Assembly: GCA_029931535.1 (NCBI GenBank)
Contig: JAQPZY010000478.1
Span: 1-64,000 of the forward strand
Direction of reading: 5' to 3'
From: Margaritifera margaritifera
Taxonomy: Eukaryota > Mollusca > Bivalvia > Unionida > Margaritiferidae
Length of the DNA: 64,000 bases
This document shows positions 1-64,000 of this stretch, one piece after another. The translations under genes were made by a program, and so were the position numbers. The notes under the pieces are model-generated. The model searched no databases, was not told where the DNA came from, and saw only the letters and a program-made list of their open reading frames with translations. The first letter of the stretch is position 1; each line of letters starts with the position of its first letter.

Positions 1-3000
1 CTCTCGCTCGATTCACATCGAAATTCATTTGTCCGTTTTGTATCATTTTTACGGAATCACATGTATGAATGTATAAACCAAGATTAAGAGTAAATACGCA
101 CACCACGGAGACATTGAGGAGGGACAACTTTAATTCTGCCTTAATTATTGTCTTCAAAGGCATTTTTATGTGCAGGTTTAAACAGTTTAACTTGGTTTAA
201 CCGGCCATAGCTAAATCACCTGAGACGGACAAGCATAGATTGGACTAGCAGAGGTCATGTGATGTTGAACAGGAGTCTATAAATACGGGTGCCAGACAGT
301 GCCGTGGCAGATAGCTGTTCAGAGCGGCAAAGCTTTGAACATTTAAGTGGGAAAGAATTTCGGCCTTGTATTCAAAATCCAGGTCAGAAACCCTTATATT
401 ATTATTTACATAAACCTAATATTAAATTTTTGTTTTAATGCTAGAAAAATTTCAAAAGTGAATCAAATTATTATTCTCAAGCTAATTTATAAGTTATCTC
501 TTTTATATGATTGCCATTCAATTTGACTGCCTTTCATAAAACTATTATGCCATATTTCTTTAAAAAAAACCAACAAAAAAAAAAAAAAATAAAGGTGCTG
601 CTTGCTATTTCCCACCACAAGCTCAAGTGCACATAAGCACTATAAATTAAATTTTACATTGAGAGATTACGATTCGATGTAAGAAATTGTGTAATAGTCA
701 ATCCAATAAATTAAGCTGGTATTGTGGGCATAGGAATTATAAAATATAATTAAATTTATAAATATAAAATTGCGTATTTGATAAACGTCGACTTTCTGGC
801 TACTAGATAAACACTTGTGAGCTCCATTATTATTAGAAGTTGAGAGTTGTTGTGACAAACACATTGCTGACTTAACTTACTATGCTATATTTAAAAGCAT
901 GCTCTATCTCACCTTTATTATTTGATTAAATATTTTAACACCGACCACTCTGGTTTTTTGCGATATAACCCTTTAGGGTGTTACAATACCAGTATTAAAT
1001 CAACTTTGAATTTATTACGTGTATCAAAAATAAGAATTTACCATACGCATGAAAATTACTTGATTAAAAATACAATCAAAACAAGCAAACAAACAAAAAA
1101 TATAAATTTAAAAAAAATTTAAAAAATAAAATAAACCGAGTCAGCCTCACGACTCGTTCCGTTCCTGATCCCGGCATTGAACATTGGGCTTATAAATATT
1201 CAGGCTAACGATCCACCTACTGAGCCATTTCAGATGACGAAGGTAAAGGAAAGGAAAAGAACGTCATTTATTTTTACATTCCAAAGTCATAGTAGTGGTA
1301 AGATTTGTATTGCTTTGACCAATAAGAGTCTTGAATGTACCGTTGTTTTGGGTTACTCTTGGTTGCGTATCGTGTACATGGCAGTATAATAATACAGTAG
1401 AGTCATTACACATTGAAAGGTAGGAGAGGCGTAAAAACTCATTCGCCGACTTGATACAGCGATTTGCATCATGTTGGAAATAAATATGCTAAATTCTCTG
1501 AGATTTTCCCTACCGTGATGTCATAATGTGCGGGTTGTCCCTATCGTGTTGTAAGTGCGTCCTCCCTTTAGAAGAATAATAACGTTAAGGATTTGTCTAG
1601 AGTCAGACTAACGGAAAACGAAGAAACGAAATGAATGTCTGGCCAGAGATGGGGAATTCTCAATAAATTTTTAGGTAGATTTCTCTATTCAGCAGTAATG
1701 AATGTTCTTAAGAAGGTGAAACTTAAGGAAGGTGTGATTCTTATTTCATGCCAGACAGATGATGTTATTTGAAAAATCTGCAAATAAGCGTTTATCCCTA
1801 ACATGTCCATGAATCGGTCACGGTTTATACGAATTAAAAAAGCTTGTATACCGTATATGGTGACATAAACATTATGACCTCGTGGCGCAACGGTAGCGCG
1901 TTCTGACTCCAGATTCAGAAGGTTGCGTGTTCGAATCACGTCGAGGTCACGAAATCTTTTATTCAAAGAATGAAGAGCCAAGTTACTGTAGGACAAATAT
2001 ATATGGCATCTGTCAGAAATCCCAGGTAACACGTTCCTACATTTGGAGATAAAGGTAAAGACACTCATTTGGAGGTTCGAATTGGCTTTTTGGTACGATA
2101 AGATTTTTTTGAGACCATTTTGGTTGTGACTTTGCTGTGCCAGAAGGGGCTTTTAATCAAGTGGCTATACAGACGTTTTATCTTGGAGGGAACTTTGATT
2201 GTTTTTATGCCCTTGCAACCGTTATTAATATATATGAATGTACAATATGTTTGATTCACATATTTCTGCGTGGGACGTTACTGCTTTTCTGTGTATGATT
2301 TAGTGGCCCATCGCTTTGGATGATATCTCTTAGTGGGTGTCACGTTCTTGCATGATCATATCAGAGTTTTTTGTATAGAAACAAAAGTTGTTGAAGTCGC
2401 CTATATATATGCTCAGGAGCAGCTAAGTACTATTAGGCTGTTTCCAATTGAGACCTATCTAAAATGAACCAGAAAATAGTCAATATAAACAAACAAGAAT
2501 AATTGTGGACTGTTTTTATAGACAGAAATATGATTTTTTTAAAGTACAAATTCTTGATATCGGACATGACACACACAGACAAAAATAAATAAAAAAAAGT
2601 ACGTAAATCGCTGACGTTTTAATCAATTATATGGTGGGTTGAAAGACATACGGTGCACGAAAAGAAAAGTGTTCCTTGTTCTAATATAGGCACTTAAGTG
2701 ACAAAGTCTTAGAAATAGAAGAGTTTATTGTGCCGTTACGAATCAAAGTACTGATAGTATTAAAACAAATAGAGAACGATGATTGGAAGCCAGCGACGTT
2801 GATTCTGAGGAAAACAATGATCTCTTCTTTTCAGCACAAATCTGAAAAAGTGTCAGATAAATATTTCAAGATCATTTTTAAAGCAGAGTAAAATAAAAGC
2901 AACTACTTAAATTCAATTTTTTTAATGTTCAGTTGAATTTAAAATTAATCTTCTTTAAATAGGTAATGAATACGTTACTCAACCCTATGCAACAATAAAG

Positions 3001-4414
3001 AATATGTTTGCCCCGTATGTATATATGTATAGGTTTTGCCAGAACATCAGCACAAACCTGGCTATATGGTGTTGGAGGAAGCTCTGGGTAGCAAAAACAA
3101 TAAAAGACACATATTTTTTCGTTATATTGTTAGAAGACAAGCCTTACCTAACCAAAAGTAAATATGCATCTCGGAGACGAGGATATAAAATGGACAACTG
3201 CAAAGATATTCCAAAATTGTCCCCCAAACTAGACTCAAATGAAAATATTATACAAGGAGATAAAGCTGTAAGTAGATAATTCAAAATATATAAAATAAAT
3301 TAAAGTATGATTTAAACGTATTAAAATGTGCTTAAAGTAGGTCAACCTCTGTTCCTTGAATGTTGACTTCGATCCCTAATTCTCACCTCCATGCCCCCAT
3401 CCAATCCCCTCACCGATAGTTCCAGATTCATGGACACTTATGGGGAGAGCTGTTGGAAGTGGGGATTCAGGAGATGCCTAATAGTAATGCTGGACCTTAG
3501 CGACTTTTATGCATATTTCTTTCTTAAAAGATACTCCTTTTACTGTCCAGAGGACAAATAGATGACACATTGTCGGATATATTTACAAACACAATAGATA
3601 CTGTATACCTTTATGGTATTACAAGTGGAGTTTTCATATATAATCATTCAGTGTGTCAAGATTATTTCAGGTTAAATGTTGGGTTGTGAAATAATGCTTC
3701 ATTTACTAAACTGTAGCATTGATTACTCACTTTTATTCATCACTGATAATGCTACCATGAGTGTGAATTGCTTTTCTCCATTCCTCCTGAACGTATTGCC
3801 CCACCCCACCCACCATTGCTTAAATCGCCAGCTATATTTTCTATGGATTTGTATTCTGTGTTTTATACTTAGTATGCGTATAAAAACTTGTTCTGGTCGT
3901 TATATTTTCATACATGTGTGTTGAGTATCGAGGGAAATTCATTTCGATGGCATCAATTCTACAAGGCCCGGCAGGTCAACAACAAGCAGAAAGAAGTTCA
4001 CATGTTGAACGTTACCGTACACTATTCGTTTTCCAGGTCGGACCACTTGTGCGTCATGCAGGATTTCTCACGAATAGTTTAAGAAATCAATTATCTTACC
4101 TTCTTGAAATATGGTATACCAAAGCCAGGAATATGATATTAGTCCAAAAATAATTGACTTCAACCATCCGGTGGAGTGCTGTTACACACGCAGTGTGACA
4201 CAGGATTGTGTTGGAATCAACGTGTCCAGCTGAAGAAACACATTTTTGTCAGACTTTAGTTTCAACAATAAGTTAAAACTGATGTTACTGTTCTCTTCAC
4301 AAGATCTTTACTATGCAGAACTTGCTAGTTTATTTTAAGGTTCAAAATAGTATAAGATTGACAGGGGACTATTTTGAACCGCATTACGACTCATTGCATC
4401 ATCGGTTGGTTGTA
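1..4414. repeat. Array unit 1 (diverged, indel-rich)
   Basis: It aligns to the inner units along its whole length but is about 120 bp longer, mostly from scattered one-base insertions often within short homopolymers, such as two extra T in the tRNA gene. Substitutions are fewer than indels. This looks like unpolished long-read sequence at a contig end, or an array-edge unit decaying by small indels. The TATA-like site and tRNA region are present. Confidence 0.9.
1876..1949 (+). pseudogene. tRNA-Trp (CCA) copy of unit 1, two insertions
   Basis: Same gene as in the inner units but with an extra T in the D-stem/anticodon-stem junction and another at the end of the anticodon loop. Acceptor and T arms are intact. 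As written it would not fold normally. Given the many indels in this unit, the insertions may be sequencing errors. Confidence 0.8.
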
Positions 4415-4673
4415 CTCTCGCTCGATTCACATCGAAATTCATTTGTCCGTTTTGTTCATTTTTACGGAATCACATGTATGAATGTATAAACAAGATTAAG
4501 AGTAAATACGCACACCACGGACATTGAGAGGACAACTTAATTCTGCCTTAATTTTGTCTTCAAAGGCATTTTTATGTGCAGTTTAAACAGTTTACTTGGT
4601 TACCGCCATAGCTAACCCTGAGACGGACAAGCATAGATTGGCTAGCAGAGGTCATGTGATGTGAACAGGAGTC

Positions 4674-4681
4674 TATAAATA
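4674..4681 (+). promoter_or_regulatory. TATA-like site in the array unit
   Basis: TATAAATA followed ~30 bp later by a G/C-richer segment. It resembles a pol II core promoter and recurs at offset ~260 in units 1-4, 8 and 9; units 5-7 read CATAAATA. No convincing ORF follows, so any transcript would be non-coding. Confidence 0.35.
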
Positions 4682-6183
4682 CGGGTGCAGACAGTGCCGT
4701 GGCAGATAGCTGTCAGAGCGGCAAAGCATGAACATTTAAGTGGGAAAGAATTTCGGCCTTGTATTCAAAATCCAGTCAGAAACCATATATTATTATTACA
4801 TAACTAATATTAAATTTTGTTTAATGCTAGAAAATTTCAAAAGTGAATCAAATTATTATTCTCAAGTAATTTTAAGTATCTCTATTATATGATTGCCATT
4901 CAATTTGACTGCCTTATAACTATTATGCCATAATTCTTTACAAAGCTGCTGCTGCTATTTCCCACCACAAGCTCAAGTGCACTAAGCACTAAAATAAATT
5001 TTACATTGAGAGATTACGCTACTATGTAAGAATGTGTTATAGTCAATCCAATAAATTAAGCTGGTATTGTGCATAGGAATAAAATAATTAATTTAAATAT
5101 AAAATTGCGTATTATAACGTCGACTTTTGGCTACTAGATAAACACTTGTGAGCTCCATATTATTAGAAGTTGAGAGTGTTGTGACAAACACATTGCTGAC
5201 TTAACTTACTATGCTATATTTAAAAGCATGCTCTATCTCACCTTTATTATTTGATTAAATATTTTACACCGACAACTCTGGTTTTTTGCGATATAACCCT
5301 TTAGGGTGTTACAATACCAGTATTAAATCAACTTTGAATTTATACGTGTATCAAAAATAAGAATTTACCATACACATGAAAATTACTTGATTAAAAATAC
5401 AATCAAAACAAGCAAACAAACAAAAAATTTAAATTTAAAAAATAAAATAAAGCCGAGTCAGCCTTACGACTCGTTCCGTTCCTGATCCCGGCATTGAACA
5501 TTGGGCTTATAAATATTCAGGCTAACGATCCACCTACTGAGCCATTTCAGATGACGAAGGTAAGGAAAGGAAAAGAACGTCATTTATTTTTACATTCCAA
5601 AGTCATAGTAGTGGTAAGATTTGTATTGCTTTGACCAATAAGAGTCTTGAATGAACCGTTGTTTTGGGTTACTCTTGGTTGCGTGTCGTGTACATGGCAG
5701 TATAATAATACAGAGAGTCATTACACATTGAAAGGTAGGAGAGGCGTAAAACTCATTCGCCGACTTGATACAGCGATTGCATCATGTTGGAAATAAATAT
5801 GCTAAATTCTCTGAGATTTTCCCTACCGTGATGTCATAAGTGCGGGTTGTCCCTATGGTGTTGTATGTGCGTCCTCCCTTTTGAAGCATAATAACGTTAA
5901 GGATTTGTGGAGAGTCCGACTAACGGAAACGAAGAAACGAAATGAATGTCTGGCCAGAGATGGGGAATTCTCAATAAATTTTTAGGTAGATTTCTCTATT
6001 CAGCAGTAATGAATGTTCTTAAGAAGGTGAAACTTAAGGAAGGTGTGATTCTTATTTCATGCCAGACAGATGATGTTATTTGAAAAATCTGCAAATAGCG
6101 TTTATCCCTAACATGTCCATGAATCGGTCACGGTTATACGAATTAAAAAGCTTGTATACCGTATATGGTGACATAAACATTAT

Positions 6184-6255
6184 GACCTCGTGGCGCAACG
6201 GTAGCGCGTCTGACTCCAGATCAGAAGGTTGCGTGTTCGAATCACGTCGAGGTCA
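6184..6255 (+). tRNA. tRNA-Trp (CCA)
   Basis: A 72-base cloverleaf. The 7-bp acceptor stem is GACCTCG/CGAGGTC with discriminator A, the D-stem is GCGC/GCGC, and the anticodon stem TCTGA/TCAGA encloses loop CTCCAGA, giving anticodon CCA. The T arm is GCGTG-TTCGAAT-CACGT. Internal A and B boxes (TGGCGCAACGG, GTTCGAATC) fit RNA polymerase III promoters. There is no intron. It is the only RNA gene recognised in the unit. Confidence 0.95.
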
Positions 6256-7892
6256 CGAAATCTTTTATTCAAAGAATGAAGAGCCAAGTTACTGTAGGAC
6301 AAATATATATGGCATCTGTCAGAAATCCCAGGTAACACGTTCCTACATTTGGAGATAAAGGTAAAGACACTCATTTGGAGGTTCGAATTGGCTTTTGGTA
6401 CGATAAGATTTTTTTGAGACATTTTGGTTGTGACTTTGCTGTGCCAGAAGGGGCTTTTAATCAAGTGGCTATACAGACGTTTTATCTTGGAGGGAACTTT
6501 GATGGTTTTTATGCCCTTGCACCGTTATTAAGATATAGGAATGTACAATATGTTTGATTCACATATTTCTGCGTGGGACGTTACTGCTTTTCTGTGTATG
6601 ATTTAGTGGCCCATCGCTTTGGATGATATCTCTTAGTGGGTGTCACGTTCTTGCATGATCATATCAGAGTTTTTTTGTATAGAAACAAAAGTTGTTGAAG
6701 TCGCCTATATATATGCTCAGGAGCAGCTAAGTACTATTAGGCTGTTTCCAATTGAGACCTATCTAAAATGAACCAGAAAATAGTCAATATAAACAAACAA
6801 GAATAATTGTGGACTGTTTTTATAGACAGAAATATGATTTTTTTAAAGTACAAATCTTGATATCGACATGACACACACAGACAAAAATAAATAAAAAAAA
6901 GTACGTAAATCGCTGACGTTTTAATCAATTATATGGTGGGTTGAAAGACATACGGTGCACGAAAAGAAAAGTGTTCCTTGTTCTAATATAGGCACTTAAG
7001 TGACAAAGTCTTAGAAATAGAAGAGTTTATTGTGCCGTTACGAATCAAAGTACTGATAGTATTAAACAAATAGAGAACGATGATTGGAAGCCAGCGACGT
7101 TGATTCTGAGAAAACAATGATCTCTTCTTTTCAGCACAAATCTGAAAAAGTGTCAGATAAATATTTCAAGATCATTTTTAAAGCAGAGTAAAATAAAAGC
7201 AACTACTTAAATTCAATTTTTTTAATGTTCAGTTGAATTTAAAATTAATCTTCTTTAAATAGGTAATGAATACGTTACTCAACCCTATGCAACAATAAAG
7301 AATATGTTTGCCCCGTATGTATATATGTATAGGTTTTGCCAGAACATCAGCACAAACCTGGCTATATGGTGTGGAGGAAGCTCTGGGTAGCAAAAACAAT
7401 AAAAGCACATATTTTTCTTATATAGTTAGGAAGACAAGCCTTACCAACCAAAAGTAAATATGCATCACGAGACGAGATATAAAATGGACAACTGCAAAGA
7501 TATTCCAAAATTGTCCCCAAACAGACTCAAATGAAAATATTATACAAGGAGATAAGAGCTGTAAGTAGATAATTCAAAATATATAAAATAAATTAAAGTA
7601 TGATTTAAACGTATTAAAATGTGCTTAAAGTAGTCAACCTCTGTTCCTTGAATGTTGACTTCGCATCCCTAATTCTCACCTCCATGCCACCATCCAATCC
7701 CCTCACCGATAGTTTCCAGATTCATGACACTATGGGGGAGGCTGGTTGGAAGTGGGGATTCAGAGATGCCTAATAGTAATGCTGGACCTTAGCGACTTTT
7801 ATGCATATTTCTTTCTTAAAAGATACTCCTTTTACTGTCCAGAGACAAATAGATGACACATTGTCGGATATAATTACAACACAATAGATACT

Positions 7893-7913
7893 GTAATACC
7901 TTTATGGTATTAC
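7893..7913. repeat. Hairpin in the array unit
   Basis: Perfect 8-bp inverted repeat GTAATACC with a 5-base loop, present at the same place in each inner unit and broken in unit 1. Confidence 0.6.
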
Positions 7914-8040
7914 AAGTGGAGTTTTCCATATATAATCATTCAGTGTGTCAAGATTATTTCAGGTTAAATGTTGGGTTGTGAAATAATGCTTCATTTACTA
8001 AACTGTAGCATTGATTACTCACTTTTATTCATCACTGATA

Positions 8041-8370
8041 ATGCCTACCATGTGTGAATTGCTTTTCTCCATTCCTCCTGAACGTATTGCCCCACCCCAC
8101 CCACCATTGCTTAAATCGCCAGCTATATTTTCTATGGATGTGTATTCTGTGTTTTATACTGAGTATGCTTATAAAAACTTGTTCTGGTCGTTATATTTTC
8201 ATACTGGTGTGATGAGTATCGAGAAATTCATTCGATGGCATCAATTCTACAAGGCCCGGCAGGTCAACAACAAGCAGAAAGAAGTTCACATGTTGAACGT
8301 TACCGTACACTATTCGTTTCCAGGTCGGACCACTTGTGCGTCATGCAGGAATTTCTCACGAATAGTTTAA
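8041..8370 (+). other. Conserved short ORF of the array unit, probably not a gene
   Basis: An ATG-started open frame of about 109 codons recurs in units 2-8 (for example to 12667, 16963, 21260, 25557, 29853 and 34149). It shows no recognisable domain or signal peptide. Conservation only mirrors the near identity of the units, and both unit 1 and unit 9 break it. I regard it as chance. Confidence 0.2.
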
Positions 8371-8626
8371 GAAATCAATTATCTTACCTTCTTGAAATAT
8401 GGTATACCAAAGCCAGGAATATGATATTAGTCCAAAAATAATTGACTTCAACCATCCGGTGGAGTGCTGTTACACACGCAGTGTGACACAGGATTGTGTT
8501 GGAATCAACGTGTCCAGCTGAAGAAACACATTTTTGTCAGACTTTAGTTTCAACAATAAGTTAGAACTGATGTTACTGTTCTCTTCATAAGATCTTTACT
8601 ATGCAGAACTTGCTAGTTTATTTTAA

Positions 8627-8667
8627 GGTTCAAAATAGTATAAGATTGACAGGGACTATTTTGAACC
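8627..8667. repeat. 13-bp inverted repeat near the unit end
   Basis: GGTTCAAAATAGT and its exact complement are separated by 15 bases, and the pair recurs near the end of every full unit. It would form a stable cruciform or RNA hairpin about 34 bp before the phase point used here. Unit 1 has an extra base in the spacer. Confidence 0.75.
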
Positions 8668-8701
8668 GCATTACGACTCATTGCATCATCGGTTGGTTGT
8701 A

Positions 8702-11700
8702 CTCTCGCTCGATTCACATCGAAATTCATTTGTCCGTTTTGTTCATTTTTACGGAATCACATGTATGAATGTATAAACAAGATTAAGAGTAAATACGCAC
8801 ACCACGGACATTGAGAGGACAACTTAATTCTGCCTTAATTTTGTCTTCAAAGGCATTTTTATGTGCAGTTTAAACAGTTTACTTGGTTACCGCCATAGCT
8901 AACCCTGAGACGGACAAGCATAGATTGGCTAGCAGAGGTCATGTGATGTGAACAGGAGTCTATAAATACGGGTGCAGACAGTGCCGTGGCAGATAGCTGT
9001 CAGAGCGGCAAAGCATGAACATTTAAGTGGGAAAGAATTTCGGCCTTGTATTCAAAATCCAGTCAGAAACCATATATTATTATTACATAACTAATATTAA
9101 ATTTTGTTTAATGCTAGAAAATTTCAAAAGTGAATCAAATTATTATTCTCAAGTAATTTTAAGTATCTCTATTATATGATTGCCATTCAATTTGACTGCC
9201 TTATAACTATTATGCCATAATTCTTTACAAAGCTGCTGCTGCTATTTCCCACCACAAGCTCAAGTGCACTAAGCACTAAAATAAATTTTACATTGAGAGA
9301 TTACGCTACTATGTAAGAATGTGTTATAGTCAATCCAATAAATTAAGCTGGTATTGTGCATAGGAATAAAATAATTAATTTAAATATAAAATTGCGTATT
9401 ATAACGTCGACTTTTGGCTACTAGATAAACACTTGTGAGCTCCATATTATTAGAAGTTGAGAGTGTTGTGACAAACACATTGCTGACTTAACTTACTATG
9501 CTATATTTAAAAGCATGCTCTATCTCACCTTTATTATTTGATTAAATATTTTACACCGACAACTCTGGTTTTTTGCGATATAACCCTTTAGGGTGTTACA
9601 ATACCAGTATTAAATCAACTTTGAATTTATACGTGTATCAAAAATAAGAATTTACCATACGCATGAAAATTACTTGATTAAAAATACAATCAAAACAAGC
9701 AAACAAACAAAAAATTTAAATTTAAAAAAATTTAAAAAATAAAATAAAGCCGAGTCAGCCTCACGACTCGTTCCGTTCCTGATCCCGGCATTGAACATTG
9801 GGCTTATAAATATTCAGGCTAACGATCCACCTACTGAGCCATTTCAGATGACGAAGGTAAGGAAAGGAAAAGAACGTCATTTATTTTTACATTCCAAAGT
9901 CATAGTAGTGGTAAGATTTGTATTGCTTTGACCAATAAGAGTCTTGAATGAACCGTTGTTTTGGGTTACTCTTGGTTGCGTGTCGTGTACATGGCAGTAT
10001 AATAATACAGAGAGTCATTACACATTGAAAGGTAGGAGAGGCGTAAAACTCATTCGCCGACTTGATACAGCGATTGCATCATGTTGGAAATAAATATGCT
10101 AAATTCTCTGAGATTTTCCCTACCGTGATGTCATAAGTGCGGGTTGTCCCTATGGTGTTGTATGTGCGTCCTCCCTTTTGAAGCATAATAACGTTAAGGA
10201 TTTGTGGAGAGTCCGACTAACGGAAACGAAGAAACGAAATGAATGTCTGGCCAGAGATGGGGAATTCTCAATAAATTTTTAGGTAGATTTCTCTATTCAG
10301 CAGTAATGAATGTTCTTAAGAAGGTGAAACTTAAGGAAGGTGTGATTCTTATTTCATGCCAGACAGATGATGTTATTTGAAAAATCTGCAAATAGCGTTT
10401 ATCCCTAACATGTCCATGAATCGGTCACGGTTATACGAATTAAAAAGCTTGTATACCTGTATATGGTGACATAAACATTATGACCTCGTGGCGCAACGGT
10501 AGCGCGTCTGACTCCAGATCAGAAGGTTGCGTGTTCGAATCACGTCGAGGTCACGAAATCTTTTATTCAAAGAATGAAGAGCCAAGTTACTGTAGGACAA
10601 ATATATATGGCATCTGTCAGAAATCCCAGGTAACACGTTCCTACATTTGGAGATAAAGGTAAAGACACTCATTTGGAGGTTCGAATTGGCTTTTGGTACG
10701 ATAAGATTTTTTTGAGACATTTTGGTTGTGACTTTGCTGTGCCAGAAGGGGCTTTTAATCAAGTGGCTATACAGACGTTTTATCTTGGAGGGAACTTTGA
10801 TGGTTTTTATGCCCTTGCACCGTTATTAAGATATAGGAATGTACAATATGTTTGATTCACATATTTCTGCGTGGGACGTTACTGCTTTTCTGTGTATGAT
10901 TTAGTGGCCCATCGCTTTGGATGATATCTCTTAGTGGGTGTCACGTTCTTGCATGATCATATCAGAGTTTTTTGTATAGAAACAAAAGTTGTTGAAGTCG
11001 CCTATATATATGCTCAGGAGCAGCTAAGTACTATTAGGCTGTTTCCAATTGAGACCTATCTAAAATGAACCAGAAAATAGTCAATATAAACAAACAAGAA
11101 TAATTGTGGACTGTTTTTATAGACAGAAATATGATTTTTTTAAAGTACAAATCTTGATATCGACATGACACACACAGACAAAAATAAATAAAAAAAAGTA
11201 CGTAAATCGCTGACGTTTTAATCAATTATATGGTGGGTTGAAAGACATACGGTGCACGAAAAGAAAAGTGTTCCTTGTTCTAATATAGGCACTTAAGTGA
11301 CAAAGTCTTAGAAATAGAAGAGTTTATTGTGCCGTTACGAATCAAAGTACTGATAGTATTAAACAAATAGAGAACGATGATTGGAAGCCAGCGACGTTGA
11401 TTCTGAGAAAACAATGATCTCTTCTTTTCAGCACAAATCTGAAAAAGTGTCAGATAAATATTTCAAGATCATTTTTAAAGCAGAGTAAAATAAAAGCAAC
11501 TACTTAAATTCAATTTTTTTAATGTTCAGTTGAATTTAAAATTAATCTTCTTTAAATAGGTAATGAATACGTTACTCAACCCTATGCAACAATAAAGAAT
11601 ATGTTTGCCCCGTATGTATATATGTATAGGTTTTGCCAGAACATCAGCACAAACCTGGCTATATGGTGTGGAGGAAGCTCTGGGTAGCAAAAACAATAAA

Positions 11701-12998
11701 AGCACATATTTTTCTTATATAGTTAGGAAGACAAGCCTTACCAACCAAAAGTAAATATGCATCACGAGACGAGATATAAAATGGACAACTGCAAAGATAT
11801 TCCAAAATTGTCCCCAAACAGACTCAAATGAAAATATTATACAAGGAGATAAGAGCTGTAAGTAGATAATTCAAAATATATAAAATAAATTAAAGTATGA
11901 TTTAAACGTATTAAAATGTGCTTAAAGTAGTCAACCTCTGTTCCTTGAATGTTGACTTCGCATCCCTAATTCTCACCTCCATGCCACCATCCAATCCCCT
12001 CACCGATAGTTTCCAGATTCATGACACTATGGGGGAGGCTGGTTGGAAGTGGGGATTCAGAGATGCCTAATAGTAATGCTGGACCTTAGCGACTTTTATG
12101 CATATTTCTTTCTTAAAAGATACTCCTTTTACTGTCCAGAGACAAATAGATGACACATTGTCGGATATAATTACAACACAATAGATACTGTAATACCTTT
12201 ATGGTATTACAAGTGGAGTTTTCCATATATAATCATTCAGTGTGTCAAGATTATTTCAGGTTAAATGTTGGGTTGTGAAATAATGCTTCATTTACTAAAC
12301 TGTAGCATTGATTACTCACTTTTATTCATCACTGATAATGCCTACCATGTGTGAATTGCTTTTCTCCATTCCTCCTGAACGTATTGCCCCACCCCACCCA
12401 CCATTGCTTAAATCGCCAGCTATATTTTCTATGGATGTGTATTCTGTGTTTTATACTGAGTATGCTTATAAAAACTTGTTCTGGTCGTTATATTTTCATA
12501 CTGGTGTGATGAGTATCGAGAAATTCATTCGATGGCATCAATTCTACAAGGCCCGGCAGGTCAACAACAAGCAGAAAGAAGTTCACATGTTGAACGTTAC
12601 CGTACACTATTCGTTTCCAGGTCGGACCACTTGTGCGTCATGCAGGAATTTCTCACGAATAGTTTAAGAAATCAATTATCTTACCTTCTTGAAATATGGT
12701 ATACCAAAGCCAGGAATATGATATTAGTCCAAAAATAATTGACTTCAACCATCCGGTGGAGTGCTGTTACACACGCAGTGTGACACAGGATTGTGTTGGA
12801 ATCAACGTGTCCAGCTGAAGAAACACATTTTTGTCAGACTTTAGTTTCAACAATAAGTTAGAACTGATGTTACTGTTCTCTTCATAAGATCTTTACTATG
12901 CAGAACTTGCTAGTTTATTTTAAGGTTCAAAATAGTATAAGATTGACAGGGACTATTTTGAACCGCATTACGACTCATTGCATCATCGGTTGGTTGTA
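8702..12998. repeat. Array unit 3
   Basis: Unit of 4297 bp, near identical to unit 2. It carries one extra base just upstream of the tRNA gene (around 10458) and the same CCACCCCACCC variant near 12390 as unit 2. Confidence 0.95.
10482..10553 (+). tRNA. tRNA-Trp (CCA)
   Basis: Identical in sequence to the unit 2 copy and at the matching place in unit 3. All four stems and anticodon CCA are intact. Confidence 0.95.
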
Positions 12999-15900
12999 CT
13001 CTCGCTCGATTCACATCGAAATTCATTTGTCCGTTTTGTTCATTTTTACGGAATCACATGTATGAATGTATAAACAAGATTAAGAGTAAATACGCACACC
13101 ACGGACATTGAGAGGACAACTTAATTCTGCCTTAATTTTGTCTTCAAAGGCATTTTTATGTGCAGTTTAAACAGTTTACTTGGTTACCGCCATAGCTAAC
13201 CCTGAGACGGACAAGCATAGATTGGCTAGCAGAGGTCATGTGATGTGAACAGGAGTCTATAAATACGGGTGCAGACAGTGCCGTGGCAGATAGCTGTCAG
13301 AGCGGCAAAGCATGAACATTTAAGTGGGAAAGAATTTCGGCCTTGTATTCAAAATCCAGTCAGAAACCATATATTATTATTACATAACTAATATTAAATT
13401 TTGTTTAATGCTAGAAAATTTCAAAAGTGAATCAAATTATTATTCTCAAGTAATTTTAAGTATCTCTATTATATGATTGCCATTCAATTTGACTGCCTTA
13501 TAACTATTATGCCATAATTCTTTACAAAGCTGCTGCTGCTATTTCCCACCACAAGCTCAAGTGCACTAAGCACTAAAATAAATTTTACATTGAGAGATTA
13601 CGCTACTATGTAAGAATATGTTATAGTCAATCCAATAAATTAAGCTGGTATTGTGCATAGGAATAAAATAATTAATTTAAATATAAAATTGCGTATTATA
13701 ACGTCGACTTTTGGCTACTAGATAAACACTTGTGAGCTCCATATTATTAGAAGTTGAGAGTGTTGTGACAAACACATTGCTGACTTAACTTACTATGCTA
13801 TATTTAAAAGCATGCTCTATCTCACCTTTATTATTTGATTAAATATTTTACACCGACAACTCTGGTTTTTTGCGATATAACCCTTTAGGGTGTTACAATA
13901 CCAGTATTAAATCAACTTTGAATTTATACGTGTATCAAAAATAAGAATTTACCATACGCATGAAAATTACTTGATTAAAAATACAATCAAAACAAGCAAA
14001 CAAACAAAAAATTTAAATTTAAAAAAATTTAAAAAATAAAATAAAGCCGAGTCAGCCTCACGACTCGTTCCGTTCCTGATCCCGGCATTGAACATTGGGC
14101 TTATACATATTCAGGCTAACGATCCACCTACTGAGCCATTTCAGATGACGAAGGTAAGGAAAGGAAAAGAACGTCATTTATTTTTACATTCCAAAGTCAT
14201 AGTAGTGGTAAGATTTGTATTGCTTTGACCAATAAGAGTCTTGAATGAACCGTTGTTTTGGGTTACTCTTGGTTGCGTGTCGTGTACATGGCAGTATAAT
14301 AATACAGAGAGTCATTACACATTGAAAGGTAGGAGAGGCGTAAAACTCATTCGCCGACTTGATACAGCGATTGCATCATGTTGGAAATAAATATGCTAAA
14401 TTCTCTGAGATTTTCCCTACCGTGATGTCATAAGTGCGGGTTGTCCCTATGGTGTTGTATGTGCGTCCTCCCTTTTGAAGCATAATAACGTTAAGGATTT
14501 GTGGAGAGTCCGACTAACGGAAACGAAGAAACGAAATGAATGTCTGGCCAGAGATGGGGAATTCTCAATAAATTTTTAGGTAGATTTCTCTATTCAGCAG
14601 TAATGAATGTTCTTAAGAAGGTGAAACTTAAGGAAGGTGTGATTCTTATTTCATGCCAGACAGATGATGTTATTTGAAAAATCTGCAAATAGCGTTTATC
14701 CCTAACATGTCCATGAATCGGTCACGGTTATACGAATTAAAAAGCTTGTATACTGTATATGGTGACATAAACATTATGACCTCGTGGCGCAACGGTAGCG
14801 CGTCTGACTCCAGATCAGAAGGTTGCGTGTTCGAATCACGTCGAGGTCACGAAATCTTTTATTCAAAGAATGAAGAGCCAAGTTACTGTAGGACAAATAT
14901 ATATGGCATCTGTCAGAAATCCCAGGTAACACGTTCCTACATTTGGAGATAAAGGTAAAGACACTCATTTGGAGGTTCGAATTGGCTTTTGGTACGATAA
15001 GATTTTTTTGAGACATTTTGGTTGTGACTTTGCTGTGCCAGAAGGGGCTTTTAATCAAGTGGCTATACAGACGTTTTATCTTGGAGGGAACTTTGATGGT
15101 TTTTATGCCCTTGCACCGTTATTAAGATATAGGAATGTACAATATGTTTGATTCACATATTTCTGCGTGGGACGTTACTGCTTTTCTGTGTATGATTTAG
15201 TGGCCCATCGCTTTGGATGATATCTCTTAGTGGGTGTCACGTTCTTGCATGATCATATCAGAGTTTTTTGTATAGAAACAAAAGTTGTTGAAGTCGCCTA
15301 TATATATGCTCAGGAGCAGCTAAGTACTATTAGGCTGTTTCCAATTGAGACCTATCTAAAATGAACCAGAAAATAGTCAATATAAACAAACAAGAATAAT
15401 TGTGGACTGTTTTTATAGACAGAAATATGATTTTTTTAAAGTACAAATCTTGATATCGACATGACACACACAGACAAAAATAAATAAAAAAAAGTACGTA
15501 AATCGCTGACGTTTTAATCAATTATATGGTGGGTTGAAAGACATACGGTGCACGAAAAGAAAAGTGTTCCTTGTTCTAATATAGGCACTTAAGTGACAAA
15601 GTCTTAGAAATAGAAGAGTTTATTGTGCCGTTACGAATCAAAGTACTGATAGTATTAAACAAATAGAGAACGATGATTGGAAGCCAGCGACGTTGATTCT
15701 GAGAAAACAATGATCTCTTCTTTTCAGCACAAATCTGAAAAAGTGTCAGATAAATATTTCAAGATCATTTTTAAAGCAGAGTAAAATAAAAGCAACTACT
15801 TAAATTCAATTTTTTTAATGTTCAGTTGAATTTAAAATTAATCTTCTTTAAATAGGTAATGAATACGTTACTCAACCCTATGCAACAATAAAGAATATGT

Positions 15901-17294
15901 TTGCCCCGTATGTATATATGTATAGGTTTTGCCAGAACATCAGCACAAACCTGGCTATATGGTGTGGAGGAAGCTCTGGGTAGCAAAAACAATAAAAGCA
16001 CATATTTTTCTTATATAGTTAGGAAGACAAGCCTTACCAACCAAAAGTAAATATGCATCACGAGACGAGATATAAAATGGACAACTGCAAAGATATTCCA
16101 AAATTGTCCCCAAACAGACTCAAATGAAAATATTATACAAGGAGATAAGAGCTGTAAGTAGATAATTCAAAATATATAAAATAAATTAAAGTATGATTTA
16201 AACGTATTAAAATGTGCTTAAAGTAGTCAACCTCTGTTCCTTGAATGTTGACTTCGCATCCCTAATTCTCACCTCCATGCCACCATCCAATCCCCTCACC
16301 GATAGTTTCCAGATTCATGACACTATGGGGGAGGCTGGTTGGAAGTGGGGATTCAGAGATGCCTAATAGTAATGCTGGACCTTAGCGACTTTTATGCATA
16401 TTTCTTTCTTAAAAGATACTCCTTTTACTGTCCAGAGACAAATAGATGACACATTGTCGGATATAATTACAACACAATAGATACTGTAATACCTTTATGG
16501 TATTACAAGTGGAGTTTTCCATATATAATCATTCAGTGTGTCAAGATTATTTCAGGTTAAATGTTGGGTTGTGAAATAATGCTTCATTTACTAAACTGTA
16601 GCATTGATTACTCACTTTTATTCATCACTGATAATGCCTACCATGTGTGAATTGCTTTTCTCCATTCCTCCTGAACGTATTGCCCCACCCATCCCACCAT
16701 TGCTTAAATCGCCAGCTATATTTTCTATGGATGTGTATTCTGTGTTTTATACTAAGTATGCGTATAAAAACTTGTTCTGGTCGTTATATTTTCATACTGG
16801 TGTGATGAGTATCGAGAAATTCATTCGATGGCATCAATTCTACAAGGCCCGGCAGGTCAACAACAAGCAGAAAGAAGTTCACATGTTGAACGTTACCGTA
16901 CACTATTCGTTTCCAGGTCGGACCACTTGTGCGTCATGCAGGAATTTCTCACGAATAGTTTAAGAAATCAATTATCTTACCTTCTTGAAATATGGTATAC
17001 CAAAGCCAGGAATATGATATTAGTCCAAAAATAATTGACTTCAACCATCCGGTGGAGTGCTGTTACACACGCAGTGTGACACAGGATTGTGTTGGAATCA
17101 ACGTGTCCAGCTGAAGAAACACATTTTTGTCAGACTTTAGTTTCAACAATAAGTTAAAACTGATGTTACTGTTCTCTTCACAAGATCTTTACTATGCAGA
17201 ACTTGCTAGTTTATTTTAAGGTTCAAAATAGTATAAGATTGACAGGGACTATTTTGAACCGCATTACGACTCATTGCATCATCGGTTGGTTGTA
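12999..17294. repeat. Array unit 4
   Basis: Unit of 4296 bp. It has TATAAATA near 13258 and the CCACCCATCCC variant near 16685 that units 5-7 share, so it is a transition between variant groups. Confidence 0.95.
14778..14849 (+). tRNA. tRNA-Trp (CCA)
   Basis: Unit 4 copy, identical to that of unit 2, intact cloverleaf. Confidence 0.95.
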
Positions 17295-20200
17295 CTCTCG
17301 CTCGATTCACATCGAAATTCATTTGTCCGTTTTGTTCATTTTTACGGAATCACATGTATGAATGTATAAACAAGATTAAGAGTAAATACGCACACCACGG
17401 ACATTGAGAGGACAACTTAATTCTGCCTTAATTTTGTCTTCAAAGGCATTTTTATGTGCAGTTTAAACAGTTTACTTGGTTACCGCCATAGCTAACCCTG
17501 AGACGGACAAGCATAGATTGGCTAGCAGAGGTCATGTGATGTGAACAGGAGTCCATAAATACGAGTGCAGACAGTGTGGTGGCAGATAGCTGTCAGAGCG
17601 GCAAAGCATGAACATTTAAGTGGGAAAGAATTTCGGCCTTGTATTCAAAATCCAGTCAGAAACCATATATTATTATTACATAACTAATATTAAATTTTGT
17701 TTAATGCTAGAAAATTTCAAAAGTGAATCAAATTATTATTCTCAAGTAATTTTAAGTATCTCTATTATATGATTGCCATTCAATTTGACTGCCTTATAAC
17801 TATTATGCCATAATTCTTTACAAAGCTGCTGCTGCTATTTCCCACCACAAGCTCAAGTGCACTAAGCACTAAAATAAATTTTACATTGAGAGATTACGCT
17901 ACTATGTAAGAATATGTTATAGTCAATCCAATAAATTAAGCTGGTATTGTGCATAGGAATAAAATAATTAATTTAAATATAAAATTGCGTATTATAACGT
18001 CGACTTTTGGCTACTAGATAAACACTTGTGAGCTCCATATTATTAGAAGTTGAGAGTGTTGTGACAAACACATTGCTGACTTAACTTACTATGCTATATT
18101 TAAAAGCATGCTCTATCTCACCTTTATTATTTGATTAAATATTTTACACCGACAACTCTGGTTTTTTTGCGATATAACCCTTTAGGGTGTTACAATACCA
18201 GTATTAAATCAACTTTGAATTTATACGTGTATCAAAAATAAGAATTTACCATACGCATGAAAATTACTTGATTAAAAATACAATCAAAACAAGCAAACAA
18301 ACAAAAAATTTAAATTTAAAAAAATTTAAAAAATAAAATAAAGCCGAGTCAGCCTCACGACTCGTTCCGTTCCTGATCCCGGCATTGAACATTGGGCTTA
18401 TACATATTCAGGCTAACGATCCACCTACTGAGCCATTTCAGATGACGAAGGTAAGGAAAGGAAAAGAACGTCATTTATTTTTACATTCCAAAGTCATAGT
18501 AGTGGTAAGATTTGTATTGCTTTGACCAATAAGAGTCTTGAATGAACCGTTGTTTTGGGTTACTCTTGGTTGCGTGTCGTGTACATGGCAGTATAATAAT
18601 ACAGAGAGTCATTACACATTGAAAGGTAGGAGAGGCGTAAAACTCATTCGCCGACTTGATACAGCGATTGCATCATGTTGGAAATAAATATGCTAAATTC
18701 TCTGAGATTTTCCCTACCGTGATGTCATAAGTGCGGGTTGTCCCTATGGTGTTGTATGTGCGTCCTCCCTTTTGAAGCATAATAACGTTAAGGATTTGTG
18801 GAGAGTCCGACTAACGGAAACGAAGAAACGAAATGAATGTCTGGCCAGAGATGGGGAATTCTCAATAAATTTTTAGGTAGATTTCTCTATTCAGCAGTAA
18901 TGAATGTTCTTAAGAAGGTGAAACTTAAGGAAGGTGTGATTCTTATTTCATGCCAGACAGATGATGTTATTTGAAAAATCTGCAAATAGCGTTTATCCCT
19001 AACATGTCCATGAATCGGTCACGGTTATACGAATTAAAAAGCTTGTATACTGTATATGGTGACATAAACATTATGACCTCGTGGCGCAACGGTAGCGCGT
19101 CTGACTCCAGATCAGAAGGTTGCGTGTTCGAATCACGTCGAGGTCACGAAATCTTTTATTCAAAGAATGAAGAGCCAAGTTACTGTAGGACAAATATATA
19201 TGGCATCTGTCAGAAATCCCAGGTAACACGTTCCTACATTTGGAGATAAAGGTAAAGACACTCATTTGGAGGTTCGAATTGGCTTTTGGTACGATAAGAT
19301 TTTTTTGAGACATTTTGGTTGTGACTTTGCTGTGCCAGAAGGGGCTTTTAATCAAGTGGCTATACAGACGTTTTATCTTGGAGGGAACTTTGATGGTTTT
19401 TATGCCCTTGCACCGTTATTAAGATATAGGAATGTACAATATGTTTGATTCACATATTTCTGCGTGGGACGTTACTGCTTTTCTGTGTATGATTTAGTGG
19501 CCCATCGCTTTGGATGATATCTCTTAGTGGGTGTCACGTTCTTGCATGATCATATCAGAGTTTTTTGTATAGAAACAAAAGTTGTTGAAGTCGCCTATAT
19601 ATATGCTCAGGAGCAGCTAAGTACTATTAGGCTGTTTCCAATTGAGACCTATCTAAAATGAACCAGAAAATAGTCAATATAAACAAACAAGAATAATTGT
19701 GGACTGTTTTTATAGACAGAAATATGATTTTTTTAAAGTACAAATCTTGATATCGACATGACACACACAGACAAAAATAAATAAAAAAAAGTACGTAAAT
19801 CGCTGACGTTTTAATCAATTATATGGTGGGTTGAAAGACATACGGTGCACGAAAAGAAAAGTGTTCCTTGTTCTAATATAGGCACTTAAGTGACAAAGTC
19901 TTAGAAATAGAAGAGTTTATTGTGCCGTTACGAATCAAAGTACTGATAGTATTAAACAAATAGAGAACGATGATTGGAAGCCAGCGACGTTGATTCTGAG
20001 AAAACAATGATCTCTTCTTTTCAGCACAAATCTGAAAAAGTGTCAGATAAATATTTCAAGATCATTTTTAAAGCAGAGTAAAATAAAAGCAACTACTTAA
20101 ATTCAATTTTTTTAATGTTCAGTTGAATTTAAAATTAATCTTCTTTAAATAGGTAATGAATACGTTACTCAACCCTATGCAACAATAAAGAATATGTTTG

Positions 20201-21591
20201 CCCCGTATGTATATATGTATAGGTTTTGCCAGAACATCAGCACAAACCTGGCTATATGGTGTGGAGGAAGCTCTGGGTAGCAAAAACAATAAAAGCACAT
20301 ATTTTTCTTATATAGTTAGGAAGACAAGCCTTACCAACCAAAAGTAAATATGCATCACGAGACGAGATATAAAATGGACAACTGCAAAGATATTCCAAAA
20401 TTGTCCCCAAACAGACTCAAATGAAAATATTATACAAGGAGATAAGAGCTGTAAGTAGATAATTCAAAATATATAAAATAAATTAAAGTATGATTTAAAC
20501 GTATTAAAATGTGCTTAAAGTAGTCAACCTCTGTTCCTTGAATGTTGACTTCGCATCCCTAATTCTCACCTCCATGCCACCATCCAATCCCCTCACCGAT
20601 AGTTTCCAGATTCATGACACTATGGGGGAGGCTGGTTGGAAGTGGGGATTCAGAGATGCCTAATAGTAATGCTGGACCTTAGCGACTTTTATGCATATTT
20701 CTTTCTTAAAAGATACTCCTTTTACTGTCCAGAGACAAATAGATGACACATTGTCGGATATAATTACAACACAATAGATACTGTAATACCTTTATGGTAT
20801 TACAAGTGGAGTTTTCCATATATAATCATTCAGTGTGTCAAGATTATTTCAGGTTAAATGTTGGGTTGTGAAATAATGCTTCATTTACTAAACTGTAGCA
20901 TTGATTACTCACTTTTATTCATCACTGATAATGCCTACCATGTGTGAATTGCTTTTCTCCATTCCTCCTGAACGTATTGCCCCACCCATCCCACCATTGC
21001 TTAAATCGCCAGCTATATTTTCTATGGATGTGTATTCTGTGTTTTATACTAAGTATGCGTATAAAAACTTGTTCTGGTCGTTATATTTTCATACTGGTGT
21101 GATGAGTATCGAGAAATTCATTCGATGGCATCAATTCTACAAGGCCCGGCAGGTCAACAACAAGCAGAAAGAAGTTCACATGTTGAACGTTACCGTACAC
21201 TATTCGTTTCCAGGTCGGACCACTTGTGCGTCATGCAGGAATTTCTCACGAATAGTTTAAGAAATCAATTATCTTACCTTCTTGAAATATGGTATACCAA
21301 AGCCAGGAATATGATATTAGTCCAAAAATAATTGACTTCAACCATCCGGTGGAGTGCTGTTACACACGCAGTGTGACACAGGATTGTGTTGGAATCAACG
21401 TGTCCAGCTGAAGAAACACATTTTTGTCAGACTTTAGTTTCAACAATAAGTTAAAACTGATGTTACTGTTCTCTTCACAAGATCTTTACTATGCAGAACT
21501 TGCTAGTTTATTTTAAGGTTCAAAATAGTATAAGATTGACAGGGACTATTTTGAACCGCATTACGACTCATTGCATCATCGGTTGGTTGTA
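17295..21591. repeat. Array unit 5
   Basis: Unit of 4297 bp. The TATA-like site near 17553 reads CATAAATA, and nearby bases change together (ACGAG, GTGTGGTGG). Units 6 and 7 share this block. Confidence 0.95.
19075..19146 (+). tRNA. tRNA-Trp (CCA)
   Basis: Unit 5 copy, identical and intact. Confidence 0.95.
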
Positions 21592-24500
21592 CTCTCGCTC
21601 GATTCACATCGAAATTCATTTGTCCGTTTTGTTCATTTTTACGGAATCACATGTATGAATGTATAAACAAGATTAAGAGTAAATACGCACACCACGGACA
21701 TTGAGAGGACAACTTAATTCTGCCTTAATTTTGTCTTCAAAGGCATTTTTATGTGCAGTTTAAACAGTTTACTTGGTTACCGCCATAGCTAACCCTGAGA
21801 CGGACAAGCATAGATTGGCTAGCAGAGGTCATGTGATGTGAACAGGAGTCCATAAATACGAGTGCAGACAGTGTGGTGGCAGATAGCTGTCAGAGCGGCA
21901 AAGCATGAACATTTAAGTGGGAAAGAATTTCGGCCTTGTATTCAAAATCCAGTCAGAAACCATATATTATTATTACATAACTAATATTAAATTTTGTTTA
22001 ATGCTAGAAAATTTCAAAAGTGAATCAAATTATTATTCTCAAGTAATTTTAAGTATCTCTATTATATGATTGCCATTCAATTTGACTGCCTTATAACTAT
22101 TATGCCATAATTCTTTACAAAGCTGCTGCTGCTATTTCCCACCACAAGCTCAAGTGCACTAAGCACTAAAATAAATTTTACATTGAGAGATTACGCTACT
22201 ATGTAAGAATATGTTATAGTCAATCCAATAAATTAAGCTGGTATTGTGCATAGGAATAAAATAATTAATTTAAATATAAAATTGCGTATTATAACGTCGA
22301 CTTTTGGCTACTAGATAAACACTTGTGAGCTCCATATTATTAGAAGTTGAGAGTGTTGTGACAAACACATTGCTGACTTAACTTACTATGCTATATTTAA
22401 AAGCATGCTCTATCTCACCTTTATTATTTGATTAAATATTTTACACCGACAACTCTGGTTTTTTGCGATATAACCCTTTAGGGTGTTACAATACCAGTAT
22501 TAAATCAACTTTGAATTTATACGTGTATCAAAAATAAGAATTTACCATACGCATGAAAATTACTTGATTAAAAATACAATCAAAACAAGCAAACAAACAA
22601 AAAATTTAAATTTAAAAAAAATTTAAAAAATAAAATAAAGCCGAGTCAGCCTCACGACTCGTTCCGTTCCTGATCCCGGCATTGAACATTGGGCTTATAA
22701 ATATTCAGGCTAACGATCCACCTACTGAGCCATTTCAGATGACGAAGGTAAGGAAAGGAAAAGAACGTCATTTATTTTTACATTCCAAAGTCATAGTAGT
22801 GGTAAGATTTGTATTGCTTTGACCAATAAGAGTCTTGAATGAACCGTTGTTTTGGGTTACTCTTGGTTGCGTGTCGTGTACATGGCAGTATAATAATACA
22901 GAGAGTCATTACACATTGAAAGGTAGGAGAGGCGTAAAACTCATTCGCCGACTTGATACAGCGATTGCATCATGTTGGAAATAAATATGCTAAATTCTCT
23001 GAGATTTTCCCTACCGTGATGTCATAAGTGCGGGTTGTCCCTATGGTGTTGTATGTGCGTCCTCCCTTTTGAAGCATAATAACGTTAAGGATTTGTGGAG
23101 AGTCCGACTAACGGAAACGAAGAAACGAAATGAATGTCTGGCCAGAGATGGGGAATTCTCAATAAATTTTTAGGTAGATTTCTCTATTCAGCAGTAATGA
23201 ATGTTCTTAAGAAGGTGAAACTTAAGGAAGGTGTGATTCTTATTTCATGCCAGACAGATGATGTTATTTGAAAAATCTGCAAATAGCGTTTATCCCTAAC
23301 ATGTCCATGAATCGGTCACGGTTATACGAATTAAAAAGCTTGTATACTGTATATGGTGACATAAACATTATGACCTCGTGGCGCAACGGTAGCGCGTCTG
23401 ACTCCAGATCAGAAGGTTGCGTGTTCGAATCACGTCGAGGTCACGAAATCTTTTATTCAAAGAATGAAGAGCCAAGTTACTGTAGGACAAATATATATGG
23501 CATCTGTCAGAAATCCCAGGTAACACGTTCCTACATTTGGAGATAAAGGTAAAGACACTCATTTGGAGGTTCGAATTGGCTTTTGGTACGATAAGATTTT
23601 TTTGAGACATTTTGGTTGTGACTTTGCTGTGCCAGAAGGGGCTTTTAATCAAGTGGCTATACAGACGTTTTATCTTGGAGGGAACTTTGATGGTTTTTAT
23701 GCCCTTGCACCGTTATTAAGATATAGGAATGTACAATATGTTTGATTCACATATTTCTGCGTGGGACGTTACTGCTTTTCTGTGTATGATTTAGTGGCCC
23801 ATCGCTTTGGATGATATCTCTTAGTGGGTGTCACGTTCTTGCATGATCATATCAGAGTTTTTTGTATAGAAACAAAAGTTGTTGAAGTCGCCTATATATA
23901 TGCTCAGGAGCAGCTAAGTACTATTAGGCTGTTTCCAATTGAGACCTATCTAAAATGAACCAGAAAATAGTCAATATAAACAAACAAGAATAATTGTGGA
24001 CTGTTTTTATAGACAGAAATATGATTTTTTTAAAGTACAAATCTTGATATCGACATGACACACACAGACAAAAATAAATAAAAAAAAGTACGTAAATCGC
24101 TGACGTTTTAATCAATTATATGGTGGGTTGAAAGACATACGGTGCACGAAAAGAAAAGTGTTCCTTGTTCTAATATAGGCACTTAAGTGACAAAGTCTTA
24201 GAAATAGAAGAGTTTATTGTGCCGTTACGAATCAAAGTACTGATAGTATTAAACAAATAGAGAACGATGATTGGAAGCCAGCGACGTTGATTCTGAGAAA
24301 ACAATGATCTCTTCTTTTCAGCACAAATCTGAAAAAGTGTCAGATAAATATTTCAAGATCATTTTTAAAGCAGAGTAAAATAAAAGCAACTACTTAAATT
24401 CAATTTTTTTAATGTTCAGTTGAATTTAAAATTAATCTTCTTTAAATAGGTAATGAATACGTTACTCAACCCTATGCAACAATAAAGAATATGTTTGCCC

Positions 24501-25888
24501 CGTATGTATATATGTATAGGTTTTGCCAGAACATCAGCACAAACCTGGCTATATGGTGTGGAGGAAGCTCTGGGTAGCAAAAACAATAAAAGCACATATT
24601 TTTCTTATATAGTTAGGAAGACAAGCCTTACCAACCAAAAGTAAATATGCATCACGAGACGAGATATAAAATGGACAACTGCAAAGATATTCCAAAATTG
24701 TCCCCAAACAGACTCAAATGAAAATATTATACAAGGAGATAAGAGCTGTAAGTAGATAATTCAAAATATATAAAATAAATTAAAGTATGATTTAAACGTA
24801 TTAAAATGTGCTTAAAGTAGTCAACCTCTGTTCCTTGAATGTTGACTTCGCATCCCTAATTCTCACCTCCATGCCACCATCCAATCCCCTCACCGATAGT
24901 TTCCAGATTCATGACACTATGGGGGAGGCTGGTTGGAAGTGGGGATTCAGAGATGCCTAATAGTAATGCTGGACCTTAGCGACTTTTATGCATATTTCTT
25001 TCTTAAAAGATACTCCTTTTACTGTCCAGAGACAAATAGATGACACATTGTCGGATATAATTACAACACAATAGATACTGTAATACCTTTATGGTATTAC
25101 AAGTGGAGTTTTCCATATATAATCATTCAGTGTGTCAAGATTATTTCAGGTTAAATGTTGGGTTGTGAAATAATGCTTCATTTACTAAACTGTAGCATTG
25201 ATTACTCACTTTTATTCATCACTGATAATGCCTACCATGTGTGAATTGCTTTTCTCCATTCCTCCTGAACGTATTGCCCCACCCATCCCACCATTGCTTA
25301 AATCGCCAGCTATATTTTCTATGGATGTGTATTCTGTGTTTTATACTAAGTATGCGTATAAAAACTTGTTCTGGTCGTTATATTTTCATACTGGTGTGAT
25401 GAGTATCGAGAAATTCATTCGATGGCATCAATTCTACAAGGCCCGGCAGGTCAACAACAAGCAGAAAGAAGTTCACATGTTGAACGTTACCGTACACTAT
25501 TCGTTTCCAGGTCGGACCACTTGTGCGTCATGCAGGAATTTCTCACGAATAGTTTAAGAAATCAATTATCTTACCTTCTTGAAATATGGTATACCAAAGC
25601 CAGGAATATGATATTAGTCCAAAAATAATTGACTTCAACCATCCGGTGGAGTGCTGTTACACACGCAGTGTGACACAGGATTGTGTTGGAATCAACGTGT
25701 CCAGCTGAAGAAACACATTTTTGTCAGACTTTAGTTTCAACAATAAGTTAAAACTGATGTTACTGTTCTCTTCACAAGATCTTTACTATGCAGAACTTGC
25801 TAGTTTATTTTAAGGTTCAAAATAGTATAAGATTGACAGGGACTATTTTGAACCGCATTACGACTCATTGCATCATCGGTTGGTTGTA
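21592..25888. repeat. Array unit 6
   Basis: Unit of 4297 bp with the same CATAAATA variant block (near 21850) as units 5 and 7. The tRNA-Trp is intact. Confidence 0.95.
23372..23443 (+). tRNA. tRNA-Trp (CCA)
   Basis: Unit 6 copy, identical and intact. Confidence 0.95.
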
Positions 25889-28800
25889 CTCTCGCTCGAT
25901 TCACATCGAAATTCATTTGTCCGTTTTGTTCATTTTTACGGAATCACATGTATGAATGTATAAACAAGATTAAGAGTAAATACGCACACCACGGACATTG
26001 AGAGGACAACTTAATTCTGCCTTAATTTTGTCTTCAAAGGCATTTTTATGTGCAGTTTAAACAGTTTACTTGGTTACCGCCATAGCTAACCCTGAGACGG
26101 ACAAGCATAGATTGGCTAGCAGAGGTCATGTGATGTGAACAGGAGTCCATAAATACGAGTGCAGACAGTGTGGTGGCAGATAGCTGTCAGAGCGGCAAAG
26201 CAGGAACATTTAAGTGGGAAAGAATTTCGGCCTTGTATTCAAAATCCAGTCAGAAACCATATATTATTATTACATAACTAATATTAAATTTTGTTTAATG
26301 CTAGAAAATTTCAAAAGTGAATCAAATTATTATTCTCAAGTAATTTTAAGTATCTCTATTATATGATTGCCATTCAATTTGACTGCCTTATAACTATTAT
26401 GCCATAATTCTTTACAAAGCTGCTGCTGCTATTTCCCACCACAAGCTCAAGTGCACTAAGCACTAAAATAAATTTTACATTGAGAGATTACGCTACTATG
26501 TAAGAATGTGTTATAGTCAATCCAATAAATTAAGCTGGTATTGTGCATAGGAATAAAATAATTAATTTAAATATAAAATTGCGTATTATAACGTCGACTT
26601 TTGGCTACTAGATAAACACTTGTGAGCTCCATATTATCAGAAGTTGAGAGTGTTGTGACAAACACATTGCTGACTTAACTTACTATGCTATATTTAAAAG
26701 CATGCTCTATCTCACCTTTATTATTTGATTAAATATTTTACACCGACAACTCTGGTTTTTTGCGATATAACCCTTTAGGGTGTTACAATACCAGCATTAA
26801 ATCAACTTTGAATTTATACGTGTATCAAAAATAAGAATTTACCATACACATGAAAATTACTTGATTAAAAATACAATCAAAACAAGCAAACAAACAAAAT
26901 ATTTAAATTTAAAAAAATTTAAAAAATAAAATAAAGCCGAGTCAGCCTCACGACTCGTTCCGTTCCTGATCCCGGCATTGAACATTGGGCTTATAAATAT
27001 TCAGGCTAACGATCCACCTACTGAGCCATTTCAGATGACGAAGGTAAGGAAAGGAAAAGAACGTCATTTATTTTTACATTCCAAAGTCATAGTAGTGGTA
27101 AGATTTGTATTGCTTTGACCAATAAGAGTCTTGAATGAACCGTTGTTTTGGGTTACTCTTGGTTGCGTGTCGTGTACATGGCAGTATAATAATACAGAGA
27201 GTCATTACACATTGAAAGGTAGGAGAGGCGTAAAACTCATTCGCCGACTTGATACAGCGATTGCATCATGTTGGAAATAAATATGCTAAATTCTCTGAGA
27301 TTTTCCCTACCGTGATGTCATAAGTGCGGGTTGTCCCTATGGTGTTGTATGTGCGTCCTCCCTTTTGAAGCATAATAACGTTAAGGATTTGTGGAGAGTC
27401 CGACTAACGGAAACGAAGAAACGAAATGAATGTCTGGCCAGAGATGGGGAATTCTCAATAAATTTTTAGGTAGATTTCTCTATTCAGCAGTAATGAATGT
27501 TCTTAAGAAGGTGAAACTTAAGGAAGGTGTGATTCTTATTTCATGCCAGACAGATGATGTTATTTGAAAAATCTGCAAATAGCGTTTATCCCTAACATGT
27601 CCATGAATCGGTCACGGTTATACGAATTAAAAAGCTTGTATACCGTATATGGTGACATAAACATTATGACCTCGTGGCGCAACGGTAGCGCGTCTGACTC
27701 CAGATCAGAAGGTTGCGTGTTCGAATCACGTCGAGGTCACGAAATCTTTTATTCAAAGAATGAAGAGCCAAGTTACTGTAGGACAAATATATATGGCATC
27801 TGTCAGAAATCCCAGGTAACACGTTCCTACATTTGGAGATAAAGGTAAAGACACTCATTTGGAGGTTCGAATTGGCTTTTGGTACGATAAGATTTTTTTG
27901 AGACATTTTGGTTGTGACTTTGCTGTGCCAGAAGGGGCTTTTAATCAAGTGGCTATACAGACGTTTTATCTTGGAGGGAACTTTGATGGTTTTTATGCCC
28001 TTGCACCGTTATTAAGATATAGGAATGTACAATATGTTTGATTCACATATTTCTGCGTGGGACGTTACTGCTTTTCTGTGTATGATTTAGTGGCCCATCG
28101 CTTTGGATGATATCTCTTAGTGGGTGTCACGTTCTTGCATGATCATATCAGAGTTTTTTGTATAGAAACAAAAGTTGTTGAAGTCGCCTATATATATGCT
28201 CAGGAGCAGCTAAGTACTATTAGGCTGTTTCCAATTGAGACCTATCTAAAATGAACCAGAAAATAGTCAATATAAACAAACAAGAATAATTGTGGACTGT
28301 TTTTATAGACAGAAATATGATTTTTTTAAAGTACAAATCTTGATATCGACATGACACACACAGACAAAAATAAATAAAAAAAAGTACGTAAATCGCTGAC
28401 GTTTTAATCAATTATATGGTGGGTTGAAAGACATACGGTGCACGAAAAGAAAAGTGTTCCTTGTTCTAATATAGGCACTTAAGTGACAAAGTCTTAGAAA
28501 TAGAAGAGTTTATTGTGCCGTTACGAATCAAAGTACTGATAGTATTAAACAAATAGAGAACGATGATTGGAAGCCAGCGACGTTGATTCTGAGAAAACAA
28601 TGATCTCTTCTTTTCAGCACAAATCTGAAAAAGTGTCAGATAAATATTTCAAGATCATTTTTAAAGCAGAGTAAAATAAAAGTAACTACTTAAATTCAAT
28701 TTTGTTAATGTTCAGTTGAATTTAAAATTAATCTTCTTTAAATAGGTAATGAATACGTTACTCAACCCTATGCAACAATAAAGAATATGTTTGCCCCGTA

Positions 28801-30184
28801 TGTATATATGTATAGGTTTTGCCAGAACATCAGCACAAACCTGGCTATATGGTGTGGAGGAAGCTCTGGGTAGCAAAAACAATAAAAGCACATATTTTTC
28901 TTATATAGTTAGGAAGACAAGCCTTACCAACCAAAAGTAAATATGCATCACGAGACGAGATATAAAATGGACAACTGCAAAGATATTCCAAAATTGTCCC
29001 CAAACAGACTCAAATGAAAATATTATACAAGGAGATAAGAGCTGTAAGTAGATAATTCAAAATATATAAAATAAATTAAAGTATGATTTAAACGTATTAA
29101 AATGTGCTTAAAGTAGTCAACCTCTGTTCCTTGAATGTTGACTTCGCATCCCTAATTCTCACCTCCAAGCCCCCATCCAATCCCCTCACCGATAGTTTCC
29201 AGATTCATGACACTATGGGGGAGGCTGGTTGGAAGTGGGGATTCAGAGATGCCTAATAGTAATGCTGGACCTTAGCGACTTTTATGCATATTTCTTTCTT
29301 AAAAGATACTCCTTTTACTGTCCAGAGACAAATAGATGACACATTGTCGGATATAATTACAACACAATAGATACTGTAATACCTTTATGGTATTACAAGT
29401 GGAGTTTTCCATATATAATCATTCAGTGTGTCAAGATTATTTCAGGTTAAATGTTGGGTTGTGAAATAATGCTTCATTTACTAAACTGTAGCATTGATTA
29501 CTCACTTTTATTCATCACTGATAATGCCTACCATGTGTGAATTGCTTTTCTCCATTCCTCCTGAACGTATTGCCCCACCCATCCCACCATTGCTTAAATC
29601 GCCAGCTATATTTTCTATGGATGTGTATTCTGTGTTTTATACTAAGTATGCGTATAAAAACTTGTTCTGGTCGTTATATTTTCATACTGGTGTGATGAGT
29701 ATCGAGAAATTCATTCGATGGCATCAATTCTACAAGGCCCGGCAGGTCAACAACAAGCAGAAAGAAGTTCACATGTTGAACGTTACCGTACACTATTCGT
29801 TTCCAGGTCGGACCACTTGTGCGTCATGCAGGAATTTCTCACGAATAGTTTAAGAAATCAATTATCTTACCTTCTTGAAATATGGTATACCAAAGCCAGG
29901 AATATGATATTAGTCCAAAAATAATTGACTTCAACCATCCGGTGGAGTGCTGTTACACACGCAGTGTGACACAGGATTGTGTTGGAATCAACGTGTCCAG
30001 CTGAAGAAACACATTTTTGTCAGACTTTAGTTTCAACAATAAGTTAGAACTGATGTTACTGTTCTCTTCACAAGATCTTTACTATGCAGAACTTGCTAGT
30101 TTATTTTAAGGTTCAAAATAGTATAAGATTGACAGGGACTATTTTGAACCGCATTACGACTCATTGCATCATCGGTTGGTTGTA
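25889..30184. repeat. Array unit 7
   Basis: Unit of 4296 bp with the CATAAATA block near 26147. It shares later variants (a TTATCAG change near 26636, CCAAGCCCCC near 29163) with unit 8, so variant blocks overlap between neighbours. Confidence 0.95.
27668..27739 (+). tRNA. tRNA-Trp (CCA)
   Basis: Unit 7 copy, identical and intact. Confidence 0.95.
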
Positions 30185-33100
30185 CTCTCGCTCGATTCAC
30201 ATCGCAATTCATATGTCCGTTTTGTTCATTTTTACGGAATCACATGTATGAATGTATAAACAAGATTAAGAGTAAATACGCACACCACGGACATTGAGAG
30301 GACAACTTAATTCTGCCTTAATTTTGTCTTCAAAGGCATTTTTATGTGCAGTTTAAACAGTTTACTTGGTTACCGCCATAGCTAACCCTGAGACGGACAA
30401 GCATAGATTGGCTAGCAGAGGTCATGTGATGTGAACAGGAGTCTATAAATACGGGTGCAGACAGTGCCGTGGCAGATAGCTGTCAGAGCGGCAAAGCATG
30501 AACATTTAAGTGGGAAAGAATTTCGGCCTTGTATTCAAAATCCAATCAGAAACCATATATTATTATTACATAACTAATATTAAATTTTGTTTAATGCTAG
30601 AAAATTTCAAAAGTGAATCAAATTATTATTCTCAAGTAATTTTAAGTATCTCTATTATATGATTGCCATTCAATTTGACTGCCTTATAACTATTATGCCA
30701 TAATTCTTTACAAAGCTGCTGCTACTATTTCCCACCACAAGCTCAAGTGCACTAAGCACTAAAATAAATTTTACATTGAGAGATTACGCTACTATGTAAG
30801 AATGTGTTATAGTCAATCCAATAAATTAAGCTGGTATTGTGCATAGGAATAAAATAATTAATTTAAATATAAAATTGCGTATTATAACGTCGACTTTTGG
30901 CTACTAGATAAACACTTGTGAGCTCCATATTATCAGAAGTTGAGAGTGTTGTGACAAACACATTGCTGACTTAACTTACTATGCTATATTTAAAAGCATG
31001 CTCTATCTCACCTTTATTATTTGATTAAATATTTTACACCGACAACTCTGGTTTTTTGCGATATAACCCTTTAGGGTGTTACAATACCAGTATTAAATCA
31101 ACTTTGAATTTATACGTGTATCAAAAATAAGAATTTACCATACACATGAAAATTACTTGATTAAAAATACAATCAAAACAAGCAAACAAACAAAAAATTT
31201 AAATTTAAAAAAATTTAAAAAATAAAATAAAGCCGAGTCAGCCTCACGACTCGTTCCGTTCCTGATCCCGGCATTGAACATTGGGCTTATAAATATTCAG
31301 GCTAACGATCCACCTACTGAGCCATTTCAGATGACGAAGGTAAGGAAAGGAAAAGAACGTCATTTATTTTTACATTCCAAAGTCATAGTAGTGGTAAGAT
31401 TTGTATTGCTTTGACCAATAAGAGTCTTGAATGAACCGTTGTTTTGGGTTACTCTTGGTTGCGTGTCGTGTACATGGCAGTATAATAATACAGAGAGTCA
31501 TTACACATTGAAAGGTAGGAGAGGCGTAAAACTCATTCGCCGACTTGATACAGCGATTGCATCATGTTGGAAATAAATATGCTAAATTCTCTGAGATTTT
31601 CCCTACCGTGATGTCATAAGTGCGGGTTGTCCCTATGGTGTTGTATGTGCGTCCTCCCTTTTGAAGCATAATAACGTTAAGGATTTGTGGAGAGTCCGAC
31701 TAACGGAAACGAAGAAACGAAATGAATGTCTGGCCAGAGATGGGGAATTCTCAATAAATTTTTAGGTAGATTTCTCTATTCAGCAGTAATGAATGTTCTT
31801 AAGAAGGTGAAACTTAAGGAAGGTGTGATTCTTATTTCATGCCAGACAGATGATGTTATTTGAAAAATCTGCAAATAGCGTTTATCCCTAACATGTCCAT
31901 GAATCGGTCACGGTTATACGAATTAAAAAGCTTGTATACCGTATATGGTGACATAAACATTATGACCTCGTGGCGCAACGGTAGCGCGTCTGACTCCAGA
32001 TCAGAAGGTTGCGTGTTCGAATCACGTCGAGGTCACGAAATCTTTTATTCAAAGAATGAAGAGCCAAGTTACTGTAGGACAAATATATATGGCATCTGTC
32101 AGAAATCCCAGGTAACACGTTCCTACATTTGGAGATAAAGGTAAAGACACTCATTTGGAGGTTCGAATTGGCTTTTGGTACGATAAGATTTTTTTGAGAC
32201 ATTTTGGTTGTGACTTTGCTGTGCCAGAAGGGGCTTTTAATCAAGTGGCTATACAGACGTTTTATCTTGGAGGGAACTTTGATGGTTTTTATGCCCTTGC
32301 ACCGTTATTAAGATATAGGAATGTACAATATGTTTGATTCACATATTTCTGCGTGGGACGTTACTGCTTTTCTGTGTATGATTTAGTGGCCCATCGCTTT
32401 GGATGATATCTCTTAGTGGGTGTCACGTTCTTGCATGATCATATCAGAGTTTTTTGTATAGAAACAAAAGTTGTTGAAGTCGCCTATATATATGCTCAGG
32501 AGCAGCTAAGTACTATTAGGCTGTTTCCAATTGAGACCTATCTAAAATGAACCAGAAAATAGTCAATATAAACAAACAAGAATAATTGTGGACTGTTTTT
32601 ATAGACAGAAATATGATTTTTTTAAAGTACAAATCTTGATATCGACATGACACACACAGACAAAAATAAATAAAAAAAAGTACGTAAATCGCTGACGTTT
32701 TAATCAATTATATGGTGGGTTGAAAGACATACGGTGCACGAAAAGAAAAGTGTTCCTTGTTCTAATATAGGCACTTAAGTGACAAAGTCTTAGAAATAGA
32801 AGAGTTTATTGTGCCGTTACGAATCAAAGTACTGATAGTATTAAACAAATAGAGAACGATGATTGGAAGCCAGCGACGTTGATTCTGAGAAAACAATGAT
32901 CTCTTCTTTTCAGCACAAATCTGAAAAAGTGTCAGATAAATATTTCAAGATCATTTTTAAAGCAGAGTAAAATAAAAGCAACTACTTAAATTCAATTTTT
33001 TTAATGTTCAGTTGAATTTAAAATTAATCTTCTTTAAATAGGTAATGAATACGTTACTCAACCCTATGCAACAATAAAGAATATGTTTGCCCCGTATGTA

Positions 33101-34480
33101 TATATGTATAGGTTTTGCCAGAACATCAGCACAAACCTGGCTATATGGTGTGGAGGAAGCTCTGGGTAGCAAAAACAATAAAAGCACATATTTTTCTTAT
33201 ATAGTTAGGAAGACAAGCCTTACCAACCAAAAGTAAATATGCATCACGAGACGAGATATAAAATGGACAACTGCAAAGATATTCCAAAATTGTCCCCAAA
33301 CAGACTCAAATGAAAATATTATACAAGGAGATAAGAGCTGTAAGTAGATAATTCAAAATATATAAAATAAATTAAAGTATGATTTAAACGTATTAAAATG
33401 TGCTTAAAGTAGTCAACCTCTGTTCCTTGAATGTTGACTTCGCATCCCTAATTCTCACCTCCAAGCCCCCATCCAATCCCCTCACCGATAGTTTCCAGAT
33501 TCATGACACTATGGGGGAGGCTGGTTGGAAGTGGGGATTCAGAGATGCCTAATAGTAATGCTGGACCTTAGCGACTTTTATGCATATTTCTTTCTTAAAA
33601 GATACTCCTTTTACTGTCCAGAGACAAATAGATGACACATTGTCGGATATAATTACAACACAATAGATACTGTAATACCTTTATGGTATTACAAGTGGAG
33701 TTTTCCATATATAATCATTCAGTGTGTCAAGATTATTTCAGGTTAAATGTTGGGTTGTGAAATAATGCTTCATTTACTAAACTGTAGCATTGATTACTCA
33801 CTTTTATTCATCACTGATAATGCCTACCATGTGTGAATTGCTTTTCTCCATTCCTCCTGAACGTATTGCCCCACCCCACCCACCATTGCTTAAATCGCCA
33901 GCTATATTTTCTATGGATGTGTATTCTGTGTTTTATACTAAGTATGCGTATAAAAACTTGTTCTGGTCGTTATATTTTCATACTGGTGTGATGAGTATCG
34001 AGAAATTCATTCGATGGCATCAATTCTACAAGGCCCGGCAGGTCAACAACAAGCAGAAAGAAGTTCACATGTTGAACGTTACCGTACACTATTCGTTTCC
34101 AGGTCGGACCACTTGTGCGTCATGCAGGAATTTCTCACGAATAGTTTAAGAAATCAATTATCTTACCTTCTTGAAATATGGTATACCAAAGCCAGGAATA
34201 TGATATTAGTCCAAAAATAATTGACTTCAACCATCCGGTGGAGTGCTGTTACACACGCAGTGTGACACAGGATTGTGTTGGAATCAACGTGTCCAGCTGA
34301 AGAAACACATTTTTGTCAGACTTTAGTTTCAACAATAAGTTAGAACTGATGTTACTGTTCTCTTTGCAAGTTCTTTACTATGCAGAACTTGTTAGTTTAT
34401 TTTAAGGTTCAAAATAGTATAAGATTGACAGGGACTATTTTGAACCGCATTACGACTCATTGCATCATCGGTTGGTTGTA
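30185..34480. repeat. Array unit 8
   Basis: Unit of 4296 bp. TATAAATA is present again near 30444. It has some private changes near both ends, for example around 30205 and 34363, as expected close to the array edge. Confidence 0.95.
31964..32035 (+). tRNA. tRNA-Trp (CCA)
   Basis: Unit 8 copy, identical and intact. Confidence 0.95.
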
Positions 34481-35608
34481 CTCTCGCTCGATTCACATCG
34501 AAATTCATTTGTCCGTTTTGTTCATTTTTACGGAATCACATGTATGAATGTATAAACAAGATTAAGAGTAAATACGCACACCACGGACATTGAGAGGACA
34601 ACTTAATTCTGCCTTAATTTTGTCTTCAAAGGCATTTTTATGTGCAGTTTAAACAGTTTACTTGGTTACCGCCATAGCTAACCCTGAGACGGACAAGCAT
34701 AGATTGGCTAGCAGAGGTCATGTGATGTGAACAGGAGTCTATAAATACGGGTGCAGACAGTGCCGTGGCAGATAGCTGTCAGAGCGGCAAAGTATGAACA
34801 TTTAAGTGGAAACGAATTTCGGCCTTGTATTCAAAATCCAATCAGAAACCATATATTATTATTACATAACTAATATTAAATTTTGTTTATTGCTAGAAAA
34901 TTTCAAAAGTGAATCAAATTATTATTCTCAAGTAATTTTAAGTATCTCTATTATATGATTGCCATTCAATTTGACTGCCTTATAACTATTATGCCATAAT
35001 TCTTTACAAAGCTGCTGCTGCTATCTCCCACCATACTGCTCAAGTGCACTAAGCACTAAAATAAATTTTACATTGAGAGATTACGCTACTATGTAAGAAT
35101 GTGTTATAGTCAATCCAATAAATTAAGCTGGTATTGTGCATAGGAATAAAATAATTAATTTAAATATAAAATTGCGTATTATAACGTCGACTTTTGGCTA
35201 CTAGATAAACACTTGTGAGCTCCATATTATCAGAAGTTGAGAGTGTTGTGACAAACACATTGCTGACTTAACTTTCTATGCTATATTTAAAGACATGTTC
35301 TATCTCACCTTTATTATTTTATTTAATATTTTACACCGAGAACTTTGGTTTTTTGCGATATAACCCTTTAGGGTGTTACACTACTAGTATTAAATCAACT
35401 TTGAATTTATACGTGTATCAAAAATCAGAATTTACCATACACATGAAAATTACTTGATTGAAAATATAATCAAAACAAGGAAACAGAAAAAAAATGTAAA
35501 ATGTTTTAAAAAAATTTTTAAAAAAATAAAGCCGTGTCAGCCGCACGACTGGTTCCGTTCCTGATCCCGGCATTGAACATTGGGCTTATAAATCTTCAGG
35601 CTAACGCT
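34481..35608. repeat. Array unit 9, left part before the Polinton
   Basis: First ~1.1 kb of the ninth unit, increasingly diverged from about 35270 onward. It ends in the target-site duplication AACGCT, where the inner units read AACGAT. The unit resumes at 56421 after the inserted element. Confidence 0.95.
35603..35608. repeat. Polinton target-site duplication, left
   Basis: AACGCT immediately precedes the left terminus AGTAGT and is repeated immediately after the right terminus at 56421-56426. Six bases is the usual size for Polinton/Maverick insertion. Confidence 0.95.
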
Positions 35609-35933
35609 AGTAGTTGAGGGGGGGGGTAAATAGGTTATGGGGGGGGCACTATAGGTACAAACGGGAATTTAGCATTGCGGGGGGCACTATAGGTACCAAC
35701 GGGAATTTGACATGGCGGGGGGCACTATAGGTACCAACGGGAAATTAGCATTGGGGCCTCTACGGGTACCAACGGGAATGGAACATGGCGGGGGGCACTA
35801 TAGGTACAAACGGGAATTAAGCATTGGGGGCACTTGGGGTACCAACGGAAAAAGAAAAAAAAATGGAATATAGCAATCATGGAAAAAATTAATCTTTTCT
35901 TGAAAAATGGGTGGCCCTGAAAAGAGCCGTTGG
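35609..35933. repeat. Left terminal inverted repeat
   Basis: About 325 bp, complementary to 56094-56420. It begins with a G-run-rich stretch, then six imperfect copies of a ~38-bp motif centred on GGTACCAACGGGAAT with G-rich spacers. Its inner end holds a histone-type 3' stem-loop. Homology with the other end stops just after that stem-loop. Confidence 0.95.
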
Positions 35934-36472
35934 AGATTTTTTACTTCCTCCAACATTTGGGTAGGAAGCCTGGGAGGTGGAACTTGTTGTTTTTCTTCTG
36001 TGGCATCCAATAGGGATGTCCCAATCGCCTGAACTTGTCCTGGATTTTCATTCAGTTCAAGTTCAGGCGATTGAATTCCTCTTCTTTCTTGATTTTTTTT
36101 TTCATTAGCCCACATAGCCTTTATCTTTTGGACTTCCTGCTCCATAATTTTTTTAATGATGGTTTTAGCTCGGAGCAGGGCCGCTTCTTGTCGAGTGAGG
36201 ATTGGACACTCCAAATCTTCTTCTAACTCTTTCAAGCGATCCATGGCTTCTTTAAGAAGCCCCACTCGACAAGGTGAGGAGTTCTTCATCTTCATCTTTT
36301 TTTCTTCCTCCTCCTTTACGTCTTGAATTAGGCTCTTGGCCATATTTATGTGGGCTAAGTCTTGTATCACGCAGTGTAGGTTCACTGGATGCCACCACAT
36401 CATTCTTTCTCTATAATACTGGACTTCCACCATCCAGTCCCAGGCTTCCTGTAGATTTTCCACTATATTCAT
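35798..36472 (-). CDS. Left-arm accessory protein A (unknown)
   Basis: ATG at 36470-36472. The product is hydrophilic and charged, with a Trp-rich N-terminus, an acidic/basic stretch (EEEEKKMKMK) and a long likely coiled coil (LKELEEDLE... KIMEQEVQKIKAMW). I recognise no family. The open frame runs through the histone-type stem-loop at 35913-35928 and into the terminal repeat. A TAA in another frame at 35941-35943 lies 12 bases before the stem-loop, and a T5 run at 35990-35994 lies between, so the true end is probably near 35941. A segment near residue 45 (MAKSLIQDV) resembles parts of proteins B and C. The promoter is at 36531-36569. Confidence 0.6.
   Translation of the reverse strand: MNIVENLQEAWDWMVEVQYYRERMMWWHPVNLHCVIQDLAHINMAKSLIQDVKEEEEKKMKMKNSSPCRVGLLKEAMDRLKELEEDLECPILTRQEAALLRAKTIIKKIMEQEVQKIKAMWANEKKNQERRGIQSPELELNENPGQVQAIGTSLLDATEEKQQVPPPRLPTQMLEEVKNLQRLFSGPPIFQEKINFFHDCYIPFFFLFPLVPQVPPMLNSRLYL
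35913..35928 (-). terminator. Histone-type 3' stem-loop 1
   Basis: Minus strand GGCTCTTTTCAGGGCC: 6-bp stem (one G-U pair), TTTC loop, preceded by CCAAC and followed by ACCCA. A purine-rich CAAGAAAAGATTAATTTT follows at 35885-35902, as in U7-binding histone downstream elements. It lies at the inner edge of the left terminal repeat, behind gene A. Confidence 0.88.
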
Positions 36473-36530
36473 TTCTTGCTGGCTTGTCTTGTTGAGTGAA
36501 GTGTGAATGGTGCGACTGCAGAAGGCGCTG

Positions 36531-36569
36531 CTTTATATGCTAGAAGCGCGGACGTGAAGGAAAATATCC
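36531..36569 (-). promoter_or_regulatory. Promoter of gene A: TATA plus shared box
   Basis: Minus strand GCATATAAAG (36531-36540) is preceded by a conserved box (36541-36569) containing CACGTCCGCGCTTCTA. The same box occurs at 37136-37164 and 39094-39122. Confidence 0.75.
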
Positions 36570-36595
36570 AAAGACAAAATCTTATCACACCTTAA

Positions 36596-36742
36596 AACCA
36601 AAACACATCTTTTATCAAACACAAACACACACCACACTATCCTTTTTTAAATTTTTTATCAAACACACACCACACTCTCCTTTTTTTATATTTTTTTATT
36701 ATCAAACACACTCTATACAAACACACAAACATACACACACCT
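36596..36742. repeat. ATCAAACACACACCAC low-complexity block
   Basis: Degenerate repeats of ATCAAACACAAACACACACC alternating with T runs lie between genes A and B. No gene is seen here. Confidence 0.8.
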
Positions 36743-37084
36743 ATATATGGCAATTATGAAAATTAATCTTTTCTTGTGAAATGGGTGGCCCTGAAAAGGG
36801 CCGTTTGGTTTTAGAGTGCATCTAGAGGTGTGGGCACCTCCCTGGCTTGGCCCGACACGCGGGACAGCTCCCCTCCATGTTTTTTCGCTTACACTACAAA
36901 ATGGAGCTGTAAAGGCCGACGGAGGATGAGTCGCTTCAGGCTCCCAATCCTCCATCATCCGGTGGGGTCTAATGGGAATCTTCTTTTCCTGTTCCTCCGC
37001 CTCCCTCTTCTCCACTTCATCGAGAAGGTGCCACGCCACCTCTAGATGAACTCGGATTTGTCTTACAATTTCTATCTTATTCAT
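36713..37084 (-). CDS. Left-arm accessory protein B (unknown)
   Basis: ATG at 37082-37084. It encodes a short helical, charged protein with VAWHLLDEVEKREAEEQEKK near residue 15; this is similar in pattern to parts of proteins A and C. The open frame passes through the histone-type stem-loop at 36787-36802. A TAG in another frame at 36822-36824 lies 19 bases before that stem-loop, and a T6 run at 36880-36885 sits upstream. So the likely end is 36822, with a Cys-containing tail, giving roughly 87 residues. Its promoter (37125-37164) carries the shared box and, further upstream, two CRE sites. Function is unknown. Confidence 0.6.
   Translation of the reverse strand: MNKIEIVRQIRVHLEVAWHLLDEVEKREAEEQEKKIPIRPHRMMEDWEPEATHPPSAFTAPFCSVSEKTWRGAVPRVGPSQGGAHTSRCTLKPNGPFQGHPFHKKRLIFIIAIYRCVYVCVFV
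36787..36802 (-). terminator. Histone-type 3' stem-loop 2
   Basis: Minus strand GGCCCTTTTCAGGGCC: perfect 6-bp stem, TTTC loop, CCAAAC before and ACCCA after. The downstream purine element CAAGAAAAGATTAATTTT is at 36759-36776. It sits behind gene B. Confidence 0.9.
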
Positions 37085-37124
37085 CTTGATAGATAAATGC
37101 GGTAGCTCAACTGTGAAGGTGTTG

Positions 37125-37164
37125 TTTTAATATAGTAGAAGCGCGGACGTGAAGGAAAACATCC
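37125..37164 (-). promoter_or_regulatory. Promoter of gene B: TATA-like plus shared box
   Basis: Minus strand TATATTAAAA (37125-37134) is preceded by the shared box at 37136-37164, nearly identical to that of gene A over ~29 bases. Confidence 0.72.
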
Positions 37165-37201
37165 CTTTCACCTAAAAAAACATTACCCCACTACCCGCGT
37201 C

Positions 37202-37223
37202 TGACGTCATCCCTATGACGTCA
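37202..37223. promoter_or_regulatory. Two CRE palindromes upstream of gene B
   Basis: TGACGTCA occurs at 37202-37209 and 37216-37223. These are consensus CREB/ATF sites, about 60 bp upstream of the gene B TATA region. A third copy lies before gene D (55664-55671). Confidence 0.65.
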
Positions 37224-37317
37224 TTCTAGGCTTCGCGGATTTTGCACTCCATTAACCTTACCCCAAAACCACAGGCCCAGTGCGCGGACCTAAAAGAAAC
37301 ACCTTTTACAAATTTTT

Positions 37318-37645
37318 ATCAAACATACAAACACACCACCCTTTTTTATTTTTAATTTTATTTTTATCAAACACAAACACACAATCCTTTTTTTTTTAAT
37401 CAAACACACACCACAAACATACCATCCATTTTTTAAAATTTTTTATCAAACACAAACCACACAATCCTTTTTTTAATCAAACACACACCACACCATTTAT
37501 TTTTATAAAGTTTTTTTTATATCAAACACACACCACACTCTCTATACAAACATTTTTTTTTTTTGGGGGGGGAAAGGGAATTTTTTGTTTGGTGGGTAAA
37601 ACACAAACACACACACACACACACACACATACAAACACATATATA
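37318..37645. repeat. ATCAAACACA low-complexity block with AC microsatellite
   Basis: A longer version of the block at 36596, ending in a pure (AC)n stretch near 37605-37630 and a G-run near 37565. No gene seen. It lies between the gene B promoter region and the stem-loop of gene C. Confidence 0.8.
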
Positions 37646-37686
37646 TGGCAATGATATGAAAATTAATCTTTTCTTGATTAATGGGT

Positions 37687-37702
37687 GGCCCTGAAAAGGG
37701 CC
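37687..37702 (-). terminator. Histone-type 3' stem-loop 3
   Basis: Minus strand GGCCCTTTTCAGGGCC with CCCCAAC before and ACCCA after; the purine-rich element is at 37661-37676. It begins 25 bases after the gene C stop codon, the spacing normal for replication-dependent histone genes. Confidence 0.92.
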
Positions 37703-37727
37703 GTTGGGGTTAAGAAGTTATGTTGTT

Positions 37728-38144
37728 TTAACTTCTAGTTGCGACAGCAGTAGTAGTAGCAGCCGCAGCAGGGCGGCCACTTTTAGCCACTGGTCTCGTG
37801 GCTGCTGATGGACAAGCTCTCTTTCTGGTAAAAGAGAAGGCAACTTCATCACAATCTATCTTACAGCTGACTTCTCCGTCTGGTAGTTTCATGGACGGCA
37901 AGAGTTGTTGTTGTTGCTGTTGTTGTTGTCTTTGCTGCTGCTGTTGCTGCTGCAGTCTTTGTCTCTCCTCCCATTCCGTTCTGTCCCTGATGATTTCTTC
38001 CCTCAGGACTTCTTCCACCAGATCATGAGCCATTTGTAGGAAGATCATCGTCTTTCTCTCAGGGTTGGTCTCCATCAAATGATACTTTACCCTCTGCATA
38101 TTCACCATAGCGTAGTTCAGTTTGCTTATCTTGGCTGCTGCCAT
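37728..38144 (-). CDS. Left-arm accessory protein C, polyQ (unknown)
   Basis: 138 codons from the ATG at 38142-38144 (context AAGAAGATGG) to TAA at 37728; the frame is open further upstream but the region before 38186 belongs to a separated leader. An N-terminal helical region includes MAHDLVEEVLREEIIRD, comparable with patches in A and B, then a polyglutamine stretch of about 17 residues broken by one Arg, then an Ala/Thr-rich tail with basic residues. The frame is uninterrupted. The histone-type stem-loop follows 25 bases later. Its probable promoter now lies 900 bp away at 39084-39122, separated by an 864-bp insertion. Function unknown; a nuclear regulatory role is only a guess. Confidence 0.7.
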   Translation of the reverse strand: MAAAKISKLNYAMVNMQRVKYHLMETNPERKTMIFLQMAHDLVEEVLREEIIRDRTEWEERQRLQQQQQQQRQQQQQQQQLLPSMKLPDGEVSCKIDCDEVAFSFTRKRACPSAATRPVAKSGRPAAAATTTAVATRS

Positions 38145-38185
38145 CTTCTTGAAGTGTTGTTGAGATCTTGACGAGTCAACGAGAG

Positions 38186-38196
38186 TGACTACACTG
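38186..38196. repeat. Direct repeat flanking an insertion, left copy
   Basis: TGACTACACTG, repeated exactly at 39061-39071. The two copies bracket 38197-39060 and look like a target-site duplication. Confidence 0.75.
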
Positions 38197-38259
38197 ATGA
38201 TGATGATGCTTAAATTAACGTCGTGTGCGCCCATTCGGGCATGAACGACGATTTACCCC

Positions 38260-38309
38260 CATTGCGTGCGAAGCACGCAATGAGGGATTAGAATGTGTGC
38301 TATGCACAC
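38260..38309. repeat. Two adjacent 3-base-loop hairpins
   Basis: CATTGCGTGC-GAA-complement (38260-38282, 10-bp stem) and GTGTGC-TAT-GCACAC (38295-38309, 6-bp stem). No function can be assigned. Confidence 0.7.
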
Positions 38310-38544
38310 TTATTATATTTGTCCAGTGGGTTACAGAGCTGCAATCCACTAGACTAAATTTTTGCGTGTATGGACGCTATTTTCACACTGCTCCATCGCT
38401 ACATGGTGTCCCCACTAAGGGGGTTCATTGAAGGAGTGATATGGAACGGTGCGTGTATTTAAATTCTAAAAAAAATTTTTTGAATATTTTTTCCTGTTCA
38501 TAGGAATAGAACCGCAATGTTTACAGGATTACTTATTTGTTGCG

Positions 38545-38685
38545 ATGACTCTGTCAGGGCGCGGCAAAGGAGGCAAGGGTCGGCTGGCTGCGCCGTCGCG
38601 TCTCAGGTTGCTCCGGCTGGTCCAGGGTTATTTAACGTTTAATAATTTAGATAAATTTTGGCCGAAAGAAGAAAGTATTTGTTGA
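38545..38685 (+). CDS. 46-codon ORF with histone H4/H2A-like start
   Basis: ATG at 38545, TGA ending 38685. Residues 4-12 read SGRGKGGKG, which matches the start of histone H4 (and nearly that of H2A). After residue 12 the similarity is lost. The local base composition is GC-rich only over this stretch (38555-38630), unlike its surroundings. It may be a captured histone 5' coding fragment. It lies inside the 864-bp insertion, followed by AATAAA and a long A tract. Whether it is translated is unknown. Confidence 0.35.
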   Translation: MTLSGRGKGGKGRLAAPSRLRLLRLVQGYLTFNNLDKFWPKEESIC

Positions 38686-38761
38686 AGTATAACAAATTTT
38701 GAAGGTTATGTTTGTATCATATGGCTGTTGTTATTGGTTAAGGAGAGAGAGAAGAAAGAAA

Positions 38762-38790
38762 AATAAAATATATAAAAACAATGTCTGTCG

Positions 38791-38831
<41 letters not shown>
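38762..38831 (+). other. AATAAA followed by a 37-base poly(A) tract
   Basis: AATAAA at 38762-38767, then 27 bases, then 37 consecutive A (38795-38831). This is the arrangement of a retroposed polyadenylated transcript or a SINE/LINE tail. The sequence continues beyond the tract, so the tail is not the end of the insertion as bounded by the 11-bp repeat. Confidence 0.6.
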
Positions 38832-38834
<3 letters not shown>

Positions 38835-38844
38835 CGGGGGGAGT

Positions 38845-39002
38845 TGCCACTTTGTGTAGCTGGGCCTGATGGTTCGGGATTTAGAACCACCTTATAAAGC
38901 TAATTTAGTTGTACAGGTACTTTAATATTAAAAACGTTTCAGAAGTTTAGTAACCGCTTTGTGCAGTTTGGGCCTGATGGTTTGGACTTGTAACCACCTT
39001 AT
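38845..39002. repeat. Two copies of a ~50-bp motif
   Basis: Copies at about 38845-38896 and 38951-39002 share CTTTGTG..G, GGGCCTGATGGTT and AACCACCTTAT, at a ~107-bp period. Confidence 0.7.
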
Positions 39003-39083
39003 GCGTTTAATTTACGTGTGGTTTTTATTTATAACTATATTCTTAAGTTAATTTATCAAATGACTACACTGGCCAACGCACCG

Positions 39084-39122
39084 CTTTATATGCTTGAAGC
39101 GCGGACGCGATGGAAAACATGG
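39084..39122 (-). promoter_or_regulatory. Orphaned promoter of gene C: TATA plus shared box
   Basis: Minus strand GCATATAAAG (39084-39093) and the shared box (39094-39122) match the gene A promoter closely. It now faces the 864-bp insertion. A transcript starting here would enter the insertion before reaching gene C. Confidence 0.72.
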
Positions 39123-39313
39123 GGTTCAGATCGAGAGTGAGAAAATGGATAGAGGTAATAACTTCAGATCGATAGAAAGAGATAGATAGAGCATATCCAT
39201 TTTGTTTTTCAATTTCAATAAACCACACAACACGGTTTTTTCAAAAATCAACATTTTTTAATGAACAAGAAGAAGCTTCTCTAACATAAAAAAGGTAAAC
39301 AAAGAACAAGATA
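39123..39313. other. Intergenic, 3' end region of the structural block
   Basis: No gene. Minus-strand ATTAAA at 39257-39262 lies about 50 bases after the protease stop and could be the poly(A) signal of the late block. There is no histone-type stem-loop here. Confidence 0.5.
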
Positions 39314-39889
39314 TTAAACAGGAACGTATTTACAGGGTTGACAACGTTGGGAAGGTAAACTAAACTTCCACTTTTCTACATCTACAGCATTCTGATGCAC
39401 ACTACGTTTCTGAGCTAAAGATAAGAGATAACCATAACGTTCACAAAACCATCGTTCTACTTTAGCATCGTTTCGAGCATAGTCTCTATCAAAACAAGTC
39501 ACTAAATGTTCCAAGGAATATCCGAGACTGCGTTGATGAAGAAAATGTACACAATATTGTCCGCACACCATTGAATCCGATCCTTGTAATCTAACATTAT
39601 TGAATCGAGTGGAAACGGCATTTCTTCTCGTAAAGTCGATGATGTCGTCTTCTAAAGGGGGTAATCCACAAGAATCAAAATATTCCACACCACCACCACT
39701 GTGATCGTTGGGAAAGTACACGGCTACCCAATGGGTTCCTGGTCGATGACTGTCGTCGGTATTGATGACATAAGCATGAACGTCTTTAGGTTTGCGATGA
39801 GGTAGTTCATCTTTAGCACACACCACAGGATTCCAAGAAGAAGTGTAGGAACTGCGAGTCAACAGGTAATGAAGTTCCCTGGTATCCAT
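39314..39889 (-). CDS. Adenain-like cysteine protease
   Basis: 191 codons from the ATG at 39887-39889; a longer GTG-started frame is not used in eukaryotes. This is the maturation protease of Polintons and adenoviruses (C5 family, ubiquitin-like-protease fold), which cleaves virion precursors. The catalytic set is visible: His53 in GTHWVAVY, Asp72 in EYFDSCG, Gln102 in RLQGSD and Cys109 in SMVCGQYC. The frame is uninterrupted and the length fits the family. It is the last gene of the minus-strand structural block and its start lies just inside the stop region of the preceding gene. This is one of the few core genes intact as written. Confidence 0.9.
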   Translation of the reverse strand: MDTRELHYLLTRSSYTSSWNPVVCAKDELPHRKPKDVHAYVINTDDSHRPGTHWVAVYFPNDHSGGGVEYFDSCGLPPLEDDIIDFTRRNAVSTRFNNVRLQGSDSMVCGQYCVHFLHQRSLGYSLEHLVTCFDRDYARNDAKVERWFCERYGYLLSLAQKRSVHQNAVDVEKWKFSLPSQRCQPCKYVPV

Positions 39890-39894
39890 TTTTT

Positions 39895-40461
39895 TCACAG
39901 GTAACGAAAAGTCATCAATTCACACTTGACTTTTTGCTTGAATTGGTCTCTCGAGTAAGTCGATGAATCACGGACAGTCTCTATAGCCTTTTGTAAATGA
40001 GCTTCGATGCGTCGGATCTCCAGAGGAGTGAGTGGAGGTGAAGAAGAATGCTGCAAGTCTTTATACCATTGTCTCAACACCTTTTCTTCCGAGATCTGAG
40101 ACCAGGCGTCCTCCATATATTCGTCCATTTTTTCTTGTGCACTCATCATCAAACATTTGTCGTGTTGTTTCTGGCTCGGATGATCGATTTGACATCCATG
40201 ACAATCTTTCATAGACAGTTCTGTAATTTTGGAACCCATTGCCGTAGCAAAACAAGAGACTAAATGTTGTTCGTGTTCTGGCCATCTTGATGGCATACAT
40301 GGAATAAATCCAGCAAACTCGGGAACAGTATTATTCTCTTCTTCTTTTGGAAGTTCTGGATGAATCAACCCGTCATCATCAGTGGTAGTTTGTTACTGTT
40401 GTGCTTCACAAAATCCCTCATCATTATCTATCTCCATAGGTTCTTCTTCTACGTGTTGCAT
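39895..40461 (-). pseudogene. Unknown Polinton protein, one premature TAA
   Basis: A frame begins at ATG 40459-40461 directly after the capsid gene, meets TAA at 40393-40395, then stays open to 39895, about 188 codons in all. The product is acidic at the start, with scattered Cys/His (DCHGCQIDH near the middle) and helical, charged second half (LEIRRIEAHLQKAIETV). I recognise no domain. Its place between major capsid and protease suggests a virion or assembly role. Only the stop breaks it; there is no frame change. Confidence 0.6.
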
Positions 40462-40476
40462 CTTTTTTTTTTTCCT

Positions 40477-41886
40477 CTAATAGTCTAGAATTACTTCTCT
40501 CAAACTGTTGATCTCTAGAGTATTATCAAATTCTGCATACAAGACGACGTTCACTGTCTCGGGTAGAGGATTTGCAAACTGAAGTTCCACACGAAGTGGG
40601 CCTGATTTTATGGGGTGGAAATGTCCTTCGTCGCTGCCTTGGTCCGGAGTGAAATCAAAACCTCACAAGGCATACCCTCCTGCATAATCCTGGTACAAAA
40701 TACCGTGGCTGGTGTTGGTGCCTAACTGTCCTGTGGCTTCAAACAGACTCAAGTAAGATCGCAGGTAATTTTTCTCGGCAAAGTCAGGTTCAGAAGGTCT
40801 AGTACACAATGCCTTGCCATCTCGACTGACTTCTATCTTTTTGACGTCAAAGTGCTTGAAGTTGAACGGATTTTCTTTGTGGGATCCATTGAAGGCTGAA
40901 TTTTTGACGATGCCAATCAGCAAACGTTTGGGTAGCTGTCCTTGGAAGACGTGATCTTTGACTTTGGATTGGGCTCCAGTGCCAATGGTAAATGTTTTCA
41001 CTTCCACTCGTCGCACAGGATACTTGGCAGTGGTTCTGCTCAAGGTTTGACTGATGTCGTTGACTACTTTAGGTAAGACTTCTACACGGCGCACGTAAAG
41101 TCTGGTTTCTTGGATGAAGGTTTTCCACAGGTTGTTGTCACCAGTGGCCGTCAAATGGAAAGCAGTACTACTGCGATTCAGTCTCAGGCGTACATCTACT
41201 CCGTTCAACAAATACTTGTCTTGCAACCACATGTCCAAATGCAAACGATCCATCAGTTCTAAAGGGCGGCCTCTAATTTTCTCTCGACGGGCGTTAAATC
41301 CCACATTGTACGGGGTTTCTGGAGTTATATTTTCAGTTAGATCGTCATCAGCCTTCGTAACTTTCGCCGGTACAGTCGCAAGTGTGTCGTTGAAGATATC
41401 AACAATCTTTGTATTGGGGGGGGGGGCCTCCTTTCTCGTTCCCGCGGTGTCAGGTTTCCAGACCACCGAAGCATCCAGATGAGTTTTCTTGGCTTCTTTT
41501 CCGTACGTCAAGAGATTTTCCAAGTAAGCACAGTAAGGGTAAGTATCCAAACTGCTGCTAACCAGTTTGTTATTCAAGTACAAATCTATTCCGCTGAACA
41601 AGGAATGCATGAAATTATTGACGGGTGCCACTAGGTTATCGGCATTTGGAGGGGCACCATCCTTCGTTTCGGCCACTTTGAGTTTCAGGTACAAGTAGCT
41701 GTTATTCAGATCGATGTAATCTTCGGTTTGTCCCTTGATTTCAAATTCGATAATAGCTGAATCCGTCAAAGACGATACAGGATGAAATTCTACCCATTGG
41801 GATTCTTGCATCGTCATCATGGTGGGAGGCATGGAAAACAGATCCAGTTCTGACTTGGTACATTCGCAAGAATCTCGGTGCATCAT
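40477..41886 (-). pseudogene. Major capsid protein, double jelly roll, one TGA
   Basis: ATG at 41884-41886, TAG at 40477-40479, about 469 codons with one in-frame TGA at 40663-40665. The hexon-like protein forms the pseudo-hexagonal capsomers of Polintons and adintoviruses. Supporting sequence: SELDLFSMPPTMMTMQES at the start, EFEIKGQTEDYIDLNNSYLY in the first jelly roll, and a C-terminal strand region (NVVLYAEFDNTLEI) downstream of the stop that belongs to the same family. A G10 run at 41418-41427 does not change the frame. It is followed at 16 bases by the next gene and preceded by the core-like protein. As written the product would lose about 60 C-terminal residues. Confidence 0.85.
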
Positions 41887-41901
41887 TTTTTTCAATGGCT
41901 T

Positions 41902-42348
41902 TTAGTAATCAAACACGTCTAATTCTCTGACGGTTCTTCTTTTCTTATTCTTTTTTGAACCACCGTGTGGTTTTTTATGAACTCTGAATGGATATCGACG
42001 TCGTCTCTTTCTGCCTTGTCCTTGCTGTGAAGTGGAGGAAGAAGTAATGCCAGGGCCAGAAGCGTGAAGTGAATTTAAAGGACTCTCTCGGAGACCCAAA
42101 AGATCTTTGCCAGTGTGCATCAACACATTTTTTCCTGCTCTCATAAAGGCTTCTTTGGGATTTTGTTTGTCGATGAGGACGTTTTGCAGAAATTCTTTTC
42201 CTTGCGTCAAAGCGGCATCTTTTAAGGCATGAAATCCTCGAGTCACCATGGATTTCAAAATAGGGGCTACCGTCCGAAAAGCCGATTTTAACATATCTCC
42301 TAAACCGTGTCCTCGTTGTCGAGCCACTCCTCGGTACACTGGATACAT
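41902..42348 (-). CDS. Basic virion core / minor capsid-like protein
   Basis: 148 codons, ATG at 42346-42348, TAA at 41902, uninterrupted. The N-terminus has GLGDMLKSAFRTVAPILKS, a likely amphipathic helix as in adenovirus pVI-like and Polinton minor virion proteins. The C-terminus is strongly basic (GRKRRRRYPFRVHKK, KKNKKRR), suited to DNA binding or nuclear import. It lies between penton and major capsid genes, a conserved position for such proteins. Assignment to pVI or to a pX/mu type cannot be settled from the sequence alone. Confidence 0.65.
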   Translation of the reverse strand: MYPVYRGVARQRGHGLGDMLKSAFRTVAPILKSMVTRGFHALKDAALTQGKEFLQNVLIDKQNPKEAFMRAGKNVLMHTGKDLLGLRESPLNSLHASGPGITSSSTSQQGQGRKRRRRYPFRVHKKPHGGSKKNKKRRTVRELDVFDY

Positions 42349-42358
42349 TTTTTGTTTG

Positions 42359-43328
42359 TTACAATTCGTCAGAGAACTTTTTTCGAAAATGTAGTTTCAC
42401 CGTGACTTTTCCTTTGTCAATGAATGGCACATCTTGTCCCAAATCTCCTTTTATACTAATGTTGACACTGTCAAAATACGATTTACTGACTGGAAGATAA
42501 TGAGGATGTACAAATTCACGGTGAACGTGAAACGTGTTTCCACCTTCTTCGTACGCACCAGCAGAAGTATCCACTTTGAAAAGAATGACTCTCAGTAAGG
42601 GAGCGGCTGTGTGTCCCACCACGTTGTATTCTACCACATCGGAGTACACAAACATTAAATTCAGTCCAACGTTCAATTCGATAGGGGTGCGAAAAGCCTC
42701 TCCGAAATCTGTGTATGTGTGGATTGTTCGATCACCATGATAGCTTTTATTTCCACCCAAAATTTCAAACAACCCAGAAGAAAAAGTGATGGTCATGAAT
42801 TTTCAGTCGTGAATCTGAAAGTTGCCTTTGTCAACTTTGTCATCGAATGGCTTCCCCCCATACCCTTTCAAAAATTGTAAGACGAAACGGAATGCCACAG
42901 GATGGTATTTGATCTCTACCCATTTTTTTTTTCCAAGGCTTTGCCAAATTGGGCTTCGAATACGGCCGCAATCGTCTCCACCAAATGTTGAGCACTAAAA
43001 TAATACCCTTCAGGAATTCTCATGCGATAGGTCGAGTAGGGAGGATTGCCCTTTTGTGTACCTATTTTTTTCCAATTTCAGGATCATGGGCGTCCAAATC
43101 TTTTTGAACTTTTTCGTTATAGATTCATACGTCAAAAACGGTTTGATTTCCAGACACATTCTTGATTCGCGTAGCATGAATGATTTCTACCAAAGCCACT
43201 TCCCAATGAGCGTCGTGATCCAATTGGATGGCCTGAGGTAATTTGGCCATGAAACAACATAATTTGTTGTTGGGAAACACATCCATGGAACTGTCACTGG
43301 GTAAAGTTAAATAAAATTGGTCATTCAT
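42359..43328 (-). pseudogene. Penton-like minor capsid protein, multiply broken
   Basis: Starts at ATG 43326-43328 (overlapping the stop of the previous gene), ends 42359. The N-terminus has FYLTLPSDSSMDVFPNN and HWEVALVEI, and the C-terminus has FSSGLFEILGG, APLLRVILFKV and GKVTVKLHFRKKF. Both ends are typical of the Polinton single-jelly-roll vertex protein. The reading is interrupted by TGA at 43125-43127, a frame change at a T7 run (43065-43071), another at a T10 run (42923-42932) and TGA at 42803-42805. The sequence between is plainly coding-like in the shifted frames. It is either a decayed gene or a real gene with homopolymer errors. Confidence 0.8.
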
Positions 43329-43762
43329 AGTAGGTCCAAAGTTTTGGCGTCCGAGGAGTCACTCGAGTTCAAATGATGTTCAAAGGGTTCCAAAAGAGGA
43401 GTGGTATTATGGTGACTGGAAGAAGGTGGTGGACTGGCGTTGGTCGTACTACCGTGGTGTTGGCTGCTGTTGTTGTGGTGACTGTTGTCCGTCGTCGTAG
43501 TAAATTTCAAAGAGGGACTGGGTAAAAGATAACCGATGCAACTGCTGAGTAAAATGGTCCACAATTGTTTGTCTCCTTGTTGCAAACTCAAATTGGCAAT
43601 AGCTGCTCCGATGACACAATACACCACAAAAATTTGGCAGAAAAAGACGATTTGATTTTTAGGCACACGTTCTCCGCACCACACCCAGAGCGGTTGTTTT
43701 TGTAATTCTTGAAGAGAAGAACTCTGCGAAGGAGTCGAGGTCGTGGTTGTGTTGAATGGCAT
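43325..43762 (-). CDS. Two-span membrane protein of the structural block
   Basis: 145 codons, ATG at 43760-43762. Two hydrophobic segments, around residues 39-59 (IVFFCQIFVVYCVIGAAIA) and 67-80 (LWTILLSSCIGYLLP), are separated by a short polar loop, with Ser/Thr- and His/Asn-rich tails. A small membrane protein with this PKNQIVFF...SSCIGYLLP pattern recurs beside the penton gene in Polintons and adintoviruses. Its role is unknown, possibly entry or virion membrane interaction. It overlaps the penton start by four bases, which argues for coupled expression from one transcript. Confidence 0.7.
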   Translation of the reverse strand: MPFNTTTTSTPSQSSSLQELQKQPLWVWCGERVPKNQIVFFCQIFVVYCVIGAAIANLSLQQGDKQLWTILLSSCIGYLLPSPSLKFTTTTDNSHHNNSSQHHGSTTNASPPPSSSHHNTTPLLEPFEHHLNSSDSSDAKTLDLL

Positions 43763-43768
43763 GTTAGG

Positions 43769-44850
43769 TTACTTCTTCTTCTTCTTTTTATAGTCGACGA
43801 CTTGGGAAGCGGCAATCCAAGAATCAAAACTAGGAGGATATCCTTTCCAACGTACTTTGACTTCTTCTACTCGACGTTTGCTTTCGATGTCGTACAAGGC
43901 GTCTTCTTTTTTGGTCACTCGTTGTAACTCAGGCAAGTAAAATGTTCCTTTGAGCATTTCACCGTGCATGTCTTCCAATTTATAGACGGGAGGATGGCGT
44001 CCACGCACGGGTGTAGTGACACGAAACAATTCGGTGGTCCAGTTGGGTAAATAACCTTTGTCAAACGTGCGTTTGATTTTTACGATGCGAACCCAATCTC
44101 TCGTCTTCAACTCCAGCAAGGTTTTTTTCTGAGGTGGTCTGCTCTGGGGTGTACCAAACAATCGATCAAACACGGTCGCTTAATTTTCAGGGCTGACCAC
44201 TTCGTGGGCACATCCGATGGTACGATTGATTGTACGCTTTGACCAAACGGGGTAACACGTCGATGTACTTGAGAGTATGTTGATGTGTAAAATATTTCCA
44301 TGCGTTCTTTCAAAGTTCTTTGAAAACGTTCCACGATACTGGCTTTGGTTTCAGGATTTTCGGTGGTAAAAAAATGAATCTGTCTTTGTTTCAATTCTTT
44401 TTGAAAAGCTTGGTTTAGAAATTCGGTGCCTTTGTCAGTTTGCCATCGTAAAGGGTGACGACCACTTTGTTTCAAGACCAATTTTAAGGCACGTACCAAT
44501 TCGGTACTGCTTTTAGAAGTCAAAGGCACGACCCAAGCAAATTTGGAAAACACGTCGATGACACAAAACAAATATTTGTGACCACGATTGTAGGCTGCCA
44601 AATGAGAGACGTCGGCTAAATCGGCTTGCCATTGATGATCGATGCCTTCCACTTGGGTTGGACTTCCAGAAAATTTTCGTCGAATGGGATTGTGTAACGT
44701 GTACGTCGATTGTTCTTGTAACCATTGTCATACTTCTGGCAAACGTACACTTTTCAATTTACTTTTAGCAGCTCGATATAATTTTTGAACTCCTCCGTAA
44801 CCAGCAGCATGGCCAGGATTGTAATAAAGGCTGGCTAAAAGTTTCTCCAT
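43769..44850 (-). pseudogene. Retroviral-type (DDE) integrase with chromodomain, broken
   Basis: Begins at ATG 44848-44850, ends 43769. It catalyses element insertion. The core shows the three acidic residues: Asp in WQADLADV, Asp in WQTDKGTEF, Glu in ASIVERFQRT. A C-terminal chromodomain (residues ESKRRVEEVKVRWKGYP, then SFDSWI) is in the last frame. Breaks are TGA at 44728-44730, frame changes near 44300 and near 44215-44228, and TAA at 44180-44182. The protein ends in a lysine run. It cannot be made whole as written. The chromodomain may bias insertion toward marked chromatin, which would fit the location in a tandem array. Confidence 0.85.
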
Positions 44851-44861
44851 GGTTTGATTCC

Positions 44862-45463
44862 TCAATAAGTCAACCAAGTACCAATGCTCTTTTCTTCGTG
44901 GGGTATCTTTTTAGATTGCAATGCTTTACGTGTCGGACGAGCCACTAGTGTAAAGGAGGATGTTTGAACAGGGGTCATCGGTTCTGTTTTGACTTCAGTC
45001 TTCACTTCTTCCTTTTTCTCTTCTGATGGCAATGGGGTAGACAACATCTTTTTCATCCAACCCGGTGTGGCTAACTTTCGTATTTTTTTAGGAGGTGGAG
45101 TTTGTAACGCTTCTTCTTCTTCTTCTTTTACTGTCATCCCTGTGGCGGTGTCTGTTTTAGTGGTGGTGGTGACTTTAGGTTCGCTTTTCATCAGGGCTTT
45201 GAAATCTCTCAGAGTGGGTGGAGCTGTTTCGTCTACAGCTTTTTGGTGAAAGAGTTGCAGACGTTATAAGAGTTGACCGTACCGTTGGATTTTTCTGTTT
45301 CTGACAAATCGCTTCGTTCCATCAGCGTTTGTAATTCTTGCTGTAACTGTGACATCTCGTTGAGATTAGGATTGGGTGGTAAATGAGGTATCCGTTGTTC
45401 GTTCCAACGATGGAATTCCATCCATCGTTTGTAAGGCACTAAAGTCAGTTTTCGTCCATCCAT
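44862..45463 (-). pseudogene. Conserved small Polinton protein, broken
   Basis: Starts ATG 45461-45463 with GRKLTLVPYKRWMEF, a short motif common in a small Polinton protein of unknown function, then a helical Gln-rich part. A frame change at a T5 run (45290-45294) leads to a frame with TAA at 45264-45266, which continues into an acidic, Lys/Thr/Pro-rich C-terminal part ending at 44862 (EEEEEALQTPPPKKIRKL). I know no activity for the family. It sits directly before the integrase, with 11 bases between. Confidence 0.6.
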
Positions 45464-45527
45464 TTCATCCAAAGATATAAAAATGTGTGGTCTTTCCAGG
45501 GAAGGGTGTCCTTTTTATCCTCTTTTT

Positions 45528-45945
45528 TTATCGCATGACACCTCCTAAAAGCGGTCCAGCAATCGTTCCTAACAAAGGAGCCGCTATTTTTAACAACGGT
45601 CCTATCAGCATGGGTAGAAATCCTCCTCGTTGCACCAACATTTTTTTTCTTTTGTTGGAGAGGTATTTTCTTTTTGACCATTTGGCGAAGAACGTTCCGA
45701 TGTTTGCCTAATTTTTGTTTCTGTATCTTGGACAAAGGTACCGTTCCTTTCAAGACATTCAAACAAAATTCACACACGGTATCGATGATTTCTTTTGGGG
45801 CTGATTGAATGAGTTGTTTTCGCATGGGAGGATTGGATTTGGTCAGGACAGACAAGACGTCCCAATGTTTAGCGAGACGAGGTGGAAGTCGTCCTTGTTT
45901 GGTTTTCTTCTTTTGGTGGTGGTGGTGTGCACGTTTGGGAGCCAT
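45528..45945 (-). pseudogene. Basic virion-type protein with hydrophobic tail, one frame change
   Basis: ATG 45943-45945; the N-terminus is His/Lys-rich. The middle (CEFCLNVLKGTVPLSKIQKQ, KHRNVLRQMVKKK) is a signature of a small protein present in most Polintons and adintoviruses. The first frame runs on to 45445, but the family-like C-terminus (QRGGFLPMLIGPLL, then Gly/Leu-rich) is in another frame that ends at TAA 45528. The change coincides with a T8 run at 45641-45648. The combination of a basic body with a hydrophobic tail suggests a membrane-active or minor virion component, but function is not established. Confidence 0.65.
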
Positions 45946-45995
45946 CTTAGAGGTTAGGAGTAAGTCTGAAGTTTCTGGCAGGGCACCCTTCTATT

Positions 45996-46917
45996 TTATA
46001 CTGGAACACGTCTCCACTGATTGTCCGCACGACGTACCATCTTCATGACAGGCCTCACTCGACGTTGAGGTGTTTTCAATGGACTAAATCGTCTCAATTC
46101 TTCTTTGGATAAATCCACTAAACTTTGTAACACGCCGGTTCTCTCTTGGACTTTGGTTTTAGGGGACGGTACTTTGTTCGCGGCCTCTGCCATGGCCAGA
46201 TCAGCCGAAGTCGAGGATCCCGAAGTGGTGACTTTCGAAATGGGTTTCCATTTTTGCATCAAATTAGGAAATACTTGTGTTAAGTCGGGTTTGGTAGGCA
46301 TCATCATGAAGGGAGGTGAAGAAGACGAAGAAGTGGACGCAAGAGGAGACCTCGTCACTGATGGTTGTTGTGGTGGTGTCTTGCGGGTGAACGTTTGCGT
46401 CCTGGCAGCAGTACCTCTCTTGCGGGTGCCAGTGGTGGTGGTGGCGGTGGGTGTTTTCTTCTTCTTGGCAGAACTTTTCCTTTTCTTGGGGGGCTTTCTT
46501 TTTAGGGCTTTTCTTTTTTGTGGCTTTCTTTTTGGGACTTTTCTTTTTTTGGTTTTTTTTGGGGGGTTTTTTGGCTTGGGCATTAGGATCCCATTTCAAA
46601 AGTGAACGAATCATAACCCCTCCTACAGATCCGCTACCTCCAGGGGTTAAAATGATATGCGTTTTAGTCCGTGGATCGATTCTAGGATCAGCTAGTTGTG
46701 ACAACGCCACTTTATGTTTTTGAAAAAAACGTTGAGTTTGATGAGGGATGTGAATGATGCCTTGCAGCAATTGACGTGCCGTCAAAGTAAACCATCGTAA
46801 CACTTCTTTGAGACTAGCTTCTAACAAATGAGCACGGACTTGTGCATTTTTTTCGCGATTGATGTCATACAAGGCACGAATCAATTTAGCCGAAGGATGA
46901 GCTTGAAAGGAAGTCAT
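45996..46917 (-). pseudogene. Lysine-rich core-like protein, one frame change
   Basis: ATG 46915-46917. The N-terminal ~100 residues are helical, with a central LLQGIIHIPHQTQ stretch like the neighbouring basic protein, and then a Gly-rich ILTPGGSGSVGG. A repetitive Lys-rich region (KKKSPKKKA type) follows, then a Ser/Thr/Pro-rich tail with basic patches. The frame changes within the T/G runs at 46543-46573, and the tail continues in the new frame to 45996. Composition fits a DNA-condensing core protein. The similarity of its N-terminal part to the protein at 45528-45945 hints at an old duplication. Confidence 0.6.
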
Positions 46918-46980
46918 CTCGAAGACTGTGAGACAGAAATGACGTAGTGGATGTTTTTATAGTTTTTTTCAGAGTGTGGC

Positions 46981-47705
46981 TTAAGGGGACGTGTAAATGA
47001 CAGGGCCTCCTTCTTGACACCAATGGTGAAACAATTGGGCACGAAATCTCAAATAGGCAGGAGTGGTCGGTTTTAAGTCGATGAGTAAATACGCATGAGG
47101 TGTTTGAGTGGCATCGTCGTACGCATAATTCAACCAAGGAGTGCCTAACTGTTTGGCTAACACTTGCACTTGAGATTTGTCTCTGGGGCTTTTAAACAAT
47201 ACCACGTAAGGAGCGTTGAGACTGATGGTACGATGGGCTTTACTTTGAGAAATAAATTTTGAGTAATGTAAATGATGCTGGCATTTCGATGGTGTCCTTT
47301 TCGTGTAAACCAAAGTTTAATTTCTTCGTCTTCTCCTAACATGTCGTCGAAGATGACCAGATATGTTTGACTCACGTCAGACACGATCCCATCGTCTTCG
47401 CGAGGGATGCCTTCTACAAACGAAATGGCGTCTCCTTGACTTTCACGAAGTAAGGTGTAAGACGGTTGCCACTCTTTGTAACACCACACGATGCGTTGAG
47501 GTGGACGATCGAACAAATGAGATTTGTGTTCGATCAAACGTTTGACAAATTCGGTTTTGCCTGAACCACTGGGTCCAGCAATCAACATGTTAAATGGATG
47601 GCGCAGATACAAAGCTTCCCAACTGGGACGATCTAACTTTTCGTCGATCACTTTGACCACAGAGGAAGTAGAAGAGGCAGACGAGGCAGAAGAAGATGTA
47701 GCCAT
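46981..47705 (-). pseudogene. FtsK/HerA-type packaging ATPase, one frame change
   Basis: ATG 47703-47705, chosen because the upstream extension is unlike the family. It pumps DNA into the capsid. Walker A is GPSGSGKTE near residue 42; Walker B is YLVIFDDML near residue 115. The following ITQN is the sensor-like motif of the A32/FtsK family. A frame change near 47250-47262 moves the C-terminal third (ISLNAPYVVLFKSPRDK...) to another frame that ends at 46981. Length, if in one piece, would be about 240 residues, normal for the family. It lies upstream of the core-like gene. Confidence 0.85.
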
Positions 47706-47773
47706 GACTGAGGTAGAAAGATTTTTGAGAAGAAGACAAAAGACCCAAGACATTTTATACGTTTCATACACGT

Positions 47774-48121
47774 TTATTTATTTTTTTTTTTAAATGTCAA
47801 CACAACACAAAAACATATTTTACAAGTCATGAAGGACAAAAATGCATACCGCATAATGGTCACGTACAACAATAAAGCTACCACTAAAAGAATTAAAGTT
47901 CTGTATAAACAAGTCAATGTACAACAAGAACAAAACACTGTCCTAGGAATGGAAGGCACAGGCACGGCGGTGGTATTATTCTGCTCGTCTTTGTTCTGGT
48001 GTTGGTGGTGATAGAATGAAATGGAGGAGATATGTTCCTCAGGGGGTTGTTTTTGGACGACGACAACGGTGTGGTCTTTCTCTGCTGTGTCAGGTTCTTC
48101 CAGGATTGTTTCTAAGGTCAT
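47774..48121 (-). CDS. Single-span membrane protein (unknown)
   Basis: 115 codons, ATG 48119-48121. The N-terminal half is acidic and His/Gln-rich; a Cys-rich patch (FCSCCTLTC) precedes one hydrophobic span around residues 75-92 (TLILLVVALLLYVTIM), and a short hydrophobic Cys-containing tail with basic end follows. I recognise no family. It is separated from the ATPase gene by 68 bases and may be a minor virion or host-membrane protein. Confidence 0.5.
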   Translation of the reverse strand: MTLETILEEPDTAEKDHTVVVVQKQPPEEHISSISFYHHQHQNKDEQNNTTAVPVPSIPRTVFCSCCTLTCLYRTLILLVVALLLYVTIMRYAFLSFMTCKICFCVVLTFKKKNK

Positions 48122-48158
48122 TGTTTTTTACTTAGGTTCCCATTGCACTTTTGGAAAC

Positions 48159-48425
48159 TTAGTGACATGCCAGGTCTTTGGCAAACTGGGCCACTTCTTG
48201 TAGCCAAGCATGGAAACCAATTTTTCTCCAGTCACGTACATCTTTCCAATTGTAAAGTTGTTGGTGTAACTCACTAGCAATACACACTTCTTGAAACGTA
48301 TGAAAGGTAGATAAAGTTTGACTAATGTCTTCTTCACACGGAGGTACCCCACTCGTCTTAATCACCACTCTTAACACTTTGAGTACAATTTGTCTTTCGT
48401 GCACCGATAAAGCATGAATGGTCAT
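48159..48425 (-). CDS. Small helical protein (unknown)
   Basis: 88 codons, ATG 48423-48425, uninterrupted. It is predicted helical, with two Cys and several Trp (NWKDVRDWRKIGFHAWLQEV). I recognise no domain. Its position between the F-box-like gene and the membrane protein places it in the accessory part of the main operon-like block. A run of T at 48427-48440 lies just before the start. Confidence 0.5.
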   Translation of the reverse strand: MTIHALSVHERQIVLKVLRVVIKTSGVPPCEEDISQTLSTFHTFQEVCIASELHQQLYNWKDVRDWRKIGFHAWLQEVAQFAKDLACH

Positions 48426-48489
48426 GTTTTTTTTTTTTTTGATGGTTCATCAAAATAGTCCAAAACAACCACGGGTCCTCCAAAATAAT

Positions 48490-48650
48490 CTAAGACAAAC
48501 ACTGATCTTCAAAAATACTCCACAACGAATGTCCTGGAAAACGAAATCTAAGAAAGGCAGTCACTAACACACACACAGCATAGCGTCCAAAATTCAATGG
48601 AAACAGTTCTTGTATCAAAATGTTTATAATCCTCTAAGGTCTGAACACGA
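48490..48650 (-). other. Coding-like open stretch, unassigned
   Basis: One minus frame is open from about 48650 to a TAG at 48490-48492 and has a hydrophobic, non-random look (NFGRYAVCVLVTAF). Nearby, a different frame (48427-48535) has three imperfect repeats of V-V-x-L-D-Y-F. There is no good ATG. It may be the frame-changed 3' part of the F-box-like gene just upstream. Confidence 0.3.
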
Positions 48651-48678
48651 TCGTTGACTTCCTTCCACGGAATACGTT

Positions 48679-49274
48679 TCACGTGTGAAGACCACAATCC
48701 TGGCATGGTGAGATTTTATATGGTGAGATTCCCACGGTGGGTATCTTTTGTGGTGGGTTTTTATATCCAGGTTCCCAAGGTTGGTATCTTTTGTGAAAGT
48801 CTTCTCCAAGGTGCCAGCGATAGAATCTTACCAAAATCAGTCTTCTCATACTTTGGAAGTAAGCATAGTTTACAGATCGAGGAATGACTTTGAGTTTGCG
48901 TTTCACTTGGATCGGGACCAACTCTCGGTAAATGCGTTCTCGCGGATCCAAAGGCAAACCACTAATGTGTTCTTGTAAAGTATCCGACTTGGAAAGAAGT
49001 AACTCTCTTTTGTTTTCTTCATCGATAGCTGTGATAATTTCTTTTCAGAATCGGACTTCTGATATCGGTGGAAGTCGCGGTAGTGCGCAAATCGAGGAAT
49101 GAATTTGAGTTTACGTTTCACTTGGATCTGGACAAACTCTGCGTAAATGCGTTCTCGCAACTTCAAAGGCAAATCACGAATGCGGTCTTCTAAACTAGGT
49201 AAATACTGGTAAATGCGTTCTCGCAGCTCCAAAGGTAAACCACGAATGTATTCTTGTAAAGTATCATCCGACAT
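48679..49274 (-). pseudogene. F-box-like repeat protein, one frame change
   Basis: ATG 49272-49274, two bases after the stop of the BIR gene. Three imperfect copies of an F-box-like segment are present: YIRGLPLELRERIYQYL, RIRDLPLKLRERIYAEF and HISGLPLDPRERIYREL. Copies 2 and 3 are each followed by the same IQVKRKLK.IPR segment, so this is a tandem duplication within the gene. The frame changes near 49040, and the third copy is read in the new frame, which ends at 48679. F-box proteins recruit SKP1-CUL1 ubiquitin ligases; viral ones redirect host proteins for degradation. That role here is inference. Copies 2-3 have lost some hydrophobic positions. Confidence 0.55.
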
Positions 49275-49275
49275 G

Positions 49276-49824
49276 TTACTTCTTCTTGTCATCTGCCTCA
49301 TCGTACCCGTACTCTTCTAAGGCCACTAAAGGTAAGAACTGACAGTGCGGAGACCATGTGGCTTGTTCAATGTAAGCTGAGTCGATAGGCTCCCATTGGT
49401 GAAGTCTCACACCGCAACTGAAACACTGAACTTTATCTCCTTCTCCCAAGTAGATAAATCCAGATCTGGCTAAAGCTTTGGGAGTAGTTGCTTGTAGTAG
49501 ATATTTAGGCCACTTGTCTTGAAACGTATGGAGTCGACTTTCAAACTTGGAATAGCCAGGCAAAGCCACAGGTATCGTCATTTCTTTACCCCTGTAGGGA
49601 TGACATTCACAGGTACGTTTAGCATTCTGCCCAATAAAAAAGAGAGGGCGTCCTGCATCTCTAGAGGTATGGTGAGGCACACGCACAGCAGCATCGCTGA
49701 TGTCCAAGCGTACGGCATCCGTCTCGACGCAAGGTACCGCATCGCACTCCAAGTCGTGATTGGACTTGGAGTTCACACTAGAGGTGAAATTCTCACTCAT
49801 CTTTTTTCTCTCTATGTAATTCAT
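49276..49824 (-). CDS. BIR-domain (IAP-like) protein
   Basis: 182 codons from ATG 49822-49824, five bases after the polymerase stop; an ATG at 49800 is an alternative. One C-terminal BIR domain spans about residues 100-172: KFESRLHTFQDKWPK, LARSGFIYLGEGDKVQCFSC, and HCQFL. BIR proteins bind caspases or their activators and can block apoptosis. The zinc site normally is C-x2-C-x16-H-x6-C; here the His position is Gln (IEQATW), so zinc binding may be weakened or another His used. There is no RING. The N-terminal 80 residues are unassigned. The frame is intact. Confidence 0.85.
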   Translation of the reverse strand: MNYIERKKMSENFTSSVNSKSNHDLECDAVPCVETDAVRLDISDAAVRVPHHTSRDAGRPLFFIGQNAKRTCECHPYRGKEMTIPVALPGYSKFESRLHTFQDKWPKYLLQATTPKALARSGFIYLGEGDKVQCFSCGVRLHQWEPIDSAYIEQATWSPHCQFLPLVALEEYGYDEADDKKK

Positions 49825-49828
49825 CTTT

Positions 49829-52800
49829 CTAGGCCGACGTCTGTATTTGCAATGAATGGTTGGGTTTGGAAGTGGTCCCTTTTTTATACGCAAGATCGGC
49901 GTGTCCGTAAGGCAAAGTGGTGTGGTCTGGAAGTCTCACTCGTTTCTGGTACACGATTTGGTACACTTTTTGTAAAGGACGAGTGACAATTTGGTGATTA
50001 GGTAACCGTACGATCTTGTGAGGTTCTAACGTTTGCACTCGAAAGTCTTCCACTTGTCCAGACAGCAAAGCATTTTTCAAAACCTCAAAATTGACCACTT
50101 GACTGGTTCGATAGTTGAGGGTTAATCCTTTGACTTTACATTGGGTGTGAAGTTGGCCTTGTGGGTCTCGGTATCGGTAGCCGTAATTTTTAGGGCCACC
50201 GCTGGCAAAACTCAGGATGGTGTCTTGAGGGTGCTCGTCTGTCCAGGCTCCTAAACGATCTCCTTGGATGGTAGGGTGTGGGCAACCGGGTCGATGGATG
50301 TACATGCAACTGTCGGTGTCAAAGTACAGGACACGATCTCCCAAGACTTCTAAAGCTTCGTCGTACAACTTCAAACGATCATGGGCTGTCACGTAGGCGG
50401 CAATGACTACGTTGCTAAACTTGTCAGGTTTTACAAACTTGGGTTCTTCTTCGAAATTGACTAAGATCAAATCATCACGGACGATCTCGACGTGTTTGAC
50501 TAGTATACTTTTGTCGCCCACCAGTTGAAAGTAGCGATAAGGATCGGTCACGTATTCCGTCTTGGTTAAGATGGGTCGTTGGGCCATTTTTCCCCACAAA
50601 CAATTGAGCATGACTTTGGTAAACGATCTTTTTCCTTCGTTCTTTTCCACGTCTTCCAAAGTGATGCCTTCAACGTCACGGTACTCTTCTTTGAATCGAA
50701 CTCGGTCTTCGGGAGTCTGACACCACGAGGGATAGCCGCTGGCTTCTTGTTTCAGTTTTAAAAATTGGTTGACGTACCCCGAGAAAATGCCTGGATGATT
50801 CGTGGCGTCGTCCTTTTGGTATTGTGCGGTGGTTGGAAGGTGCCAGATTTCGTACACTTTCAACAAGCGGTATCCTCGATCCAGAGCCCGAAACAATTCA
50901 GCGCTGACCCACGTTCCTGTCAAAGCGCGTTCTTCCTCCGTGTGGTGACAGGGGTGATCTTGGTTGCATGTTTCGGCACACTTACGGCATAAAGGAAACA
51001 TCAGTTTTCCTTGGCAATGGTGAGGCAAGATGGGATGGTACAAGTGGGTCGGAGGTAAGACTTTACATATGATCAATCCTTCGTATTGACGAATGTGTTG
51101 GACGTCGATGTGTTCTGTCAAGATTTCTGGGTGTCCGGTTGGAAAACGAGCATATTTACACACCCAAGGATACAAAGAACACACGTCGATGTATTTGATT
51201 TCTTCTCCTTGGGATTCGTCTACGTCGTACAGCAAGCGAGTGGCATTGGTTCGTCCTCCAAATAAACTGTGGCGTGGATCCAAAGGTTCGATGTCGGCCA
51301 CGTCGTAACTTTCGGTGATGCTCTTAAATTCAGGATCGGTTTTCAAACGTCGATCGTACTCGTGCTCTCACATTTCAACCACTTGGTATCCTTGACTTTC
51401 TAACTTGAGTCGTCGTTGGTAAGTCTGTTCGTACAAGGCTTCCATGCTGACTCCCGTGAAAGGATTTTTCAGGTCTCGGTCAGGAAAACAGGTAGGGCAT
51501 CCGTGAAACAAGCAGCCCTGAAATTCGTACACCGTGTGCGGGTTTTCTAAATCCCAACCATCCACGGAATAAGATCCGATCTTCTTTTCTCCTCCTCCGT
51601 TTCTGGCATGTTGTATCCATTTGTCTTCTTTTTGGCACAAGTAATGGAGCCAACGCAAAACTTTGGCCGAATATTGACGACTGGCAAAGAGAGACGTGTT
51701 GGAGTCGATGATGGCTAGTTCGTTCTCGGGCATGAAGTTTCTGGTGTACACTAAGGAACAGGCTTTGGGTAGGGTGCACGCATCCTTCAAAGAATCGACG
51801 TCTCCGTGATCTAGAAATAACTCTCGAAACTTTCCACAGCAACGGCGCAAAATGTCCACATCGGATCGACAGTACTTGAGCATCTCTTCTTGGAAGTCAA
51901 ACGGTTCTGACTGGTGAGCGCGGTACCAAGCGTGAAAGGCTTCTCGCTGTTCGGGGCGCATTCCGTCGGGGTTGTAACAGTCCACGTCAGGCAAATGAGG
52001 TAGGACGGCATGTTGATTAGCTTCCGTATTGAAGAAGTGGGGAAAATATCCTTTGGCCATTTCTGTCATGCCAAATGTTGTAGGCATTCGACTCAAAGGC
52101 ATGGCTAAATAACTCATGGAATCTTTGAGTTTGACTTGGCCCACTTTCATGTAGATGAGCTTGTTTCCGTTCATGGTGACTTCAGGGCGTTCGGTACCTT
52201 GTTGCAAATAATAATTTAACAAAAACTGTCCATCGTATCCCGAGAAATTGTGAGCTATGACGGTCGCATAGCGATGACAGTCTCCGTAACGTTGAATGTC
52301 CTCTTCGCTTCAAGTGTCGTCGGTGGGGTCTAAAATCCATTCAGCAAACTCGTACAGAGTGTTAGGGCCACGAAAGATTTTTTCACGTCCTCCAGGAATC
52401 CGACTACAATGAGGACAGTGAAAATGGATAGATTCTTGGATGCACTTCTCACAAGCCCGATGAGCCACGCAGAAATTGGGAATGTGAATGTTTGTTTCTT
52501 GCATGCATTCAAAATCAAAAAAGATGAAATCCACTTTGTTCTTGTTCTTCTTTAATTCTTTCTTCTCTGTCTTGTCGTACTTTTGAATAAAACATTGATG
52601 ATCAAAGTTCACCATCTGGTAACAAATAGGACATCTTTTCTTTCCAGCACAAACGTGTCTCTTGGGGTCGTTGGTGCAAATTTGCTGTCCACACGTGGAG
52701 CACAATTTCAATAAGTCGCAAGCACATTTTTGTTGGTAACCTTGTGTCTTGCGTTGCTGTTGGTAACAAGAGGGACTGACAAAAGTGCGTCGACACGTCT

Positions 52801-53925
52801 CACAATGGACGTGGTGTTGTTCAGGAAGGCATGGTTTGTCCGCTAAACAGCCCCGACATCTTGCTCCGCAATGAAGGTGTCGCTCCCGACTGTTAAACCT
52901 TTGGTCGCATTTCTCGCAGTAGTAAGAGTATCCTAGAAATCCTGTGATAGTGGTGATGGCATCGAAATGTTCTTGGTGGTAATACACGTGAATGTATTTT
53001 CCTTCGGGGAAATCGGGGCCTCGAAACAGCATATCTCCGAGCACTTCTTGATGGTGTACTTTCAAAGTGTAGTGAGGAGCCAAGACGTCTTGAAGTTGTT
53101 GCATTTGAGAAATACCACACACGGTGTCTTTGGGGATGCCTGCTTGTCGTAACAGGAGTTCTGCTTCTTTTCGTTGTTGAACTCTGTTAGATCGTCGAAT
53201 GTTATTCCACGCTCTTTTCCATTCTTTGCTCTCTTTCTTGTCGGCATACGTTCGCCCCACCACGATGGCTCGAGCAAAACACATCTGGTCTTGAGTATTG
53301 TCGATTTGGTCGACACTGTGTTTGGTATTTCGAAGATCTCCACCAGTAACGCTTTCCTACTTCGTCCACTCCCTCGAGGAGGAGCAACGTGAGTCATGTA
53401 AAGTGTAGCCTTTCCATCCGTGATGGTAAACTTGTCGTTGGATTGTTGAACGTGCTCGATTTTGGACATGACTTTGTCTGGTGTTAATTCTGCCGAGGTG
53501 CTGAACTCGATCCAAACAGGTGACTTCAAATTGTCGTGATGGATGGCCAGTCTCAATCGATCGTCCTCTTTGGCTCCGCATTGCCGTTTCAAGTTCTGTA
53601 ACACAGATCCCCACAAATCGCTAATGAACCCCGCCGCTTTCTCGGGAGGTACTTCGGACTTGAAGTCTTTGAAGTCAACCGTGTGAGTGTAGGCTGTGGT
53701 TTTAAATTTTCGAGAGGTTATTTTTTGCGTCTCTCGAATGCGATAGTAATTTTCAGGAGCCACGGTAGGACTTTCTTGGTCAGAGGTGTTGGTGATGGTG
53801 GTGGTTTTTGTTTTGGGTGGGTTAGAAGGTGGTAAGGTTTCAGGTTCACTTATCTCTTCTTCGAAATCGCTAGCATGGACTTGAGCTAGCAGTTCAGCCA
53901 GCGGTGTTTCAGGCGGTACGGACAT
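49829..53925 (-). pseudogene. Protein-primed type B DNA polymerase, broken
   Basis: ATG 53923-53925, stop at 49829, about 1365 codons. It replicates the linear element. N-terminal Polinton-specific region (IEHVQQSNDKF), then a Cys/His-rich zinc region (about 52620-52920), exonuclease motif I (FIFFDFECM), exo II near 52240, and the polymerase motifs: A (IDVCSLYPW), B (KVMLNCLWGKMA), C (YFDTDSCMY). Breaks are a frame change near 53340 and TGA at 52310-52312 and 51368-51370. All catalytic motifs are preserved on either side of the breaks. It shares a divergent promoter with the zinc-knuckle gene. Confidence 0.93.
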
Positions 53926-54097
53926 TCTTCGTCATGGCCTCTTTGTTTCTTCTGCTGTTTTCTCATAGATTGGGCGTAATCTTTTCATCTTGAAGTTTAC
54001 TTTGAAACTGATTCAGTTTCACCCAGGGAACCTATATATAGAGAGACCTTCTTACCTTCAGAATCAGTATTTGTGATTCCACTTTCAAACTGTGAAG
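53926..54097. promoter_or_regulatory. Divergent promoter, polymerase / zinc-knuckle gene
   Basis: A plus-strand TATATATA at 54033-54040 lies about 65 bases before the zinc-knuckle ATG. A 17-base near-palindrome GAAACTGATTCAGTTTC (54004-54020) resembles an interferon-stimulated response element or an AP-1-like dyad. No clear TATA faces the polymerase. Confidence 0.6.
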
Positions 54098-54733
54098 ATG
54101 AAAAAGTCAAGAAACCCTATTCCAGTTAATAACCCTGCCGATTACTATCGGGGAATTAACGACAGGATATATCGATACAACTACGCTGGAGATAACAATC
54201 AAGATACTTATTACCTCTGCCAAAAGAAAGGACATTGTGCTTCCTATTGTCCACAACGTCATCAACAAAGAAAAGAAAAGAGAGATAAAAGTCAAGATAC
54301 TTGCTATATCTGCCAAGAGAAAGGACATTGGGCTCCAGAATGTCCACAACGTCAACAAAGAAAAGAAAAGAGAGATAAAAGTCAAGATACTTGCTATATC
54401 TGCCAAGAGAAAGGACATTGGGCCCCAGAATGTCCACAACGTCAACAAAGAAAAGAAAAGAGAGACAAAACAAAAGATATATGTTATCATTGTAAAGGAC
54501 CAGGACATTGGTCTTCGGAGTGTCCTCAGAAAGAAGAAGAAAATCTACCAGAGAGGGAGGAAGCCGAGGAATCTTCACTCCCAGAAGAAGAAGAACCTAT
54601 CGTCAAGAAAAGGAAGAAAGCTAGACGACTGGAAAACAGTGAGAATGAAGAAGAAGAAAAAGAACCCGTGATCCCCGTGAAGATCTTGATCCCTGTGAAG
54701 AAATTGAAGAAGAACAAGAGAGACAGAAAGTGA
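54098..54733 (+). CDS. CCHC zinc-knuckle protein
   Basis: 211 codons, ATG 54098-54100, TGA ending 54733, uninterrupted. Three canonical C-x2-C-x4-H-x4-C knuckles occur: CYICQEKGHWAPEC twice and CYHCKGPGHWSSEC, preceded by one lacking its first Cys (YYLCQKKGHCASYC). Knuckles 1-3 are separated by a near-identical basic spacer (RKEKRDKSQDT), showing recent tandem duplication of a ~75-bp unit. The C-terminal third is acidic and then Lys-rich, like a nuclear localisation signal. Such knuckles bind single-stranded DNA or RNA, as in retroviral nucleocapsid and CNBP. It is the only long plus-strand gene of the element and is read away from the polymerase. Confidence 0.85.
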   Translation: MKKSRNPIPVNNPADYYRGINDRIYRYNYAGDNNQDTYYLCQKKGHCASYCPQRHQQRKEKRDKSQDTCYICQEKGHWAPECPQRQQRKEKRDKSQDTCYICQEKGHWAPECPQRQQRKEKRDKTKDICYHCKGPGHWSSECPQKEEENLPEREEAEESSLPEEEEPIVKKRKKARRLENSENEEEEKEPVIPVKILIPVKKLKKNKRDRK

Positions 54734-54970
54734 ACAATGAACTTTTTTTGGAGTGTGGTGTTATGTTCGTGGTAAATTATTTTGTATAAAAAAAAGAGAA
54801 TAGACGAGAATGGAAAAAAAGTAAGTGTCTTTGTGTTGTTTTTTTTTTTTTTTTTTTGTTATTTAGAATAGGGATGCACGCACGCACGCACTCTTACACA
54901 AAAACCAAGGAATGGGATTTAAAGTTTTACTTCATTTGGCAAAATTGATTTCTTTTCTAGATAAATGGCT
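54734..54970. other. Intergenic between convergent genes
   Basis: No gene. It contains a T-run (54841-54857), a short (CACG)n stretch near 54875, and the downstream element of stem-loop 4. No clear poly(A) signal for the plus-strand gene: AATAGA at 54800 is the nearest candidate. Confidence 0.5.
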
Positions 54971-54986
54971 GGCCCTGAAAAGGACC
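54971..54986 (-). terminator. Histone-type 3' stem-loop 4
   Basis: Minus strand GGTCCTTTTCAGGGCC: 6-bp stem with one G-U pair and TTTC loop, CCCCAAC before, AGCCA after; purine-rich TCTAGAAAAGAAATC downstream (54941-54960). It starts 31 bases after the gene D stop. Confidence 0.85.
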
Positions 54987-55017
54987 GTTGGGGTGTTTGT
55001 TTTTTGCTAAAACAAAC

Positions 55018-55608
55018 TTATGGGCTCGACATGATGAGCTTCAATTGTCGCAATCCTTTTCCACGACCCAGTCCCATTCCTCCTCCTCCTGTTGCTGCTT
55101 TGGTGGTAGTAGTTGTAGTAGTGAATGGTGATGGTAGTGATGGTAGCTTCTCACTAGTAGTAGTCGTCGTGACGGGTTTAGCATGTTTAGCCCGTGATGG
55201 CCTTTTTCTCTTTGGTTGAGTTAAAGAATACTCATACAGGTTTGTCAAACGTTTTAACTCGGATAAAATGCCTTGCAGTAGACTCACCGTTTTATCTTCC
55301 TCACTCTCTTAATGCGGTTCTTCACTCTTCTCCTCTTCTATCTTTCTTAGTTCTTCTTCTCGCTTTCTCCTTTCCTCTTCTTGCTGAAGAAACACTTCTT
55401 CCGCTTTAAAAAAATTTCCAATTCTTCTTGTTGCCTCTTTTTAAAATCATCCATGACAGGCAAAGAGGCTGGTATAGCAGCAGTCGTGGTAGTTTCAGGC
55501 TCAAATTCTTGAGACAAAAAATCTAAATTAAAATCTTCCGGTTGGAAGTTTAACACAACATTCGTTGCAGACTCACCCCAATACATACTGGTCTTTGCGG
55601 TCTCCATT
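55018..55608 (-). pseudogene. Right-arm accessory protein D (unknown), broken
   Basis: ATG 55606-55608. The N-terminal part is acidic/Thr-rich; a strongly charged coiled coil (QQEEERRKREEELRKIEEEK) follows, then LLQGILSELKRLTNLYEYS, a basic patch (PKRKRPSRAKHAKP) that may be a nuclear localisation signal, a Thr run and a Gly-rich end. The reading changes frame at a T7 run near 55408-55414 and meets TAA at about 55312-55314; the C-terminal part is open to TAA 55018-55020. A histone-type stem-loop follows. I recognise no domain. Confidence 0.55.
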
Positions 55609-55837
55609 CGGCTGTCCAAAAAGTAAAAACCCTACGAACGCTGTGATACCTTTATACCCAAAATGACGTCACACCCCTACTCTCTTTCCATTGGAAGAAA
55701 AACCTACCCGCTTGTAACGCGCGCTTCGATTGGTACTTCATTTCAATCTATTTCGATCCACTCATAAGGTATATATACGACCGCTTGTCTCGTAAAGCTT
55801 CACCGGTTTTCTCCAAGACCACTCTGGAAGAAGAAAA
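55609..55837. promoter_or_regulatory. Bidirectional promoter of genes D and E
   Basis: Toward gene D (minus): TATA at 55651-55657, CRE palindrome TGACGTCA at 55664-55671, CCAAT at 55688-55694. Toward gene E (plus): GCGCGCTTC near 55719, ATTGG at 55729-55733 and TATATATA at 55770-55777, 60 bases before the ATG. Confidence 0.7.
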
Positions 55838-56017
55838 ATGTGGACAAGTGTGGAATCATCAAACATCGTCTCGGGAATGCTGTTTGACCCAGCATTCCCC
55901 ATGTATGTAAAAAGCCTCATGGGCTGTTACGAAAATCACAGAGACAGCGATATGGAAACGTCGGATTTATGTGGAGAGACAAGGATGTTTAAAGAGGGTA
56001 CTCCTCTACGGACTTAA
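55838..56017 (+). CDS. Right-arm accessory protein E, 59 aa (unknown)
   Basis: ATG 55838-55840 in a good context (AAAAATGT), TAA ending 56017. It is acidic with two Cys, no membrane span, and I recognise no family. A strong TATA lies 60 bases upstream. Downstream are three hairpins in a row, the last a histone-type stem-loop inside the right terminal repeat. The arrangement mirrors gene A at the other end of the element. Confidence 0.55.
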   Translation: MWTSVESSNIVSGMLFDPAFPMYVKSLMGCYENHRDSDMETSDLCGETRMFKEGTPLRT

Positions 56018-56068
56018 AGTCCGTAGAAGTCTTAGAAGAAGAAGACCTTCCAAGAGATGTCTTCTTCT
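56006..56068. repeat. Two hairpins between gene E and its stem-loop
   Basis: A 10-bp inverted repeat CTACGGACTT (56006-56026, one-base centre, overlapping the gene E stop) and a second of AGAAGAAGAC (56037-56046 with 56059-56068). Confidence 0.7.
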
Positions 56069-56093
56069 CTCTTGTTAACTTCACCAACAAAAA

Positions 56094-56420
56094 CCAATGG
56101 CCCTTTTCAGGGCCACCCATTTTTCAAGAAAAGATTAATTTTTTCCATGATTGCCATGTTCCATTTTTTTTTTCTTTTTCCGTTGGTACCCCAAGTGCCC
56201 CCAATGCTAAATTCCCGTTTGTACCTATAGTGCCCCCCGCCATGTTCCATTCCCGTTGGTACCCGTAGAGGCCCCAATGTTAATTTCCCGTTGGTACCTA
56301 TAGTGCCCCCCGCAATGTTAAATTCCCGTTGGTACCTATAGTGCCCCCCGCCATGCTAAATTCCCGTTTGTACCTATAGTACCCCCCATGACCTATTTAC
56401 CCCCCCCCCCCTCTACTACT
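56094..56420. repeat. Right terminal inverted repeat
   Basis: About 327 bp, the complement of 35609-35933, with the same six GGTAC(A/C)AACGG sub-repeats and slightly different G/C-run lengths. It ends ACTACT at 56420. Confidence 0.95.
56099..56114 (+). terminator. Histone-type 3' stem-loop 5
   Basis: Plus strand GGCCCTTTTCAGGGCC followed by ACCCA and TCAAGAAAAGATTAATTTT (56124-56142). It is at the inner edge of the right terminal repeat, 81 bases after the gene E stop. Confidence 0.9.
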
Positions 56421-56426
56421 AACGCT
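56421..56426. repeat. Polinton target-site duplication, right
   Basis: AACGCT, identical to 35603-35608; the array sequence resumes directly with CCACCTACTGAGCC. Confidence 0.95.
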
Positions 56427-57996
56427 CCACCTACTGAGCCATTCCGGATGACGCAGGTAAGGAAAGGAAAAGAACGTCAACGATGTAATTTATTTTTACA
56501 TTCCAAAGTCATAGTCGTAGTAAGATTTGTATTGCTTTGAGTAATAAGAGTCTTGAATGAACCGTTGTTTTGGGTTACTCTTGGTTGCGTATCGTTTACA
56601 CGGCAGTATAATAATACAGAGAGTCATTACTCATTGAAAGGTAGGAGAAGCGTAAAACTCATTCGCCGACTTGATACAGCGATTGCATCATGTTGGAAAT
56701 AAATATGCTAAATTCTCTGAGATTTTTCCTACCGTGATGTCATAAGTGCGGGTTGTCCCTATGGTGTTTTATGTGCGTCCTCCCGTTTGAAGCATAATAA
56801 CGTTAAGGATTTGTGGAGAGTCCGACTAACGGAAACGAAATGAACGTCTGGCCAGAGATAGGGAATTCTCAGTAAATTCTCAGGTAGATTTCTCTATTCA
56901 GCAATAATGAATGTTCTTAAGAAGGTGAAACTTAGGGAAGGTGTGATTCTTATTTCATGCCAGACAGATGATGTTATTTGAAAAATCTGCAAATACCAAA
57001 TAGCGTTTATCCCCAACATGTCGATGAATCGGTCACGGTTATACGAATTAAAATGCATGTAGACCATATATGGTGACATAAACATTATGACCTCGTGGCG
57101 CAACGGTAGCGCGTCTTACTCCATATCAGAAGGTTGCGTGTTCACGTCGAGGTCACGAATTCTTTTATTCAAAGAATGAAAAGCTAAGTTAGTGTAGGAC
57201 AAATATATATGGCAACTGTCAGAAATCCCAGGTAACACGTTCCTACATTTGGAGGTAAGGTAAAGACACTCATTTGGAGGTTTGAATTGGCTTTTGGTAC
57301 GATATGATTTTGAGACTTTAGGTAGTGACTTTGCTGTGCCAGAAGGGGCTTTTAATCAAGTGGCTATACAGACGTTGTATCGTGGAGGGAACTTTGATGG
57401 TTTTTATGTCCTTGCCCCGTTATTAAGATATAGGAATGTACAATCTGTTGCTTTGACATATTTCTGCGTGGGAGTCTACTACTTTTCTGTGTACGATTTA
57501 GTGGTTTATCGCTTTGGATGATATCAGTTAGTGGGTGTCACGTTCTTGCATGATCATATCAGAGTTTTTTTGTATAGAAACAAAAATTGTTGAAATCGCC
57601 TATATATGCTCTAGAGCAGCTAAGTACTACTAGGCTGCTTCCAGTTGAGACCTATCTGAAATGAACCAAGAAATAGTCAATATAAACAAACAAGAATAAT
57701 TCTGGACTGTTTTTATAGATGGAAATATGATATAAAAAGGTACACATCCCAAAATCGACATGGCATAAAAAAAAAAAAAAAAAAAAAACCTGAATCGCTT
57801 ACGTGTTAATAAATTGTATGATGAGTCAAACGGGACACAGTGGTGCAAGAGAAGAAAAGTTTTCTTTTTTAATTTTAAAATAAGCACTTAAGTGAAGATT
57901 CTTAGAAATACAAGAGATTATTGTGCCGTTACGAATCAAAGTACTGAGAGTACTAAACTATTATAGAACGGTGATGGTAAGTCTGCGACATTGATT
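56427..57996. repeat. Array unit 9, right part; array end
   Basis: Continues the unit interrupted at 35608, clearly diverged from inner units by substitutions and small indels, with an A21-type run near 57767. Similarity stops near 57996, at about offset 2.7 kb of the unit, so the ninth unit is truncated and the array ends here. Confidence 0.92.
57089..57155 (+). pseudogene. Degenerate tRNA-Trp of unit 9
   Basis: Acceptor and D arms are retained, but the anticodon arm has substitutions (TCTTA, CTCCATA) and five bases of the T loop and T stem are missing. It should not fold or be charged. It sits in the diverged edge unit, beyond the Polinton. Confidence 0.9.
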
Positions 57997-58447
57997 GCTT
58001 GTGGAGCCTGCTACAACTGTGGAATAGCTGGATATTATGTAAGAGATTACTGAAAGTACCCTCTAACTATAGAGGATGTGGAGGTTATAACAGGGGAGGG
58101 TCATCATCACGAGGACGGAGATGGGCCACTGGTGATGATAGTCAATCAGGGTTTTCAGTAGAGACTGGAACTGGACACGAATTGTCATGTAACAATAGGA
58201 CACCCACAACTGCATCAGTCATAACCAGCACTAATGTATGTGAGGTGAATACTGGAGGAATTCACAAGCATTCACAAATACTGGTGCGTCCTGATGTTTG
58301 ATCAATGAAAACTTCCGACGGTCTTGTGAAAAGATCAAGCAGTTACACGGAACTATCTCCATACGAGCTACATCAGTAAATAACGAACCAATAAATCTGG
58401 TTGGACATGTGCACCTATCAGTACAGTTGGATGATTTGGTGGTGAAG
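57997..58447 (+). pseudogene. Fossil gag zinc knuckle and retropepsin
   Basis: A degenerate nucleocapsid knuckle ACYNCGIAGYYVRDY (His and last Cys changed to Tyr, then TGA) is followed in another frame by a Gly/Arg-rich tail. Near 58283 another frame shows FTNTGAS, which resembles the retropepsin D-T-G-A active site with Asp replaced by Asn, then TGA and LINENF. These are the order and spacing of gag-protease in an LTR retroelement. No RT or LTR is recognisable next to it. Confidence 0.55.
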
Positions 58448-58479
58448 TGAAATGTCACAAAATATCTCACCCAATTCTG

Positions 58480-58995
58480 GATCATTTTCATTTAGAACCA
58501 ATTAAATACTGCAAGGAGTGTTTTAATGAAACCTCCTTGTCAATGCCATCATTCATGCAAGAGTAGTTGTGACTAGTTTTTCGAGATGGCCACTGTGGTA
58601 CCATGTTGGAGATCCAATGACTACCATTTTCATTCAGAATGAGCTACATTATAGCCATCTGTTCAGGAGAAGCAGATGTTATAAGATCTGTCACAGTTTA
58701 GAGGTCGTATTAGCACCATTTTCATTTAGGACCAACTATGTATAGTGAGAAATGTTTTAGTGGAAATCCTGTGTCAATATAAACATCCTATAAAGAGAAT
58801 TAGTTATAACATAATTTTCAAGCTGGCCGCCATGCTCATCATGATAGAGGTTTGTTCAGCACCATATATATATTTAGGACCAAATATGTTCCGCAGTAAG
58901 TCTTTAAATGAAATCCCATTTCTATATGACCATCTGTTCAGATGAACAGAAGTAGCCATAACAAACTTTTCAAAATGGCTACCATGGCACTTATT
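58480..58995. repeat. Three imperfect copies of a ~150-bp repeat
   Basis: Anchors ACCATTTTCATTTAGGACCAA, TGACCATCTGTTCAG and TTTTCAA.ATGGC.ACCATG recur, with copies starting near 58483, 58720 and 58860. A further copy is at 61640-61815, broken by the gypsy LTR. Confidence 0.6.
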
Positions 58996-60435
58996 CATAA
59001 AATTGAGGAATGTTTGCTGACAGATCTGTATGCAACACATCTGTGTACATCTTAGACACTTACCAGTATTTCTTGTGTCTCTTGAGCTACCATCGTTTGA
59101 TGGGTCCTCTTGGCGATATGTACAAAATATTTCTGGATCAAATTCCATGTCTGATGACTTGTAAATCCACATGGAATAACACAACCCTATGTCCTATGGC
59201 CATTTTGAATTTCATGGCTATATACGGCTGTTGCCAAATACCGGTAAGTGTCTAAACTGTACGCTGGTGTGTTCCGGACAGATCTGTATTCACCAAATTT
59301 GCACATTTTAATGAACAGGTGACATCAAACTCTCAAATCGTCCATCAGTATCGACACCAGTTTGGGAGGCTGATTTATTGGACTATATATGATTTATTTA
59401 CTTTAAGGTATGAGATCTGTGTCATGGAGAAGGTGTACCAGTCTCTGGTACAAATCTGAGGGTCACACTGCACTATCCTGTCACACATAGGAAGATTCTA
59501 TTTCTTGCTCACCACCTGCATTATTTGTCCATGAAAACATAGCAGAATATGATAAGTCGCTGTATCATTTGCGTGCTACAATATGTGGACCAATGACCTC
59601 AAGTGAATGACGTCACATGGAAAGCATGTCAACTTATCTGCCTGAGGGTAACATAAATTTATCACCCCATTAGAGAAAATGATTGGTTTCTGATCATCAA
59701 TAACAAATGCATAAGATACAGTATTTGCTGTTTTACCTAAGTGTACGAACCTGTCTGGGTGAACAAAAAATCACATGAATCATACATGTGATTCTACTGG
59801 CGGTAGGCTAAAAATACCGTTTTAAAATCCGTCACCCGCACATACCATTTAGTAGTTAAAAACTACCACTTTTAAAAATTAAAAGAATTTTTTTTTTTAA
59901 TTATTTAAAAAAATTATATAAAAAAAACTCAAAACCGTTATTTTTACGCATTCTATCAACACATTAGAGAAACCAGCCAGAACCATTTTACTGGGGACCG
60001 GAAGTGTTCCACCAGTACAACGACTGGTGCGATGATGCGTGTCAGAGCAATAGGATTAGAAATGTTAACGAACAACAGGCATGTGTACACAGCAAGCTGT
60101 TAATTGATTACCTTATTGTTGGAATTTGCTGGGTTTAAGGCCAAATGCGAGATGTTATTTTTTTTTTTGAGGTGTTAGAAGTATTAAAGGAATAAAAGGT
60201 GGTCTATGATGTCTTCTGAGCCTTTGATAAAAATCGGCAGACTCTTACCGGAGGGGAGATAAAATGAAGAGACAGACAATAAACAATGATTTCAGCAGAG
60301 ACACTAGAGTAAGTATTTTGATTTTTGTCTTGTTTAATTGTTATTGTATTGTTCAAGATGTTTTAAGAGGACAGCTCTTACATATTTTGTTCAATTCAAG
60401 TCAAAATGCTGAAACGTGTGCTTTCTCCCAATGCT
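58996..60435. other. No gene recognised
   Basis: AT-rich DNA with short unrelated ORFs, none with a domain. A single TGACGTCA sits near 59610, and a short hairpin (GTAGTT/AACTAC) near 59850. Confidence 0.5.
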
Positions 60436-60546
60436 ATGAAACCACCTGCTAAGAAATATTACAAGTTCAACAGTGCTTGGATATCAGAGTTTAATTGTGT
60501 GCAGGCGCGTAGCAATAGCCCCGAGTTTACATTGTGTGCTTCAAAG
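60436..60546 (+). pseudogene. hAT-like gene, first exon
   Basis: ATG and 36 further codons including KKYYKFNSAWISEFNCVQ and FTLCASK, the pattern of the N-terminal zinc-finger region of hAT-like transposase-derived proteins. It ends AAG followed by GTATGC, a possible splice donor. The second Cys of the usual C-x2-C is absent. Confidence 0.45.
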
Positions 60547-60771
60547 GTATGCATCTTTTGTATTTCATAACCTATTTGAAGTTTTCATGCACATAACTTA
60601 AGTTCAAGCCCTAGATAAAATATATCAGTTAAAAATATATTACAAGATAATTAATTTTAAAGTTTGGACAAATTATTCATAAAGCATAACATATCATGTA
60701 TTTTTTTGTTGTTGTTGTTGTTTTCATTTTTATTTCAAGTCTAAATCAATCTTTATTTTTTTAATTTACAG

Positions 60772-61098
60772 TGGTGAAACTTGCCAACAGATTTTTTGGA
60801 TCTGAGTCATAAAGAGAAAGAAGCATTTGAGGATGAGGTCCAGGAATACATCCCATGTCCAAGTCAAGAACTTCCTCCTCGGGGTGAACATAGCTTGGAG
60901 GAGTATTGGAGAGCAGTCAGCAACCTTACAAAATCAGCAACAGGAAAACTTAATTTAGAACTTCTTTGCAGGCTGAATGTGTTTGTCCCGTCATTACAAC
61001 ATTCTAATGCTGATACAGAGAAGGCATTATCCATTCTTCGCAAAACACAAAGTGATTCAAGGGAAATCTGGACCAGAGAACTATTGACAGCCTGTTAA
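60772..61098 (+). pseudogene. hAT-like gene, C-terminal dimerisation exon
   Basis: A pyrimidine tract and CAG (60751-60771) look like a splice acceptor. The open frame includes LDLSHKEKEAFEDEV, SLEEYWRAVSNL and LQHSNADTEKALSILRKTQSD, typical of the hAT C-terminal dimerisation region (HSNADxER type). A TGA lies in frame right after the acceptor, and the family-like C-terminal continuation after 61098 is in another frame. The central catalytic region is missing between the exons (only ~225 bp apart), so this is a relic. Confidence 0.6.
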
Positions 61099-61639
61099 GT
61101 GTGAAGCTTAATAATCACAATGAATGTCATTAGTGGTCACTAGATAGTGATCTTGTGAATGAAACTAAAAATGCTATTGGATTTTATAAAAGAAAAATCT
61201 TTGCAGGAACTATCAGATGAACAACTTTTCCTTTTTCATTATTTGACTGTATACTGACTCATAGTAATTAATTATTATTTAACATTTTCCATCAAAATCT
61301 GAATCTGATTCATGTTCAAACTTGCTGTTTTATTATAGTATGAATAGAATACATATTATGGAGAAGAAAAAAAACAGCACTCGTTTTGTTTTCCATCCCC
61401 TTGAAACGTAAAATTTATCCCGATAAAATATCTACTGGTTTAGAGGCCAATCTACTGATCAAAATTTGGTTTGAAATCCTGGTTCTGTCACATGTATGCA
61501 TTATGCCTTAAAAGGGTGAATGACCAGAGTTAGTAGCAACATGATTTATTGTGGTGGATATTGCCACTGCACAAATTCAAAGTTGTGAGACTAATAATTT
61601 GAAATCAATAACTTTAATTTGTAGATCTGATAAGCAGAT

Positions 61640-61815
61640 ATCATATGATAATATTTTAGTGAAAACCCATGTCTAAATGACAATCTGTTACAAAGAAGTA
61701 GCAATAACAAGATTTTCAAGACGGCCACTATAGTGGCCACATTGGAGGTCTAATTGTCACCATTTTCATTCAGGATCAATTACATATCATAAGAAGTATT
61801 TCAGTGAAAACCCCA
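61640..61815. repeat. Copy of the ~150-bp repeat, interrupted by an LTR
   Basis: Covers one full period and the start of another (TTAGTGAAAACCC at 61657, TCAGTGAAAACCCC at ~61800). It includes a 16-bp palindrome GGCCACTATAGTGGCC (61723-61738). Confidence 0.6.
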
Positions 61816-62567
61816 TGTTACGACTCTATGGTCTAAGAAAAATGTAACAGAAAGAAAGTGAAACCAACAAATCAAGTAAAAAATCAACAAGCAATTTATT
61901 ACTAGATAATTAAAATGAAAAATCAAAAAGTCACTTACAGTAATGTGTTTTGAAATCCTAATAATCCAATAAGAATGATTGTTCTAATCACAAGTCCTAA
62001 ATATAGAATGTTCCGAATTCACGGCTGTGTCCTTGAATGTTATGATGTGCTAATGGTCTCCAAAGTCCTGATGTACTAGAAATCTTGATGTGCTGATGTC
62101 AAAATGAAGTATTCCAAAATCTCTGAATAAGTTCAGTTAAATTCCAAAATCATTAATTAAAAATCCAAAATCCAAAAGTTTATGAACACTGTTATAATCC
62201 AATGAATATTTAAAATAATTCCTCTCTTAGAATTTGGAATGAATTTTCACAACTGTAATAGCTCTTTACAAGACTGATGGTAATGTCAAAACTGAATAAA
62301 TGTCCACCAAACATGGCATATATAAAGATTGGTCACATGACAGAATGTTCTAGAATATGAGTCATCTTAATGTAATTTTACTTGTAAACAAAATTCAACC
62401 TTGACCATCAAATTGAGAAAACATATTGATCAAAACAACCTAATTCAAGGACACTAGTTAAACATGTTTTTCCTGATAAACATTAAGATTTAAGCAAATA
62501 TCAAAGTGAAGAAACATTTATAATTTCCCAAAATACCTACAACATTATATAAACATCATACATAACA
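61816..62567 (-). mobile_element. 3' LTR of a gypsy element
   Basis: 752 bp. On the minus strand it starts TGTTATG and ends GTAACA, a TGTTA...TAACA pair. It has a CCAAT box (complement of 62328-62332), a TATA-like TTTATATATG (about 62317-62326) and AATAAA (complement of 61895-61900), in the order of U3-R-U5. The polypurine tract lies directly upstream. Confidence 0.85.
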
Positions 62568-62576
62568 CCTCCCCTC
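62568..62576 (-). other. Polypurine tract
   Basis: Minus strand GAGGGGAGG directly abuts the LTR start. It is the expected primer site for plus-strand synthesis and fixes the LTR boundary. Confidence 0.8.
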
Positions 62577-62705
62577 ATAAAGAAAAAGAAAGATTTATAT
62601 AATAAAGCTTTCTTTTGAATATACATCTAATACTATAATAACCAAAATTACATAAGAACATGTTTTATGATACTGGACTTAATTACATCAAGCAATATTA
62701 CATTT

Positions 62706-64000
62706 CTAGGCCCGTGAGAGTGCATCTGCAATCACATTGTCTTTTCCCCTGATGTGTTTGATGTCAATGTTATATTCCTGCAATATCAAACTCCATCTCA
62801 ACAATCTCCAATTTTTATCTTTCATTTTGTTGATGAAAGTAAGGGGATTGTGATCACTGTACACAATAATTGGAGAAAGAGCTGCGGTAACATACACTTC
62901 AAAATGCTGTAAAGCCAATATCAAAGCCAAACATTCCTTCTCAATTGTGGAATAATTTTTCTGGTGCTTTAGTTTTTTAGAAAAATAACAAACAGGGTGA
63001 TCCACACCACTTTTGTCTTCCTGAATCAATACTCCACCAACCCCTACATCACTTGCATCAACAGATAATTTAAATGATTGGCTAAAATTTGGTGCATAAA
63101 GAACTGGTGCATTCTTAAGCATGGCCTTTAACTTGTCAAAAGATTCCTGACACTTGTCAGACCAATGAAATGTGGTTTTCTTACTCAATAAACTTGTCAA
63201 AGGTTCAGCAATTTTGGAAAAATTGGAACAAAATTTCCGATAATATCCAGCCATACCTAGAAATCGCATCAGTTGCTTTTTACAAATTGGAACTTGAAAT
63301 TCAGAGATAGCTTTGACCTTAGCTTCTATAGGTTTAATTTGACCTTGTCCCACAATATGTCCTAAAAATGTGACACAAGCATGGCAAAACTCACTTTTGC
63401 TCAAATTAATTGTCAGATTCGCATCGCTGAGTCGATCAAAGAATTTTCGAATGGTTTCCAAATGATCTTCCCAGGTGTTGCTGTAGATAATGACGTCATC
63501 GATATAAGCGTCACAATTATCAAGACCAAATGTTATCATGTTCATCAGCCGTTGAAACGTTGTAGGCGAATTTTTCATTCCAAACGGCATGACTTTATAT
63601 TGATAAAGTCCATCTGGAGTTACAAATGTTGAAATTTCTTTTGCCCTTTCCGTCAGTGGAATTTGCCAGAATCCTTTTAAAAGGTCAAACTTGGTGACAT
63701 ATTCCGCATTTCCAATTTTATCAATGCAATCGTCCATTCTTGGGATTGGAAATGAATCAGTTTTGGTGACACTGTTGACTTTTCTATAGTCAGTACACAT
63801 ACGGAATGTATTATCTGGCTTGGGAACAAGAATACATGGTGAACTCCAGTTACTTTCACTTGGTTCTATGACATCATTCTCCAGTAGATACTGAATTTCT
63901 CTCTTCAGATAGTTCTGTTTGAGAGGATTCATCCTATAAGGATGCTGTTTCACAGGCGCAGAATCTACAATGTCAACGTCATGATAAATTTTACTTGTTC
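62706..64000 (-). CDS. Ty3/gypsy reverse transcriptase-RNase H (partial)
   Basis: One open frame from beyond the window edge to TAG at 62706, about 431 codons visible. Numbering from the Val-encoded position at 63953: RT motifs RMCTDYRKVN (51-60), KFDLLKGFWQIPL with Asp90, VMPFGMKNSP (121-130), YIDD (150-153), FLGH..., and RNase H with DASD, the Glu in ECLAL, SDHNPL and DNVIADALS. All catalytic residues seem present and there is no break. Only ~130 bases separate the stop from the polypurine tract, so no integrase follows RNase H. The element may carry integrase upstream, as in Gmr1-type gypsy elements, or lack it. Confidence 0.93.
   Translation of the reverse strand, partial: TSKIYHDVDIVDSAPVKQHPYRMNPLKQNYLKREIQYLLENDVIEPSESNWSSPCILVPKPDNTFRMCTDYRKVNSVTKTDSFPIPRMDDCIDKIGNAEYVTKFDLLKGFWQIPLTERAKEISTFVTPDGLYQYKVMPFGMKNSPTTFQRLMNMITFGLDNCDAYIDDVIIYSNTWEDHLETIRKFFDRLSDANLTINLSKSEFCHACVTFLGHIVGQGQIKPIEAKVKAISEFQVPICKKQLMRFLGMAGYYRKFCSNFSKIAEPLTSLLSKKTTFHWSDKCQESFDKLKAMLKNAPVLYAPNFSQSFKLSVDASDVGVGGVLIQEDKSGVDHPVCYFSKKLKHQKNYSTIEKECLALILALQHFEVYVTAALSPIIVYSDHNPLTFINKMKDKNWRLLRWSLILQEYNIDIKHIRGKDNVIADALSRA

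Follow-up and report, generated by a model that had tools for sequence, protein, structure and literature searches.

The closest described counterpart of the structures reported here is the 3′ end of metazoan replication-dependent histone genes. Common to both are the sequence and size of a stem-loop, the ACCCA that follows it, a purine box roughly 12 nt beyond this and a short 3′-UTR; both also have open single-exon frames with TATA-like promoters, a layout that is likewise found in the histone genes of the host. Histone-type 3′ ends are generally regarded as nearly exclusive to replication-dependent histone genes. The genes A to E described below differ from these in being non-histone genes of a mobile DNA virus, some of them with poly(A)-like signals downstream. 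The second related system is that of the Polintons/Mavericks and adintoviruses, with which the locus shares an integrase with chromodomain, DNA polymerase B (PolB), an A32-type ATPase, a capsid protein, inverted repeats and a 6-bp target duplication, and from which it is set apart by end genes that form a class with 3′ ends of the histone type. The first-pass annotation knew of no description of such ends in these elements, and none was found for Polintons or adintoviruses in the literature searched, but a collection of Polinton-like viruses and virophages published in 2025 counts six histone 3′-UTR stem-loops among its non-coding RNA matches (PMC12220804). This is the same Rfam-type signal in a related element group, given as n = 6 in one sentence without comment; the section concerned does not assign the loops to genes and mentions neither a purine box nor conservation or a mechanism. 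The mRNA 3′ ends of Mimivirus and the Marseilleviridae are reported to be marked by hairpins as well, formed there by any palindrome and combined with poly(A), whereas a fixed histone sequence with a purine box is present here (PMC5413956).

The window, i.e. the whole 64-kb stretch of DNA analysed, contains a Polinton/adintovirus-type provirus of 20,812 bp (35609..56420), delimited by target duplication, ends and matches to the empty site. A 6-bp target duplication and AG..CT ends are hallmarks of Polintons and adintoviruses. The provirus termini are AG..CT, and the 6-bp sequence AACGCT is present on the plus strand both to the left (35603..35608) and to the right (56421..56426). The host site is one unit of a 4.3-kb tandem tRNA-Trp repeat, and the empty insertion site gave eight matches in other units of this array. 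The left (35609..35933) and right (56094..56420) terminal inverted repeats comprise the inverted arms I1, I4 and I15 and carry stem-loops A and E, respectively, at their inner edges. All core genes lie on the minus strand. A DNA polymerase B of the protein-primed type is present in pieces (49829..52309; DNA_pol_B_2, E 1.5e-7 and 6.3e-9, above cut-off), and additional frames up to 53931 had no Pfam match. The integrase is split over two frames (43769..44727; rve, E 1.4e-13, 51.4 bits, above cut-off), with a chromodomain just below threshold (Chromo, 23.8 bits, cut-off 25.1). An A32-type packaging ATPase (47157..47753; Pox_A32, E 4e-8, 33.5 bits, above cut-off), an inhibitor-of-apoptosis (BIR) protein (49276..49824; E 1.8e-20) and a weak candidate for an adenovirus-type protease (39314..39919; Peptidase_C5, E 0.033, below cut-off) were also detected. 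The major capsid protein (40663..41886) has 2052 relatives at E ≤ 0.001, some of them named F54H12.2-like, in oysters and clams; its C-terminus is shorter than that of its relatives, its gene has no histone-type loop at the end, and the comparison with solved structures gave no match that would show the double jelly roll typical of capsid proteins of these elements. Ends and core genes identify a provirus of the type that the first-pass annotation had named. A fragment resembling the beginning of a gene for histone H4 was seen inside the element at 38545-38580.

Rfam model RF00032 (Histone3) covers the stem-loop together with the downstream purine element and has a gathering score of 34. Histone-type stem-loops were located on the minus strand for gene A (35913..35928; 38.5 bits over 35888-35933), gene B (36787..36802; 42.0 bits over 36762-36807), gene C (37687..37702; 42.9 bits over 37662-37707) and gene D (54971..54986; 27 bits over 54947-54991, E 0.00066), and on the plus strand for gene E (56099..56114; 42.6 bits over 56094-56139). 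All five stem-loops claimed by the first-pass annotation were hence recovered as exact 16-mers, four of them above the gathering score and that of gene D below it. The search with up to two mismatches gave five matches in 64 kb; the mean over 100 shuffles was 0.29, and none of the shuffles reached five. Purine-rich downstream elements were read from the sequence at 35885..35902 (gene A), 36759..36776 (B), 37659..37676 (C) and, as a variant sequence, 54941..54960 (D), all on the minus strand, and at 56125..56142 on the plus strand (E). The flanks that had been described as uniform are so in part: CCAAC precedes three of the five loops, with CAAAC at 36787 and CCAAT at 56099, and ACCCA follows four, with AGCCA at 54971. 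Counting five separate sites also needs correction, because loops A and E sit in the inverted-repeat arms (I4 arms 35849-35933 and 56094-56178) and are two copies of one duplicated site, leaving four independent positions. Folding z-scores of 53-nt RNA pieces were strong for two loops (−4.8 and −2.7) and weak for three (−1.9, −1.3 and −1.1); the case for the loops stands on sequence, position and conservation and not on folding energy.

Within the window gene C (37728..38234, minus strand) is open, while the other four genes are broken or cut short. Genes A (35798..36472) and B (36713..37084), both on the minus strand, are broken; their longest ATG frame passes through the loop, and another frame has a stop just before it. 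Gene D is a broken region of approximate extent on the minus strand (55020..55607), and gene E is cut short on the plus strand (55838..56017). The distances of 25 and 31 nt from stop codon to loop that had been given for genes C and D are both present in the sequence, with the break in gene D lying upstream of its stop. Open relatives of all five genes were found elsewhere in the genome. In these, the stop precedes the loop by 16-17 nt for gene A (181-199 aa, with one longer frame of 236 aa), 19-24 nt for gene B (87-135 aa), 21-26 nt for gene C, 33 nt for gene D (one relative of 195 aa, in locus L013) and 18-26 nt for gene E (63-141 aa). Altogether, 30 open single-exon frames of at least 55 aa from the five gene families had their stop 12-35 nt upstream of the loop, and the loop was on the strand of the gene in every open copy seen. 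Such frames preceded 21/40 and 9/52 loops, compared with 3.7% and 4.1% of random positions. Ka/Ks ratios of 0.17-0.32 were obtained for all six B pairs, five of six C pairs and five of six computable E pairs; six of the 25 comparisons (four E, two A) were saturated. The closest A, C and E pairs gave 0.7-1.0, as expected of copies that drift after insertion. Neither the window's open reading frames nor eight proteins from open copies of A to E had a Pfam family above cut-off that would give these genes a histone identity.

A common promoter box, GCGCGGACG, has three copies in the element, which precede genes A, B and C. The promoter blocks, all on the minus strand, span 36515..36567 for gene A (box at 36546, with a TATA-like stretch), 37110..37162 for gene B (box at 37141) and 39068..39120 for gene C (box at 39099). 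The last of these is separated from its gene by a segment of about 860 bp that is absent in locus L010. The divergent genes D and E have a region in common (55608..55837) with TATA-like stretches and TGACGTCA at 55664.

The host genome was surveyed over 2.45 Gb. Among 75 Histone3 matches scored there, 73 lay in copies of the element family (20/20 loci, 52/54 matches whose tail was masked before comparison, and the window's own), two of the 54 were unplaced, and none of the 75 was classed as histone. A protein search for gene C gave 5802 candidates, of which 150 were scored; in the best 30 of these, which were fetched, a loop was present in 30/30, 25-71 nt past the end of the match, and was exact in 27. 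Capsid-gene 3′ ends had a loop in 0/8, the nearest match having five mismatches. The random placement in related elements that had been named as possible counter-evidence is therefore not what is seen. In 95 different element tails, AAC-stem-loop-ACCCA and TCAAGAAAAGA were kept at 70-99% per position, compared with about 25-55% at 30-60 nt upstream and 30-65% downstream, and the purine core was 12 nt past the stem in 90. All six pairs were complete in 117 of 137 different tails, at least one pair being absent in 20; pair 4 was C-G in 100, T-A in 17, T-G in nine and mismatched in 11. The tails are kept across copies that have diverged to a Ks of about 1. Chance, or the recent hitch-hiking of a functionless histone-gene fragment, could be brought into connection with the H4-like fragment elsewhere in the element, but given 0.29 expected matches, four separate positions, five gene families and retention to that Ks it is barely credible.

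A terminator following the hairpin rule of giant viruses, in which any palindrome leads to cleavage and poly(A), or a signal acting at the DNA level, would have the Mimivirus and Marseilleviridae ends as its precedent and would agree with the two loops at the inner edges of the inverted repeats. It is nevertheless highly improbable, as the sequence is conserved beyond pairing (loop, ACCCA and purine box), the tail is that of host histone genes, loop and gene are on the same strand in the open copies seen and the capsid-gene ends are without loop.

In hairpin and purine box, the element tails agree with those on the histone genes of the host itself. Such a loop was found at 29/30 host histone loci, and the purine box lay at 12-14 nt in 11/12 different host tails. 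The RNA-binding domain of a host SLBP was identified with PF15247 (64.3 and 38.8 bits) in two exons on C413. For U7, RF00066 gave no match in the host, the controls of this model giving no match anywhere either, and a pattern search gave 508 matches compared with 466 for the reversed control, i.e. the background level. The tails, which the first-pass annotation had likened to metazoan replication-dependent histone 3′ ends, agree with these in every sequence feature tested (a stem of six pairs with a loop of four bases, ACCCA, a purine box at a distance of about 12 nt and, in open copies, a stop 12-35 nt upstream), with matching host tails and SLBP present. The same likeness, together with the large copy number (the 150 scored gene-C copies among the 5802 candidates), could be expected if element copies and their transcripts acted as a decoy that titrates SLBP and U7, lowers the host's histone supply and leaves element DNA less packed, with expression of A to E being secondary. 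We hold this to be very unlikely, since a decoy alone would not need conserved open frames that have promoters of their own and a tail at constant spacing behind them. Likely in our judgement, from the sequence features, is instead that the element has one class of genes that relies on the SLBP/U7 histone 3′-end pathway of the host.

Possible backup poly(A) signals (AATAAA, minus strand) lie downstream of the loops of gene B (36695..36700) and gene C (37496..37501). AATAAA with a GU-rich stretch was present within 300 nt downstream of the loop in 27/32 C tails and 9/23 B tails, with 7.9% of random windows at gene-C loci having it, and in 0/17 A, 0/14 E, 0/4 D and 0/1 unassigned tails. Because such signals lie downstream of many C and some B tails, some of the genes are likely to give polyadenylated transcripts, and for C and B a second mode is probable, with cleavage and polyadenylation at the downstream signals when histone-type processing is unavailable. 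An extension of this to the whole gene class, in which downstream polyadenylation is the normal mode and the histone tail is additional or residual, would accommodate the C and B counts. It appears unlikely in view of the A, D and E tails without signal (0/35), the overall count of 1/40 across loci L001-L020, and the tail being the best-conserved part of the 3′ region, which is unexpected for a vestige.

Because several small genes of the element end in the same hairpin and tail as host histone genes, the messages made from them are probably histone-like and coupled to DNA replication. The end-gene class would consist of A, B and C at the left and D and E at the right, with histone-like transcript ends. 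The stem-loop would be recognised by SLBP of the host and the purine box by U7 snRNP. Cleavage of the pre-mRNA would take place shortly past ACCCA, within a few bases, and the product would be a short mRNA without poly(A). Messages of this kind are stable mainly as long as the cell is replicating its DNA, and the proteins of A to E would be made when element DNA can be copied. The two loops within the inverted repeats may in addition halt transcription ahead of the replication ends. SLBP/U7 processing, the absence of poly(A), the S-phase coupling and the purpose are what we infer from the sequence. Somewhat favoured, though less firmly than use of the pathway as such, is a wider picture of an animal Polinton lineage with replication-coupled end genes, which would combine a common promoter box, a captured histone 3′-end signal, poly(A)-less S-phase mRNAs made by SLBP and U7, inverted-repeat loops that insulate the replication ends, and promoter-gene-loop cassettes that shuffle between elements.

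If true, a non-histone, virus-borne class of genes would be on the histone mRNA pathway, and a DNA virus would time its genes to host DNA replication in a simple way, without a cell-cycle sensor. A virus-like element with the histone ending on its own gene set would then be a natural experiment on the requirements of the SLBP/U7 pathway, and the many diverged element copies beside host histone arrays would make a comparative dissection of the signal feasible.

The window contains an array of 4.3-kb tandem repeats with a tRNA-Trp gene in every unit (1-35600 and 56430-58000), and this array is interrupted by a single 20,812-bp element at 35609-56420. The element has the ends AG..CT and is flanked on both sides by AACGCT; the element-free site was seen in eight array units at two mismatches. 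Terminal inverted repeats are located at about 35609-35933 and 56094-56420, and between them lie type B polymerase pieces, an A32-type ATPase, an rve integrase with a near-threshold chromodomain, a capsid protein, a BIR (inhibitor of apoptosis) protein (49276-49824, minus strand) and a zinc-knuckle (CCHC) protein with tandem 90-bp repeats (54098-54733, plus strand), the gene of which converges on gene D. For the capsid protein 2052 relatives were obtained at E <= 0.001, the named ones being 'F54H12.2-like' proteins of oyster and clam; a PDB sequence search gave no match. By its sequence, the element is a Polinton/adintovirus-type provirus in which several genes are broken. A leu-phe leader match of 39 bits, against a gathering score of 70, was taken as chance.

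Five small genes, A, B and C at the left end and D and E at the right end, are each followed by a histone-type stem-loop at 35913 (A), 36787 (B), 37687 (C) and 54971 (D) on the minus strand and at 56099 (E) on the plus strand. The first-pass annotation had placed all five exactly. Four of them score above the cut-off of the Rfam family Histone3 (RF00032, gathering score 34), and the fifth reaches 27 bits. They stand as five sequences but not as five sites, since 35913 and 56099 are copies of a single site, one in each inverted repeat, and the loops in these repeats are oriented outwards. Across the core genes, i.e. the 17 kb between 37703 and 54970, no loop match was found at up to 2 mismatches. 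A chance origin of the loops was ruled out by pattern counts compared with shuffles and by the open frames before loops compared with random positions. The presence of host histone genes inside the element was likewise rejected, as no Pfam histone match was reported among the element ORFs tested.

The position of the loops relative to the genes was assessed by a search with the gene C protein, which is free of bias from the loop itself. This query yielded 150 scored copies from 5802 candidates, and in the best 30 of the 150, the copy of the window included, a loop was present in 30/30 at 25-71 nt past the end of the match (exact in 27, with one mismatch in 3). For a negative control, the first 123-225 nt after the stop codon were inspected in 8 of the 102 scored capsid copies; a loop was absent from 8/8, the best match having 5 mismatches in every one, and in two 4.2-kb stretches around the capsid gene the best loop match had 3 mismatches. 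Loops at random places in relatives, which the annotation had named as speaking against its proposal, were thus not observed among these copies. Additionally, open frames of 55 aa or more with their end at most 60 nt before a loop were collected and sorted into A-E by eye, which gave 30 frames (A 8, comprising 4 full-length and 4 fragments; B 6; C 4; D 1; E 11) with stop-to-loop distances of 12-35 nt. Such frames precede 21/40 loops in the fetched stretches L001-L020 and 9/52 in L051-L080, compared with 3.7% and 4.1% of random positions. Many element copies are decayed.

The assembly searched was that of the window, one host genome of 2.45 Gb. A Histone3 profile search gave 75 scored matches, all above the cut-off; they come from a pool of 508,685 first-look candidates and are no census. 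The 20 loci fetched first all matched the window element over pieces of at least 341 bases. For 54 further loci, 316-base pieces were compared after masking of 70 bases around each loop; 50 matched the window element, 2 matched element relatives, 2 (L109 and L131) matched none of the sequences compared, and none was classed as histone. With the window's own site as the 75th match, element copies therefore account for 73/75. Host histone loops exist, yet they were absent among these 75 matches. At L109 and L131, histone-type loops lie outside recognised element sequence and have purine boxes of another form. In five loci (L008, L015, L016, L019 and L020) gene E is directly followed by gene A on the same strand, each with its own tail of stem-loop, ACCCA and purine box, as if promoter-gene-loop units were shuffled as cassettes.

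Only loops with AAAGA or AAAAA at most 34 nt past the stem entered the tail, open-frame, pairing and poly(A)-signal counts; in the 137-tail set, which excludes the unplaced L109 and L131, this filter removed 41 loops, by reading mostly opposite-strand palindrome images, although these were not checked individually. Among 95 different tails, the segment that starts with AAC and comprises the stem, ACCCA and TCAAGAAAAGATTAAT is more conserved than the flanks on either side, and in 90/95 the distance between stem and purine core is 12 nt. All six stem pairs are formed in 117/137 tails. Stem pair 3 is C-G in 103, T-G in 31 and T-A in 1; pair 4 is C-G in 100, T-A in 17, T-G in 9 and mismatched in 11. 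The exchange of C-G for T-A at pair 4 is a two-sided change, probably reflecting a small number of events passed on to many copies. Ka/Ks ratios were 0.17-0.32 for B (6/6 pairs), 0.24-0.28 for C (5/6) and 0.17-0.24 for E (5/6 computable), those of the closest pairs were 0.71 (A), 0.79 (C) and 1.0 (E), and saturation affected 4 pairs of E and 2 of A. By these ratios the genes were under selection, and individual copies drift once inserted.

None of the A-E proteins matched a Pfam family above cut-off. None of 108 candidates for gene C qualified as a relative at E <= 0.001. Gene E has two relatives, both unnamed, from a search that scored the 8000 best candidates; its structure model was poor (pLDDT 51.8) and a PDB sequence search gave no match. 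The PDB sequence matches of gene A, uL23 ribosomal proteins only (E 0.22-0.62), were taken as noise. None of the 30 open A-E frames contains LxCxE, the motif by which viral oncoproteins bind Rb.

A box GCGCGGACG, accompanied by a TATA-like sequence, is present in three copies in the element, one upstream of each of the genes A, B and C. For gene C, box and gene are separated by about 860 bp, which are absent in L010 and kept in 5 fetched copies besides the window. Genes D and E diverge from a common region with TGACGTCA. AATAAA with a GU-rich stretch at most 300 nt downstream follows 27/32 C tails and 9/23 B tails, and none of the A (0/17), E (0/14) and D (0/4) tails. The downstream AATAAA counts against a purely histone-like mode, and this distribution is read as a pair of putative 3′-end modes in C and part of the B copies, with a single mode in A, D and E. 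Repeated GTGTGGTGTGTGTTTGATAAAAA-type units at 36608-37574 (minus strand), downstream of the B and C loops, resemble poly(A) signals with GU-rich stretches.

Tandem histone arrays of the host were located with PF00125, and the loop was present in 29/30 fetched host histone loci, followed e.g. by CTCTAGAAAAGA or CAAGAAAAGA and in several by TTGCC further on. The element tails have two forms, CAAGAAAAGATTAATTTT and CTCTAGAAAAGATAAC, with TTGCC after both in most (120/137). Because the purine box is common to host histones and element, both likely pair with the same U7, the 5′ end of which would pair with AGAAAAGA. An Rfam search for the host U7 found none, but its controls gave no match either, so that it was uninformative, and a pattern search gave 508 matches compared with 466 in the reversed control. 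The host encodes the SLBP RNA-binding domain in two exons. A short piece that resembles the beginning of a histone H4/H2A gene (SGRGKGGKGR) at 38545-38580 (plus strand, within 38200-39060) has 86-90% identity over 28-36 nt to host histone genes and is kept in 5 other element copies, which points to past contact of the element with histone genes. Several host contigs (C226, C668, C751, C1281 and others) carry degenerate histone-like matches in tandem, spaced about 1.7-3.8 kb and interrupted by in-frame stops.

The histone-type signal has been counted in related elements before, namely as six histone stem-loops in a collection of Polinton-like viruses and virophages, with nothing further said in the section that lists them (PMC12220804); no account of genes, conservation or function was found in the literature searched. 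Literature searches for the histone stem-loop with Polinton or with transposable element, or for viral mRNA with SLBP and U7, found nothing. In IMG/VR, the capsid protein retrieved 4 pattern stretches and the capsid alignment 59, with no tblastn-confirmed relative, and three loop-pattern searches gave 0, 0 and 1 matches; the single match (L081) lies in G+C-rich sequence and was judged chance from 301 bases.

Most likely, judged from these sequence features, the A-E pre-mRNAs would be cut by the host pathway behind ACCCA into short mRNAs that lack poly(A), and the outward loops in the inverted repeats would stop transcripts before they reach the element's replication ends. As the SLBP pathway keeps histone mRNAs stable mainly during S phase, the element would express genes A-E when its DNA can be copied.
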